The notes below the pieces were generated by a model. That model did not search any database. It was not told the DNA's origin and saw only the letters and a list, made by a program, of their open reading frames with translations. This document shows, one piece after another, positions 1 to 64,000 of a DNA stretch of 64,000 nt. The DNA is from Amphibalanus amphitrite (taxonomy: Eukaryota > Arthropoda > Thecostraca > Balanomorpha > Balanidae), in NCBI RefSeq assembly GCF_019059575.1, contig NW_024881598.1, forward strand, positions 558,001 to 622,000, given 5' to 3'. Each line of letters opens with the position of its first letter. Positions within the stretch are counted from its first letter, which is position 1. The translations under genes and the position numbers were made by a program.

Positions 1-1837
1 TCGGAAAGTTTTTACGGGAAAATCAAAATTTTGGGTCAATGGGGGTCCCCTCCGATTTCGTTCAAAATCGGCACACGGGTGCCCCACCACCAGACGAGAA
101 ACTTTCCCCAAAACGGTCCCCGTTGCATTGACGTTTAAGGCCCGTAAAACCCCCTAGACTCGTAAAATATCCGTAAAATCACCTTTGTACGGACCAAAAA
201 GTGGTGCTATGGTAAAAATGGGTATCAATCGAAAGCTCTCGTTTACCCAGACACAGTCCTGCAGGAAAATTTCACTTTTCCCCAAAGAAAAGTTTTTAGG
301 GGAAAATGAAAATTTTGGGTCAATGGGGGGTCCCCTCCGATTTCGTTCAAAATCGGCACACGGGTGCCCCACCACCAGACGAGAAACTTTCCTCAAAACG
401 GTCCCCGTTGCATTGACGTTTAAGGCCCGTAAAGCCCCCTAGACTCGTAAAATATTCGTAAAATCGCCTTTGTACGGACGAAAAAGTGGTGCTATGGTTA
501 AAATGGGTATCAATCGAAAGCTCTCGTTTACCCAGACCCAGTCCTACAGGAAAATTTTACTTTTTCCCCATAGGAAAGTTTTTACGGGAAATCCAAAATT
601 TTGGGTCAATGGGGGGTCCCCTCCGATTTCGTTCAAAATCGGCACACGGGTGCCCCACCACCAGACGAGAAACTTTCCCCAAAACGGTCCCCGTTGCATT
701 GACGTTTAAGGCCCGTAAAGCCCCCTAGACTCGTAAAATATCCGTAAAATCGCCTTTGTACGGACGAAAAAGTGGTGCTATGGTTAAAATGGGTATCAAT
801 CGAAAGCTCTCGTTTACCCAGACCCAGTCCTGCAGGAAAATTTTACTTTTTCCCCATAGGAAAGTTTTTACGGGAAAATCAAAATTTTGGGTCAATGGGG
901 GGTCCCCTCCGATTTCGTTCAAAATCGGCACACGAGTGCCCCACCACCAGACGAGAAACTTTCCCCAAAACGGTCCCCGTTGCATTGACGTTTAAGGCCC
1001 GTAAAACCCCCTAGACTCGTAAAATATCCGTAAAATCGCCTTTGTACGGAGCAAAAAGTGGTGCTATGGTAAAAATGGGTATCAATCAAAAGCTCTCGTT
1101 TACCCAGACACAGTCCTGCAGGAAAATTTCACTTTTTCCCCATAGAAAAGTTTTTAGCGGAAAATCAAAATTTTGGGTCAATGGGGGGTCCCCTCCGATT
1201 TCGTTCAAAATCGGCACACGGGTGCCCCACCACCAGACGAGAAACTTTCCCCAAAACGGTCCCCGTTGCATTGACGTTTAAGGCCCGTAAAGCCCCCTAG
1301 ACTCGTAAAATATCCGTAAAATCGCCTTTGTACGGACGAAAAAGTGGTGCTATGGTTTAAATGGGTATCAATCGAAAGCTCTCGTTTACCCAGACACAGT
1401 CCTGCAGGAAAATTTCACTTTTTCCCCATAGAAAAGTTTTTACGGGAAAATCAAAATTTTGGGTCAATCAGGGGTCCCCTCCGATTTCGTTCAAAATCGG
1501 CACACGGGTGCCCCACCACCAGACGAGAAACTTTCCCCAAAACGGTCCCCGTTGCATTGAAGTTTAAGGCCCGTAAAGCCCCCTAGACTCGTAAAATATC
1601 CGTAAAATCGTCTTTGTACGGACCAAAAAGTGGTGCTATGGTAAAAATGGGTATCAATCGAAAGCTCTCGTTTACCCAGACACGGTCCTGCAGGAAAATT
1701 TCACTTTTTCCCCATAGAAAAGTTTTTACGGGAAAATCAAAATTTTGGGTCAATGGGGGGGCCCCCTCCGATTTCGTTCAAAATCGGCACACGGGTGCCC
1801 CACCACCAGACGAGAAACTTTCCCGAAAACGGTCCCC
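1..1837 (+). repeat. 286-bp tandem satellite, forward block
   Basis: About 6.4 head-to-tail monomers of 285-286 bp; the same landmark (tacggac-aaaaagtggtgctatgg) recurs near 185, 470, 756, 1042, 1328 and 1614. Each monomer contains a small inverted repeat (CCGATTT-tgaacg-AAATCGG), and neighbouring monomers differ by a few percent. Short open frames of 60-86 codons exist on both strands of most monomers. The period is not a multiple of three and the frames stop within each unit, so I treat them as by-products of low stop density. The left edge of the array is outside the window. Confidence 0.97.
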
Positions 1838-4800
1838 ATTTTTACCACAGCACCACTTTTTTGTCCGTACAAAGGCGATTTTACGGATATTTTACGAGTC
1901 TAGGGGGCTTTACGGGCCTTAAACGTCAATGCAACGGGGACCGTTTTGGGGAAAGTTTCTCGTCTGGTGGTGGGGCAACCGTGTGCCGATTTTGAACGAA
2001 ATCGGAGGGGACCCCCTATTGACCCAAAATTTTGATTTTCCCGTAAAAACTTTTCTATGGGGAAAAAGTGAAATTTTCCTGCAAGACTGTGTCTGGGTAA
2101 ACGAGAGCTTTCGATTGATACCCATTTTTACCATAGCACCACTTTTGGTCCGTACAAAGGCGATTTTACGGATACTTTAGGAGTCTAGGGGGCTTTACGG
2201 GCCTTAAACGTCAATGCAACGGGACCGTTTTTTAGAAAGTTTCTCGTCTGGTGGTGGGGCACCCGTGTGCCGATTTTGAACGAAATCGGAGGGGACCCCC
2301 TATTGACCCAAAATTTTGATTTTCCTGTAAAAACTTTTCTATGGGGAAAAAGTGAAATTTTCCTGCAGGACTGTGTCTGGGTAAACGAGAGCTTTCGATT
2401 GGTACCCATTTTAACCATAGCACCACTTTTTGGTCCGTATAAAGGCGATTTTACGGATATTTTACGAGTCTAGGGGGCTTTACGGGCCTTAAACGTCAAT
2501 GCAACGGGGACCGTTTTGGGGAAAGTTTCTCGTCTGGTGGTGGGGCACCCGTGTGCCGATTTTGAACGAAATCGGAGGGGACCCCCCATTGACCCAAAAT
2601 TTTGATTTTCCCGTAAAAACTTTTCTATGGGGAAAAAGTGAAATTTTCCTGCAGGACTGTGTCTGGGTAAACGAGAGCTTTCGATTGATACCCATTTTAC
2701 CATAGCACCACTTTTCGGTCCGTACAAAGGCGATTTTACGGATATATTACGAGTCTAGGGGGCTTTACGGGCCTTAAACGTCAATGCAACGGGGACCGTT
2801 TTAGGGAAAGTTTCTCGTCTGGTGGTGGGGCACCCGTGTGCCGATTTTGAACGAAATCGGAGGGGACCCCCCATTGACCCAAAATTTTGATTTTCCCGTA
2901 AAAACTTTTCTATGGGGAAAAAGTGAAATTTTCCTGCAGGACTGGGTCTGGGTAAACGAGAGCTTTCGATTGATACCCATTTTTACCATAGCACCACTTC
3001 TTGGTCCGTACAAAGGCGATTTTACGGATATTTTACGAGTCTAGGGGGCTTTACGGGCCTTAAACGTCAATGCAACGGGGACCGTTTTGAGGATAGTTTC
3101 TCGTCTGGTGGTGGGGCACCCGTGTGCCGATTTTGAACGAAATCGGAGGGGACCCCCCATTGACCCAAAATTTTCATTTTCCCCTAAAAACTTTTCTATG
3201 GGGAAAAGTAAAATTTTCCTGCAGGACTGTGTCTGGGTAAACGAGAGCTTTCGATTGATACCCATTTTTACCATAGCACCACTTTTTGGTCCGTACAAAG
3301 GTGATTTTACGGATATTTTACGAGTCTAGGGGGTTTTACGGGCCTTAAACGTCAATGCAACGGGGACCGTTTTGGGGAAAGTTTCTCGTCTGGTGGTGGG
3401 GCACCCGTGTGCCGATTTTGAACGAAATCGGAGGGGACCCCCATTGACCCAAAATTTTGATTTTCCCGTAAAAACTTTCCGATGGGGAAAAAGTGAAATT
3501 TTCCTGCAGGACTGGGTCTGGGTAAACGAGAGCTTTCGATTGATACCCATTTTAACCATAGCACCACTTTTTCGTCCGTACAAAGGCGATTTTACGGATA
3601 TTTTACGAGTCTCGGGGGCTTTACGGGCCTTAAACGTCAATGCAACGGGGACCGTTTTGAGGAAAGTTTCTCGTCTGGTGGTGGGGCACCCGTGTGCCGA
3701 TTTTGAACGAAATCGGAGGGGACCCCCCATTGACCCAAAATTTTGATTTTCCCGTAAAAACTTTTCTATGGGGAAAAAGTGAAATTTTCCTGCAAGACTG
3801 TGTCTGGGTAAACGAGAGCTTTCGATTGATACCCATTTTTACCATGACACCACTTTTTGGTCCGTACAAAGGTGATTTTACGGATATTTTACGAGTCTAG
3901 GGGGCTTTACGGGCCCTAAACGTCAATGCAACGGGGACCGTTTTGGGGAAAGTTTCTCGTCTGGTGGTGGGGCACCCGTGTGCCGATTTTGAACGAAATC
4001 GGAGGGGACCCCCATTGACCCAAAATTTTGATTTTCCCGTAAAAACTTTTCTATGGGGAAAAAGTGAAATTTTCCTGCAGGACTGGGTCTGGGTAAACGA
4101 GAGCTTTCGATTGATACCCATTTTTACCATAGCACCACTTCTTGGTCCGTACAAAGGCGATTTTACGGATATTTTACGAGTCTAGGGGGCTTTACGGGCC
4201 TTAAACGTCAATGCAACGGGGACCGTTTTGGGAAAAATTTCTCGTCTGGTGGTGGGGCACCCGTGTGCCGATTTTGAACGAAATCGGAGGGGACCCCCCA
4301 TTGACCCAAAATTTTGATTTTCCCGTAAAAACTTTCCTATGGGAAAAAAGTGAAATTTTCCTGCAGGACTGTGTCTGGGTAAACGAGAGCTTTCGATTGA
4401 TACCCATTTTAACCATAGCACCACTTTTTGGTCCGTACAAAGGCGATTTTACGGATATTTTACGAGTCTAGGGGGCTTTACGGGCCTTAAACGTCAATGC
4501 AACGGGGACCGTTTTGAGGAAAGTTTCTCGTCTGGTGGTGGGGCACCCGTGTGCCGATTTTGAACGAAATCGGAGGGGACCCCCCATTGACCCAAAATTT
4601 TGATTTTCCCGTAAAAACTTTTCTATGGGGAAAAAGTGAAGTTTTCCTGCAGGACTGTGTCTGGGTAAACGTGAGCTTTCGATTGATACCCATTTTTACC
4701 ATAGCACCACTTTTTGGTCCGTACAAAGGCGATTTTACGGATATTTTACGAGTCTAGGGGGTTTTACGGGCCTTAAACGTCAATGCAACGGGGACCGTTT

Positions 4801-7800
4801 TGGGGAAAGTTTCTGGTCTGGTGGTGGGCCACCCGTGTGCCGATTTTGAACGAAATCGGAGGGGACCACCCATTGACCCAAAATTTTGATTTTCCCGTAA
4901 AAACTTTCCTATGGGGAAAAAGTAAAATTTTCCTGCAGGACTGGGTCTGGGTAAACGAGAGCTTTCGATTGATACCCTTTTTAACCATAGCACCACTTTT
5001 TCGTCCGTACAAAGGCGATTTTACGGATATTTTACGAGTCTATCGGGCTTTACGGGCCTTAAACGTCAATGCAACGGGGACCGTTTTGAGGAAAGTTTCT
5101 CGTCTGGTGGTGGGGCACCCGTGTGCCGATTTTGAACGAAATCGGAGGGGACCCCCCATTGACCCAAAATTTTGGATTTCCCGTAAAAACTTTCCTATGG
5201 GGAAAAAGTAAAATTTTCCTGCAGGACTGGGTCTGGGTAAACGAGAGCTTTCGATTGATACCCATTTTAACCATAGCACCACTTTTTCGTCCGTACAAAG
5301 GCGATTTTACGGATATTTTACGAGTCTAGGGGGCTTTACGGGCCTTAAACGTCAATGCAGCGGGGACCGTTTTGAGGAAAGTTTCTCGTCTGGTGGTGGG
5401 GCACCCGTGTGCCGATTTTGAACGAAATCGGAGGGGACCCCCCCATTGACCCAAAATTTTCATTTTCCCCTAAAAACTTTTCTTTGGGGAAAAGTGAAAT
5501 TTTCCTGCAGGACTGTGTCTGAATAAACGAGAGCTTTCGATTGATACCCATTTTTACCATAGCACCACTTTTTGGTCCGTACAAAGGTGATTTTACGGAT
5601 ATTTTACGAGTCTAGGGGGTTTTACGGGCCTTAAACGTCAATGCAACGGGGACCGTTTTGGGGAAAGTTTCTCGTCTGGTGGTGGGGCACCCGTGTGCCG
5701 ATTTTGAACGAAATCGGAGGGGACCCCCATTGACCCAAAATTTTGATTTTCCCGTAAAAACTTTCCGATGGGGAAAAAGTGAAATTTTCCTGCAGGACTG
5801 GGTCTGGGTAAACGAGAGCTTTCGATTGATACCCATTTTAACCATAGCACCACTTTTTCGTCCGTACAAAGGCGATTTTACGTATATTTTACGAGTCTAG
5901 GGGGCTTTACGGGCCTTAAACGTCAATGCAACGGGGACCGTTTTGAGGAAAGTTTCTCGTCTGGTGGTGGGGCACCCGTGTGCCGATTTTGAACGAAATC
6001 GGAGGGGACCCCCCATTGACCCAAAATTTTGATTTTCCCGTAAAAACTTTTCTATGGGGAAAAAGTGAAATTTTCCTGCAAGACTGTGTCTGGGTAAATG
6101 AGAGCTTTCGATTGATACCCATTTTTACCATGACACCACTTTTTGGTCCGTACAAAGGCGATTTTACGGATATTTTACGAGTCTAGGGGGCTTTACGGGC
6201 CCTAAACGTCAATGCAACGGGGACCGTTTTGGGGAAAGTTTCTCGTCTGGTGGTGGGGCACCCGTGTGCCGATTTTGAACGAAATCGGAGGGGACCCCCC
6301 ATTGACCCAAAATTTTGATTTTCCCGTAAAAACTTTTCTATGAGGAAAAAGTGAAATTTTCCTGCAGGACTGGGTCTGGGTAAACGAGAGCTTTCGATTG
6401 ATACCCATTTTTACCATAGCACCACTTCTTGGTCCGTACAAAGGCGATTTTACGGATATTTTACGAGTCTAGGGGGCTTTACGGGCCTTAAACGTCAATG
6501 CAACGGGGACCGTTTTGGGGAAAGTTTCTCGTCTGGTGGTGGGGCACCCGTGTGCCGATTTTGAACGAAATCGGAGGGGACCCCCCATTGACCCAAAATT
6601 TTGATTTTCCCGTAAAAACTTTCCTATGGGAAAAAAGTGAAATTTTCCTGCAGGACTGTGTCTGGGTAAACGAGAGCTTTCGATTGATACCCATTTTAAC
6701 CATAGCACCACTTTTTGGTCCGTACAAAGGCGATTTTACGGATATTTTACGAGTCTAGGGGGCTTTACGGGCCTTAAACGTCAATGCAACGGGGACCGTT
6801 TTGGGGAAAGTTTCTCGTCTGGTGGTGGGGCACCCGTGTGCCGATTTTGAACGAAATCGGAGGGGACCCCCCCATTGACCCAAAATTTTGATTTTCCCGT
6901 AAAAACTTTTCTATGGGGAAAAAGTGAAATTTTCCTGCCGGACTGGGTCTGGGTAAACGAGAGCTTTCGATTGATACCCATTTTTACCATAGCACCACTT
7001 CTTGGTCCGTACAAAGGCGATTTTACGGATATTTTACGAGTCTAGGGGGCTTTACGGGCCTTAAACGTCAATGCAACGTGGACCGTTTTGGGGAAAATTT
7101 CTCGTCTGGTGGTGGGGCACCCGTGTGCCGATTTTGAACGAAATCGGAGGGGACCCCCTATTGACCCAAAATTTTGATTTTCCCGTAAAAACTTTTCTAT
7201 GGGGAAAAAGTGAAGTTTTCCTGCAGGACTGTGTCTGGGTAAACGTGAGCTTTCGATTGATACCCATTTTTACCATAGCACCACTTTTTGGTCCGTACAA
7301 AGGCGATTTTACGGATATTTTACGAGTCTAGGGGGTTTTACGGGCCTTAAACGTCAATACAACGGGGACCGTTTTGGGGAAAGTTTCTGGTCTGGTGGTG
7401 GGGCACCCGTGTGCCGATTTTGAACGAAATCGGAGGGGACCCCCCATTGACCCAAAATTTTGATTTTCCCGTAAAAACTTTCCTATGGGGAAAAAGTAAA
7501 ATTTTCCTGCAGGACTGGGTCTGGGTAAACGAGAGCTTTCGATTGATACCCTTTTTAACCATAGCACCACTTTTTCGTCCGTACAAAGGCGATTTTACGG
7601 ATATTTTACGAGTCTAGGGGGCTTTACGGGCCTTAAACGTCAATGCAACGGGGACCGTTTTGGGGAAAGTTTCTCGTCTGGTGGTGGGGCACCCGTGTGC
7701 CGATTTTGAACGAAATCGGAGGGGACCCCCCATTGACCCAAAATTTTGGATTTCCCGTAAAAACTTTCCTATGGGGAAAAAGTAAAATTTTCCTGCAGGA

Positions 7801-10800
7801 CTGGGTCTGGGTAAACGAGAGCTTTCGATTGATACCCATTTTAACCATAGCACCACTTTTTCGTCCGTACAAAGGCGATTTTACGGATATTTTACGAGTC
7901 TAGGGGGCTTTACGGGCCTTAAACGTCAATGCAACGGGGACCGTTTTGAGGAAAGTTTCTCGTCTGGTGGTGGGGCACCCGTGTGCCGATTTTGAACGAA
8001 ATCGGAGGGGACCCCCCCATTGACCCAAAATTTTCATTTTCCCCTAAAAACTTTTCTTTGGGGAAAAGTGAAATTTTCCTGCAGGACTGTGTCTGAATAA
8101 ACGAGAGCTTTCGATTGATACCCATTTTTACCATAGCACCACTTTTTGGTCCGTACAAAGGTGATTTTACGGATATTTTACGAGTCTAGGGGGTTTTACG
8201 GGCCTTAAACGTCAATGCAACGGAGACCGTTTTGGGGAAAGTTTCTCGTCTGGTGGTGGGGCACCCGTGTGCCGATTTTGAACGAAATCGGAGGGGACCC
8301 CCATTGACCCAAAATTTTGATTTTCCCGTAAAAACTTTCCGATGGGGAAAAAGTGAAATTTTCCTGCAGGACTGGGTCTGGGTAAACGAGAGCTTTCGAT
8401 TGATACCCATTTTAACCATAGCACCACTTTTTCGTCCGTACAAAGGCGATTTTACGTATATTTTACGAGTCTAGGGGGCTTTACGGGCCTTAAACGTCAA
8501 TGCAACGGGGACCGTTTTGAGGAAAGTTTCTCGTCTGGTGGTGGGGCACCCGTGTGCCGATTTTGAACGAAATCGGAGGGGACCCCCCATTGACCCAAAA
8601 TTTTGATTTTCCCGTAAAAACTTTTCTATGGGGAAAAAGTGAAATTTTCCTGCAAGACTGTGTCTGGGTAAACGAGAGCTTTCGATTGATACCCATTTTT
8701 ACCATGACACCACTTTTTGGTCCGTACAAAGGCGATTTTACGGATATTTTACGAGTCTAGGGGGCTTTACGGGCCCTAAACGTCAATGCAACGGGGACCG
8801 TTTTGGGGAAAGTTTCTCGTCTGGTGGTGGGGCACCCGTGTGCCGATTTTGAACGAAATCGGAGGGGACCCCCCATTGACCCAAAATTTTGATTTTCCCG
8901 TAAAAACTTTTCTATGGGGAAAAAGTGAAATTTTCCTGCAGGACTGGGTCTGGGTAAACGAGAGCTTTCGATTGATACCCATTTTTACCATAGCACCACT
9001 TCTTGGTCCGTACAAAGGCGATTTTACGGATATTTTACGAGTCTAGGGGGCTTTACGGGCCTTAAACGTCAATGCAACGGGGACCGTTTTGGGGAAAGTT
9101 TCTCGTCTGGTGGTGGGGCACCCGTGTGCCGATTTTGAACGAAATCGGAGGGGACCCCCCATTGACCCAAAATTTTGATTTTCCCGTAAAAACTTTCCTA
9201 TGGGAAAAAAGTGAAATTTTCCTGCAGGACTGTGTCTGGGTAAACGAGAGCTTTCGATTGATACCCATTTTAACCATAGCACCACTTTTTCGTCCGTACA
9301 AAGGCGATTTTACGGATATTTTACGAGTCTAGGGGGCTTTACGGGCCTTAAACGTCAATGCAACGGGGACCGTTTTGGGGAAAGTTTCTCGTCTGGTGGT
9401 GGGGCACCCGTGTGCCGATTTTGAACGAAATCGGAGGGGACCCCCCCATTGACCCAAAATTTTGATTTTCCCGTAAAAACTTTTCTATGGGGAAAAAGTG
9501 AAATTTTCCTGCAGGACTGGGTCTGGGTAAACGAGAGCTTTCGATTGATACCCATTTTTACCATAGCACCACTTCTTGGTCCGTACAAAGGCGATTTTAC
9601 GGATATTTTACGAGTCTAGGGGGTTTTACGGGCCTTAAACGTCAATGCAACGGGGACCGTTTTGGGGAAAGTTTCTGGTCTGGTGGTGGGGCACCCGTGT
9701 GCCGATTTTGAACGAAATCGGAGGGGACCCCCCATTGACCCAAAATTTTGATTTTCCCGTAAAAACTTTCCTATGGGGAAAAAGTAAAATTTTCCTGCAG
9801 GACTGGGTCTGGGTAAACGAGAGCTTTCGATTGATACCCATTTTAACCATAGCACCACTTTTTCGTCCGTACAAAGGCGATTTTACGGATATTTTACGAG
9901 TCTAGGGGGCTTTACGGGCCTTAAACGTCAATGCAACGGGGACCGTTTTGGGGAAAGTTTCTCGTCTGGTGGTGGGGCACCCGTGTGCCGATTTTGAACG
10001 AAATCGGAGGGGACCCCCCATTGACCCAAAATTTTGGATTTCCCGTAAAAACTTTCCTATGGGGAAAAAGTAAAATATTCCTGTAGGACTGGGTCTGGGT
10101 AAACGAGAGCTTTCGATTGATACCCATTTTAACCATAGCACCACTTTTTCGTCCGTACAAAGGCGATTTTACGAATATTTTACGAGTCTAGGGGGCTTTA
10201 CGGGCCTTAAACGTCAATGCAACGGGGACCATTTTGAGGAAAGTTTCTCGTCTGGTGGTGGGGCACCCGTGTGCTGATTTTGAACGAAATCGGAGGGGAC
10301 CCCCCATTGACCTAAAATTTTCATTTTCCCCTAAAAACTTTTTTTTGGGGGAAAAGTGAAATTTTCCTGCAGGACTGTGTCTGGGTAAACGAGAGCTTTC
10401 GATTGATACCCATTTTTACCATAGCACCACTTTTTGGTCCGTACAAAGGTGATTTTACGGATATTTTACGAGTCTAGGGGGTTTTACGGGCCTTAAACGT
10501 CAATGCAACGGGGACTGTTTTGGGGAAAGTTTCTCGTCTGGTGGTGGGGCACCCGTGTGCCGATTTTGAACGAAATCGGAGGGGACCCCCATTGACCCAA
10601 AATTTTGATTTCCCGTAAAAACTTTCCGATGGGGAAAAAGTGAAATTTTCCTGCAGGACTGGGTCTGGGTAAACGAGAGCTTTCGATTGATACCCATTTT
10701 AACCATAGCACCACTTTTTCGTCCGTACAAAGGCGATTTTACGTATATTTTACGAGTCTAGGGGGCTTTACGGGCCTTAAACGTCAATGCAACGGGGACC

Positions 10801-12119
10801 GTTTTGAGGAAAGTTTCTCGTCTGGTGGTGGGGCACCCGTGTGCCGATTTTGAACGAAATCGGAGGGGACCCCCCATTGACCCAAAATTTTGATTTTCTC
10901 GTAAAAACTTTTCTATGGGGAAAAAGTGAAATTTTCCTGCAAGACTGTGTCTGGGTAAACGATAGCTTTCGATTGATACCCATTTTTACCATGACACCAC
11001 TTTTTGGTCCGTACAAAGGCGATTTTACGGATATTTTACGAGTCTAGGGGGCTTTACGGGCCCTAAACGTCAATGCAACGGGGACCGTTTTGGGGAAAGT
11101 TTCTCGTCTGGTGGTGGGGCACCCGTGTGCCGATTTTGAACGAAATCGGAGGGGACCCCCTATTGACCCAAAATTTTGATTTTCCCGTAAAAACTTTTCT
11201 ATGGAGAAAAAGTGAAATTTTCCTGCAGGACTGGGTCTGGGTAAACGAGAGCTTTCGATTGATACCCATTTTTACCATAGCACCACTTCTTGGTCCGTAC
11301 AAAGGCGATTTTACGGATATTTTACGAGTCTAGGGGGCTTTACGGGCCTTAAACGTCAATGCAACGGGGGCCGTTTTGGGGAAAGTTTCTCGTCTGGTGG
11401 TGGGGCACCCGTGTGCCGATTTTGAACGAAATCGGAGGGGACCCCCCATTGACCCAAAATTTTGATTTTCCCGTAAAAACTTTCCTATGGGAAAAAAGTG
11501 AAATTTTCCTGCAGGACTGTGTCTGGGTAAACGAGAGCTTTCGATTGATACCCATTTTAACCATAGCATTACTTTTTGGTCCGTACAAAGGCGATTTTAC
11601 GGATATTTTACGAGTCTAGGGGGCTTTACGGGCCTTAAACGTCAATGCAACGGGGACCGTTTTGGGGAAAGTTTCTCGTCTGGTGGTGGGGCACCCGTGT
11701 GCCGATTTTGAACGAAATCGGAGGGGACCCCCCATTGACCCAAAATTTTGATTTTCCCGTAAAAACTTTTCTATGGGGAAAAAGTGAAATTTTCCTGCAG
11801 GACTGGGTCTGGGTAAACGAGAGCTTTCGATTGATACCCATTTTTACCATAGCACCACTTTTTGGTCCGTACAAAGGCGATTTTACGGATACTTTACGAG
11901 TCTAGGGGGCTTTACGGGCCTTAAACGTCAATGCAACGGGGACCATTTTGGGGAAAGTTTCTCGTCTGGTGGTGGGGCACCCGTGTGCCGATTTTGAACG
12001 AAATCGGAGGGGACCCCCCATTGACCCAAAATTTTGATTTTCCCGTAAAAACTTCCCTATGGGGAAAAAGTGAAATTTTACTGCAGGACTGGGTCTGGGT
12101 AAACGAGAGCTTTCGATTG
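1838..12119 (-). repeat. 286-bp tandem satellite, inverted block with higher-order repeats
   Basis: About 36 monomers of the same satellite in reverse orientation. The switch happens inside a monomer near 1838 and the array stops abruptly near 12119. Diagnostic variants recur at multiples of the monomer. 'accatgacaccac' is found near 3841, 6127, 8701 and 10988, and 'ttttcattttcccctaaaaa' near 3172, 5457, 8031 and 10317. The spacings are about 2287, 2574 and 2287 bp, i.e. 8, 9 and 8 monomers. This is a higher-order repeat, as in centromeric satellites, but location and function cannot be read from the sequence. Confidence 0.96.
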
Positions 12120-12366
12120 GTGTGGTTTTTTACCCGTTTGTGACGTCATTTCTAGGGAAAATAGGTCATAAAGGTTTCCCTCTACCGGGGCCTTTTTTTC
12201 CCCTACCGAATCTGTGCTGTGCTGAATCTGTGCTGAATCTGTGCCAACCTCCGTTACATTGGGTCCGTGCCGTGCGGACTTTGATTTGGAGTTGGACTTA
12301 CACTTCAACTTTACTTCAAGTTGCTTGGTCGATTTTTAATGAAGGGTGGTTGGTTGCCGGATTCCA
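12120..12366. other. Unassigned spacer between satellite and foldback element
   Basis: Starts abruptly after the last satellite monomer. Contains short degenerate repeats of 'tgtgctgaatc' (about 12210-12245). No open frame with recognisable homology. Confidence 0.6.
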
Positions 12367-12830
12367 GGACAAATCTTCGTATGGCATTTCTTCGTCGCGC
12401 AATTCTTCGTCCGCATTTCTTCGTCCGCAAATCTTCGTCGGCGCATTTATTCGTGTCGCATTATTTCGTCTCGCATTTCTTCGTAAGCGCAAATATTCGT
12501 AGCGCATTTCTTCGTTTCCGCATTTCTTCGTCGGCGCATTTCTTCGTCAAGCATTTTTTCGTCCACGCATTTCTTCGTCTACGCAAATCTTCGTCCGCAT
12601 TTCTTCGTCCGCGCAAATCTTCGTCTGCGCATATCTTCGTCCGCAAATCTTCGTCCCCGCAAATCTTCGTCCGCAAATCTTCGTCCGCATTTTTCGTCCA
12701 CACATTTCTTCGTCCACGCAAATCTTCGTCCGCAAATCTTTGTCTGCGCATATTTTCGTCCGCAAACCTTTGTCTGCGCTATCTTCGTCTCCGCAAACAT
12801 TCGTCCACAAATGTGGTTCAATAAAACCAT
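12367..12830 (+). repeat. TTCGTC-type short tandem array, left arm
   Basis: Imperfect tandem units of about 11-18 bp, such as TTCGTCCGCAAATC, TTCGTCCGCATTTC and TTCGTCGGCGCATT. The array opens long frames in every phase, encoding Ser/Ala/Phe/Leu/Arg-rich or Thr/Asp/Glu-rich low-complexity peptides. I regard these as artefacts of the repeat. Confidence 0.9.
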
Positions 12831-13038
12831 GAAGAAATATCAGACCATTGCAAGTGAATGACGAATTTAATGCATGGAATGCATGATCGAAACTTTTGAA
12901 GTCAGGTAGATGAGGTCAGTCAGGTGAAGCTATTGTATTTGGGAGCCGACAATTGTAACATTCCATATCATTTGTGTCCCGGACATTCTTTTTTTCGCGG
13001 TCGATGAATGACAATATAATCTCTTGTACCATCGCCGG

Positions 13039-13203
13039 CATAGGCGGCGGAACGGGGAGGGCACCGGGGCACCGTTCCCCTCTTTAATTTTGGCCTTTTA
13101 ACAGTAGCCCTATGGTCTTTGCATGGAAAGAATGGGACTAAAAGTCGGCAGTGCCGTGCCCCCCCCCCCCCCCCCCCTAATTGAAAGTGTTCCGCCGCTA
13201 CTG
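13039..13203 (-). mobile_element. Short hAT-like MITE (element S), left-arm copy
   Basis: Ends are CATAGGCGGCGGAAC and GTTCCGCCGCTACTG, inverted with few mismatches. It is flanked by ATCGCCGG and CTCGCCGG (8 bp, one mismatch). The same element is present in the right arm and independently at 44967-45125 with other flanks, which fixes its borders. Confidence 0.75.
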
Positions 13204-13612
13204 CTCGCCGGATCTATTTGTTTTCTACATAGGTACACGCCGGCCGAGGGGGGCGGGTACGACCCCCCCCCCCCTCCCATCGCCGTTTCGCCACTGGTGG
13301 AGCTAGCGCGTCGCGGAAAAAAACGAGCGTGTGCGCCGTTACGAGAAGCAGAGATTAATACCCGATTTTAAGGCCTTCTAGGTCAGGGGTCGACATACCG
13401 CCCGCGGGCCGGATCCGGCCAGGTGGGTGACGGTTGGATCCGGCCCGCGACCATCTGACGTCCGGCCCGCGGCTGGTATCAGCGACTTACATCGTGTTCC
13501 GGCCCGCGGTTCTTTCAGAAATCGACTCCGATATAAAAGTGACTTAAATGTGCTTTGGCACAATAGTTCTTCCTTCGCTCACTTCATGAGTTTATAAACA
13601 CCATTTGCAGGT

Positions 13613-13961
13613 TGGGTTCATGTGGTGACCCTTGGTGACCTGACCTGCGACCTGACCTGGTATGACCAGTGACCTCTAATAGCAACATATGTACTAGATA
13701 ACTGACGCCCTATCGCTGATTTTCGACAAAATGCGCTTTACACGGTGTTATAGCGCTTTCCCTAGAAGACCCGTGAACGGTGAAACATGTTATCTTTGAC
13801 CTGACCTGTGACGTCATCGGTGACCCCGAGGTCAATGAAATTTAGCTTCCTTGCACAAATTTGACAGGGCTATCGAACGCCGTTTAAATTTTCCGGATCC
13901 GTCCAGTAGTTTCGGAGATACAGGGGGGCAAAAAATGCCCCCCCACCGCCTGGAAGGTTAA
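13613..13961. mobile_element. Truncated TTAA element in the foldback loop
   Basis: Ends in a G-run/C-run palindrome followed by 'caccgcctggaaggttaa' (TTAA 13958-13961), the same end as the 46936-48086 element. It carries many TGACCT/AGGTCA hexamers and a TGACGTCA near 13811. The other end is missing, cut at the foldback arm. 13962-14086 is unassigned loop sequence. Confidence 0.65.
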
Positions 13962-15604
13962 ACGAGTAGACCACGTGAAGCCGCCAAGTGCACGCAGCCA
14001 GCAGTCGTTGATGCTGCGCGCAAAAGCTGCTGACCAAATCTTAACCGTTGCAAGTTTTGTCTTTAAGTAGAATTAGACAAAAACACCCGCAAATGGTGGT
14101 TATAAACTCATGAAGTGTGCGAAGGAAGAACTAGGTATTGTGCCAAAGGTCATTTCAGTCACTTTTATATCGGAGTCGATTTCTGAAAGAACCGCGGGCC
14201 GGAACACGATGTAAGTCGCTGATACCAGCCGCGGGCCGGACGTCAGATGGTCGCGGGCCGGATCCAACCGTCACCCACCTGGCCGGATCCGGCCCGCGGG
14301 CGGTATGTCGACCCCTGACCTAGAAGGCCTTAAAATCGGGTATTAATCTCTGCTTTTTGTAACGGCGCACACGCTCGTTTTCTCCGCGACGCGCTAGCTC
14401 CACCAGTGGCGAAACGGCGATGGGAGGGGGGGGGGTCGTACCCGCCCCCCTCGGCCGGCGTGTACCTATGTAGAAAACAAATAGGTCCGGCGAGCAGTAG
14501 CGGCGGAACACCTTCAATTAACCCGCGCCCTGCTGGGGGGGGGTGTTTGAACACCCCCCCTTGTGGTTTTTCGCGAATATCTCAAAAACGGCGGCGCGGA
14601 GCGCCGCCGTTTTTGGTACACCTTATCATACATCAATTCTACACATGTTGTGAAAATTTCAGACCAAGGTCATTCAAGGTCAGGTCACCAGGTCACTTGA
14701 AGTGACCTCACCTCATAAAAAGTTTCAACGTCTGTCATAGCTACACCGAGTGACCGATCGCTTTGAAACTTTCAGCGATTGCTAAGAGCAATAGCATGTA
14801 CAAAATTTATATCTCAGAATTATGATATCGATGACCTAAGGTCAGGTCAATTTTGCGACCTCCCCGTTATAAGTCAATGGGAGAAAATTGAAATGCGCCT
14901 CTTTTGGACGAAAGACATTATAAACACTCCCAAACACTGAACTACAAGTGGTTTAGACACACTGAACATGAAAATGGTGTCCGTGACCCCTGTTTATGCC
15001 CTGAGGTCATCTTAGGTCACGAATGGTATTTAACAGTTTTTCGCAAATAACTTTTGATAGAGGCATACTAGAGCGATGAAAACGCCTTAGATGTGTTCAG
15101 CTCGACGATACGGATCGACTGATATGCAACATGACCCTTTCCGGTCAGGTCATGACCTTGACCTGAGGTCAAATTTTCAAGTTGACCTTTCAAGGTCAAG
15201 TTATAGTTCATTCGATGCGTCTTGACGAGAGGAACACGATGCCGGTAAAAGTAAGCTCGTACAAGGCTTGGGTCAAAAGTTATTGCAGAAAAACTGTTTC
15301 CGAAAAAATCGGCTATTTTTGCAGTTTTTGCCCCCTGCAGCAGGGCCTATTTTAACATGTTAACTGGGGTGGCAAAACCCACCCCAGTGGTGCGGTTTTC
15401 CACCCCAGTCGTCTTGCTTTGCCACCCCAGTGCAAAACAGCCCAAAAGTCTGCCCACAGATATTGGCTGCCGACAATCACGGAGGCGACACATTCTTGGG
15501 GCGAACTCAGCTTGACAGGGGGAAAAGGGCTCACTGAGGCGCCACCACCACCAATGGGATGCCCTCTCACTACTGGGGGCGCCCTGCCGCAACTGTGGCG
15601 CCCT

Positions 15605-15935
15605 ACTTTTTTATAAATTTAGCTTGAATGTTTGAATGGACGGATTGACAGAGCCGGAGCCCACGCTAAGCAGAGCTTGTTGCGTAGACCCCGACCCCTA
15701 CCGTCCGATCGCGCAATTCCGGGTAACGGAATAATTTAGATGCCTAAGTTTAACGTGCCCTTCAAAGCCGGACACAACCTGTCCCACTCAACTGACTTCA
15801 ACTGGCTGCGGCTGCTCCCACCAACCGCAGACCATCCCCGTCAGGAGTCTCAAATATCGAGCACCAGAGCGACTCGAACCCGGGCTCTCACTACCGGGAG
15901 TCCGGTGCTCTACCAACTGAGCTATGGGACTCTCT
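15605..15935 (-). mobile_element. tRNA-derived SINE-like segment
   Basis: Read on the minus strand, 15933 to 15861 has a tRNA-like head: GTCCCATAGCTCAGTTGGTA carries an A-box and GGGTTCGAGTC (15871-15881 inverted) a good B-box. Anticodon and T stems do not pair properly, so it is not a functional tRNA. About 250 bp of unrelated body follows, ending in an A/T-rich tail near 15605-15620. That is SINE layout; no clear target duplication was found. Confidence 0.5.
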
Positions 15936-16224
15936 GATTCGATTGGGACACACTACCGGCAATGGGGCGCCCTACCAGCACTTGGGCGCCTACCACGACT
16001 GAAGAGCCCTATCAACATTCGGGCGCCCAGACACGATTGGGGCGCCACACCACTACTGGGGCGCCAACTGCACCTTTGGGATCCCTATCAGTATCGGCCG
16101 CAAAATTAAATTTGTCATGTGGCTTTGAGACAGGCCGTGTGATCAACAATGGATTTTCAAACGCACGTGCACGCATTGCTTCTGACGAGGGTATTTCCAA
16201 GAGAAAAATCTGGCGAGCGGCGGT

Positions 16225-17115
16225 TTAACCCGCGCCCCGCTGGGGGTCCTGGATTTCCACGCCCTGCTGGGGGGGCGGGGATTTGAACACCCCCCTTCTA
16301 AGTCGGCTCCTGGGCCAAGTAGCGACACGCGGTAAGCGGCATCCGAAAGAACGTCAAAAACCATGACGAAAATACCCACTTGTTATTTTTTAGGTCAGGT
16401 CAAAGGTCAGGTCACCAAAGGTCATCAAAGGTCAAATTTTGTTATTTCAACATTTTTCGAAACTGCCGACGGACAACTCGGGAACCAATAGAGCTACAGC
16501 GCCGCGGAAAGGCGCAATCGATAGCTCTTTTACAGGGCTTTCTGAATAATGTTCTCAGGTTTGACCTCAGGTCAACGGTTTAGCCTCCAGAGTGCAAAAA
16601 CTTCGTTTTCTTCAATAACTTTTGACTCAAGAGAGACACGACAGTATTTTTGCCAGCATGGTGTTCCTCTCGTCTAGACGCGTCGAATGAACTATAATTT
16701 GACCTTGAAAGGTCAACTTGAAAATTTGACTACAGGTCAAGGTAATGACCTGACCGGAAAAGGTCGTGCTGCATATCAGTCGATCCGTATCGTCGACCCA
16801 AACACATCTAAGGCGTTTTCATCGCTCTAGCTTGCCTCTATCAGAAGTTATTAGCGAAAAACTGTTAGATACCATTCGTGACCTGATATGACCTCGGGGG
16901 CATAACGAGGGGTCACGGGTGCCATTTTCTGGTTCAGCGTGTCATGTTAACTCGTAATTTAGTGTTTGAAAATGTTTAGAATGGCGTTCGTCTAAAAGAG
17001 GCGCTTTTCAATTTTCTCCCATTGACTTATACCTAATGGAGAGGTCGAAAAATTGACCTGACCTTAGGTCATCGATATCGAAATTTCAAGATAAAGTGAC
17101 CTCGAGTGACGCCGG
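16225..17115 (-). mobile_element. TTAA element, subfamily A, reverse and truncated
   Basis: Starts with the double-module end (TTAACCCGCGCCCCGCTGGG, second module 27 bp inside). It continues as the reverse complement of 38468 downwards and fades near 17115, with the far end lost. AGGTCA-A-AGGTCA (a direct repeat spaced by 1) is at 16397-16409. It sits inside the hAT-like element 15341-17505. Confidence 0.75.
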
Positions 17116-18319
17116 CTTCTTGGTATGGGAAGGTGTTTATCATGGACGGATCGGGGGGGGGGATTTGAGGGCCATCGGCATAAGCAGTAAAAGTTCTCTG
17201 ACGAAAGGGGGTTGCACCATGCACAGCCGACTTTTGGCTTAATTCTTTCCATGCATCGCCCGAAAGAGCTATGTTAGAAAAAAACTATGCCAACAAAGGC
17301 CTCTAGACACTTTCCCGAAACGTTAGCCCTTACGTACTACCGTCACAAAAAAAGATTCTGAGACTCGATTGCGACGCCCCCCCCCCCATCGAAATGCTGC
17401 GCACAGCAGTATTTCGGTGGGGGGGGGGGGGAGGCGCCCACACAAGAGACAGGGGCGCCACCACTGCCTGGCCACCCCAGTCCAATTGTCTAAAAATAGG
17501 CCCTGCCCTGCAGGCAAAACCGTTGACGTTAGGTCAAATCTGAGAAAATTACTCAGAAAGGGCGTTAATAGGGCTATCGAGTGCGCCTTTCCGTGGCGCT
17601 GTAGCTCTATTGGTTCCCGAGTTATGCGTTGGCTTCTTGGAAATTGTTGACATTCGACCTGGAAATCGGCGAAATTTTGCCTTCAATGACCTCTGGTGAC
17701 CTGACCTTTGACCTGACCAAAAAATTGACCGAAGTGATTTCCTCATTATTTTTGACGCTCTTTCGAACGCCGCCTTCCGCGTATCGCTACGTGGCCCAGG
17801 AGCCGAGTTAGAAGGGGGGGTGTTCAAACACCCCCCCTCCCAGCAGGGCGTGGAAATCCAGGACCCCCAGCCGGGCGCGGGTTAAGGGGGGGCACGGCAC
17901 TGCCGACTTTTGGTCCCATTCTTTCCATGCAACGCCCATAGGGCTACTGTTAAAAGGCCAAAATTTAAGAGGGGAACGGTGCCCCGGTGCCCTCCCCGTT
18001 CCGCCGCCTATGCCGGCGAGGGCACAAGAGATTATATTGTCATTCAACGACCGCGAAAAAAAGAATGTCCGGGACACAAATGATATGGAATGTTACAATT
18101 GTCGGCTCCCAAATACAATAGCTTCACCTGACTGAGTGATCTCATCTGCCATGACTTCAAAAGTTTCGATCATCCATTCCATGCATTAAATTCGTCATTC
18201 ACTTAAGATGGTCTGATATTTCTTCATGGTTTTATTCAATTGAATAAAACCACAACCATTCTGAACCAAAACCACAACCATATTCAATTGAATTAACCAC
18301 ATTAATGTGGTTAACCACA

Positions 18320-18838
18320 TTTGTGGACGAATGTTTGCGGAGACGAAGATAGCGCAGACAAAGATTTGCGGACGAAGATTTGCGGACGAAGAAATGCGTG
18401 GACGAGAAATGCGGACGAAGATTTGCGGACGAAGATTTGCTGGGACGAAGATTTGCGTGGACGAAGAAATGCGGACGAAGATTTGCGTAGACGAAGAAAT
18501 GCGTTGACGAAAAAATGCGGACGAAGATTTGCGGACGAAGATTTGCGGGGACGAAGATTTGCGGACGAAGATATGCGCAGACGAAGATTTGCGTGGACGA
18601 AGAAATGCGGACGAAGATTTGCGTAGACGAAGAAATGTGAGGACGAAAAAATGCTTGACGAAGAAATGCGCGTACGAAGAAATGCGGATACGAAAAAATG
18701 CGCTACGAATATTTGCGCTTACGAAGAAATGCGAGACGAAGTTATGCGACACGAATAAATGCGCCGACGAAAATTTGCGGACGAAGAAATGCGGACGAGG
18801 AATTGCGCGACGAAGAATTGCCATACGAAGATTTGTCC
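18320..18838 (-). repeat. TTCGTC-type short tandem array, right arm
   Basis: Inverted counterpart of 12367-12830 (units such as GACGAAGATTTGCG). The 242-codon minus-strand frame running through it is a repeat artefact. Just inside (about 18230-18315) the right arm has an extra AT-rich stretch with 'ttcaattgaat' palindromes absent from the left arm. Confidence 0.9.
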
Positions 18839-19386
18839 GGTTACGTGGTTGCCGATATGAATTGAATTGCTGGCGAATTCCAAGCTTGGTTGTTTTGATT
18901 TGATATTTTATGTCACTATGCAAATGTAAGTAACTTGTCTCCCCAAAGTAGGTACTTTCTTGACGGCCAACAGATCGCTTGTGTTGAGAGACACTTCAAC
19001 TTGGACTTGGGCGTTACCATTGACTGCCAATTAAAGTTTCATGAACATATCAGGGATGGGGTTCATAAATCTAGTGGTTTGGCACATAATCTGTTGAAGT
19101 TGACTGCCGTTTGTGCAAGTTTATGCTGTTCCTGTTGCTTACTCGCATCCATCCAATGCTTGAATATTGCTCTTGTGTCTGGCACACTGGCTACATGGAA
19201 GATATGCGACTCTTGGAGAAGGTTCAGCGTCGCTGGACTAAGCAAATCAATGCCCTAGCCTCATTGAGTTACGCTGATTGCTAGCAGTAGCTGAAGTTGT
19301 ATTCGGTTCAGGGTCGATTGACACATGCTGATCTCATTCAGTATTGGAAGGTCTTCAATGGAAAGTCTTGTATTGCTGCTAATGAA

Positions 19387-19540
19387 GGACGCCGGTGAAA
19401 ACAGGGCGCCGGAGGGCATATTAGTCACGTGACATTTGTGACTTCTCCCCCTTCGTGGGCCTTCCACATGCCAAACGTCACGTGTAAATTTCACGAACCT
19501 TGATCAAATCGCCCCAGGCGCCCTGTTTTCACCGTCGTCC
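19387..19540. mobile_element. hAT-type MITE (154 bp) inside the LINE
   Basis: 24-bp terminal inverted repeats with one mismatch (left begins GGACGCCGGTGAAAACAGGG). Flanked by perfect 8-bp CTAATGAA at 19379-19386 and 19541-19548. The LINE codons read ..GCT AAT GAA CTG TTC.. once the insert and one duplicate are removed, an internal control for the borders. Confidence 0.93.
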
Positions 19541-19691
19541 CTAATGAACTGTTCCTGTGTCCCCAGACTCTCACAAGAGGTCACTCTCACAAGATCTTTC
19601 CCTTGCAAATACGCACAGATGTTAGGAAGCATTTTTTTCATCGTGAGATGTATTAATATTTGGAATGGCCCCCCCACGGACCAGTCTGCAA

Positions 19692-19929
19692 AAGGTGGCA
19701 GGGAGCTTGACGAGATTTTCGGGGCAGACAAAATTCTGCCCTGAATCAGGGTGCTGAGAGCCCCGTTGCAGCCCAATTCTTGTTCCCAAATGGGATAATT
19801 GCCCCAGGGCAGCCCAGCTCCCATCTTTTTCTTATCTCTGCCTCAAGATTTCTCATTCCTGCCCCGATTTCTGCCCCGATTGTGAGAGCTGCCCCGACGA
19901 GATCTCGTCAAAACCTGCCATGTTTTTCA
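19692..19929. mobile_element. Small inverted-repeat element inside the LINE
   Basis: About 240 bp with imperfect inverted ends sharing GGCAGG, GACGAGAT and CGGGGCAG near both borders. It separates the LINE segment ending near 'ggcccccccacggaccagt' from the final segment starting 'ggcccacggaggcagt'. These two flanks look like an imperfect target duplication. Borders are accurate to about 5-10 bp. Confidence 0.5.
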
Positions 19930-20088
19930 GCCTGGCCCACGGAGGCAGTATGTGCTCCAAATCTTTCTAGATTCAAGCAGGCCCTGCATGACACTTTGCA
20001 TGGGAGTTTGTTCACCTATGTCTAATCTTCTTGAATTTTTTGAGGCTCGGCTCTGGCACAGGCTCCAGAGCTGCTGTTTGGTCCTGAC

Positions 20089-20354
20089 TAGTGATGTCAA
20101 TTACGGAAAATTGGAATACCGATACCAAACCAACTACCAACCAAAACCACGGGAAAATACCAAAACCAAACCAACTTGGGAAAATGAGGGAAATACCAAC
20201 TTTTTACCGATTTCTTAGCCTCTTATACATTAGTGAGGGTTAATGATACCAACAAAATACCAAACACATTACAATTGAAATACCAAATGCCAAGTTGGTA
20301 TCGGTTTGGTATCGGTATAGGTACCAAAAAGTTGGTATCCGATTGACATCTCTA
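20089..20354. mobile_element. hAT-type MITE (266 bp)
   Basis: Ends TAGTGATGTCAAT and ATTGACATCTCTA with perfect 8-bp GTCCTGAC duplications at 20081-20088 and 20355-20362. The interior is a degenerate array around 'ataccaaa'. The flanking 20034-20088 and 20363-20671 are unassigned; the latter is GC-rich with no recognisable product. Confidence 0.93.
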
Positions 20355-20671
20355 GTCCTGACAATGCTGTTGAGAGCTGCAGCTACCGCTCGGTCTGTGT
20401 GGCAGCCACGACCACCCGGTCCGCCCCGCGGAGGACGACCGCGTCACGCGGAGCTCGTGCCGTACCGGGAAACAATGCCGGACGGCAGGTGGGCACTGGG
20501 CAGCTTCGGCGGCCAGCTACCCAATCTTTGATGCACATTATATCAAATTGGATATCAGCACCCCGAAAACCGCACAACGTTCGTTTAAGAAGTTCTTGCG
20601 GGTTCCGATTTGCCCGACTTTTGGGTTATTGACGGGCGTTGATCTGGAAAGGCAACCAATGACCTAGGAGA

Positions 20672-23000
20672 TTAACCCGCGCATGACTGGGGGGGGGGGG
20701 CTCTACAGAGCCCCCCTCCCGTTTTTCGGCAATATCTTCTAAACCGTTTGACGGATCAACACGAAATTTGCAACAACCTGAGCGGCATCAATTTGACACC
20801 TTGTGTTAAAATTTCAACTTTCTAGCTACCATAGTTTGGCCGGAAATGACGTCAGAGTGACGTCATGTCGGCCGATTTTGATGCAAAATATATAATTACG
20901 TCAAACGCTCTCAGGAGCTTAGTTTTAAAGCTAGATCGAATTTCTTTGCATCAGTGGACTACAAATAGGTACCGTAAAATGGGGTGTTAAGGGACAGTGG
21001 GGTGATAAGGGACAGTTGCGTGGGAAAAACTTTGAGTCATGCTAAGTTCCTAATTTGAGAAGGTTAAATAAAAACTTGAGTGTGATAGTTGACACTGTTT
21101 TGTTCTTGACTATAGGACAAAATGGCATGGTTTTTCATGCAAGTGATTTGGTTAAAAAATGGTTTTGAAAATCATGCTACATTTTCACAAAATTGACATC
21201 TCCAAAACTCTGTGTGTATCACATAAACTAGTAGGTGTATAGGTGAAATAAATGCATAGGTGTATTGTCACATGTATTGCACATGTTTCCTGAAAAACTT
21301 ATACAAATCCACCCATTCATTCATCATCCTCTTCCTCTCTTCTGGACACATGCATATTTTGAGGTGGATGTGGGGAGCTAAGGGACAGGAAATAGAAAAT
21401 AAAAAAATAATATCTAAATATATTTTCATAGTTTTCTTTCAGTAGGCATGGAAAACACCAAATTCCACATAAAATGCTGGCAAGTTCATGCTTTTATCTC
21501 CAACACATCTTAAGCTATATAACAAAACACCTCAAAAGTCCCGTAACACTCTATTTAACAATGATGGGTCAATGAAATGTGATGTCATCATAAAAAGGCC
21601 AAAACAAACAGGGCAACATAATGACAAGTGACTAGCTTCAAAATGGGTTTTTGTTGATGACAGAAGGGTACTTTTTGGTTCTGTTTACCTTATAATTAGC
21701 ACATTTTCCAGAAGCGTAAACTGCATTACATGTAATTGGCTAAAAAGGTCATTAGTTATGAATGAACCTGACTTGTTTTGTGACAGAATATGCAAAACAT
21801 TTCAATAAATAAATTGTGTGGCCTTTCACACTCCAATTGTGAGCATTTGATGACCATTTCTTGGAATAATATGTGTCCCTTAACACCCCACATTGGGGTG
21901 CTAAGGGACAGTGATGAAAAATAATAAAAAATAATATGCATGTATATACCTATTTTTAAAAATTTAATGTAGCAGGCATGTAGAGCACCAAATTCCACAT
22001 AAAATGCTGCTAAGTTGATGCTTCTATCCCCAACCCTTCTTGAGTTATATAGCAAAACACCTCAAAACTGTCCCTTAACACCCCGTTTTACGGTACACGT
22101 ATCTATCAAACTACTGTCTCGATTTTTCGAATTTTTAAAATTTTGAAAAATATATTTTTTATAATTACAAAAAAATATATTTTTTGATTTTTTCAAAAAG
22201 CTTTTGATATTTCGCAAAAACCGGAATATATGTGATAGAAAACACACTGATAAACTACTCTAGCAAGTTTTAGCTCAATACCTTCAAAAATAGCCAAGTT
22301 ATTTGCATTATTGTCAAAATGTTAAAATTATAATTTTTTTTTTTCAAAACCATTTTCAGTACGTTTTTGACATTGCACAGCAATATAAATGGCACCATCG
22401 TGTTCCTGAACGCAAACAGCATCTGATTGGCACCTTTTTGTTGAAAGATTTCATTTTCGAAATTTGACCTTTTCTGACCTGAAAGTGACCTGACCTCCGG
22501 TAAATTCAGCTGAAAATGACCTCAAATGACACAGACGATATTGTTTTCGAAATCTACGAGTAAAATGGACCATAAAACATGCGTTACGTGACCGATCCAT
22601 GATATATAATTTTCGTGACCTAGGATGACCTGACCTTGACCTGAAAAATTCGAAGTAAAAGTCCGGTACCCTCAGGGTATCTAAGGCATATATCAAGGAG
22701 TGCGTAAACCAAAATGAGCTTGATCGGACTTGTCAGCCGGCGGTCAGAGCCTAAATTGTGAACAAGCAAAAATGCTCATACTTTTTACTTTGACCTGATC
22801 TGTGACGTCATCGGTGACCTCGAGGTCAATAAAAACAGGTTTCTCTCGACAGTTTTTTCCAGGGCTATCAGACGCCGTTTGAATTTTGACGATCGGTCCA
22901 GTAGTTTCGGAGATAGGAGGGGAGGGGCTCTGGAGAGCTCCAGAGCCCCCCCCGTCACTCGCGTTATGGAAAATAGGTACCCCAGTCATGCGCGGGTTAA
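20672..23000 (+). mobile_element. TTAA element, subfamily B, split by a TA element
   Basis: Left end TTAACCCGCGCATGACTGGG plus a palindrome G-run-CTCTACAGAG-C-run. The right end has the same module twice, 31 bp apart here (27 bp in the sister copy at 58336-59524; this copy has four extra bases). Without the 20972-22093 insertion the length is about 1.2 kb. Two TGACGTCA sites lie near 20847 and 20858, one near 22803, with clusters of TGACCT near 22465-22640. Confidence 0.88.
20972..22093. mobile_element. Tc1/mariner-type MITE with TA duplication (1122 bp)
   Basis: 26-bp terminal inverted repeats with one mismatch (start CCGTAAAATGGGGTGTTAAG). Flanking TA is at 20970-20971 and 22094-22095. The sister element near 58628 has the uninterrupted sequence. 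Internal copies of the end motif ('ggggtgctaagggacag' near 21893, 'gctaagggacag' near 21376) and a duplicated block around 21485-21550 / 22015-22075 show internal duplication. AT-rich, no transposase. Confidence 0.92.
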
Positions 23001-23507
23001 AATTCGTTATCATCGGCTGTCTCTCGTCATGGACAACAAGCTGGTTTTTTATGTGAAGCACTAACTCGATCAGGGGGTGGGAGATATATTTATTTAGCCC
23101 TTGATGTGGCCTAGTGGGTAAGGTGTGGGTTTCGTGCGCCAGGGACTTCGGGGCCGGATACTTCCAAGGCGCTTAACCCGCGCCTGGCAATGGGCGAGAG
23201 GTGGCCTTGCCAGACTCGGGTGAACCATGTCACCATCTACCTGCGATACGTCAGACTTCCCATAAAATTATCAATGGCGAACCGGGCGCTGGGACTGGGA
23301 AGGTCGGGTGGTTGGTCTGTAGGGGCATTCGTAACAAGCAATGCCCAGCTGACATCACAGTCACCCTGCACCCACTCATCCATTCGGACTGGATTTGTAT
23401 TAGAAATATACCTACCTGGTGTCTGATGGGCCGGGACAAAATAGATGCGCTGGCGCCGTGACGTGAATATGTGCCCGGCGCGGTACTACGCGCCTGGTGA
23501 TTACGAG
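23001..23507. other. Unassigned sequence with a SINE-like start
   Basis: 'gtggcctagtgggtaaggtg' near 23105 resembles a tRNA A-box, but no good B-box follows. TTAACCCGCGCCTGGCAATG at 23173 resembles a TTAA-element end, but no partner end or TGACCT-rich interior follows. No product assigned. Confidence 0.35.
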
Positions 23508-24550
23508 CGAGCGAGCGCAGCGAGCGAAGCGAGTCTTTTCAATATAACGGAAAAATCTCAGTATGAGCGGCCCGGCCCGGCCCGGCCCGGCCTGTAACGC
23601 TTTTGAGAGGCTTATATCTCAGCAACCGCTGGACCGATTGGCCTGCGGTCTTTTTTGCTGGGTAGCCCCATCCCTTCTACCCCGTAATTGAATACTTTTG
23701 ATACATCTCAGTGACCGTCGTGGCACGTGCCACGTGAAAAGTCAAGGGTGTTCAAGCTGTATTGCAAAAGTAGTGATTTTGAGAGGCTCATATCTCAGCA
23801 GCCGCTTGGGCGATTGACTTGCGGTAATTTTTGTAGGGTAGCAGCTTCCCTTCTACCAAAAATAGGATACTCTCGATGCATGTGGGTCATTCCCAGTGCA
23901 CGTGCAAAATACAACAATAAGAGGTGTCAAATTTGTTCCCATTTTAATAACTCGGTAATTACTGGGGCGATTTCGCTGAAACTGGGCATACAGGTAGGCA
24001 CCCACCAGGCAATGCATTCCCATGTGTTGCGGTTAAGGTGCTACCGCACGTGCGCACGTGCAGGGGGCGCTTCCAGATCTCGAGAACGGCTGGGCCGATT
24101 GCGCTCAAATTTGGTACACGGTTGGGGACCAGTTTGTAGGGTGCCGTGCAAAAGTCAGTTTGGACCCCGTTTGCACGTGCGCACGTGCAGAATGCCGCTT
24201 CCAGATCTCAGGAACGGCTGGGCCGATTGCGTTCAAATTTGGCACACCGCTAGCGACCGGTTAGAATGGTGCTTTGCGCAAGCCCGTTGGAAGTACCCTC
24301 TCGCCCTTCCGCACGTGCAGGGCTCACTGTCTCGCTCGCTCGTGCTTCGCCCAAAAGGCGTTTTACTGGTATTGAAAAGACTCGCTTCGCTCGCTGCGCT
24401 CGCAGCGAGCGCAGCGAGCGAAGTGAGTGTTTTCAATATAACGGGAAAATCTCAGTATGAGCGGCCCGGCCCGGCCCGGCCTGTAACGCTTTTGAGAGGC
24501 TTATATCTCAGCAACCGCTGGACCGATTGGCCTGCGGTCTGCGGTCTTTT
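23508..24550 (+). repeat. Modular repeat with CACGTG-rich units and flanking direct repeats
   Basis: A block of about 140 bp (GCGAGCGCAGCGAGCGAAG..., then ggcccggcccggcc and an 'aaccgctggaccgattgg' segment) occurs at 23508-23650 and again at 24403-24545. Between them are diverged units of about 115-130 bp. Each has a 'cgctgggccgattgcg' core and CACGTG; two carry GCACGTGCGCACGTGC (near 24047 and 24174). A reverse-orientation relative is at 43437-44035. The long frame through it shows no homology I recognise. Confidence 0.7.
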
Positions 24551-24551
24551 T

Positions 24552-24751
24552 CTAATAGCTCTCTTGAACTGTTCCCTAGCTACGTTGTGCTTGGTCATTT
24601 TCGGGTGTGCTGAATCGTAGTGCAGGATGATGCCGGAATTCGTAGGTTTAATGTACAGCTACGAATTCCGGCATCATCCTGCACTACGTTTCAGCACACC
24701 CGAAATGACCAAGCACAACGTAGCTAGGGAACAGTTCAAGAGAGCTATTAG
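24552..24751. repeat. Inverted duplication at the 5' edge of the Penelope-like remnant
   Basis: 24552-24645 is the near-perfect reverse complement of 24659-24751, with a 13-bp spacer. The right arm is coding sequence of the element and the left arm is an inverted copy of it. Short inverted copies at the 5' end are common in Penelope-like elements. Confidence 0.9.
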
Positions 24752-26646
24752 AAACTCTTCTACCTCAAACAAAGAGAAAAAGAGCATCGAAAAAGTTCGG
24801 AAACTTCTCTTAGAAAATGGTTACCCAAAACATGTCCTATCTCGAGTTTTAACCCGCGCCCCGCTGGGGGGGGGGGGGGGGGCAGAATCTGCCCCCCCCC
24901 TCCCGTTTTTCGCCAATAACTTCTAAACGCGTTACGCCAACGACGTCAAACTTTCAGTACCTTATCATATATCAATTTGAGACGAGATGAGATTTGAGAC
25001 AATCAATTTGAGAAAATTTGAGCGAAATCTGTTGGAAAATTTTTGAGAAATTGACGTTTTAGTGACGTCATGTTCGCCATTTTCGCCTCAAAAACGGCAA
25101 AATTTCAAACGCCGCTAACATCTTCAATTTTAAAGGAATCAAGACGTAACAAAAAAGGTTATACGTGATTCTACTTTGTCTACCAAATGGCTATCTCGGT
25201 TTTTTGAAAATTTTGGATTTTGGCCCAAATTTTTCAAAAAACTGACTTTTTTGGGAAAATAATTATAAAATCCAAAATTTTGAGTGTATCGAAAAAACCG
25301 GGATATATGTCAGAGAACTGGTCTATGTGCACCTACATACCAATTTTTAGACGAATCGGTTCAAAAATGTGTGAGTTATTCAAAAATTTATGACGTCACG
25401 ACACACAAAAATTTTGAAAAATGATTTTTTTTGGAAGTTCTAGACCTCGTACGGAAACAAAAATAGCACCACTCGATTCGCCGTGAAAAACTGCATCAGA
25501 TAAACACCTTTTTAGGCCTTAACAACCAACTTCAAAATTTGACCTCACTTGAGCTGACCTTGACCTGACCTCGACCTGAAATTCATCCAGAGGTGGTCCA
25601 TATCACTTATTGAGTGTGCCTATTGAGTTCTATGAGTAAAATGACCCATAAAACATGTGTCGCACATGCCCTTTTTTATATTTTGTTTTTGGTGACCTGA
25701 CCTGACCTGACCTTGACCTTGACCTTTGAATGACATTGTATGCAACGAATATTGTCTTGGTAGTCTAAGAACACGTTTTGGGCAATCAGTCTCAGTCCAT
25801 TCTTCGGCAACTACGGTGCAAGGCCGATACTGTAGAAACTTACATTTTGTACCCTTGACCTGACCTTGACCTGACCTCTGACCTACTTAAGCAAAAAAAT
25901 TTGGGCTCTTAAGATCCGCCTTGTTGAGAGCTTTCGATTGCCGTTTTCCCCGTCTTTCTACGACCATCGGTTCGGAAGTTAGACAGGGGGGGGGGCAGAA
26001 TCTGCCCCCCCCAGCAGGGCGCGTATGGCTGAATAGCCCAGCGGGGCGCGGGTTAAGAGAGGCCAAGGCGCCAAAGAACACCAAAAAGCACCCAAAACAG
26101 AAAGATGTAGATGGTTTCCTCTGTCTCCCTTTCATCGATGATCACTTGTTATGCAAAGTCAAGAGAAAAGTAGCCAAGTCAGGTTTGAATATCAATGTAG
26201 CATGGCAAAACAAAAGCAAACTTAAGAATATGTTAGTGCACTCTTCATTCTCGAAGCCCAAAAGCCCGGGCGGACAAAGATGTCATACTTGCAACACTGG
26301 ATTCAAAGGCGACTGCTCACAAAAGAACGTTGTGTACAAAATCTCGTGCAAACTTTGCCAGGAGAAAGGAGAGGAAAACATCTACATTGGAGAGACAAAA
26401 CGCCCCTTACGACTTAGGTTCAACGAGCATATCAGAGACGCAGCCAACCGTACGCCAGAAACCCCCATGGGCGACCATTTTTTAGAGCACCATACGTCAC
26501 ACTCTCAAAATTCTAGCATTCCCCTAAACATCCAAGTCTTGTATAGAGCCAAGGATCACCCCGACCGTAAAATAGCCGAATCAGTGTTTATCAAGAAGAG
26601 ACGTCCTCAGCTGAATAGAAACAGCACTTCCTGGCCAATCTTATGA
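24693..26646 (+). pseudogene. Penelope-like element C-terminal ORF with GIY-YIG endonuclease, interrupted
   Basis: The frame begins within the inverted duplication and reads FKRAIRNSSTSNKEKKSIEK... to HVLSRV at 24850. It then resumes at 26055 as REAKAPKNTKK... and continues to a stop at 26644-26646. A TTAA element (24849-26056) separates the halves; joining at the single TTAA keeps the frame exactly. The second half has a Cys-rich segment (CHTCNTGFKGDC) and a GIY-YIG-type core: VYKISCKLC, then IYIGETKRPLRLRFNEHIRD and a downstream AESVFIKKRRPQLN. This layout is typical of the endonuclease domain that follows the reverse transcriptase in Penelope-like elements. The reverse transcriptase itself is missing, so the copy was 5'-truncated before the later insertion. 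Confidence 0.88.
24849..26056 (+). mobile_element. TTAA element, subfamily C, inside the Penelope-like ORF
   Basis: 1208 bp. The single-module end TTAACCCGCGCCCCGCTGGG has a palindrome G-run-CAGAATCTG-C-run. The far end has the module twice, 27 bp apart. The interior has TGACGTCA near 25069 and 25391 and a 5-bp-period TGACC run at 25692-25727. It carries an intact target TTAA at 25909-25912, which is occupied by another element in sister copy C2. Confidence 0.92.
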
Positions 26647-26827
26647 GCCTACGTATTGGACTATTGATAGGTGTGTGAGTGAAGGTGCATGTACGGTAGG
26701 TATGTGTAGATGTGGGTGTGGGGGTGTGGCGCCGGGGGGGGGGGGTATATATGTCTGGTGGTGTGAGTGCATGTGGGAGCATTTGTATGATATCCAGAGA
26801 AAGGAGAAAAGCGAGGGAGTGAGAGAA

Positions 26828-26829
<2 letters not shown>

Positions 26830-26891
<62 letters not shown>

Positions 26892-26907
26892 GGAGAGAGA
26901 GAGAAAA
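26830..26907. repeat. (GA)n microsatellite
   Basis: Nearly pure GA dinucleotides for about 55 bp, then GGGAGAGA variants. Frames across it are meaningless Arg-Glu or Ser-Leu polymers. Confidence 0.97.
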
Positions 26908-27332
26908 GCGAAAAAGAGGGAGATAGAGCCGAGGCAGGGAACTTAGACATTGAAACGTATTCTATGCTGAAAAAGTTCTTATCTGCATTTATACTATGAT
27001 ATGTTTAAGTTTACGATTGGAAACAATTTCAGAGCCGTTTCAAAATCCGCTCGATAGTATTTAGGTTTCTTGTATTTTGTATGGATAATGTCCACTATCT
27101 CGAACGATATTTGCCAGGTACCACACGCTCAATGTTATTGATAGACAGTGATACATGTACAGATTCAGATTGTGATGTACATAGGAACCGCTGCGATTTA
27201 TCGCCAATGTTACATTTGTGAACTGTGTCTGGCCATAGTGGTAGGATCAGGCAACGTAGCACGAACGACCTTTAAAAAGATATTTTAAAATGCGGCAATC
27301 AGAAAAAGATGCAAAAGTGTTCTTTTGGATAT

Positions 27333-27375
27333 TTCACTGATGAAGGCCTGTGGCCGATATATTTGAAAACGCTAA
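27333..27375 (+). ncRNA. Hammerhead-ribozyme-like motif (degenerate)
   Basis: CTGATGA at 27337-27343 is followed by a 4-bp stem GGCC-TGT-GGCC (27345-27355), then GATA where an active hammerhead needs GAAA. It lies about 700 bp downstream of the Penelope-like ORF, on the same strand. Hammerheads are known in the terminal repeats of Penelope-like elements. The GAAA to GATA change argues that this copy is inactive. Confidence 0.45.
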
Positions 27376-27901
27376 AACAATATAATTTTGGCTCAGCATA
27401 TTTTTGAAAAGGAGGAAAGGTCATGATAATAAAGAAATACTTGATTTTTACATGAAAAGACTTCGCTTCGCTCGCTGCGCTCGCTCGCTCGTAATAAAAC
27501 TGAGACGATTCACTGAGTACAAAGGTGCAGAAATAAACAACGGTGGCCTTCAATTCAAGATTAGGATTAAACATTTAGTAGGTCGAAATTCTATAATCAT
27601 AGGCGAACATAAATGAACACAACGACAGTCAATGAAACTGATCACGTATAATAGGTACAGCCCACCGCTAAAGTAATGTAGGGTTTTACCAATCTCAACG
27701 GTTGGCTTTGACTGGCGATTGTTTAATGCGGAGTGATCGAAAAGAAGATGTCAATAGCTAAAGTTGCAGCTGCAAGGGTGACGATACATATAAGCTACAT
27801 TCAAAGTTTAATTGTAGTCTGGTTAATCGTTCCTAAGCTTCAGAAGCAGAACATACCCATGACTGAAACCGCACATTACTTCTGCTGTGGACTGTACATA
27901 T

Positions 27902-29684
27902 TTAACCCGCGCCCCGCTGGGCTATTCAGCCATACGCGCCCTGCTGGGGGGGGGGGGCAGATTCTGCCCCCCTGTCTAACTTCCGAATCGATGGTCGTAG
28001 AAAGACTGGGAAAACGGCAATCGAAAGCTCTCAACAAGGCGGATCTTAACCCGGCGGCCGCTGGGCCTCCGCGCCACCCGCCGGCCGCTGGGGGGGGGAC
28101 ATATAGTTGCCCCCCCTTTACTTCTGCAACGATATCGTCGCAACGCGAAGAGATAGAGAAGAGAAACTTTGCTCACATCTTTCTGAATACCTAGCCGAGG
28201 TTGTGTCCAAATTTGGTGTCGATCTTATTTGAAATGACTTCACAGTGACGTCATAAGTGAAATTATAGATTTGCGACTCTCATATTCCTCACGATACATC
28301 AGATATTATATTGGACCGAATATAATGGGTCGATTATTGGTCAGAAACTAGATGGAAGTGTAGTTCGATGTTTTAGGATGACAGCAGGTGCTGTCTAGTT
28401 CATTTACAGTTGAGTTTCATGCTCAGCGTCATCAGAAACGGTCCATATCGAAAAACGACAAAACTTTATGACGTCACTGTGACGTCATCTTAGGTGCTAT
28501 AACCACCAAACTTTCCTCAAACATTGCCTAGGTATTCATTTGAAGCTATGCCACGTTTCACGTTCGTAGCTCATCAGGTTTCGGAGATGTTTCACAAAAC
28601 GTAAAGGGGGAGGGGCAACTTTATACCCCCCAGCGGCTCGTGGGTTAAGAGCCCAATTTTTTTTGCTTAAGTAGGTCAGATGTCAGGTCAAGGTCAGGTC
28701 AAGGGTACAAAATGCAAGTTTCTACAGTATTGGCCTTGCACCGTAGTTGCCGAAGAATGGACTGAGACTGATTGCCCAAAACGTGTTCTTAGACTACCAA
28801 GACAATATTCGTTGCATACAATGTCATTCAAAGGTCAAGGTCAGGGTCAGGTCAGGTCAGGTCAGGTCGCCAAAAACAAAATATAGAAAAGGGCATGTGC
28901 GACACATGTTTTATGGGTCATTTTGCTCATAGAATTCAATAGGCACACTCATAAGTGATATGGACCACTTCTGGATGAATTTCAGGCCGAGGTCAGGTCA
29001 AGGTCAGGTCAAGTGAGGTCAAATTTTCAAGTTGGTTGTTAAGGCCTAAAAAGGTGTCTATCTAATGCAGTTTTTCACGGCGAATCGAATGGTGCTATTT
29101 TTGTTTCCGTACGAGGTCTAGAACTTCCAAAATAATCATTTTTAAAATTTTTGTGTGTCGTGACGTCATAAAATTTTGAATAACTCCCACATTTTTGAAC
29201 CGATTCTTCTAAAAACTGGTATGTAGGTGCAAATAGACCACTTCTCTGACATATATTCCGGTTTTTCGATACACTGAAAAATTTGGATTTTATAATTATT
29301 TTCCCCAAAAAGTCAGTTTTTTGAAAAAAAAAATTTGGGCCAAAATCCAAGATTTTTAAAAAACCGAGCTAGCCGTTTGATAGACAGAGTAGAATCACGT
29401 ATAACCTTTTTTGTTACGCCTTGATTCCTTTAAAGATGAAGATGTTAGTGCGTTTGAAATTTTGCCGTTTTTGAGGCGAAAATGGCGAACATGACGTCAC
29501 TAAAACGTCAATTTCTCAAAAATTTCCCGACGGATTTCGCTCAAATTTTCAGGGAACGTGTCAAATTGATGTATGATAAGGTACTGAAAGTTTGACGTCG
29601 TTGGCGTAACGTGTTTAGAAGTTATTGGCGAAAAACGAGAGAGGGGGGCAGATTCTGCCCCCCCTCCAGCGGGGCGCGGGTTAA
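27902..29684 (-). mobile_element. TTAA element, subfamily C, reverse, split by element D
   Basis: Reverse-orientation sister of 24849-26056: double-module end at 27902 and single-module end at 29684. A second TTAA element (28046-28648) occupies a TTAA that is empty in the sister copy. Without it the length is about 1.18 kb. An AGGTC run with 5-bp period is at about 28832-28868. Confidence 0.9.
28046..28648 (-). mobile_element. TTAA element, subfamily D (603 bp)
   Basis: Ends TTAACCCGGCGGCCGCTGGG and the inverse of TTAACCCACGAGCCGCTGGG. The left end has the module twice, 27 bp apart. The palindromic block includes G-run-ACATATAGTTG-C-run. Three TGACGTCA motifs lie inside. The target is 'gatcTTAAgagccc', still intact at 25905-25916. 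Confidence 0.9.
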
Positions 29685-29873
29685 CACTTTGTATTACATA
29701 TTTATAGAATGATATATAATACATACAAGTGAATATGTATTACAAGCGAATATGATACATTAAGAATGGCATAGGTATATGATACATACAATAATAATAC
29801 ATAAAATAATGCCAGGTATGGTAAGTACCTACAATACAAAATACATGTATGGTACATAGAACATGATACATAT
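29685..29873. other. AT-rich spacer with ATACAT repeats
   Basis: Degenerate 'gatacat/aatacat' repeats. It directly follows, in minus-strand reading, the stop of the Penelope-like ORF at 29874 and may be that element's 3' region. Confidence 0.4.
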
Positions 29874-30705
29874 TTACATCGTATACCAAAATGTTGGTTG
29901 GTTGGCAAGCATGGTTCGTCGAAGAAGAGCCATGTGTATATGCTGGTGGTCTGAGGAGGGGCCAGGATGACGTGTGTGTGTGTTTAGAGAGGGTTTTTGG
30001 TTCCCAATTTCAATAGATTCTGGTGTCTTAAGGTCTGCTACGTCTTTGCACACTCGCTCAATGTAAATTTTGAATGACCGTGCAGTTATGTTGCTGGATG
30101 GGTGTTGCTGTGCCACGTGGTCGCCGAGAGGTGTGTTGCGAGTTTTGTTTTTGGCGTTTCTGATGTGCTCGTCAAAACGATCCCGGACACGTCGCTTGGA
30201 CTCACCTATGTAAACTGCTGGATTGTCGGGGCACATGTTACACTCAGTTTTGTATACCGCGTTGTTTCTGTGACAACGACCCTCGAGTCCCGCTTCGCAG
30301 GTGGGACAGCGCCTTTGACCAGCCGGGCAGGGAGGGCTCTGTAGAGCTGATTTGGTCAAGTACTGGCTCAGTGTCTTTCCATTGACCCAAGCAACGCGGG
30401 CCTGTAAGCCTGAGGAATCACAGAACACCCCCTCTACCCGGCGGGCCAAAGTGTCATCAATGTAGGGCAGTGATACGTAACTATGTCGTGTCATGCTTGT
30501 TTTTGATGTCTTTGTTCGCTTTCCTAGCTGATGTCTTAGTGTTGTGGCCGGTGGTGTCGCTAATTACTATGTGTCTGGTTCTCTGTATGAGTCGATGTGG
30601 GTATCCATTGTGCTTGAACAAAGTTTCGATTCATCAATATGCTCATTCACAGCATTCAGACTGGCTTCCGACTGTTTGGTCACTCCGATGTATTTTATCT
30701 TTTGC
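29874..30705 (-). pseudogene. Penelope-like element remnant with GIY-YIG domain, next to the kinase start
   Basis: The minus-strand frame 30494-29874 (206 codons) begins HSYVSLPYIDDTLARRVEGV. It has a Cys-rich block (RRCPTCEAGLEGRC) and a GIY-YIG-like core (VYKTECNMC, then VYIGESKRRVRDRFDEHIRN), ending with ESIEIGNQKPSLN. Upstream, a frame-shifted stretch (HNGYPHRLIQRTRHIV, TSARKANKDIKNKH) extends the homology to about 30705. It is a different family from the element at 24693-26646, judged by its different Cys-rich block. It is frameshifted and lacks the reverse transcriptase. Confidence 0.82.
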
Positions 30706-30742
30706 CAGGCATAAAGTCCAATAGTTTCCTGCAGCTAACAAG

Positions 30743-30850
30743 ATGGCTGGCAAGCAAAAGCTCTGCGCAGACATAAGTCGCAGAAATCCTCAGGAAGATT
30801 ACGAAGTGATTCAGCGGATTGGAAGTGGAACATATGGCGATGTATACAAG
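30743..30850 (+). CDS. MAP4K3: MAP4K3/5-type kinase, coding exon 1 (residues 1-36)
   Basis: Encodes the N-terminus and the ATP-binding glycine loop (GSGTYGDV, residues 27-34). The segment [20 protein letters not shown] is characteristic of the MAP4K3/MAP4K5 branch of germinal centre kinases (happyhour in flies), which act upstream of JNK and in amino-acid signalling to TORC1. The start ATG is the first in frame, in context aacaagATGG. The exon ends AAG|gtaggt in phase 0. Immediately upstream 'tttcctgcag' (30725-30734) looks like a splice acceptor, so a 5' non-coding exon may lie further left. A Penelope-like remnant ends only about 40 bp upstream. MAP4K3 versus MAP4K5 cannot be settled without the C-terminal half. 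Confidence 0.92.
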
Positions 30851-31110
30851 GTAGGTGCTTATATAAGTTTCCAAGTACCACGACGGAGTAGGGGACCATA
30901 CGGCTCCCTGAATACTCATGATCCCTGTTAATCTGCGTGTGATTGAGCCTACAACCGAACTCTGTTGACCGAGGAGGTCGAGGGCGTTACTACCCCCGGA
31001 TTTTCTATTAAAATGACGAGCGTACCGAGACGCGCGAGGCGGTGTTGGAAATGTCTCATCAAGACGCTCTATTGTATTCCCAAAGTTGAATTTTGACGCC
31101 ACGTAACATG
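30851..31110. other. Start of intron 1, unassigned
   Basis: Begins with the donor gtaggt. No recognisable repeat or coding content. The intron runs to 41668 (about 10.8 kb). Confidence 0.6.
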
Positions 31111-32275
31111 TTTACCCGCGAAGGGCCGGTGCTCCGTGACTTCCACGCCGGGCCGAGGGGGGGGGGGGGGGTCTGAACACCCCCGTCTAACTCAGCTCCT
31201 GGGCCACGTAGCGACACGCGGTAAGCGGGATTCGAAAGAGCGTAAAAAATGATGACCGAAACACTTTCATTTTTGACGAAACACGGTCATTTTTGGGTCA
31301 GGTCAAAGGTCAGGTCGCCAGAGGTCATCAAAGGTCAAATGTAGGCCATTTCAACAATTTTGGCAACTGCCAACGGCTAACTCGGGAACCAATAGAGCTA
31401 CAGCGCTGCGGAAAAGCGCATTCGATAGCCCTTTTACAGACCTTTCTGAGTATTGCACTCAGATTTGACCTCAGGCCAACGGTTTAGCCTTCAGAGAGCA
31501 AAAACTGTAAAAAAATAGCCGTTTTCACCAAAAACAGTTTTTCGGTAATAACTTTTGATTCAAGCAAGCCACGACATTACTTTTGCCGGCATCGTGTTCC
31601 TCTCGTCGAGACGCGTCAAATGAACTATTCGCTGACATTAAAAGGTCATTTTGAAAATTTGACCTCAGGTCAAGGTCATGACCTGACCGGAAAGGGTCAT
31701 GTTGCATATCGGTCGATCCGTATCGTCGAGCTCAATACGTCTGACGTGTTTTCATCGCTCTAGCACATCTCTATCAAAAGTTATGGCCAAAAAAACTGCT
31801 GGTGACCGTTCGTGACCTGAGATGACCTCAGGGGCACACAGAGGGGTCACAGGTGCATTTTTCTGTATCAGTGCGTCATGTTTACCCATGAACCGATGTT
31901 TGAGAGGGTTTTGAACACCATCCGTCCACAAGAGGCGCATTTCAATTTTCTCCCATTGACTTATAATGGAGAGGTCGCAAAATTGACCTGAGCCGATAGG
32001 TCACCGATATCAAAATTCCGAGATATACATTTTGTACATACTGTTACTGTTATCAATCGCTGAAAGTTTCAGGGCGATCGTCCAGCCGCTGTAGCTCTGA
32101 CGAGGATTATAACTTTTTCTGAAGTTAGGTGAGGTGAGGTGACCTGGAAGGCTCTGGGTCTGAAATTTTCACAACATGTGCGGAAAAAAATGCATGAACG
32201 GCGCGGAGCGCCGTTCATGCGCCGCCGTTTTTGAGATATCTGCGAAAAACCGCATGGGTTTTTTTCGGGAACAAC
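31111..32275 (-). mobile_element. TTAA-type element, subfamily A-like, reverse, decayed
   Basis: The left end is decayed to TTTACCCGCGAAGGGCCGG, but the second module still sits 27 bp inside (GGGCCG at offsets 12 and 39). The interior parallels the reverse complement of 37300-38468. AGGTCATGACCT is at 31673-31684 and AGGTCA-A-AGGTCA near 31303. Near 32190-32220 a stem-loop with an 11-bp perfect stem (ATGAACGGCGC-GGA-...) replaces the stem of subfamily A. The right TTAA end is missing. Confidence 0.75.
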
Positions 32276-32655
32276 CGTTCGATGCCCTCGGCGGCCAGCC
32301 GGGCGCGCAGCTCGGGGCAGAGCGGCCCGTAGATTGGCCGGCGCCGGCCGCCGGCCGCCGGTCGCCAATCGGCTGCGGGTGCGCCACCCAGTCGGGCAGC
32401 GCACGCGGTGCATGGCCCGTCGGCTCGAGCGCTCCACCTCGTCCAGCACGATGAAGTCGTCAGCGGCGGCGTCTCCGTCCGACTCGGAGGTGCCTCACTG
32501 TCGTCATTAGCGACGGCGGCTGCCGCTGTGCGCTCAGTCAGGTCGGCCACCACAGCATCGCTCGCCGATGATTCAGCGTCATCGAAACCGTCGGACGACG
32601 GTGGATTCACCAGCGTTTTTGCAGCGGAGGCTGGAAAAACCTCAGCAATAAACAA
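32276..32655 (-). pseudogene. Possible DDX51-type DEAD-box helicase fragment, frameshifted
   Basis: GC-rich, with codon-like composition on the minus strand. Across frame changes one can read an acidic stretch, then TSESDGDAAADDFIVLDEVE, then LPDWVAHPQPIGD, then RRPIYGPLCPELRARLAAEG-IERLFP. The order acidic N-terminus, F-x-VL, LPxWVAxP, then a helix ending GI-x-x-LFP resembles the region before the Q motif in DDX51/Dbp73D-type RNA helicases. At least one single-base frameshift separates the blocks. It stops where the TTAA-type element begins. It could be a captured exon, a pseudogene or an exon with assembly errors; the assignment is tentative. Confidence 0.35.
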
Positions 32656-32950
32656 GAAAAAACCTCACAACATGCCACAGCTTGCATATGACACAGCTTG
32701 TGCATATTGTCATTATATTACTCACATGACAGAAAATATTGGCTGCTTTATTCTAGGAACTGGCATGAAAAACATAACCTAAAATCAAGCTAAGTCCCAA
32801 CCCTCTCTGCCTCTCCTTCCAGCATTTCTTCAAGCACCTTCGAAAATGATCTTCCATCATTATTTTCCACTTCTGTGTGAGCAATTAACTTGTAAGCTGA
32901 CCACTAGTTAATACACTATCATCTTACTGTTGGGTGCTTGTAGCAAATTT
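32656..32950. other. Unassigned intronic sequence
   Basis: AT-rich; no repeat family or product recognised. Confidence 0.5.
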
Positions 32951-35174
32951 ACATATATAAAAATCAAAATGTCCGTATGTATGTATGTGACGCGTCCGTC
33001 ACGCTTGGCGGGCTATTGCTCCGGAACGGTGCGGGCTATGGGGGTGAAATTTTCGACGTAAGTTGGACACTTGCATCTGTTTGTCGTATTAAATTTTGGT
33101 GGGGTTGGGTTTGGTGGCTTGCACGTGGTGGGCGCATCTTTGCGGGATTTTGGGCCGCGGCCGTCGCCGATCAGAGAGCACGCGCATTATCCTCAGTTTC
33201 TTCGCTTGCAAAACTGAGCGAAATCAGAGCCGGCAGGTCGTTGACCTTTGGCGATGAATACCGGAACAGAGCACCGCCGGCCAGGAGAAGACGCCAAATT
33301 TATTCTGGCCATAACTCGGCCGCTACTGGGCCGATTTTAATGAAAATTGATTTATTACGCTGCGCGTAATGCTGTCCCTCTAGTTTACTTATATAAAAAT
33401 CAAAATGTCTGTACGTATGTATGTAACGCGTCAGTCACGCTTGGCGGGCTATTGCTCCGGAACGGTGCGGGCTACGGGGGTGAAATTTTGGACATAAGTC
33501 AGACGCGTGCATCTGTTTGTTGTATTAAATTTTGGTGGGGGTGGGTTCGGTGGCTTGCACGTGGCGGGCGCATCTTTGCGGGATTTTGGGCCGCGGCCGG
33601 CGCCGAGCAGACGGCACGCGCCTTAGGCTCAGTTTCTTCGCTGCAAAACTGGGTGAAATCAGAGCCGGAAGGTCACTGACCTTTGGCAATGAATACCGGA
33701 GCAGAGCACCGCCGGCCAAGAGGAGACGCCAAATTTATTCTGGCCATAACTCGGCCGCTACTGGGCCGATTTTAATGAAACTTGATTTATTACGCTGCGC
33801 GTAATGCTGGACACCTAGTTACATATATAAAAATCAAAATGTCTGTATGTATGAAACGCGTCAGTCACGCTTGACGGGCTATTGCTGTGGAACTGTGCGA
33901 GCTACGGGGGTGGAATTTTGGGCGCAAGTCAGACGCGTGCATCTGTTTGTCGTATTGAATTTTGGTGGGGGTGGGCTCGGCGGTTTGCACGTGGCGGGCG
34001 CATCTTTGCAGCATTTTGGGCCGCGGCCGGTTTCGAGCAGACGGCACGCGCCTTAGGCTCAGTTTCTTCGCTTGCAAAACTGGGTGAAATCAGAGCCGGA
34101 AGGTCACTGACCTTTGGCAATGAATACCGGAACAGAGCACCGCCGGCCAGGAGGAGACGCCAAATTTATTCTGGCAATAACTCGGCCGCTACTGGGCCGA
34201 TTTCAATGAAACTTGGTTTATTACGCTGCGCGTAATGATGTCCCTCTTTACGCTGCGCGTAATGCTGTCCCTCTAGTTACATATATAAAAATCAAAATGT
34301 CTGTACGTATGTATGTAACGCGTCAGTCACGCTTGGCGGGCTATTGCTCCGGAACGGTGCGGGCTGCGGGGGTGGAATTTTGGGCGCAAGTCGGACGCGT
34401 GCATCTGTTTGTCGTATCAACTTTTCGAGGGGGTGCGCTCGCCGGTTTGCACGTGGCGGGTGCATTTCTGCCGCATTTTGGGCCGCGGCCGGCTTCGAGC
34501 AGAGAGCACGCGCCTTAGGCTCAGTTTCTTCGCTTGCAAAACTGAGCGAAATCAGAGCCGGCAGGTCACTGACCTTTGGCAATGAATACCGGAACAGGGT
34601 ACCGCCGGCCAGGAGGAGACGCCAAATTTATTCTGGCCATAACTCGGCCGCTACTGGGCCGATTTGATTGAAACTTGATTTATTACGCTGCGCGTAATGC
34701 TGTCCCTCTAGTTATATAAAAATCAAAATGTCCGTATGTATGTATGTATGTGACGCGTCCGTCACGCTTGGCGGGCTATTGCTCCGGAACGGTGCGGGCT
34801 ACGGGGGTGAAATTTTCGACTTTAGTCGGACGCGTGCATCTGTTTGTCGTATCAACTTTTCGAGGGGATGCGTGCAGCGGTGTGCACGTGGCGGGCGCAT
34901 CTTTGCAGCATTTTGGGTCGCGGCCGGCGCCGAGCAGTGAGCACGTGCCTTAGGCTCAGTTTCTTCGCTTGCAAAACTTAGCGAAATTAGAGCCGGAAGG
35001 TCACTGACCTTTGGCAATGAATACCGGAACAGAGCACCGCCGGCCAGGAGGAGTCGCCAAATTTATTCTGGCCATAACTCGGCCGCTACTAGGCCGATTT
35101 TATTGAAAATTGATTTGTTACGCTGCGCGTAATGCTGTCCCTCTTTACGCTGCGCGTAATGCTGTCCCTCTAGT
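32951..35174 (+). mobile_element. Helitron-like tandem array of five units
   Basis: Five head-to-tail units of about 435-460 bp: about 32951-33384, 33385-33819, 33820-34277, 34278-34712 and 34713-35174. Each starts with 'atataaaaatcaaaatgtc' and a TATG-rich stretch. Each ends with the hairpin TTACGC-TGC-GCGTAA, then about 10 bp later CTAGT, which fits a Helitron 3' end (hairpin then CTRRT). Units 3 and 5 have the hairpin module duplicated in tandem. Frames through the units (Arg/Ala/Gly-rich) are shared shadows. No Rep/helicase is present. Tandem arrays are typical of Helentron-associated (HINE) elements; I cannot identify a canonical 5' TC. Confidence 0.65.
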
Positions 35175-35429
35175 AGATGATATAAAACGAAAAAAATTAA
35201 CACCACAACACCAAACACCAGTCTTGTTGGTTCCCTTTGGTTCTGCCTGATGACAAAGGCTCTTTCTTTACGCAATATCATGAGTATTCCTCTTCTAATC
35301 TTGAAGCCCAGATGCTTTACACATTGGCTATGAATGATACTAAATTATTATATTAACTGAGAAGCGCAAATCACGATGATTAGTAACAAATTAGGCCGAT
35401 TATTCCAACATGACATCAAAAAAATAGAC
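35175..35429. other. Unassigned intronic sequence
   Basis: No recognisable content; likely part of, or flank to, the LINE tail that follows. Confidence 0.4.
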
Positions 35430-35745
35430 GGGGTCGCCTGAGGAACTTGTTTGGCCCACCGCCCGTCAGCTGTTCGAAATCCACTCACTCAATTTCCTTC
35501 ACAAAATACGCTGCACTGGAGAGCCGGAGACTATATCCTCTCAAATCCTGACCAACTCTTCCCTGCGTTCACGCTCGACAAGGCGAGACACTGATCTGGC
35601 TCTCCCACGCGTGAGGACCGAAGCAGGAAGGCGCCGTCTGCTCTACAGCATCGCCCAATTATATAATCGCCTGCCCCATGATTTAAGGAGCCTGTCTATG
35701 GGAAGTTTTAAGCGCTCTGTTTCCAAGTGGTTTTTACGTATTTAG
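35430..35745 (+). pseudogene. LINE ORF2 C-terminal fragment
   Basis: An uninterrupted frame of about 105 codons: TGSPEELVWPTARQLFEIHS..., then RRDTDLALPRVRTEAGRRRL, LYSIAQLYNRLPHDLRSLSM and SVSKWFLRI-stop. The RT-R-T-xxGRR-(11)-YNxLPxxLR pattern is the usual closing motif of many non-LTR retrotransposons. A 3' UTR and a (CAATA)n-type tail follow at about 35880-35912, so this is a 5'-truncated copy. Confidence 0.8.
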
Positions 35746-35956
35746 GGATGAGTGAATGGTTCGATATGTTTACTGAGTGCTGTGATTTGGGTGCATTTTA
35801 ACTCGTTTTCCCCTTTTAACTCGTTTTCCTAGACGCGACACTCAGAATAGCCATTTTAATACATATGGAGAGTGTTTTAATTGTCAATACAATTCAATAC
35901 AATACAATATTTTTTAGGCCGTTTTTCTGCATATAATGGCGCAGATAAACACTCCA

Positions 35957-37155
35957 TTAACCCGCGCCCCAGTGGCGGTCTCAGCCAACTTCGCCCTACT
36001 GCCCCCCCCCCCCCCCCGGGGCATATGTTACCACCCACCTCTAACTCAAAAACTAAGAGGGCTAGAAAGACGCGGTAAAAAGCAGTCGATAGCTCTCAAT
36101 GCGTACGTTTGAAAGTATTTCGGTCATTTTTCATCTTAGAGAGATTGGGGTCACTGGAGGTCATCAAAGGTCAACATTTTCCAAATGTCATTGTATTTCT
36201 CCGAAAACATGCATTTATCTCAGGAACTATGATAGCTAGAAAAACGCTTGGAAAAGCAATCGATAGCTTTTGAACTCTTCTTTCGATAAGGTCATTATCA
36301 AAATTGACCTTAGGTCAACGGTTTAGCATCCATAGGGCAAAAACTCCAAAAATAGCTGTTTTTACGAAATATGTTTTTCGACAATAACTTTTGACTTAAA
36401 AAAGCCACAACATGTCTATTGCCAGAATCGTGCTCCTCTCGCCGAGACGCGTTGAATGAACTATAATTTGACATTGAAAGGTCAACTTGAAAATTTGACC
36501 TCAGGTCAAGGTCATGACCTGACCGGAAAAGGTCATGTTGCATATTATTCGATGCGTCTCATTAAGACAAACACAATGAGACCATCCCCAGCGTCCTATC
36601 TCTTTCCAATCGAGAGTTATTGGCAAAAATTTGTTTGTAGCCTCAAATGACCTCGGATGACCTTTCTATGTAGAGGCTATCAGCAAAAAAGACACCTTGG
36701 TCGTCACAGGTGGTCCAAATCATTGTGATTCTGAAATATTTGGACTGTTCCTATGCGTACACACGGATCTAGAGGCATTTTCATTTTTCTCCATTGACTT
36801 ATACCTAATGGTAAGGTCACGCCACTGACCTCTGACCTTAGGTCACGGATATAAAAAATCCGAGACATACAAATTGTAGGCGCCCATAACATCATGCAAT
36901 CCACCAAGTTTAAAACCTTTCTGACAAACATTGCAGGCTGGACATGATTGCAAACTTTTTTAGGCTTGCTCAGTTAACTTGACCTGGTGACCTGACCTGA
37001 CATGACCTGGGGTCAAAAATTTTACACCTTGTCCAAAATTGATGTACAAAAAGCTACCCTAAGCGGCGCGGCGCTACGCGCCGCGGTTTTTTATTCACAC
37101 GCAAAAAACGCGACAGGGTGGTAACATATGCCCCCCCCACTGGGGCGAAGGTTAA
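35957..37155 (-). mobile_element. TTAA element, subfamily E
   Basis: 1199 bp. Left end TTAACCCGCGCCCCAGTGGC with the module repeated 27 bp inside (CGCCCTACTG); right end is the inverse of TTAACCTTCGCCCCAGTGGG. A C-run/G-run block with 'gcatatgttacc' is present at both ends. AGGTCATGACCT is at 36509-36520 and a GC stem-loop (CGGCGCG/CGCGCCG) near 37069-37088. 37156-37299, between this and the next element, holds degenerate repeats of 'gtgaaactcgtyggc'. Confidence 0.88.
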
Positions 37156-37299
37156 TGCCGCATTTGCCGTTGGTGAAACTCGTTGGCTATTTTTCTGGCT
37201 GATATTTTTTCACGCCGGCGGATATTTTTTCGCCTGGATGGTGAAACTCGTCGGCGTTTTTTATAGAAAAATTGCGCCAGGCGGCTATTTTTCTGTTGG

Positions 37300-38468
37300 T
37301 TAACCCGCGCCCTGCTGGGGGGGGGTGTTTGAACACCCCCCCTGTGGTTTTTCGCGACGCCGCCGTTTTTGGTACACCTTATCATACATCAATTCTACAC
37401 ATGTTGTGAAAATTTCAGACCAAGGTCATTCAAGGTCAGGTCACCAGGTCACTCGAAGTGACCTCACCTCATAAAAAGTTGTAATGTCTGTCATAGCTAC
37501 ACCGAGTGACCGATCGCTTTGAAACTTTCAGCGATTGCTAAGAGCATTAGCATGTACAAAATGTATATCTCAGAATTTTGATATCGATGACCTAAGGTCA
37601 GGTCAATTTTGCGACCTCACCATTATAAGTCAATGGGAGAAAATTGAAATGCGCCTGTTTTGGACGAAAGACATTATAAACACTCCCAAACACTGAATTA
37701 CAAGTGGTTTAGACACACTGAACATGAAAATGGTGTCTGTGACCCCTGTTTATGCCCTGAGGTCATCTTAGGTCACGAATGGTATCTAACAGTTTTTCGC
37801 AAATAACTTTTGATAGAGGCATGCTAGAGCGATGAAAACGCCTTAGATGTGTTCAGCTCGACGATACGGATCGACTGATATGCAACATGACCCTTTCCGG
37901 TCAGGTCATGACCTTGACCTGAGGTCAAATTTTCAAGTTGACCTTTCAAGGTCAAATTATAGTTCGTTCGATGCGTCTTGACGAGAGGAACACGATGCCG
38001 GTAAAAGTAAGCTCGTACAATGCTTGGGTCAAAAGTTATTGCAGAAAAACTGTTTCCGAAAAAATCGGCTATTTTTGCAGTTTTTGCCCCCTGCAGGCAA
38101 AACCGTTGACGTTAGGTCAAATCTGAGAAAATTACTCAGAAAGGGCGTTAATAGGGCTATCGAATGCGCTTTTCCGCGGCGCTGTAGCTCTATTGGTTCC
38201 CGACTTATGCGTGGGCTTCTTGGAAATTTTCGACATTCGACCTGGAAATCGGCGAAAATTTGCCTTCAATGACCTCTGGTGACCTGACCTTTGACCTGAC
38301 CAAAAAATTGACTGAAGTGATTTCCTCATTATTTTTGACGCTCTTTCGAACGCCGCCTTCCGCGTATCGCTACGTGGCCCAGGAGCCGAGTTAGAAGGGG
38401 GGGTGTTCAAACACCCCCCCCCCCCAGCAGGGCGTGGAAATCCAGGACCCCCAGCCGGGCGCGGGTTA
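37300..38468 (+). mobile_element. TTAA element, subfamily A, complete reference copy
   Basis: 1169 bp and uninterrupted. The left end TTAACCCGCGCCCTGCTGGG is followed by G-run-TGTTTGAACA-C-run. The right end has the same palindrome, the module CGCCCTGCTGG and, 27 bp outside it, CGCCCGGCTGG before TTAA. Internal AGGTCATGACCT is at 37903-37914. It lacks the GC stem-loop seen at 14583 through a short deletion. It proves the empty site of the hAT-like insertion at 15341. Confidence 0.93.
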
Positions 38469-38650
38469 AACTGGCCTCAGGAGGAGAACTGGACGCTGGA
38501 CCATTCATGTCCCACCACCTCTCCTTTGGCGACTGCCTACTCCTGTGACTCTAGGCTGAGTCCGTCACTGCTGAGAAGGACTCCCCATTTGCTGATAGAT
38601 TATGCGAGGAATGATTTGCCAGTGACCTGGTAACATGATAATATTTATTT

Positions 38651-39471
38651 TTAAAGGTAGTGTGCCAGCTTTCCTGGACCATATGGAGTTAATGACCCGG
38701 ATAAGGAGAACCGGATTTTTAGAACTTATCCATACCTTCAAAACTCATGGAAACGTCTTAAATTCTTCAAATTTTGAGTACCCCAGTGCGAAATTCGCCC
38801 GACGGGTTGTCGGTCGTACCCCAACCACATTTCACACCACTATGAACAATAAATGCACACACTAAAATCGCCATTACTGATAGGCTCATCTAATCAAGTT
38901 TCGATAAACCCGTTCATCATCATCCCCTGCGGTTTCGAACACGCCTGTTAGGTGGCTTCTGCTCATACTTTGTGGTGCGGTGGTGGTGCATCGGGCCGCG
39001 CGCTCTGATTTCGGCCATTTCTGCCACTTTCGTGTGGTGAGATGGGGTCATAATTTAAGAGACGGCTGTTTCATATCAATTATTTTACATAAAATGATAT
39101 TTCAAACCATAAATTAATGTTCCACAGCCAAATTAAAGAAACAATACCAACACAGGCTTACAGTTTAAGTTCGACATTGTGTTGTCTACGATTAGACAGC
39201 TGATAACTCATTCCCGTACGTCGTAACTCTATAATGACCTTTGCTTATTGTCACATGTGCGCCGCATTCGCGATTGTTGCCGACGCCTGTTTGCAGGTCA
39301 GCCCACTACAGTTGTTATACATATCGAAAAACCGATAAACTTTTAGGCGAAAAAAAGCACTATTCCAGGCCCATTTTCGATTTTTTTTTGCGATATTAAG
39401 TAAAAACAGAAGCTTCTTATCCTAGGAAAAATAAAATGGGAAATCATTGGAAGGTGGCACACTCCCTTTAA
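38651..39471. mobile_element. Second type of TTAA element (821 bp)
   Basis: TTAA at 38651-38654 and 39468-39471, with inverted ends AGGTAGTGTGCCAGCTTTCC versus AGGGAGTGTGCCACCTTCC. No CCCGCG module, no G-run and no TGACCT array, so it is unrelated to the other family except for the target. No coding content. Confidence 0.72.
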
Positions 39472-39879
39472 GCCCCGGGCTTTAGTCACAGACCGCAAAG
39501 ACAGTCATATTTGTGTCTTTTACTACACCTTTTTTCATTAGAATTAATCTTTATAAAATTCAATTTAATCTTTGAAACATTTGATTTAAAACATGAAACA
39601 TTCATATTAATCTATGTAAAGTTCATTTTCAGACTTATAAAGTTTGATTTAAAACATATAAAGTCCTATTTAAACCTTATAAAATTCAGGAAGTATCATT
39701 AGAATATATGACCTTCTCCTCGGAAAATGACCAAATGAATGAAAATGATTATTTATTGATGAATTGATGATATTTCGGTCACAGACCTTCGTCTAAATCG
39801 AATTCGTTAAATCGTACAAGGCAAAAGTAGCGAGGCAAAAGTAGCTCGCTACTTTTGCCTTGTACGATTTAACGAATTC

Positions 39880-39912
39880 GATTTAGACGAAGGTCTGTGA
39901 CCGAAATATCAT
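39880..39912 (+). ncRNA. Hammerhead-like motif, GGTC/GACC version
   Basis: GACGA (39886-39890), stem GGTC-TGT-GACC (39892-39902), then GAAA (39903-39906). Compared with the hammerhead consensus CTGANGA-stem II-GAAA, only the first two core bases (here TA) deviate. The reverse complement occurs in the other arm at about 39762-39785. Confidence 0.45.
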
Positions 39913-41169
39913 CAATTCATCAATAAATAAGCATTTTCATTCATTTGGTCATTTTCCGAGGAGAAGGTCATATATTCTAATGATACTTCCTACATTTATC
40001 ATGCTCCTCGCAGCAGCTCTCAACGATATACGAAACTTATAAAATTCATTTTAAACCACACACACATGCATCGCAAAGCCGTCTTAGGAATCCACAAGTA
40101 CGTAAGTCCACTCGTGGGTTGGAGTGGAACGTGTGCTTGGATTCACTGTTCTCGTATAAACCTGTATCTCATGTTCACAACCTTCCTAACAGGGAAAGTG
40201 GAAGTTAAATATTAAAGGAATTATTACTTAGTATTGGAAAGGAAAGAAAGGACTCCAGTCTCCATAACTGCTTGCCTTGGAACATTGCAAATGACTTGGA
40301 TAAACGTAAACGGAAACAGTTGATTAACTGTATATGAAAAATTAAGCACTATTGGCGTGTTCAGAGCCACAAAGGTAATGTTGGGATAGATAGGTCTGCA
40401 GCCGTTCAGCCCCTGATCGTCCTAGAGTTTCTAGAAAAAGCGAGTGTATTGCTCGTCACCAGAAGAAGCCCGCGATCCCTCCCTTCGTGTCATTTTTTTA
40501 CATTCATCTCCAGGTCAAACGGCGTTAATGCTGCAACTTTACAGATAAGTTTTCTGGGTTATTTACCATTTGGGTCTTCTGGCTCTAAATTTAGCAACCA
40601 TCTTGCTCAGTAATAATGTTTTTGTGCATTTGGAGTCAAGCGTCCCGACCAAAATCTTAGTCATATGTGTTTATTGAACGTTATCGACAGCTTTGCCACA
40701 TGTGGCATCAGCGATTTGAAATACAATGATTTTCCTACAATGTAATAATCCCCAAATGCTTAAATGAATAGTAAATTCGATACCAGTTTTGAAACACCAT
40801 ACAATGCTGCACAACTGCAGAGCTGAAAAATTCAATCGAAAATCAGGTTCCGCTAGAACCCTAAATATAACTGTTTTCGGTTCCTTTGGACGGTTTCGTG
40901 GTTTATGGTTGCTTGGTTTAAAATGAAACTTATAAAGTTTGAATACGATTTTATAAGTTTTAATACAAACATTATAAGTTTTAAATCAAACTTTACTTAG
41001 ATTAATACTAATGTTACATGTAAAAATCAAGTATTTCTTTATTGTCATGACCTTTCCTCCTTTTCAAAAAAATGCTGAGCCAAAATTATATTGTTTTAGC
41101 GTTTTCAAATATATCGGCCACAGGCCTTCATAAGTGAAATATCCAAAAGGATATTTCACTTTGAAATAT

Positions 41170-41215
41170 CCTTTTGGATATTTCACTGATGAAGGCCTGT
41201 GGCCGATATATTTGA
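41170..41215 (+). ncRNA. Hammerhead-like motif, GGCC/GGCC version
   Basis: CTGATGA (41186-41192), stem GGCC-TGT-GGCC, then GATA (41205-41208). The upstream GGATATTTCA can pair with TGAAATATCC at 41162-41171, as a stem I would. Same family as 27333-27375. A mutated inverted copy (CTTATGA) lies at about 41108-41135. Confidence 0.45.
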
Positions 41216-41668
41216 AAACGCTAAAACAATATAATTTTGGCTCAGCATATTTTTGAAAAGGAGGAAAGGTCATGACAATAAAGAAATACTTGATTTTTAC
41301 ATTAATAATGATCCTCCAACAAGCACTAAAACAGATACAACATAATGTTACATGTTTTAATACAAATGTTCCAAAGATTAAATTGGATTTTATAAAGATT
41401 AATTCTAATGAAAAAAAGGTGTTGTGTTTGGAAAACATACCTATTTAAAAAAATGAATATTATAGCGTCAAATTAAGTTTTGTTGCATTGTTTATGCATA
41501 TTTCCTATCTTATCTTATCGCTATATTACATATATTGCCTATATTTGTGAGAATGTTTCAGTGAGTCAATAGTTGTTGGATTACAAAAAAAAAAAAAATA
41601 GTTGTTGGATTAAAATGTGTTGCTGGTTGGCGGCATGACATAGCAGCTGAACGGTGGCGTTGTTTCAG

Positions 41669-41726
41669 GCCACTCGACTGTCCACCGGAGAACTGGCAGC
41701 TATCAAAGTCATCAAACTTCAGCCAA
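41669..41726 (+). CDS. MAP4K3: MAP4K3/5-type kinase, coding exon 2 (residues 37-55 plus one base)
   Basis: Acceptor tgtttcag|GCC and donor CCAA|gtgaga. It encodes TGELAAIKVIKLQP, with the ATP-anchoring lysine at residue 49 (AIK). The exon ends in phase 1; the split codon is completed by the first two bases of exon 3. The 58-bp size and the position between glycine loop and helix C fit the family. It lies about 240 bp downstream of the inverted-repeat element at 39519-41428. Confidence 0.93.
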
Positions 41727-42192
41727 GTGAGAGGAAATCGCCCAGTCGCGTCGCTCGTTGACTTGTTGATGTCCCCCTCCCCAACGCCCAGAAAGGCTGG
41801 AACACAGCTCTCTCTCGCGCGCGCGAATCGCGACTCTCTCCCGACTCCTCCCATTGGAATGCCGGACATATGTTTCGCTCCCAGCTGGCAGGGACGAGCT
41901 GGGAGCTGGGAGCGGAAGATACGCCATGGATTCCAACGGGAAGAGGGAGGCGCGAAGTGCACGCGTGGGAGCCGAGGTCTAGCCTTAACGGTTTTAATGC
42001 GTAACAATAGGGGTCCCAGTTTTATCTCACCTGTACGGCGAATCCTTCATACAAATTATCCGACAGTATGAAGTCCCAGTGTTCTCAGCTTACCTCATGA
42101 AGTCACAAAACTGATCACAAACATTCGGGTACAGTATAATTAATTATTTTATGCTATATATTTCCGCTGATAGGGTTTTGTACTGAAAGCTT
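41727..42192. other. Start of intron 2, unassigned
   Basis: GC-rich at 41760-41990 and then AT-rich. No recognisable repeat; open frames here have no homology I know. Confidence 0.5.
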
Positions 42193-42880
42193 TTAACCTG
42201 CGCCCCGTTGAGGTCTGGCAGGTTTCAGGTCCTGTTGGGGGGGGGGGGGGGACAAAGGCCTCTTCATTGTATCACCGGAACCAATTGTCGGATCGGAAAA
42301 ATTCAAACTGCATTCGGAAGATCTCATCGAGATGAACAAGTTACAATCTCGATGACCTCGATTTTTGACTTTTGACATCACATAAGATCAAAATAAGCAA
42401 ATCTGTCCAACTTATAATGATGTGCAGTTTGTCATTAAAATCTAGGTTTCTTAAATGAGTTTCGATATGATGAATATTAGGTATAGATCTGACCCGTGGA
42501 TGTCATCTTAATGGATATGACCTGTTACGTTACGATAGAGGTCAGCCTCGACCAATCACTAAACACATGCCTAAATCGTATGGAACGGCATGGCTGAATT
42601 GTGAATATTTCAGTATTTATGATGTCTTCAAATCATACATTTGAAGCCGCAGCACCCTCGCCGACCATTTTTCTTTGACCTATGACGTCACGGGAACGAA
42701 AAAAGTCCAATTTTACCGGTTTTCGATGACAAACCTTTTATTACGTAAAAGTGACTTTAATCAGGTAGAAGCGACGACAACCTTCATATTTAGTCAAGAG
42801 GAGATGTAAAAGTAGCATAATATTAGCATTGCCCTTTACAAATTACAAGTACAAACCAGCATGTATAACGCCTTTTGGGG
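42193..42880 (-). mobile_element. TTAA element, truncated (subfamily H1)
   Basis: Starts TTAACCTGCGCCCCGTTGAG. The module GTTG(A/G)GG recurs exactly 27 bp inside (offsets 14 and 41), followed by a long G run. TGACGTCA lies near 42684. No matching far end is found; related interior sequence stops by about 42880. Confidence 0.6.
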
Positions 42881-43436
42881 CGACTAACGGAGCGAGCGAG
42901 AGGGTGTCCAATTCCATCATAGTTTAGTCACACTTAGTAAGTACCGGGTGAGCCTCGGGCAGTGCATCTCCCGCCTCCGACGTGGTAGGGACCAATCGCA
43001 ACTGTGTAACCATATATGAAATGCTCTCCTGGCCAATAGTAAGTTGCCACGTAGGTTAGAAGGCTACGCCCTAAGAGTAGGATAGCTCTGCTGAAGTTAC
43101 CCGATCGGGGGGGACTTAGAGAAGAACTAGAGCCACCATCGGCGCCGGACGTATTACCAGTCCGGGAAGACCACAGGGCTCCACAGCCGCCGGACGCATA
43201 ACACCTGCTCCGCGTGCTTGTGAAAGACCCCAGCCTCCGCTCACGCCGGGCGTGTACCTGCATCGGTCTCGACCGACACCGTAGCCGACCATCTCGCTCT
43301 GTGTTGTGCTCGTGAGACAATACACCTGGACCGGCAGATCATCTCTTCTGGCAAGGGCTGACAACAACACGACGCGCCCCGCCCTGGGCACGAGAAACCG
43401 CCGTGTTACAGTTTGAAATTGCGAGGGGGTACCTCT
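42881..43436. other. Unassigned GC-rich segment, possibly LTR-derived
   Basis: Read on the minus strand from 43409 it begins TGTAACACGGCGG and contains a TATA-like 'catatatgg', as an LTR might. No closing CA end or target duplication was found. Open frames are not recognisable. Confidence 0.3.
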
Positions 43437-44035
43437 AACTGACTTGTGCACGGCACCCTACTAACCGGTCTCTAGCGATGTGCCAAATTTGAGCACAATC
43501 GGCCCCGCCGGTCTCGAGATCTGGAAGCGGCACCCTGCACGTGCGCACGTGCAAAATGGGTCCCAACTGACTTGTGCACGGCACCCTGCTAACTGCTCCG
43601 TAACCGTGTACCAAATTTGAGCGCAATCGGTCCAGCCGTTCTCGAGATCTGGAATCGACCCCTGCACGTGCGCACGTGCAGCAGCACCCCAACTCTGGCA
43701 CATGGATATGCATTGCCTAGTGGGTGCCTACCTACGTGCCAACTTTCAGCGCAATCGGCCAAGTAGTCACCGAGATATTGCAACTATTACAAAACTGACA
43801 CCTCTTCGTTTTGCACGTGGCACGTGCACAAGGGGTCACCCACATGCATCGGGAATAGTCCAATACTTGGTAGAAGGAATGAAGCTACCCTACAAAAATT
43901 CCCGCATGTAAATCATCGGTCAAGTGGTTGCTGAGATATAAGCCTCGCAAAATCGTGACCACGACCGGTCGGCCGCTCATACTCAGAAATTTCCGTTAAT
44001 CTAAGGAAAGACTCCGCTCGCTTCGCTCGCTCCGT
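43437..44035 (-). repeat. CACGTG-rich modular repeat, reverse copy
   Basis: Diverged units matching 23508-24550 in reverse, with GCACGTGCGCACGTGC near 43538 and 43665. Ends at 'ctccgctcgcttcgctcgct'. A perfect AT palindrome GGTAAATTAATT/AATTAATTTACC follows at 44051-44075. Confidence 0.7.
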
Positions 44036-44940
44036 AACAAAAATAATTAAGGTAAATTAATTAAATTAATTTACCTTTAATCATAGATGTGAAAGTACAC
44101 CGGTTCTGTTCTTTCAAAAAAAAAGTACAAATACCTCTCGAAAATGAGAACGTCATTAGAACAGTTGCCATACAGCAACTTTTTTACAGGGTAGGTGGGC
44201 CCATAGAAAATCTCTCCCCTGTGCAAATTTGTTGACTCGTCCTTTATTGTTTTGGTGAGTATCAAAATGTTAACATTTGCTAAAATCGGTCAAAAGTTGC
44301 CGCGGGTTAATAACATCGATCGGGGGTCTGCGCCAGCTTACAACCGACGGGGGGGGGGGGGCGCCCCCCTGAGGTTTCGAAAACGAAGCAAGATAGCGAC
44401 AAGCGGTAAACGGCATGGGGTACGCACGGACAAGGCCTACAATTTTTACTCAGGTCATTTTCAGGTCAGGTCAAAGATGACGTCACAGGGCTAAAAAAGT
44501 CCAAATGGCGGCGCTAGATATGGAGAGTTTTTCTCGAATAACTTTCGAATTAGCCAAGCTAGGAACAAACTAAGGGCATCATCGTGATCCTCTCGTCAAT
44601 CCGCATCGAATCATACATATGTTGGCCTCGAAAGGTCAAGGTCAAAGGTTAACCTCAGGTCACGTGACCTCGAGGTCATCATGTATATCATTCGATGCGC
44701 CTTGACGAGCTGAACACAATAAGACCATCCGCGCGGCTGTATCTCGTTCCTGATAGGAGTTACTGGTAAAAACCGTTGGTGACATTTGATGACGTCACAT
44801 GGACCTTACAGCTGCCCAGCAGCAAAACAGGCCTCAAGGTAGTGAAGGTTGATCGTATATGAAGTCATGTATGGCATATGGGGCCATTCTGACGTGTTTT
44901 AGTGGAAAAAACAGGGAGTTGATTTTCCCCCATTGACTTA

Positions 44941-46015
44941 GGGGAGACCCGGGAGGTATGGGCCATCAGCAGCGGCGGAACACCTTCGATTAAGGGGGGA
45001 GGGGGGGGGGGCACCGTCGACTTTTGGTCCCATTCTTTCCATGCAACGCCCATAGGGCTAATGTTAAAATGCCAAAATCAAAGGAGGCACGGTGCCCCGG
45101 TGCCCTCCCCGTTCCGCCGCCTATGTGGGCCATCGCAGTTTTGAAGAAGTGTTGCGTATTTTTACGCATTTGACCGCGCAAACTGGTAGCAGCCATTCCG
45201 TTATACAACCCACGTGATTTCCAGAATCTTCCTCAGTCTTCTTTGGCAATGAGCGGTGATGAAGCGTTTTTGCCCTCTTCGAGTAAAATAAGGTACATAC
45301 AGAAAATTCGTGATAAATTTGAAACAGGCTCCTTCTATGATGTCAGACCATCGCTAACATAAAGTGTAAAGCATGCAAGTTAAGACTGGATACACAATTT
45401 GAAGCTTTCTTGCAAGATTATGAGCTGAGATGCTACGCACATTCTGGCGTCCTAGCCGGGAGGCACGGGCCACCCATCCCCGGTGATCCTAAATCAATAA
45501 ACTGAAGCTTTCATTGATTGTCCTCTTCAATAAGTTTTATTTTTGTCGCGCAAGGCCGGAAATTTAACTACGAATTCCATTCCAACAGAAAATATCATTT
45601 ATCTTATTTCATGGAGCATGATTGAGTTAACCAAAATACATATGTGCCCAAGTGACCTCCATGAAGTAAGCTGTTGGCCGCTTATGCGGTTCCTGGGCTC
45701 TAAGAGAGATCAAGGTAGATACCAGCTGCGAGTATTGTTTTCATTGTCGAGAAAATAATATGCAACATGGCACCGGCCCATACCTCCCCGGCCGTGGGCC
45801 ATACCTCCCGGTGCATTTTGATGAATCGAAAAAGCGCATGATTTATTGAAAGTTATCTCGAGACAAAATAGTTGAGCGCAGATGCCTAATATCAGGCACA
45901 CTTTGCAGGCGAAAGGCAATTTCACGTACACAGAGTGAAAACCGGGGTCTAGCCACTGCCCACTGGAAGAAAATTGCCTTTTCACAAATACGGTCCATAC
46001 CTCCCGGGTCTCCCC
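44941..46015. mobile_element. Tc1/mariner-type MITE with TA duplication (1075 bp)
   Basis: Perfect 21-bp terminal inverted repeats starting GGGGAGACCCGGGAGGTATG. TA flanks at 44939-44940 and 46016-46017. Extra internal end-like motifs (ccatacctccc) lie near 45780-45812. No transposase. It carries element S at 44967-45125. Confidence 0.92.
44967..45125 (+). mobile_element. hAT-like MITE, element S, solo copy (159 bp)
   Basis: CAGCAGCGGCGGAAC ... GTTCCGCCGCCTATG with perfect 8-bp TGGGCCAT at 44959-44966 and 45126-45133. Has the intact TTAA that is occupied in the foldback arm copy. Confidence 0.9.
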
Positions 46016-46374
46016 TATAATGGAGATGTCGGGAAATTGACCTGACCTTAGGTCATCGATATCAAAATTCCGAGATAAACAAATTGTAGCTACCAATGAC
46101 CTAATAACATCCTGCGACTTTCAAAGGCCTCCGACATCTACTGTAGCTCTGACACGGTGACAAAGTTGCAAAAAAGCGACTTGAGGTTGGGTCATTCAAA
46201 GTGACCTGGTGACCTGACCTTAAAAGTTAAGAGGTTCAAACTTGCACACCATGTGTAAAATTGATGAGAAAATAATCATACCAAATTTCGCGGCGCTACG
46301 CGCCGCGGTTTTCCCGCTATTCACGAAAAATCTCAGGGGGGGGGGGGACAACCGCCCCCCCCGTCTAAGATCAG

Positions 46375-46378
<4 letters not shown>

Positions 46379-46441
<63 letters not shown>
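46379..46441. repeat. (TA)n microsatellite
   Basis: About 62 bp of TA dinucleotides, possibly grown from the decayed end of the neighbouring TTAA element. 46442-46733 is unassigned AT-rich sequence. Confidence 0.97.
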
Positions 46442-46443
<2 letters not shown>

Positions 46444-46935
46444 ATGGTATTTACAATGGCTATATCTCTTGGAGCTTTAGGGATATTTTGTTGATTTTTG
46501 GCATGTGTAAAGGCATTAAGACATTTCCTGAATCCTGACGCATATTTAGGTTTAAAAAATCCCCAAAGTTCACAAATATTTCCAAAAATCTTAAGATTGA
46601 GTTTGAAAACCTCAGGATCTTGAAAGTTTATATTTTGAAAGTTGGAGATAGCCATTTCCTTTGCATTTTTTTTCTTCTTAAACCTACGGCTTGTTTTTGG
46701 AATCTCTAGCTTGATATCCTGATTGCTTATGACCAGGGCTGCGGGGCCGATGGATTTTCGGGTGACTCAGACTCCGACTCGGACTCCGGCTTCAAAAACT
46801 GACTCCGACTCAGACTCCAGCTGTGACTCCGGACGTTTTTCTTAACCCTCGCCAGACAAGGGCCTTTTTCATAACACGGACGGCGAGGGGGGTTGGTACG
46901 ACCCCCAGTCTTCTAGCCATTGGCTCCTGTGACAC

Positions 46936-48086
46936 TTAACCCGGCAGGCGGTGGGCCTCCCGGCCACCTTCCGCGCAGTGGTGGAGTGCATTTTTTGCCC
47001 CCCCCCCCCCGTTTCTCCGAAACTACTGGACGGATCCGCAAAATTCAAACGGGGTTCGAAAGCCCTATCAAATTTGTCGACGGAAACCAAATTTCATTTA
47101 CCTCGGGGTCACCGATGACGTCACAGGTCAGGTCAAAGACAAAATGTTTCACCGTTCACGGGTCTTCTTAGGGAATGCGCTATAACATCGAGTAAAAAGC
47201 ATTTTGTCGAAAATCAGCGATAGGGCGTCAGTTGCCTAGCACATATGTTGCTATTAGAGGTCACTGATACTACCAGGTCAGGTCACAGGTGAGGTCACCA
47301 AGGGTCAGCACATGAACCCAACTTTACTAAGGTTGTGTGGTGCATGCTTTATGACCCATTTTTCATTTCCAACTCAATGGTGATGGTTATAAGACCATCA
47401 GGTACGGTTTAGGTCACTTTCTGTTGGAGGTCAGGTCAAGGTCAGGTAAAAAAGGATCACATTTCAAAGTTGATAGTTTTGCATAAAATGGGTATTGATT
47501 CGATGCAGCTCGTCACGGGGAGTCTAATGGTGGTCTTTGCGCTATGAGGTCTAGAATTGCTAAAAATTGAGTTTGAAAATTTGACGTCATGAATTTTGAA
47601 CAGTTTTTCGCTATACCTTGGCCAAAAAAGAGGTATGGATCTCAAATTTGGTATGTGGATAGAATGCGGTAAAGAATATCATATATGTTCCGTTTTATTA
47701 TTTTTCAAAAATCTTTTTTTAATTTTTTTTGGGTCAAAATCCAAAACTTTCAAAAATTCGAGATAGCAGTTTTGTAGCCCTGTTAATTCTACACTTTTTA
47801 TGTCTAAAATATTGTTCTATATCTCTAAAGCTGTAGGCGTGACAGATCTTCCCGCGAAACCTTTTTTTTGGGTCGAAAATGACAGAAATGACGTCACTTC
47901 GACGTCATTAGCAGCCAACCTATCATAGCCTTTGGAAAATTTTGGTCACAATGTACAAAAGCTATTCACGGGAGGGTACTGAAAGTTTGGTGACGATCGG
48001 CGCAGCGGTTCTGGAGATATATCGTAAAACCTAAGGGGGGGGGGGGAACAAAAAAAATGCCCCCCCCGCACCGCCTGGAAGGTTAA
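46936..48086 (-). mobile_element. TTAA element, subfamily K (1151 bp)
   Basis: TTAACCCGGCAGGCGGTGGG on the left, module repeated 27 bp inside; the right end is the inverse of TTAACCTTCCAGGCGGTGCG. Palindromic blocks GCATTTTTTGCCCC / GGGGGAACAAAAAAAATGCC at the two ends. TGACGTCA near 47114, 47581 and 47888. Confidence 0.9.
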
Positions 48087-48250
48087 GAAACACCAGATTA
48101 ACAGGTAGGTGGCCCCATAGAAAATCTCTTCACTGTGCAAATTTGTTGACCTATTGACTCTAGGTCAATATTTAGGGGGTGTTATTTATTGGTATATTTT
48201 GGTGAGTAAAAATGTAAACATTTTGCTAAAACCGGTCAAAAGCTTTTGGC
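48087..48250. repeat. Repeat shared with 44150-44300
   Basis: 'gtaggtggccccatagaaaatctct...gcaaatttgttgac...ttttggtgag...gctaaaaccggtcaaaag' matches 44190-44300 closely. Its wider element is not defined. Confidence 0.55.
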
Positions 48251-49713
48251 ATAAAACTTTTGATGTAGCCTTCGCCCGAGTGGGGGGGGGGGGGGGCTGG
48301 CCACAACTGCCAATTTTTGCGCGTGTAAAGAAAACCGCGCCGCGAAACTTTGTATAGCTTATCATACATCAATTTTGCATCATGTGTGGAAGTTGTGACC
48401 CCAGGTCACGTAAGGTCAGGTCACCAGGTCAAGTTAAATAACCATACCTCTAAAAGACTTTGTGATTCTGTCATTCCTTCAGTTTATATCCAAGAAGTTT
48501 GAAACTCGGGTTTTACACAAGGAAATCAGTAGGTATGAACAATTTGTTTATCTCGGAATTTTAATATCGGCGACCTAAGGTCAGGTCAATTTTGCGAACT
48601 CTCCATTATAAGTCAATGGGAGAAACTTGAAATGGTCTTTGTTTGGCCGAAAACACCCTCAAACATCGTGAAATAGGTAAATATGACACACTGTACCGGA
48701 ACATTGCACCGGTGACCCCTTTTATGCCTCTGAGGTCATCTCGGGTCATAGCTTTTTTACAATAACTTTAGATAGAAACATGCTAGAGCGATGAAAACAC
48801 CATGAATGTGTTCAGTTCAGCAATACGAATCGAATGACATGCAACTTGACCTTTTCCGTGACCTTGACCTGAGGTCAAATTTTCAAGTTGACCTTTTCAG
48901 GTCATCCTATAGTTCATTCGACGCGTGTCGACGAGACAAACGCGATGCCGGTAAAATCAGCGTGATATAATTTTGGAGTCCAAAGCTATGATGCGAAAAC
49001 CTTTTCCGCAAAAACGTCCAATTTTGATAGTTTTTGCCCTCTGGAGGCTAACCCGTTGACCTTAGGTCAAATATGAGAACATTTTTCAGAAAGGCTTTTG
49101 AAAGAGCCTATCGAATGCGCTTTTCTGCAGTGCTCTAGCTCTATTGGTTCCCGACTTATGCGCCAATTTGTAAAAAGCTGTCAAAATCGGGTACAAAAAT
49201 CATGAACAATTTATCTTTGGTGACATTCAGTGACCTCAGCGAAGACCTGATGAAAAATGACCCAGATGATTCTGAAAGTTCTTGTAGCGATCTATCTATT
49301 GCTTTTTACCGCGTCTTTCTAGCTTGGTTACTTTCCGAGATAATCTGGTGTGGCCAAAAAGGGGCTTTTTTTCAATACAATATAACATTTTCATGTGCAC
49401 ACTTTGGTTTTACACTTAGCACACCTTACATTACACATTAGGTAATACATTGCATACTTCCATTTCACACACATTTTTTCCTGCCCCGCCCCGCATCGCC
49501 CCGCGAAATTACACATATTCCCGTTCTCGCTGGGGCGATGCCCCAGGCCGCCCGATAGGTTGGCGAGCCGCGCGCCCGGCCGGCCGGCCGACCCTTTATG
49601 GTGTCGGCCTCCGGTTAGCCGGGTTGGGTTAGGGGCGGGCAGGACAGCCAAAAAGGGGCTTTTTGGCCCACCATGGCGAAGTTGGCTGAGAGGTCCACCC
49701 GGGCGCGGGTTAA
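48250..49713 (+). mobile_element. TTAA element, A/E-related, left end lost
   Basis: Interior follows subfamily A (48350-49300). The right end is TTAACCCGCGCCCGGGTGGA inverted, with CGCCATGGTGG 27 bp inside. A 276-bp insertion with an 18-bp duplication sits at 49371-49646. No clear left TTAA end. Confidence 0.7.
49371..49646. mobile_element. Retro-insert with 18-bp target duplication
   Basis: GCCAAAAAGGGGCTTTTT occurs perfectly at 49353-49370 and 49647-49664. A long perfect duplication is typical of target-primed (LINE/SINE) insertion. The insert has an AT-rich half and a GC-rich half (gcccggccggccggccgacc) with no family recognised. Confidence 0.65.
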
Positions 49714-50224
49714 GATTGAGCAAAAATAAAGCACCAGTGAACTCAGCATGTCCGTGTGCACCGAATGGTTTACTTTCTTACTAGTTAAATTGAACTTAAA
49801 TTTTTTTTTAAACATTAAGTGAACTTCAAGAAATATTGAATTAAGTTCAAGTTAATCAAAGTGCATCATACCGCACGCCATTCTACTCGGCTGACCACAT
49901 GGAACACAATGACACCATTTTTGAAGCTTTAGCCTCATTGTGTGTCAAGTTATTAGCAAAAGCGTATTTTGACCTCAGTTGACCTCATTTGACCCGACCA
50001 TAGCGGTATTGCAGCATGCAAACACCAGTTAGATGTAAACTAAGGTAGTACAACACAAAACGTTGGAATGGAGCACACATCTCTCATATTTTTACTATTG
50101 AAGTCATCCGGGCAAATTTCCTTAGAATTTGTCGTGACCTCTATGTAGATGACCTCAGGTCACCCGAATTCGAAAAACCGGAATGCATATGATGGCACTC
50201 GGTGAGCTTTTCATGTCCTGCAAG

Positions 50225-50730
50225 CAGGGCTGCGGAGTCGGAGTCGGAGTTGGAGTCGGTCGGAGTCGACAATTCTGCCCGGAGTCGGAGTCGGAGTCGC
50301 CAAAATCTTACCGGCCCCGACTCCGGAGTCGGAGGAGGTAACGCTGTATGGCTCAAAGTAGTGTACTGCACCTGTTCGATTGCATTGTGCTCGAAATTGG
50401 ATTTTGCCGAAAAAAGTATATTTTGCTGTTTTGGACGAACGTGTTTACGAGCTAAAGAAAAGCTAAAGAAAAGCTCGTAGCTAAAGAAGCAGAAAACTGT
50501 GAAATCCCCAAAACCTGCTTTTTAATTCTGCATGTTATTTTGTATGCATATTTGCAACGCAATGCCTTGGAACGCACAAGAGTTTCAGGCAAGATAAAAA
50601 CATCTCCATTATGAACTTCAATATCGTAATATATATTTTAATAGAACCGTCCGGAGTCGGAGTCGGAGTCGATTTTTAAGTCGGAGTCGGGGTCGGAGTC
50701 ACCCTAAAATCCATCGAGTCCGCAGCCCTG
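50225..50730 (+). mobile_element. hAT-type (GGAGTC)n MITE, intact (506 bp)
   Basis: Ends CAGGGCTGCGGAGTC and GACTCGATGG-type sequence closing with CCGCAGCCCTG. Perfect 8-bp CCTGCAAG at 50217-50224 and 50731-50738. GGAGTC repeats lie at both ends with an AT-rich centre. Confidence 0.94.
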
Positions 50731-51689
50731 CCTGCAAGTTTGAATCAAATCGATGAACAATCTAGATTTCATTAAAAAAAGGTTATTTTAGTGTCATTTT
50801 GACCACGTACCGGTTTTTGTGACCTTGTGACCTGACTGGTCACTGAAACCCAAAACTTCCAGGACACGTCAGATGATTGCCCCAAGCTGTTTCTAAAATT
50901 TGGTGGCGCTACGTACCGCGGCATTCACGCTACAAGCGAAAAATTCTGTAGTTTTTACCGCTAATCTTATCAATTTTATCCTGACCTTGTACCGTTTTTT
51001 TTTGACCTGGTGACCTGACCTAAAGTGACTGAGACCTGAAATTTTCAGGAAAGGTGTCAAAAGGCTGCCCCAGAGGGCATACCAAATTTGGCGGCTTGTT
51101 ATTCGCGAAAAACCTTAGGGGGAGGGGGTTGCATCAACCCCGCTCGCCTGGCGAGGGTTAAAATTCATATGATAATAAAGTTCTTTGTGCAGATGCTTTT
51201 ATTTTGCCTGAAACGAGCTTTTGTGTGTGCCCCAAGGCCCTGCATTGCTTCAAAATGCATTAAAAGATAGTATGCAGAATTAAAAACAGGTTTTGGCGAA
51301 TTCGCCGTCGTCTGCTTCTTTCGCTAAAAACAATCGTTCAAAACAGGAATATGAGTTTTTCGACAAAATCTGATTTTGAAATTTCAACGAACGTAGGATT
51401 GCCGAGCAAACAGGTGCAAGGCATGACGCTGAGCCATGCAGCGATAGATCCAACTCCGAAGTCGGAGTCGGTAAGATTTTGGTGACTCTGACTCCGGGCG
51501 AAACTGTCGACTCCGGCCGACTCCAACTCCGACTCCGACTCCGCAGCCCTGCTTTTATGCTGTCCTGATACCCTTTGCCACCCCTCTCCCCTCCAACGGG
51601 CCGCGGGGAAGGTTTCAGTAGGTTCTAAGCTGGCCGCATTGTGCAAACAATACTACCATTTGTCTTGGCGATCATCACACACGGGGCGC

Positions 51690-51865
51690 GATTGTCGTGT
51701 GCCGTCTGAGACGCGCCTGTGACTCGCTTGTGACACGTCCGTTACCCGTCTTTGACCCGCCTGTGACACGTCCGTTACCCGTCCGTTACCCGTCTGTGAC
51801 CCGCCTGTGACCCGTCCGTTACCCGTCTGTGACACGTCTGTGACTCGCCTGTGACTCACCTGTGC
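51690..51865. repeat. Minisatellite beside exon 3
   Basis: Tandem 10-12-bp units (TGTGACCCGTCCGTTACCCG and variants) running to within about 25 bp of the exon 3 acceptor. The branch-point region of this acceptor therefore lies at or inside the repeat. Confidence 0.9.
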
Positions 51866-51890
51866 CCCGTCTGCTCCCGCCCGCCTGCAG

Positions 51891-52046
51891 CGGACGACTT
51901 TGGTATCATCCAGCAGGAGATTGTGATGATGAAGGACTGCCGGCACGCCAACATCGTGGCCTACTTCGGCTCGTACCTGCGGAAGGACCGGCTGTGGATC
52001 TGCATGGAGTTCTGTGGCGGCGGCTCACTGCAGGACATCTACCACG
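51891..52046 (+). CDS. MAP4K3: MAP4K3/5-type kinase, coding exon 3 (residues 56-107)
   Basis: Acceptor ccgcctgcag|CG and donor CACG|gtgcgc; phase 1 in and out. Encodes helix C ([10 protein letters not shown], with Glu65 the expected partner of Lys49), [20 protein letters not shown] and the hinge [14 protein letters not shown]. Methionine before EF is the expected gatekeeper position. High GC3 contrasts with the AT-rich introns and points to a maintained coding sequence. Confidence 0.95.
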
Positions 52047-52282
52047 GTGCGCCGCGCCGCCGCGCCGCCCGCAGGGGGCCCTAGTGTGGCGGCACCATTT
52101 CTCAGAACTTGCCCGGAAACGGCTGAGCTAAAGCAGCCTCTGGCCTAGCGGCGAATCTCGCCTGGGAGGCGTGGTCACGTGGTGCACACAGTGCACACTC
52201 ACAGCCGGCGCGTCTGATCCACGTGAGGTGCGGGCTTCCCTGGTCACCGGGGCGCGCCTGACCCGCCCACCTCTGCCCACAG

Positions 52283-52386
52283 TGACGGGCCCGCTGAGCG
52301 AGCATCAGATAGCCTACGTCTGCAAGCAGACCCTGCACGGCCTGTCCTACCTGCACAGCCTGAGCAAGATGCACAGAGACATCAAG
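52283..52386 (+). CDS. MAP4K3: MAP4K3/5-type kinase, coding exon 4 (residues 108-142)
   Basis: Acceptor tgcccacag|TG and donor ATCAAG|gtaggc, leaving phase 0. Encodes [20 protein letters not shown] through the catalytic loop start HRDIK (His138-Arg139-Asp140 by my count). Intron 3 is only 236 bp. The family motif TGPLSE-x-QIAYV is clear. Confidence 0.95.
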
Positions 52387-52689
52387 GTAGGCGCCCCGTC
52401 CGCTGGCTTGTATATAATTCATTTTTGTGGATGATATAAAGATGTGTGGTTATGGTGACTAAAATGGCCGGCAGTCTTATCTGGTGCTGTCACTGTCTGT
52501 ACCTACTAGATGTCGCTGATCTGCGGGCTGTGCACCGCTGATGCGGCCAGTTCTACCTCTACTGGCTGTTTGTCGCGTAACTGTGTAAACTACCTCTACT
52601 GGCTGTTTGTCGCGTAACTGTGTAAATTTGTTTGTCGCATATTACGGAACTGCTCGTATAACCTCTGATGTCGACGTTTTGACCGTAGA

Positions 52690-53718
<1,029 letters not shown>

Positions 53719-53982
53719 GTGGCAGCCGTGGAGCGGAAGGGCGGCTACAACCAGCAGTGCGACGTCTGGGCGGTGGGTATCACGGCCATCGAGCTGGCCG
53801 AGCTGCAGCCGCCCATGTTCGACCTGCACCCCATGCGCGCCCTCTTCCTCATGTCCAAGTCGGGCTTCAAGCCGCCACAGCTGCGCGAGCGCTCGCGCTG
53901 GTCGTCCGCCATGCACTCCTTTGTGAAGGTGGCGCTCACTAAGAACCCCAAGAAGCGGCCGACGGCCGAACGGCTGCTGGAG
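53719..53982 (+). CDS. MAP4K3: MAP4K3/5-type kinase, coding exon 6 (residues 186-273)
   Basis: Acceptor gctgtcag|GTG and donor CTGGAG|gtgggt, phase 0, 88 codons. Encodes the rest of the C-lobe: [40 protein letters not shown] and the closing [28 protein letters not shown] is a signature of the MAP4K1/2/3/5 group. In other families this region is split over several exons, so introns have probably been lost here. Confidence 0.95.
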
Positions 53983-54717
53983 GTGGGTGCTCGCCGCCGC
54001 CGCGCAGCCCGGCCTCTGCTCTGGGGCGGAACATGCGCCAACGTGTGCTGTCAACAGTAGATGCTGGTTGAGAAAGCCAAATGGGGTCCCTGGCTTTCAA
54101 TTACTGGTTTGGGTACTCACAACATCGGGAATTGCCTCAATTTGGAGATATTTAATTTTTAATTCTGCAGTTTTTGGATTCAAAGGGGCCAATACATTTG
54201 AAATTTGAATGCCCCCTTAGACTGTGTGACATCAGCGCGGATGTAGCGATTTTTGAATCTTTTACTCAACCCTTAGAAGAATCATGGAAAAAGACAGTTG
54301 TTGCTGTGGTGATATATACTGCCTTGCGCGCAACATCCGTCGCACTTTTAAGATACCAAATTATAATTGCTTTCAAATGACGTCATAGAAACAGCGGAGG
54401 CCCCCAGAAATAAGCACAAATAAAAGTATAACATCTAAAAAGAAACAGTGAATATTTTTTTGTTGAAATTTGGTAGATATTTTTGCTCTTTCTGAACCAC
54501 GATGCATCACTTGTTTGCCAATTTATTATTATTTTTTTTGAAGTAAGGAACTGGGAGGGTCCCTTTATCGGAGTGGGGCAGGTATTGGCTTTCGGATGAC
54601 CTTATGCAGGATCTCCGGAAATTATTTGCCCCTCCATCAGATCGCCGCCTAATTAATAAAAAAGAGCCCCCGGGTCGTGGTTTATTTCGCGATTTTACTA
54701 TCCGCCACCCCGTCATA
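53983..54717. other. Start of intron 6, unassigned
   Basis: No recognisable repeat. TGACGTCA occurs near 54379. Intron 6 runs to 57558 and holds a TA element and a TTAA-type element. Confidence 0.5.
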
Positions 54718-55644
54718 GGGGAGAGTGGAGTAAAGCGAACCACTGGGGCAAAGCGAACCACCCCCTCTGAAGCCCCAATAAATGGCCCCCTTCAAAAACA
54801 AAGATAGCCATTAACAATGCCTTATGTTGGCACATTTCTTGTCACAGTGGCTCGTCTCTAGGAATAATTCGTTTTCAACCCAGGGCCAGAAATGTGTTTT
54901 TTTTTTCAATTCCCCCTCTAATTTTAGCATGGAATATATACCAAAATTAAGTTTAGACTTGAGATATCAACCTAAGTCAGCATCCGCACTACCGTCACAG
55001 AGGCACAATGGTACGCATTTTCGGTTTGGCACGAACCCGAAATGGCTCAGCACACTGTGTTGTCGGCAATGCCTACTCAAATGCAGAATTTGGGAGTGGG
55101 GTAAAGTGGACCATTAATAAACACACTCGCCCCTTTATCGGCAAATTCAGAAAAATGCGATAGGCTAAAATTGAATTCGTTGTAGCTAGCAGATGAATTA
55201 GAGACGTTAAAAATGCTCTTGGAAGTAAGTGGCTCTTGAAGAAGAAAGAAGAATTTCGGTGGTCCACTTTGCCCCACTAGTTTTTCGAATTCAAAATGTG
55301 TAGTGGTAATGTTCCACGAAGAATTAAACCACTTTCCAAAGTAGCTAAACAAAACTCGCCTACATGGAAGTTTGGGCTGATGGATTAAGCTTACACGTAG
55401 GCTGGTTTAAACTAACATTTTCACCAGTGGCGGATCCAGGGGGGGGGGCAAAATGGGCATTTGCCCCTCCCAAATGGCATAATTTTAACATTACGCCTAT
55501 GGACGAGGCATGGAAAGAATCGATAAATTGTTATGGTTTGCCCCCCCCCCAAACTCTGAGCTGGATCCGCCTCTGATTTTCACTACCACTTAGCCTGCTA
55601 TCTGACGCTGTTTCTTAGCTAGTCCGCTTTACCCCACTCTCCCC
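54718..55644. mobile_element. Tc1/mariner-type MITE with TA duplication (927 bp)
   Basis: 23-bp inverted ends with two mismatches (GGGGAGAGTGGAGTAAAGCG on the left). TA at 54716-54717 and 55645-55646. The end motif 'gggcaaagcgaaccacc' recurs internally, as in the 20972-22093 element. Contains an hAT MITE at 55425-55575. Confidence 0.92.
55425..55575. mobile_element. hAT-type MITE (151 bp)
   Basis: Ends CAGTGGCGGATCCAG and CTGGATCCGCCTCTG with perfect 8-bp ATTTTCAC at 55417-55424 and 55576-55583. G-run and C-run near the two ends. 55647-56180 downstream is unassigned. Confidence 0.95.
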
Positions 55645-56180
55645 TACCCAATCCCTCATCCGCTCTGACATCCCATAGATCAAGATGTCCGCGTTGATGT
55701 TCAGCCTTTCACAGGTTCCTCTGAAGTTCGTTATCTGTGGTTGCTGGTTCCATCTTGCTGAGCTCGTCTTTCATGTTTCCCCAAAGGTTTTTGATTGGGC
55801 TTGGGACTGAGTATTCGATTCGACTTCCTGCTTCATCCTAGCCTTCACCATAACTTCAGCGCAGTGACGCTTTGTCAAAGAGTGTTCTTTCGCCATAGTA
55901 GACACCACGTTCAGGTGCGAGTTACGCCTGCCAAACACTGGCCCCTGGCGCCTCGCAAGTGTCAGGGTCAGGTGACCGGGCTAGGTCTGTGACTAACGGA
56001 CAGCTGTGGATGGCCTGAGGCACGGTCTAGGCAGATTTCCAATAGTTCTTTAAGCGCACGGTGGTACCTATTATAGCCGAAAAAAACAAGGGGAATAAAC
56101 AGCTATTTAAGATGAATAAACAAGGGGCAAATAATTTTCGGACACACTGTAGAATACCTAATTATCATATACAATATACA

Positions 56181-57104
56181 TTATCCCGCGAGTTGCTGGG
56201 GGGGGACGTTAAACGCCCCCACTTTTTTCGCCGGGCCATAGCATAAAAACGGCGCGTCGCAGGCGCGCCAAATTTTTAATACCTGTAGGGAATTGATTGA
56301 AGTTTATTGTGACAAAGTTTCAAAAAAATCGGTCGGAAATTTTTTGAGATATCGAAGTTTTAGTGACGTCATGATTTCTGAGTTTTCGACCAAAAACGGC
56401 ATATGTTCAAAAAATCATATAAAATCACAGAATAGACATACAGTCATGCCGTAAACGCCATTAGACTGCCAATACCATGAACAATCAAATGGCTATCTTC
56501 GATTATTGATTATCGTTCCGCATTTTCCAAAATCTTGAACTGAATCTTGGCAATTTCTCGTGACTACTTCACGACCATGATACATGCATTTCTTAAATTG
56601 AACTTTTTGAGCCAAACACGTACACATTTGATAAAATGAATGTCACCATCGTGTTCTACGCCCCAAATTACCCATAAAACATGTGTCACAGGCTGCGAAT
56701 ATCAGTTTTGATTTTCGGGGATATGTGCCTACCCGGTTGACCTGACCTTGACCCTGACCTATGCTTGACTGACCCCTACATGGAGCTGACACTCTTGTAG
56801 GCCTTATATGATGGATTGTGCACCGTTTTGACAACGTTTATGACGAGAGGCGCCCATTGCGAAGCCCTGAAGTCCATGTTACTGGAAGCCCGATTTCAGG
56901 TGTTTGACCTGACCTTGACCCGACCTGTGACCTCAAAATTCAACTTTAAAGTACTCATCGGAAGCGTCTCGTCGCGTTCTTTCGTTTGCCGCCTCGTGCG
57001 TTTCGCTGCGCCTATTGATTCTCGAGTTATCGGCTGGGGGCGTTTAACGCCCCCCCCCCCAGCAAACGGTGGGTGGCGAAATACCCCAGCAACTGCCGGG
57101 TTAT
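56181..57104 (+). mobile_element. TTAA-family element, subfamily J, with TTAT flanks
   Basis: 924 bp. Left end cccgcgaGTTGCTGGGG with palindrome G-run-ACGTTAAACG-C-run. The right end has TTGCTGGGG twice, 27 bp apart, then ..cgggTTAT. The four flanking bases are TTAT on both sides (56181-56184 and 57101-57104) as a direct repeat. TGACGTCA near 56363; TGACCT run near 56738-56765 and 56908-56935. Confidence 0.88.
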
Positions 57105-57339
57105 GTTTAAATGATGTTTTGGCCACTAGCATTGATCACACCAATGCCCAAATATTAGAACCTGATTTAAAGAGTGGGATGATACGATTATCATGTTTTA
57201 AAGACTGGGATGATACGATTATCACATTTTTAGCCAGTGGTTTCAAAACTGTTACAACGTTGGTACGTTTGATAGAAGTTAGGCGTTCAAAATTTATGTG
57301 CGTTTATGATTCATCAACCTATTACCTTTCTACGTGTGA

Positions 57340-57465
57340 CTTAATGTGACCAGAGGCACAGTGTGACTCAATGTGATCAGAAGCACAATGTCACTATGTG
57401 ATCAGTCACAGTGTGACCATGTGATCAGTCACAGTGTGACTCATTGTGATCAGAGTGACAGCGCC
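57340..57465. repeat. Short GTGATCAGTCACAGTGTGAC tandem repeats
   Basis: Degenerate units of about 17-20 bp in intron 6, roughly 100 bp before exon 7. 57105-57339 holds a duplicated 'tgggatgatacgattatca' (57175 and 57207) and nothing else recognised. Confidence 0.8.
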
Positions 57466-57558
57466 GCTCAGATTCACTCCAGAGTCGGAGACGACCCTGG
57501 TGGCGCTGAGCTGGCCGCCGGAGCTGTGACCCTGACCCCGAGCTGTGTGCGGCGGCAG

Positions 57559-57675
57559 CACCCGTTCGTGACGGGCGGCCACCTGCAGCAGCGGCTCATG
57601 TGCGAGCTGCTGGACAAGGTGCGCAGCCCCAGCCGACTGGCCGTCTTCGCGCTGGAGGAGCCCGACGACGAGGGG
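57559..57675 (+). CDS. MAP4K3: MAP4K3/5-type kinase, coding exon 7 (residues 274-312)
   Basis: Acceptor gcggcggcag|CAC and donor GAGGGG|gtgagt, phase 0. HPFVTGGHLQQRLMCELLDK ends the kinase domain; the linker then begins acidic (ALEEPDDEG), as in MAP4K3. The protein is incomplete here: proline-rich linker and citron-homology domain should follow right of 64000. The intron after this exon is at least 6.3 kb. Confidence 0.92.
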
Positions 57676-57905
57676 GTGAGTGTTCCGCCGCCCGGGGGGG
57701 GGGGGGGGTGACCAGCCGGGGGAGCGAAGGACCGCCGCCGGGAGGGGAGGGGCAGGGGAAGGTGACCGTCGCTGGGTGAGGTCATCCGAGCCGCAGTCAC
57801 CGCTCCGAGGCTGATCGCAGCCCGCTTCTCTCTGTCTTTCTCGTGTCTCTGTCCTATGTATCACGTTTAAAATGTGCGTCATGTGATAACAAACATACTT
57901 ACGTG

Positions 57906-58103
57906 CAACTGCAGACATGTGCATGGATCCGAGTGATGGATCTATGATCTCACTGGATCTCAAGCAAAAAATTATAATCGGATCTATGATCCCTACGGAT
58001 CTTTCGATAAATTAAAGAGCTGGACTATGATCCTGTCAAATCCGAGATCATGATCTGCGAGATCTGATCCCAGATCCATTTTCTCGGATCATGCACATGT
58101 CTG
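57906..58103. mobile_element. hAT-type MITE (198 bp) of GATC-rich sequence
   Basis: Inverted ends around CAGACATGTGCATGGATC and GGATCATGCACATGTCTG; the left end has six extra bases. Perfect 8-bp CTTACGTG at 57898-57905 and 58104-58111. The interior is repetitive GATC/ATGATC. 58112-58335 is unassigned, except that 'agggtgtccggaaagtcctg' near 58299 resembles a mariner end. Confidence 0.85.
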
Positions 58104-58335
58104 CTTACGTGTTTCCATGCTCTGATTGTGAGGTTGGATAAGGTTTATGGTCTACATTGGTACTTATGCTGCTGTGCATTATGCACTGGTTGTATTTTCC
58201 AAATAAAGTCAGCACAGAAGGTTCTCATTTACACAGGTTTACACAGCTTTGGCGCTGGTTCTAACAACATTAGATGTTAGCTTTTATCTGATGATCTATA
58301 GGGTGTCCGGAAAGTCCTGGCGCTTTTTAACTTTT

Positions 58336-59524
58336 TTAACCCGCGCATGACTGGGGGAGGGGGGGGGGGGGCTCAACAGAGCCTCCCCTCCCGTTTTTCA
58401 GCAATATCTTACCGTTTGACGGATCAACACGAAACTTGCGGTACCCTCAGCGGCATCAATTTGACACCTTGTGTTAAAATTTCAACTTTCTAGCTACCAT
58501 AGTTTGGCCGGAATGACGTCAAAGTGACGTCATGTCGGCCGATTTTGATGCAAGATATTGAATTACGGCAAACGCTCTCAAGAGCTCAGTTTTGAATCTA
58601 GATCCGTTTTCTTTGCACGAGTGGACTACAAAAGACACGTAGCTATCAAACTGCTATCTCGAATTATCAAAATTTGAAAATTTTGAAAATATATATTTAC
58701 AATTACAAAAAAAATATATTTTTGATGTTTTCAAAAAGTTTTTGACTTTTCGCAAATACCGGAATATATGTGATAGAACACACTCTGATGAACTACACTA
58801 GCATGTTTTAGTCCAATATCTTCAAAAATAGCCAAGGTACTCGCATTATTGTCAAAATTTTACAATTATATATTTTTCAAATCCATTTTTCAGTACGTTT
58901 TTGACGTCGTACAGCATTATAAATGGCACCATCGTGTTCCTGAGCTCAAACTGCATCTGATAGGCACCTTTTTTGTTGAAAAATTTCGTTTTTAAATTTG
59001 ACCTTTTCTGACCTGAAAGTGACCTGACCTCCGGTAAATTCAGCTGACAATGACCTCAAATGACACAGACGACACTATTTTCGAAATCTACGAGTAAGAT
59101 GGACCATAAAACATGCGTCACGTGACCGATACATGATATACAATTTTCGTGACCTAGGGTGACCTGGCCTTGACCTTAAAAATTCGAAGTAAAAGTTCGT
59201 TACCCTCAGGGTATCTAAGGCATCTATCAAGCAGTGCGTAGACCAAAAATGAGCCTGATCGGACCGGCGGTCAGAGCCTAAATTGTGAACTAGAAAAAAT
59301 GTCGATAATTTTTAATTTGACCTGACCTGTGACGTCATCGGTGACCTCGAGATAAATGAAAATAGGTTTCGCTTGACAGTTTTTCCAGGGCTATCAGACG
59401 CCGTTTGAATTTTGACGATCGGCCCAGTAGTTTCGGAGATAGGAGGTGGGGCTGTGGAGAGCCCCCCCCCCCCCCCCCCCAGTCACTTGTGTTATGGAAA
59501 ATACTCCAGTCATGCGCGGGTTAA
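58336..59524 (+). mobile_element. TTAA element, subfamily B, intact (1189 bp)
   Basis: TTAACCCGCGCATGACTGGG on the left. On the right the module ATGACTGG / GTGACTGG occurs twice, 27 bp apart. Two TGACGTCA sites near 58513 and 58524 (each within 1-2 bases of the consensus spacing seen at 20847/20858) and one near 59331. Provides the empty site for the 20972-22093 insertion. Confidence 0.93.
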
Positions 59525-59529
59525 CAAGT

Positions 59530-60345
59530 TCTTTTGGTTCATAGATAGTCAACGATAGATCAAAACGATGACCAAAGGCACCAAGCCACATACTTTCGCT
59601 TAATGCATTGCGACCACCGTCTGCGCGGACGACGGACTCGACGCGGGGCGGAAGTGCCTGCGGATTTTTACGATGTAGGACATTTCCAGGTCCTCCCATA
59701 GCTGTCATGATGGGAGTCTTCAGCGGCAAAGAGTCCAGGTTGGGATGAGAGGCGGCCTATAGCTTATTATGCAAAGCGTGTCGCATGCTTGAGCGGGAGA
59801 GAATAAGCTAGTAAAATTAGGAGAATAAAGTGGACTCATCTCATTTCGCCACGGTGATCTGGCCCGCTGAGCTCCTGTCAGTTTGGCTTGGACGACAGCG
59901 ACGTTTTTGAAGGGCGCTCTGTGCTGTTGAAATGTGAAGTGACCCTTAGGGCAAGTCGTCTTGACCCCCGGGTTGGTGTGCCTGTCCAGGATCCCCTCGT
60001 GGACCAGCCTGTTATTCATTTATTCGACATTGATGAAGATGAGGGAACTTTTTGTCGATCAGACCCCAGGATTTTCTTCGATTACCGCTGAACTGCTGCT
60101 AGGTTCTCGGCAGTTTTGCCATACGGCAGTCATGTCTAGCTGGCAGACAGAGTCTGAGTGACATCTCCATGGATCCGAGAAGCTGCGAAAGGTGAAACCT
60201 GCCGTGGAGCACTGGCAGTCCTGCTTTCAAGGCAATAGACACCTGTTCTTTGGAAGTGGTCCTTAGCAGACTACGCATAGGGCATACGTATGCAAGCATG
60301 GTCATCTCCTCTGTGGAGATGATCAACCAACATGTAGGCATTGTG
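59530..60345 (-). pseudogene. Degenerate mariner-like transposase
   Basis: Minus-strand fragments in several frames: NPGVWSDKKFPHLHQCRINE, VHEGILDRHTNPGVK, GHFTFQQHRAP (from a GxxxFQQDxAP-type catalytic motif whose Asp is lost) and near the C-terminus WEDLEMSYIVK with RVESVVRADGGRNAL. Pattern and order fit a Tc1/mariner DDE transposase. Many frameshifts and stops; a dead copy. Confidence 0.6.
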
Positions 60346-60354
60346 CCGTGCCGC

Positions 60355-60690
60355 TCACAGTCACTCGCATTCTCTTAAGTTGCTCGCACCTCGAACCAAA
60401 TCGGACACGCTACCTCGACCGCATTGCCCCAAGCACCACCATCCGCCACCTGTTGGGTGACGACTCACCCTGGGTTTCATCCGGCAGCATCTTCTCTTAC
60501 ATTTAGTCCATCAGTTTTCCTGTGGTATACTCGTAATGCCCGTATAAAGCACCTCATCTAGCTCTAGCCTTTTTAGTCCGTCAGTTCTCTGTTGCTTTAC
60601 CAGTACAACGTTATGGGCACAAACAGACCGCCGCAGTTAGTCGCCGCGCCCTAAAGCCCTCATAAACCAACAAACATACAGCTGGGGTCG
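60355..60690 (+). pseudogene. LINE 3' end fragment (RNase H-type tail)
   Basis: In one frame, RYLDRIAPSTTIRHLLGDDS-PWVSSGSIFSYI resembles the segment after the RNase H domain in R1/jockey-like LINEs. The UTR ends with 'ccctcataaaccaacaaaca', a common tail type. Confidence 0.5.
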
Positions 60691-61539
60691 TACCGGTCTG
60701 ATTACAGGGTGTCATGGAAAAAAACTGCCTATTTTATTTTTTACATAGATAAAAAGTAACCACAGTAGATGATTCGACCAAACACCAAATTACATCCGGA
60801 TCGATGCTATTTTATTGCAAGTGACCTTGTTTTACACAAGTGCTACCCGACTCGAGCTACAGCACGTGTTCGAAATGTCCGCCGTTCCGCTCCAGGCACA
60901 GTGGTGCTCTCTTCTTCAGGTTCTCCAGAACAGAGCGACAGAACAGAGCCTTGACTGCCGGATCTGTCGTCGTACCTCCGACTTCAGGTCTGGGATGGTC
61001 CTTGGTGCCGATTGGTAGACACGAGACTTGATACGACCCCAAAGGAAATAGTCCAGTGGGGTCAGACAGGGGAGCTGGCGGGCCACGCTGTGGGAGCCCC
61101 GACGGAGATCAAACGGGTACCGAAACGCTCGCGCAGCCACGTCCGGTTCTCTCCCGCTCGGTGAGGTGTCTTGTTGGAAGCAGATTCCATCAGTCTTTCC
61201 TTGCAGTCTCTTCCGAAGCACCGCATCGAACCTTTTTTCAACACGGAGCTGTATCGGTCGGCGCTGACTGTCGGAGCTCTCCCAGCAGAGTCCTCGAACC
61301 AAAACGGTCCGATGATGCCCTCGCTGCTGATCGCACACCAGGCTGTGCACTTCGCTGCATGGCTGACCCTTTGATGGACGACACCAGGCTGCGACTGGGA
61401 CCAAACGCGACTGTTTTGACGCTTTGGTTCTCTTTGAAGGCAAAAATGGGCCTCATCACTGAATCAGATTTGGTCCATGAATGGCGGATTCTGGTCGCAT
61501 TGTATTCAAGGTATTCAAGAATCAAGGTATTCAAGGTAT

Positions 61540-61975
61540 ATTCGAAGGTCGTTCCACAAGTGGCTCTTAGGGCCCAGTCAATACAAATTCAATGTATGAC
61601 TGTAGATTGTAGAAACACATTAAAAGGAAATAGACCCAATACATGTCAAATCAGGCATTAAAATGGCCGCACAAGGAGCGCCTAGTCGCGCATGAGGTCA
61701 CATTTCGTGGAAGTTCATTCCACGATACCGCGTCCCTGTATGGGAAGAGCCGCCTCGCCATGGTGAGCCGGTAGCGAGGCAGCTCCAGTACCGACACCCC
61801 CGCGGCAGCGCTGCGCGACTCGCGCCCTGATACGGCGGCACGAGGGCGAAACATCGCACGCAGGGGGCCGGGCGCGGAAACAACGTGGAGAGCGCGATAT
61901 ACGTTCAGCGTGTCACGACGAGCGACCATTTCCCGAATGTCCGGCCAGCCGAGCGCGGCGAGAGCGGGCATAACA
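61540..61975 (-). pseudogene. LINE C-terminal fragment inserted in the mariner
   Basis: The minus frame from 61971 reads LGWPDIREMVARRDTLNVYR, AMFRPRAAVSGRESR, LELPRYRLTMARRLFPYRDA, VSWNELPRNVTSCATRRSL and stop near 61651. This is the standard closing segment of LINE ORF2. Downstream (61505-61550) is a (GAATACCTT)n-type tail. The direction and tail suggest insertion into the mariner gene. Confidence 0.75.
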
Positions 61976-62141
61976 TGGTCGGGGCTAACAAGGCATTGTC
62001 TAAAAAAAAAAAAAAACTAAGCGCGAAAAGTCATTCTGGCCTGCCAGTCCCGTTCACTGAGCTGCCGATGGACCGCAATCCTGTAGGGGGTCAGTCCAGG
62101 TCATGTCCTGTCCAGTCATGTACTATGCCAATAAACTCTGT

Positions 62142-62146
<5 letters not shown>

Positions 62147-62212
<66 letters not shown>
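62147..62212. repeat. (TG)n microsatellite
   Basis: About 66 bp of TG/CA inside the split mariner. It generates false Cys-Val and His-Thr polymers. Confidence 0.97.
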
Positions 62213-62217
<5 letters not shown>

Positions 62218-62410
62218 CATCCCTCAGCGTCCTGTGGGCGGTAAACGGACTGCGGCCGGCCTCCTGCGCCACCTTCCTCCGACTGGACTTCCTTGGGTCA
62301 CTGGTGATGATCTCCTTCACCCTCTTCGCCGCGTCAGCCGAACACTCGGAGCGTTTTCTCCCACTTCTGCCACGGTTTCTGTTGGCAAGGAACCCATGCA
62401 CAGTGGGGAT

Positions 62411-62639
62411 TTTTCCGATCTAGCGCGTCTTTATTCCAAAAATCTTTTTTGGGTTTTTGCTGATTTTTTTTTGTGTTAGTGGGGCTAAGAAATGTCTGAA
62501 TTTTCTTATATGACATAGTTTTATCTGTATGTTCACAGCAACACTACGAAAAATGCCCCCAAAGCTCACACTCATGCGTGATTACTCAATGGGCTCAGTA
62601 ATGCCCGAAAGTATAACTCAATTTCATTGTCCTGTCCTG
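62411..62639. other. Unassigned sequence right of the mariner
   Basis: T-rich, no clear inverted end for the mariner and no other feature. Confidence 0.4.
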
Positions 62640-63302
62640 TTGGTTTTGTTTATTATTGTTTATTAATTATCCAGGTAGCCACAGACAAACGCCCATTTAC
62701 GGCTCCAGTCAGGTCAGTGTAACACATACAAATAACAACACAAAAACACAAAAACTAAAACAAAACGTACAGTAAGCGAACAAATATAAAGTGATCGCAC
62801 AAACGCTCAGTCATACAGCAGTCAGAGACAACACTCAGACGTTGTAGGGACTGAGATTGTTGGAGTACTCCCAGGCATCGCGTCCGAATGACCTGCCATG
62901 GAAAATATCTGCGGCTTGCACGTGCTGTAGCAGCAGATTGCATGAGCGATAGAGACGTGCAATGAAACTGCTTTTTACTGCGTTTACCCTAGCGAAAGGC
63001 TCATGCAGTAGACCAGTGTGTCTAATTGACCATCTCCCGGGGACTGCCAGACCGAACATAGCCACTAACTGGTCACAGTCGATGCGATGATTGAGTACAT
63101 TGTACACGAACATTAGATCAGAATGGGCAAAACGACCCTTGATGGACATGGTGTTAAAATGCTGCAGCAGACTAACATATTCCAGTGAAGGACAGTTTGA
63201 GCGGATCTTTGCCGCAAGCCACATGAGAAAGTGATGCTGCAGTCGTTCTAGCCTAGCCAGGCGGCTAACGGCAGCTCCGCTCCAGATTACGCTGGCGTAC
63301 CA
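62640..63302 (-). pseudogene. LINE ORF2 C-terminal fragment with 3' tail
   Basis: A continuous minus-strand frame from 63302 to the stop at 62835: YASVIWSGAAVSRLARLERL, QHHFLMWLAAK, DLMFVYNVLNHRIDCDQLVA, VPGRWSIRHTGLLHEPFARV. These motifs characterise the C-terminus of many non-LTR reverse transcriptases. The 3' tail (AATAAACAATAATAAACAAA-like) lies near 62640-62665. 5'-truncated, no frameshift in this part, so probably a young copy. 63303-63559 is unassigned. Confidence 0.8.
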
Positions 63303-63559
63303 GTTGGGGAAACTGTGGTCAAATCTTCCATTTTTTTGGGAAGCCTTCCATTTTTTGGAGGATTTTCCATATATGGGTACTTATCTTCCAAAAATGGGTA
63401 CGCTAATGACGCAATCGTACCCAAATATAGAAAATGTTGCGCATATGTTGGGACTTACGATTTCCGCCGAACTTGAAGCAAATGCAACTATCGCCCCTGG
63501 TCGCTTTCAATTCGCCATAGTGAAGTGTCCATAATCTAGCGTGGATAGCATTTTTGGTC

Positions 63560-63893
63560 TACGCACTCCTCGATAGATGCCTTAGATACCCTGAGGGTAA
63601 CGAACTTTTACTTCGAATTTTTAAGGTCAAGGCCAGGTCACCCTAGGTCACGAAAATTGTATATCATGTATCGGTCACGTGACGCATGTTTTATGGTCCA
63701 TTTTACTCATAGATTTCGAAAATAGTGTCGTCTGTGTCATTTGAGGTCATTGTCAGCTGAATTTACCGGAGGTCAGGTCACTTTCAGATCAGAAAAGGTC
63801 AAATTTAAAAACGAAATTTTTCAACAAAAATTATAAATGGCACCATCGTGTTCCTGAGCTCAAATTGCATCTGATGGGCACCTTTTTGTCCTT
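63560..63893 (-). mobile_element. TTAA element, subfamily B, internal fragment
   Basis: Reverse complement of about 58930-59240 with few differences ('gataccctgagggtaacgaa' to 'ggcaccttttt'). Both ends missing. Confidence 0.8.
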
Positions 63894-63894
63894 G

Positions 63895-64000
63895 AAGAAG
63901 CTGGACGGCCATTCCTGCCGCCAGCGGTGGGAGGCGCCGCGTGCGACGGCCTCCGTTAGCGTCCTCACGTCTGTTGCTGCTGCCTCCTGGGGTAGGCCGG
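63895..64000 (-). pseudogene. Possible retroelement ORF fragment at the right edge
   Basis: An uninterrupted minus-strand frame, EAAATDVRTLTEAVARGASH then RWRQEWPSSFFK, looks like LINE coding sequence downstream of the reverse transcriptase. Too short to classify; it could also belong to an unknown gene. Confidence 0.35.

Follow-up and report, generated by a model that had tools for sequence, protein, structure and literature searches.

TTAA elements in the barnacle window

The window, i.e. the whole stretch of DNA analysed here, covers 64,000 nt of the Amphibalanus amphitrite genome (GCF_019059575.1, NW_024881598.1, positions 558,001-622,000, forward strand) and holds 11 resolved TTAA elements along with unpaired ends. 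Every end opens with TTAA-CCC (rarely CCT). On one side of an element the tip is followed by a module and a palindrome (single end), and on the other side by a module, a 17-bp spacer, a second module, and a palindrome (double end), which sets the two modules 27 bp apart. Ends were gathered by TTAACC or TTAAC[CT], so their first bases are built in and are not free evidence, the third C being the sole free observation. For the 16 double ends of the window, bp 7-16 were compared with every offset from 12 to 45 bp, and the scores out of 10 given below come from this comparison.

13890..13961, minus strand: K-type single end, unpaired, lying just beyond the span given in the initial annotation
14518..17885, plus strand: element A2, single end at 14518, double end at 17885 (27 bp)
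~15340 to 17506: interruption of A2, ~2.2 kb, including an older A right-half fragment
16225..17093, minus strand: the older A right-half fragment, double end at 16225 (27 bp, 9/10), 81% to A1 reversed
20672..23000, plus strand: element B1, single end at 20672, double end at 23000 (offset 31 bp)
24849..26056, plus strand: element C1, single end at 24849, double end at 26056 (27 bp, 9/10)
27902..29684, minus strand: element C2, double end at 27902 (27 bp, 9/10), single end at 29684, D nested inside
28046..28648, minus strand: element D, nested in C2, double end at 28046 (27 bp, 10/10), single end at 28648
31111..31190, plus strand: decayed double end, 27 tied for best offset
35957..37155, minus strand: element E, double end at 35957 (27 bp, 7/10), single end at 37155
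37300..38469, plus strand: element A1, single end at 37300, double end at 38469 (27 bp, 9/10)
42193..42270, plus strand: H1 double end (27 bp, 7/10), no partner found
44307..44380, plus strand: H2 double end (28 bp, 8/10; 27 bp, 7/10), no partner found
46842..51161, minus strand: element L, 4.3 kb, carrying K, decayed double end at 46842, single end at 51161
46936..48086, minus strand: element K, double end at 46936 (27 tied for best), single end at 48086
49640..49713, minus strand: unpaired double end (27 bp, 7/10)
56181..57104, plus strand: element J, single end at 56181, double end at 57104 (27 bp, 8/10)
58336..59524, plus strand: element B2, single end at 58336, double end at 59524 (27 bp, 7/10)

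One single and one double end are present in all 11 resolved pairs (A1, A2, B1, B2, C1, C2, D, E, J, K, and L), as the initial annotation had claimed for well-preserved elements, with the inner module copy being weak in K and L. No partner was found for the double ends at 42193, 44307, 31111, and 49713 or for the single end at 13961.

Position 14518, which had been listed among the 27-bp double ends, is instead the single end of A2: this copy matches A1 1-797 at 95% over 14518-15340 and A1 790-1170 at 97% over 17506-17885. The double end reported at 16225 is indeed one, with an offset of 27, but it belongs to a separate, older A fragment lying inside the 14518-17885 copy. A candidate element spanning 16225-17885 with a double end on both sides was rejected, as the comparison with A1 shows pieces of two copies. 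The empty site of D is seen in C1, which has one TTAA there and agrees with the rejoined flanks of D at 158 of 163 bases.

The TTAA duplication used as a criterion for the piggyBac superfamily is found as TTAA flanks in 10 of the 11 coordinate pairs, so that the description of the elements as TTAA-bounded applies to all except J, which has TTAT on both sides. The terminal CC[C/T] is present as CCC in 17 of 17 double-end subfamilies, and CCT tips occur at the single ends of E and K, at 13961, and at H1. An Rfam scan of the window at gathering thresholds returned no match.

A shared offset of 27 bp

Offset 27 is the sole best in 11 of the 16 double ends of the window and is tied for best in 2 others (K at 46936 and the decayed end at 31111). 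It is not the best in B1 (31), in H2 (28), or in the decayed L end at 46842, where no offset is clearly best in this window copy (5/10 at 27, 6/10 at 18). The latter end is 81% identical to the element at one of the fetched loci, L030, across 68 bp, and other copies of the L subfamily have offset 27 at 9/10. When the offsets for E are extended to 60, the best becomes 46 (8/10) because of a C run, with 27 coming second (7/10). B1 was thus correctly singled out at 31 bp but is not the only exception.

Statistics across subfamilies are local, i.e. they come from the window plus 42 fetched loci (39 distinct, as three places were fetched twice) that were picked for piggyBac genes, and the number of subfamilies varies with the identity cut (17 at 75%, 19 at 80%). 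The 27-bp offset shared across subfamilies is not chance. Offset 27 at 7/10 or better is common to 12 of the 17 double-end subfamilies, compared with at most 3 in 2000 shuffles, and with the G run left out, bp 7-13 match at 67% at offset 27 and at no more than 35% at every other offset. A measure that makes no use of modules, namely how far the G run lies from TTAA, peaks at 17-20 (28 ends) and at 43-49 (30 ends), with 3 outliers. Two details concern the count of 12. The subfamily of L034:8595 is included in it, although the genome listing places this subfamily at 26; matching G runs probably account for its 7/10 at 27. L, on the strength of its decayed window copy, was scored as a failure among the 17, despite its 27 (9/10) in other copies.

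The modules themselves were initially said to differ completely between subfamilies. They do not: bp 7-12 are variable, but bp 14-16 are mostly GGG across the 17 subfamilies. The inner module matches the outer module of its own subfamily at a mean of 7.3/10, compared with 4.6/10 for the modules of other subfamilies (17 subfamilies), and 0 of 10,000 permutations reached a match as high.

Spacing across the genome

A genome-wide count with one pattern and a free gap, which covers one class of ends, gave 13,816 matches, of which at least 13,240 (95.8%) have an offset of 26-28, 403 an offset of 29-49, and 173 an offset of 9-25; the reversed pattern, run genome-wide, gave 0 matches. In this class of ends the spacing has thus been largely kept, while much of the sequence differs between subfamilies. 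An invariable offset of 27, as initially stated, goes too far, since there are also ends at 26, 28, and 31 bp, with two subfamilies at 26 and this offset present in 21 of the first 100 matches listed.

Could the double end be a neutral relic, i.e. one ancestral tandem duplication of 27 bp that all subfamilies inherited and whose spacing is unselected? A common ancestor with such a duplication could underlie all subfamilies, and bp 1-16 are partly repeated, beyond the module alone. However, the modules have changed, mostly in bp 7-12, and the inner and outer copies still match within each subfamily, which a decaying relic would not maintain. The persistence of at least 95.8% of the genome matches at 26-28 also argues against this explanation, as does the piggyBac of Trichoplusia ni (T. 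ni), whose right end keeps a repeat at 27 bp (10/10; sequence from PMC3078864) and whose transposition falls by about 50% when 5 bp are inserted into that end (PMC7351741). We therefore regard a neutral relic as quite unlikely.

PiggyBac transposases between the same ends

Transposase genes were sampled at 39 distinct places out of 116 genome matches. T. ni PB gives a better score than piggyBat at six loci (L028, L030, L031, L034, L041, and L042), and piggyBat gives the better score at the other 36 of the 42 (with three places fetched twice). In a tree with a long piggyBat branch, where T. ni and piggyBat are represented by partial sequences copied from alignments, the six join T. ni PB on a branch supported by 100/100 that leaves out the 17 remaining loci in the tree. 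By both bit scores and tree, these six double-ended loci do not group with piggyBat. All six T. ni-side transposases lie between a single end and a 27-bp double end. Among 18 loci examined on the piggyBat-like side, the 27-bp double is absent at the 8 that could be resolved, the ends of the other 10 being unreadable.

L034 and L031 carry DDE_Tnp_1_7 (PF13843) and match PB (6x67) at 2e-66 and 8.9e-79, respectively, and piggyBat (9c0f) at 3.5e-18 and 1.1e-30. Residues D233, D314, and D414 (L031 numbering), which we take to be the DDD catalytic triad, are invariant in 15 sequences and align with TIDE, TCDN, and GVDT of PB. Both proteins have a C-terminal CRD with C-x2-C ... C-x2-C-x4-C-x2-H ... 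C-x2-C, in the Cys/His order of PB; for L034 the last part alone aligns, weakly, and the L030 frame ends without the PB-like Cys/His string. Two MITEs, one at L042:271-1218 and one at L031:6528-7706, are deletion derivatives of transposase-bearing elements with such ends: their sequences match the end regions of the elements at L042 and L034 (88.6-91.2%).

No transposase was found between A, B, C, D, E, H, J, or K ends in the 39 places fetched of the 116 matches, and tblastn of ten transposases against the window gave no match at E 0.01. Window subfamilies are tied to a DDE_Tnp_1_7 transposase only through shared end architecture. Relatives of the transposase were also sought in viral contigs, and none was confirmed.

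Kolobok and Sola3 also use TTAA duplications, and for most window subfamilies none of the copies collected bears a transposase gene, so another TTAA-using superfamily (one of these two or an unknown one) might move the elements, with their likeness to piggyBac arising by convergence. One Kolobok paper that mentions TTAA is PMC6004289. Such a convergence is nevertheless highly improbable, given that ends of this kind enclose piggyBac transposase genes at six loci, that two MITE families are deletion derivatives of piggyBac-bearing elements, that the third base is C in 17 of 17 double-end subfamilies, and that the positions of module and palindrome agree with T. ni piggyBac. The related but unknown transposase proposed initially is accordingly piggyBac-like, but it is not unknown: since piggyBac genes with the same single and double ends are present in the genome, it is piggyBac itself, of the T. 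ni side.

Palindromes at the ends

What had been called a G run forms one of the two arms of a palindrome. A palindrome finder with a range to about bp 57 located a long-armed palindrome at 9 of 20 paired ends, and none in E or K. Palindromes in C1 are centred at bp 35 (single end, with a long G run) and bp 53 (double end), and the distance from module to palindrome core shifts with the length of the G run (the single-end centre is at bp 35 in C1 and 37.5 in B2). In T. ni piggyBac the centres are at bp 25 (left end) and bp 53 (right end; sequence from PMC3078864), compared with 28 and 53 in the C copies of the window.

The long G and C runs that form the arms in many copies could suggest single-strand structures (hairpin or G-quadruplex) in place of double-stranded CRD sites, with the spacing serving these structures. 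We consider this unlikely, as the palindrome core is a specific sequence that changes from one subfamily to another, and in the A, C, J, and L034 types the two ends have similar cores. Furthermore, the T. ni palindrome occupies the same place without any G run, and is a published CRD-dimer site (PMC7351741).

A known end plan with a persistent geometry

The barnacle TTAA elements belong to piggyBac and follow the LE35/RE63 plan already known for its ends, because their transposases are T. ni-side, MITEs are derived from them by deletion, and the T. ni right end has the same 27 bp. T. ni piggyBac shares with them the TTAA-CCC tips, a 10-bp repeat at bp 7-16 followed by a palindrome, a second repeat 27 bp inward at one end only, after a 17-bp insertion, and a transposase on the same tree side as the six double-ended loci. 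It differs in its module and palindrome letters, and the barnacle elements are set apart by palindrome arms of long G/C runs, many MITE subfamilies, very high copy number, and additional spacings of 26, 28, and 31 bp. What is new is the persistence of a 27±1 bp geometry despite changes in module and palindrome; our searches of an open-licence library yielded no report of a conserved 27-bp offset across piggyBac families.

Overall, we give a probability of about 90% to the reading that these elements are mostly non-autonomous (MITE) copies of several T. ni-side piggyBac families, in which a two-dimer register would hold 27±1 bp. PMC7351741 describes RE63 as having a 17-bp insertion and duplicated sequence, with the DDBD contacting bp 7-16 and a CRD dimer on bp 17-33, and presents the second dimer on the double end as a model. 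The 10-bp barnacle module at bp 7-16 occupies the positions that the transposase core (DDBD) touches in T. ni piggyBac, and the phased transposase binding suggested by the initial annotation would apply to the double ends by analogy with this work. Under the mechanism we propose, a catalytic transposase dimer would take both tips, and a second, noncatalytic dimer would sit on the double end at its inner module and palindrome, both steps being modelled on T. ni piggyBac (PMC7351741). Based on the published structures, this inner dimer would be the likeliest reason for the spacing. A distance of 27±1 bp would keep the two dimers in register, and selection would therefore hold the spacing while the letters of module and palindrome change together with the transposase.

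We lean, by a narrow measure, towards a broader reading, where a two-dimer transpososome would rigidly fix the offset at 27±1 bp throughout the T. ni piggyBac clade, and the asymmetry would be an ancient requirement as opposed to a quirk of one moth element. On the same reading, module, palindrome, and transposase would change together, and the genome would therefore hold natural orthogonal (mutually exclusive) end/enzyme pairs. The structure paper on T. ni piggyBac (PMC7351741) terms the T. ni right-end insertion and duplication "a puzzling arrangement" and the end asymmetry "an enigmatic feature". As the arrangement recurs in many subfamilies, a single T. ni case becomes evidence for a conserved geometric requirement, natural spacing variants of 26, 28, and 31 bp are available for testing, and further end/enzyme pairs may be at hand beside the piggyBac pair widely used for gene delivery.

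The piggyBac gene search had been proposed in order to find a transposase bearing the same ends, and it succeeded for the single/27-bp double architecture (six loci) but not for the A, B, C, D, E, H, J, or K ends at the 39 places. Other TTAA systems resemble the barnacle elements in part. PiggyBat (Myotis lucifugus) belongs to the piggyBac superfamily and has TTAA, a tetrameric transpososome, and asymmetric ends, one of which carries several dimer sites; however, its left-end repeats are 44 bp apart (motifs at bp 11-16, 55-60, and 99-104), its right end has no such palindrome (PMC11707139, PMC13405395), and its transposase falls on the other tree side from the six double-ended loci. Coral CMITEs are also TTAA MITEs, with one family tied to a piggyBac-like element and with families that resemble each other more in the internal region than at the termini, but a double module, its spacing, and a palindrome are not described in the available part of PMC2872659. 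Elsewhere, the asymmetry of T. ni piggyBac is given as 19-bp repeats that lie 3 bp from one terminal repeat and 31 bp from the other (PMC10140906).

Architecture of the element ends

Counting from the first base past TTAA, we find that the module occupies bp 7–16 and that its two copies in double ends are separated by a 17-bp spacer. A palindrome follows the module (the inner one in double ends), and the G run is its left arm. Module sequences had been described as wholly different between subfamilies, which is an overstatement: bp 7–12 vary, but bp 14–16 are mostly GGG. The palindrome core also varies between subfamilies. With a finder limited to ~bp 57, long-armed palindromes were found at 9 of 20 paired ends, and within that range none was returned in elements E or K.

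The same measurement applied to T. ni piggyBac, using its published sequence (PMC3078864), gives offset 27 at 10/10, with the left-end palindrome centered at bp 25 and the right-end one at bp 53. In the C elements of the window, the centers lie at bp 28 (C2 single end), 53 (C1 double end), and 35 (C1 single end), the last because of a long G run. The window elements thus have the T. ni piggyBac arrangement written in other letters.

Some sequence blocks lying past the palindromes, within the subterminal 60 bp, are shared among subfamilies. Approximately GGTTTTTCG follows many of the single ends; many of the double ends are followed by ATATCTC/ATAACTC, frequently with an AAACGGC stretch.

Module spacing in the window

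The ends named in the initial annotation were read on both strands, and bp 7–16 of 16 double ends were scored at all offsets between 12 and 45 bp. All 11 assembled pairs combine a single with a double end, as proposed, although the inner copy is weak in K and L. The spacing is less uniform than the "always 27 bp" first claimed: across these offsets, 27 alone scores best in 11 of 16 double ends and shares the top score in 2, while B1 scores higher at 31, H2 is best at 28 (27 being one match lower), and the decayed copy of window element L has no clear best. When the range is widened to 60 bp, the best offset in E becomes 46 because of a C run.

Element D sits within C2 and C1 is the matching empty site, showing insertion at TTAA. 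Element J (56181–57104) has TTAT on both flanks, which looks like insertion at a non-canonical target. The segment 16225–17885 was considered as an element contradicting the single/double plan and rejected: a single A copy runs from 14518 to 17885, and the ~2.2 kb that interrupts it includes an older fragment of A whose double end is at 16225.

Spacing beyond chance and genome-wide

A test that assumes no module used the window and loci L001–L040 (344 kb; three places were fetched twice, and identical ends were counted once); the loci are a non-random sample picked for holding piggyBac genes. Of 299 TTAAC[CT] sites, 61 have a paired G run and C run no more than 60 bp away. The G run begins at 17–20 in 28 of these ends and at 43–49 in 30 (outliers at 23, 32, and 57). 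The two end classes therefore differ by approximately the claimed distance.

With L041–L042 added, 35 double-like ends reduce to 17 subfamilies. Offset 27 reaches at least 7/10 in 12 of these; in 2,000 shuffles, no single offset did so in more than 3. Of the other five, two have offset 26 and one each has 28 and 31; the fifth is L, represented by its decayed window copy and at 27 in its other copies. Restricting the comparison to bp 7–13, which leaves out the G run, gives 67% identity at offset 27 and at most 35% elsewhere.

Across the 807.5-Mb assembly, the pattern TTAACCCGCG-6-TGGG-gap-TGGGGGG (gap 10–40), which can detect a subfamily only if it has this tip and carries TGGG in both modules, has 6846 + 6970 = 13,816 matches; its reversed form has none genome-wide. 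Since 403 matches lie at offsets 29–49 and 173 at 9–25, at least 13,240 of 13,816 (95.8%) are at 26–28. Among the first 100 matches listed (assembly contigs C1 and C2), offset 27 occurs 77 times and offset 26 occurs 21 times, with single matches at 29 and 35. Subfamilies with CCCTGGTGGG and CCCCACTGGG modules (9 matches each among these 100) are fixed there at 26 bp (e.g. C1:281085 and C1:489365), and represent natural spacing variants. The L034:8595 subfamily, one of the 12 at 27, sits at 26 among the genome matches listed.

Transposases carrying these ends

The transposase profile PF13843 has 116 matches in the genome, and 39 distinct places were fetched as 42 loci. Six loci from three families (L028, L030, L031, L034, L041, and L042) score 214–267 bits against T. 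ni piggyBac and 70–110 against piggyBat, while the other 36 score higher with piggyBat. A tree of 38 rows, in which piggyBat is a long branch, splits the six loci and T. ni piggyBac from the 17 other loci drawn (100/100). The initial annotation had called for a search for a piggyBac-like transposase gene with these ends. All six loci pair a single end with a double end of 27-bp offset; for L031 we used the pair 2555/6531, as automatic pairing took a larger surrounding element. The outer flank of the L028 single end is CTAA. The 673-aa frame of L034 contains PF13843, and its C-terminus has a string of Cys and His residues ordered as in T. ni piggyBac; the L030 frame stops without this string. 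Among 18 piggyBat-like loci examined, 10 gave no matched end pair, and none of the 8 that did has a 27-bp double end.

T. ni piggyBac already shows this arrangement. The six transposase loci therefore certainly belong to piggyBac, and the window elements very probably do as well.

In four loci of other piggyBac families (L001, L027, L036, and L037), just one of the two ends has a palindrome immediately after the tip, a layout similar to that described for the left end of piggyBat (PMC11707139).

A possible role for the offset

The double end could be the neutral inheritance of one old duplication. This is disfavored because inner and outer copies still match each other while subfamilies diverge: within a subfamily the inner module resembles the outer one more closely than it resembles outer modules from elsewhere, and none of 10,000 permutations scored as high. 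We infer instead a two-dimer arrangement with the spacing as register. An outer transposase dimer would cut and join at both tips, a second would bind the double end at its inner module and palindrome, helping to bring the ends together, and the 27 ± 1 bp offset would fix the position of one relative to the other. In the open-licence literature searched, we found no published account of the offset being kept across subfamilies and genome-wide.

MITEs and relatives of the window elements

Two MITEs, L042:271–1218 and L031:6528–7706, match the L042 and L034 elements in their outer parts at 88.6–91.2% identity and have no coding middle; they are deletion derivatives of these elements. Within L042:271–5185, the first MITE adjoins the transposase-bearing element (1215–5185), with one TTAA common to both.

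J matches a copy nested in L028 at 96% identity, K resembles the L034 interior (73% over 709 bp), and the double end of window element L resembles that of L030 (81% over 68 bp). A tblastn search of the window with ten transposases found no relative. Some interior pieces are common to families with different ends, and many AGGTCA/TGACCT half-sites lie inside elements (14690–15200, 16390–17100, and the C interiors).

Other features of the window

501–11557, repeat array, unit spacing in multiples of ~286 bp, with TTAACCATAGCA near the start of each unit
25894–26643, + strand, open frame with a weak GIY-YIG match under the Pfam cut-off
29877–30563, - strand, open frame with a weak GIY-YIG match under the Pfam cut-off
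39682–39997, near-perfect inverted repeat, 153-base arms, 10-base loop, 98–99% complementary
41018–41302, near-perfect inverted repeat, 141-base arms, 3-base loop, 98–99% complementary
53587–54057, MAP4K-like kinase exon, closest to MAP4K3/MAP4K1 (best PDB match MAP4K3, 3.2e-45), which makes an animal the most likely source of the window

The two open frames may be ends of Penelope-like retroelements.
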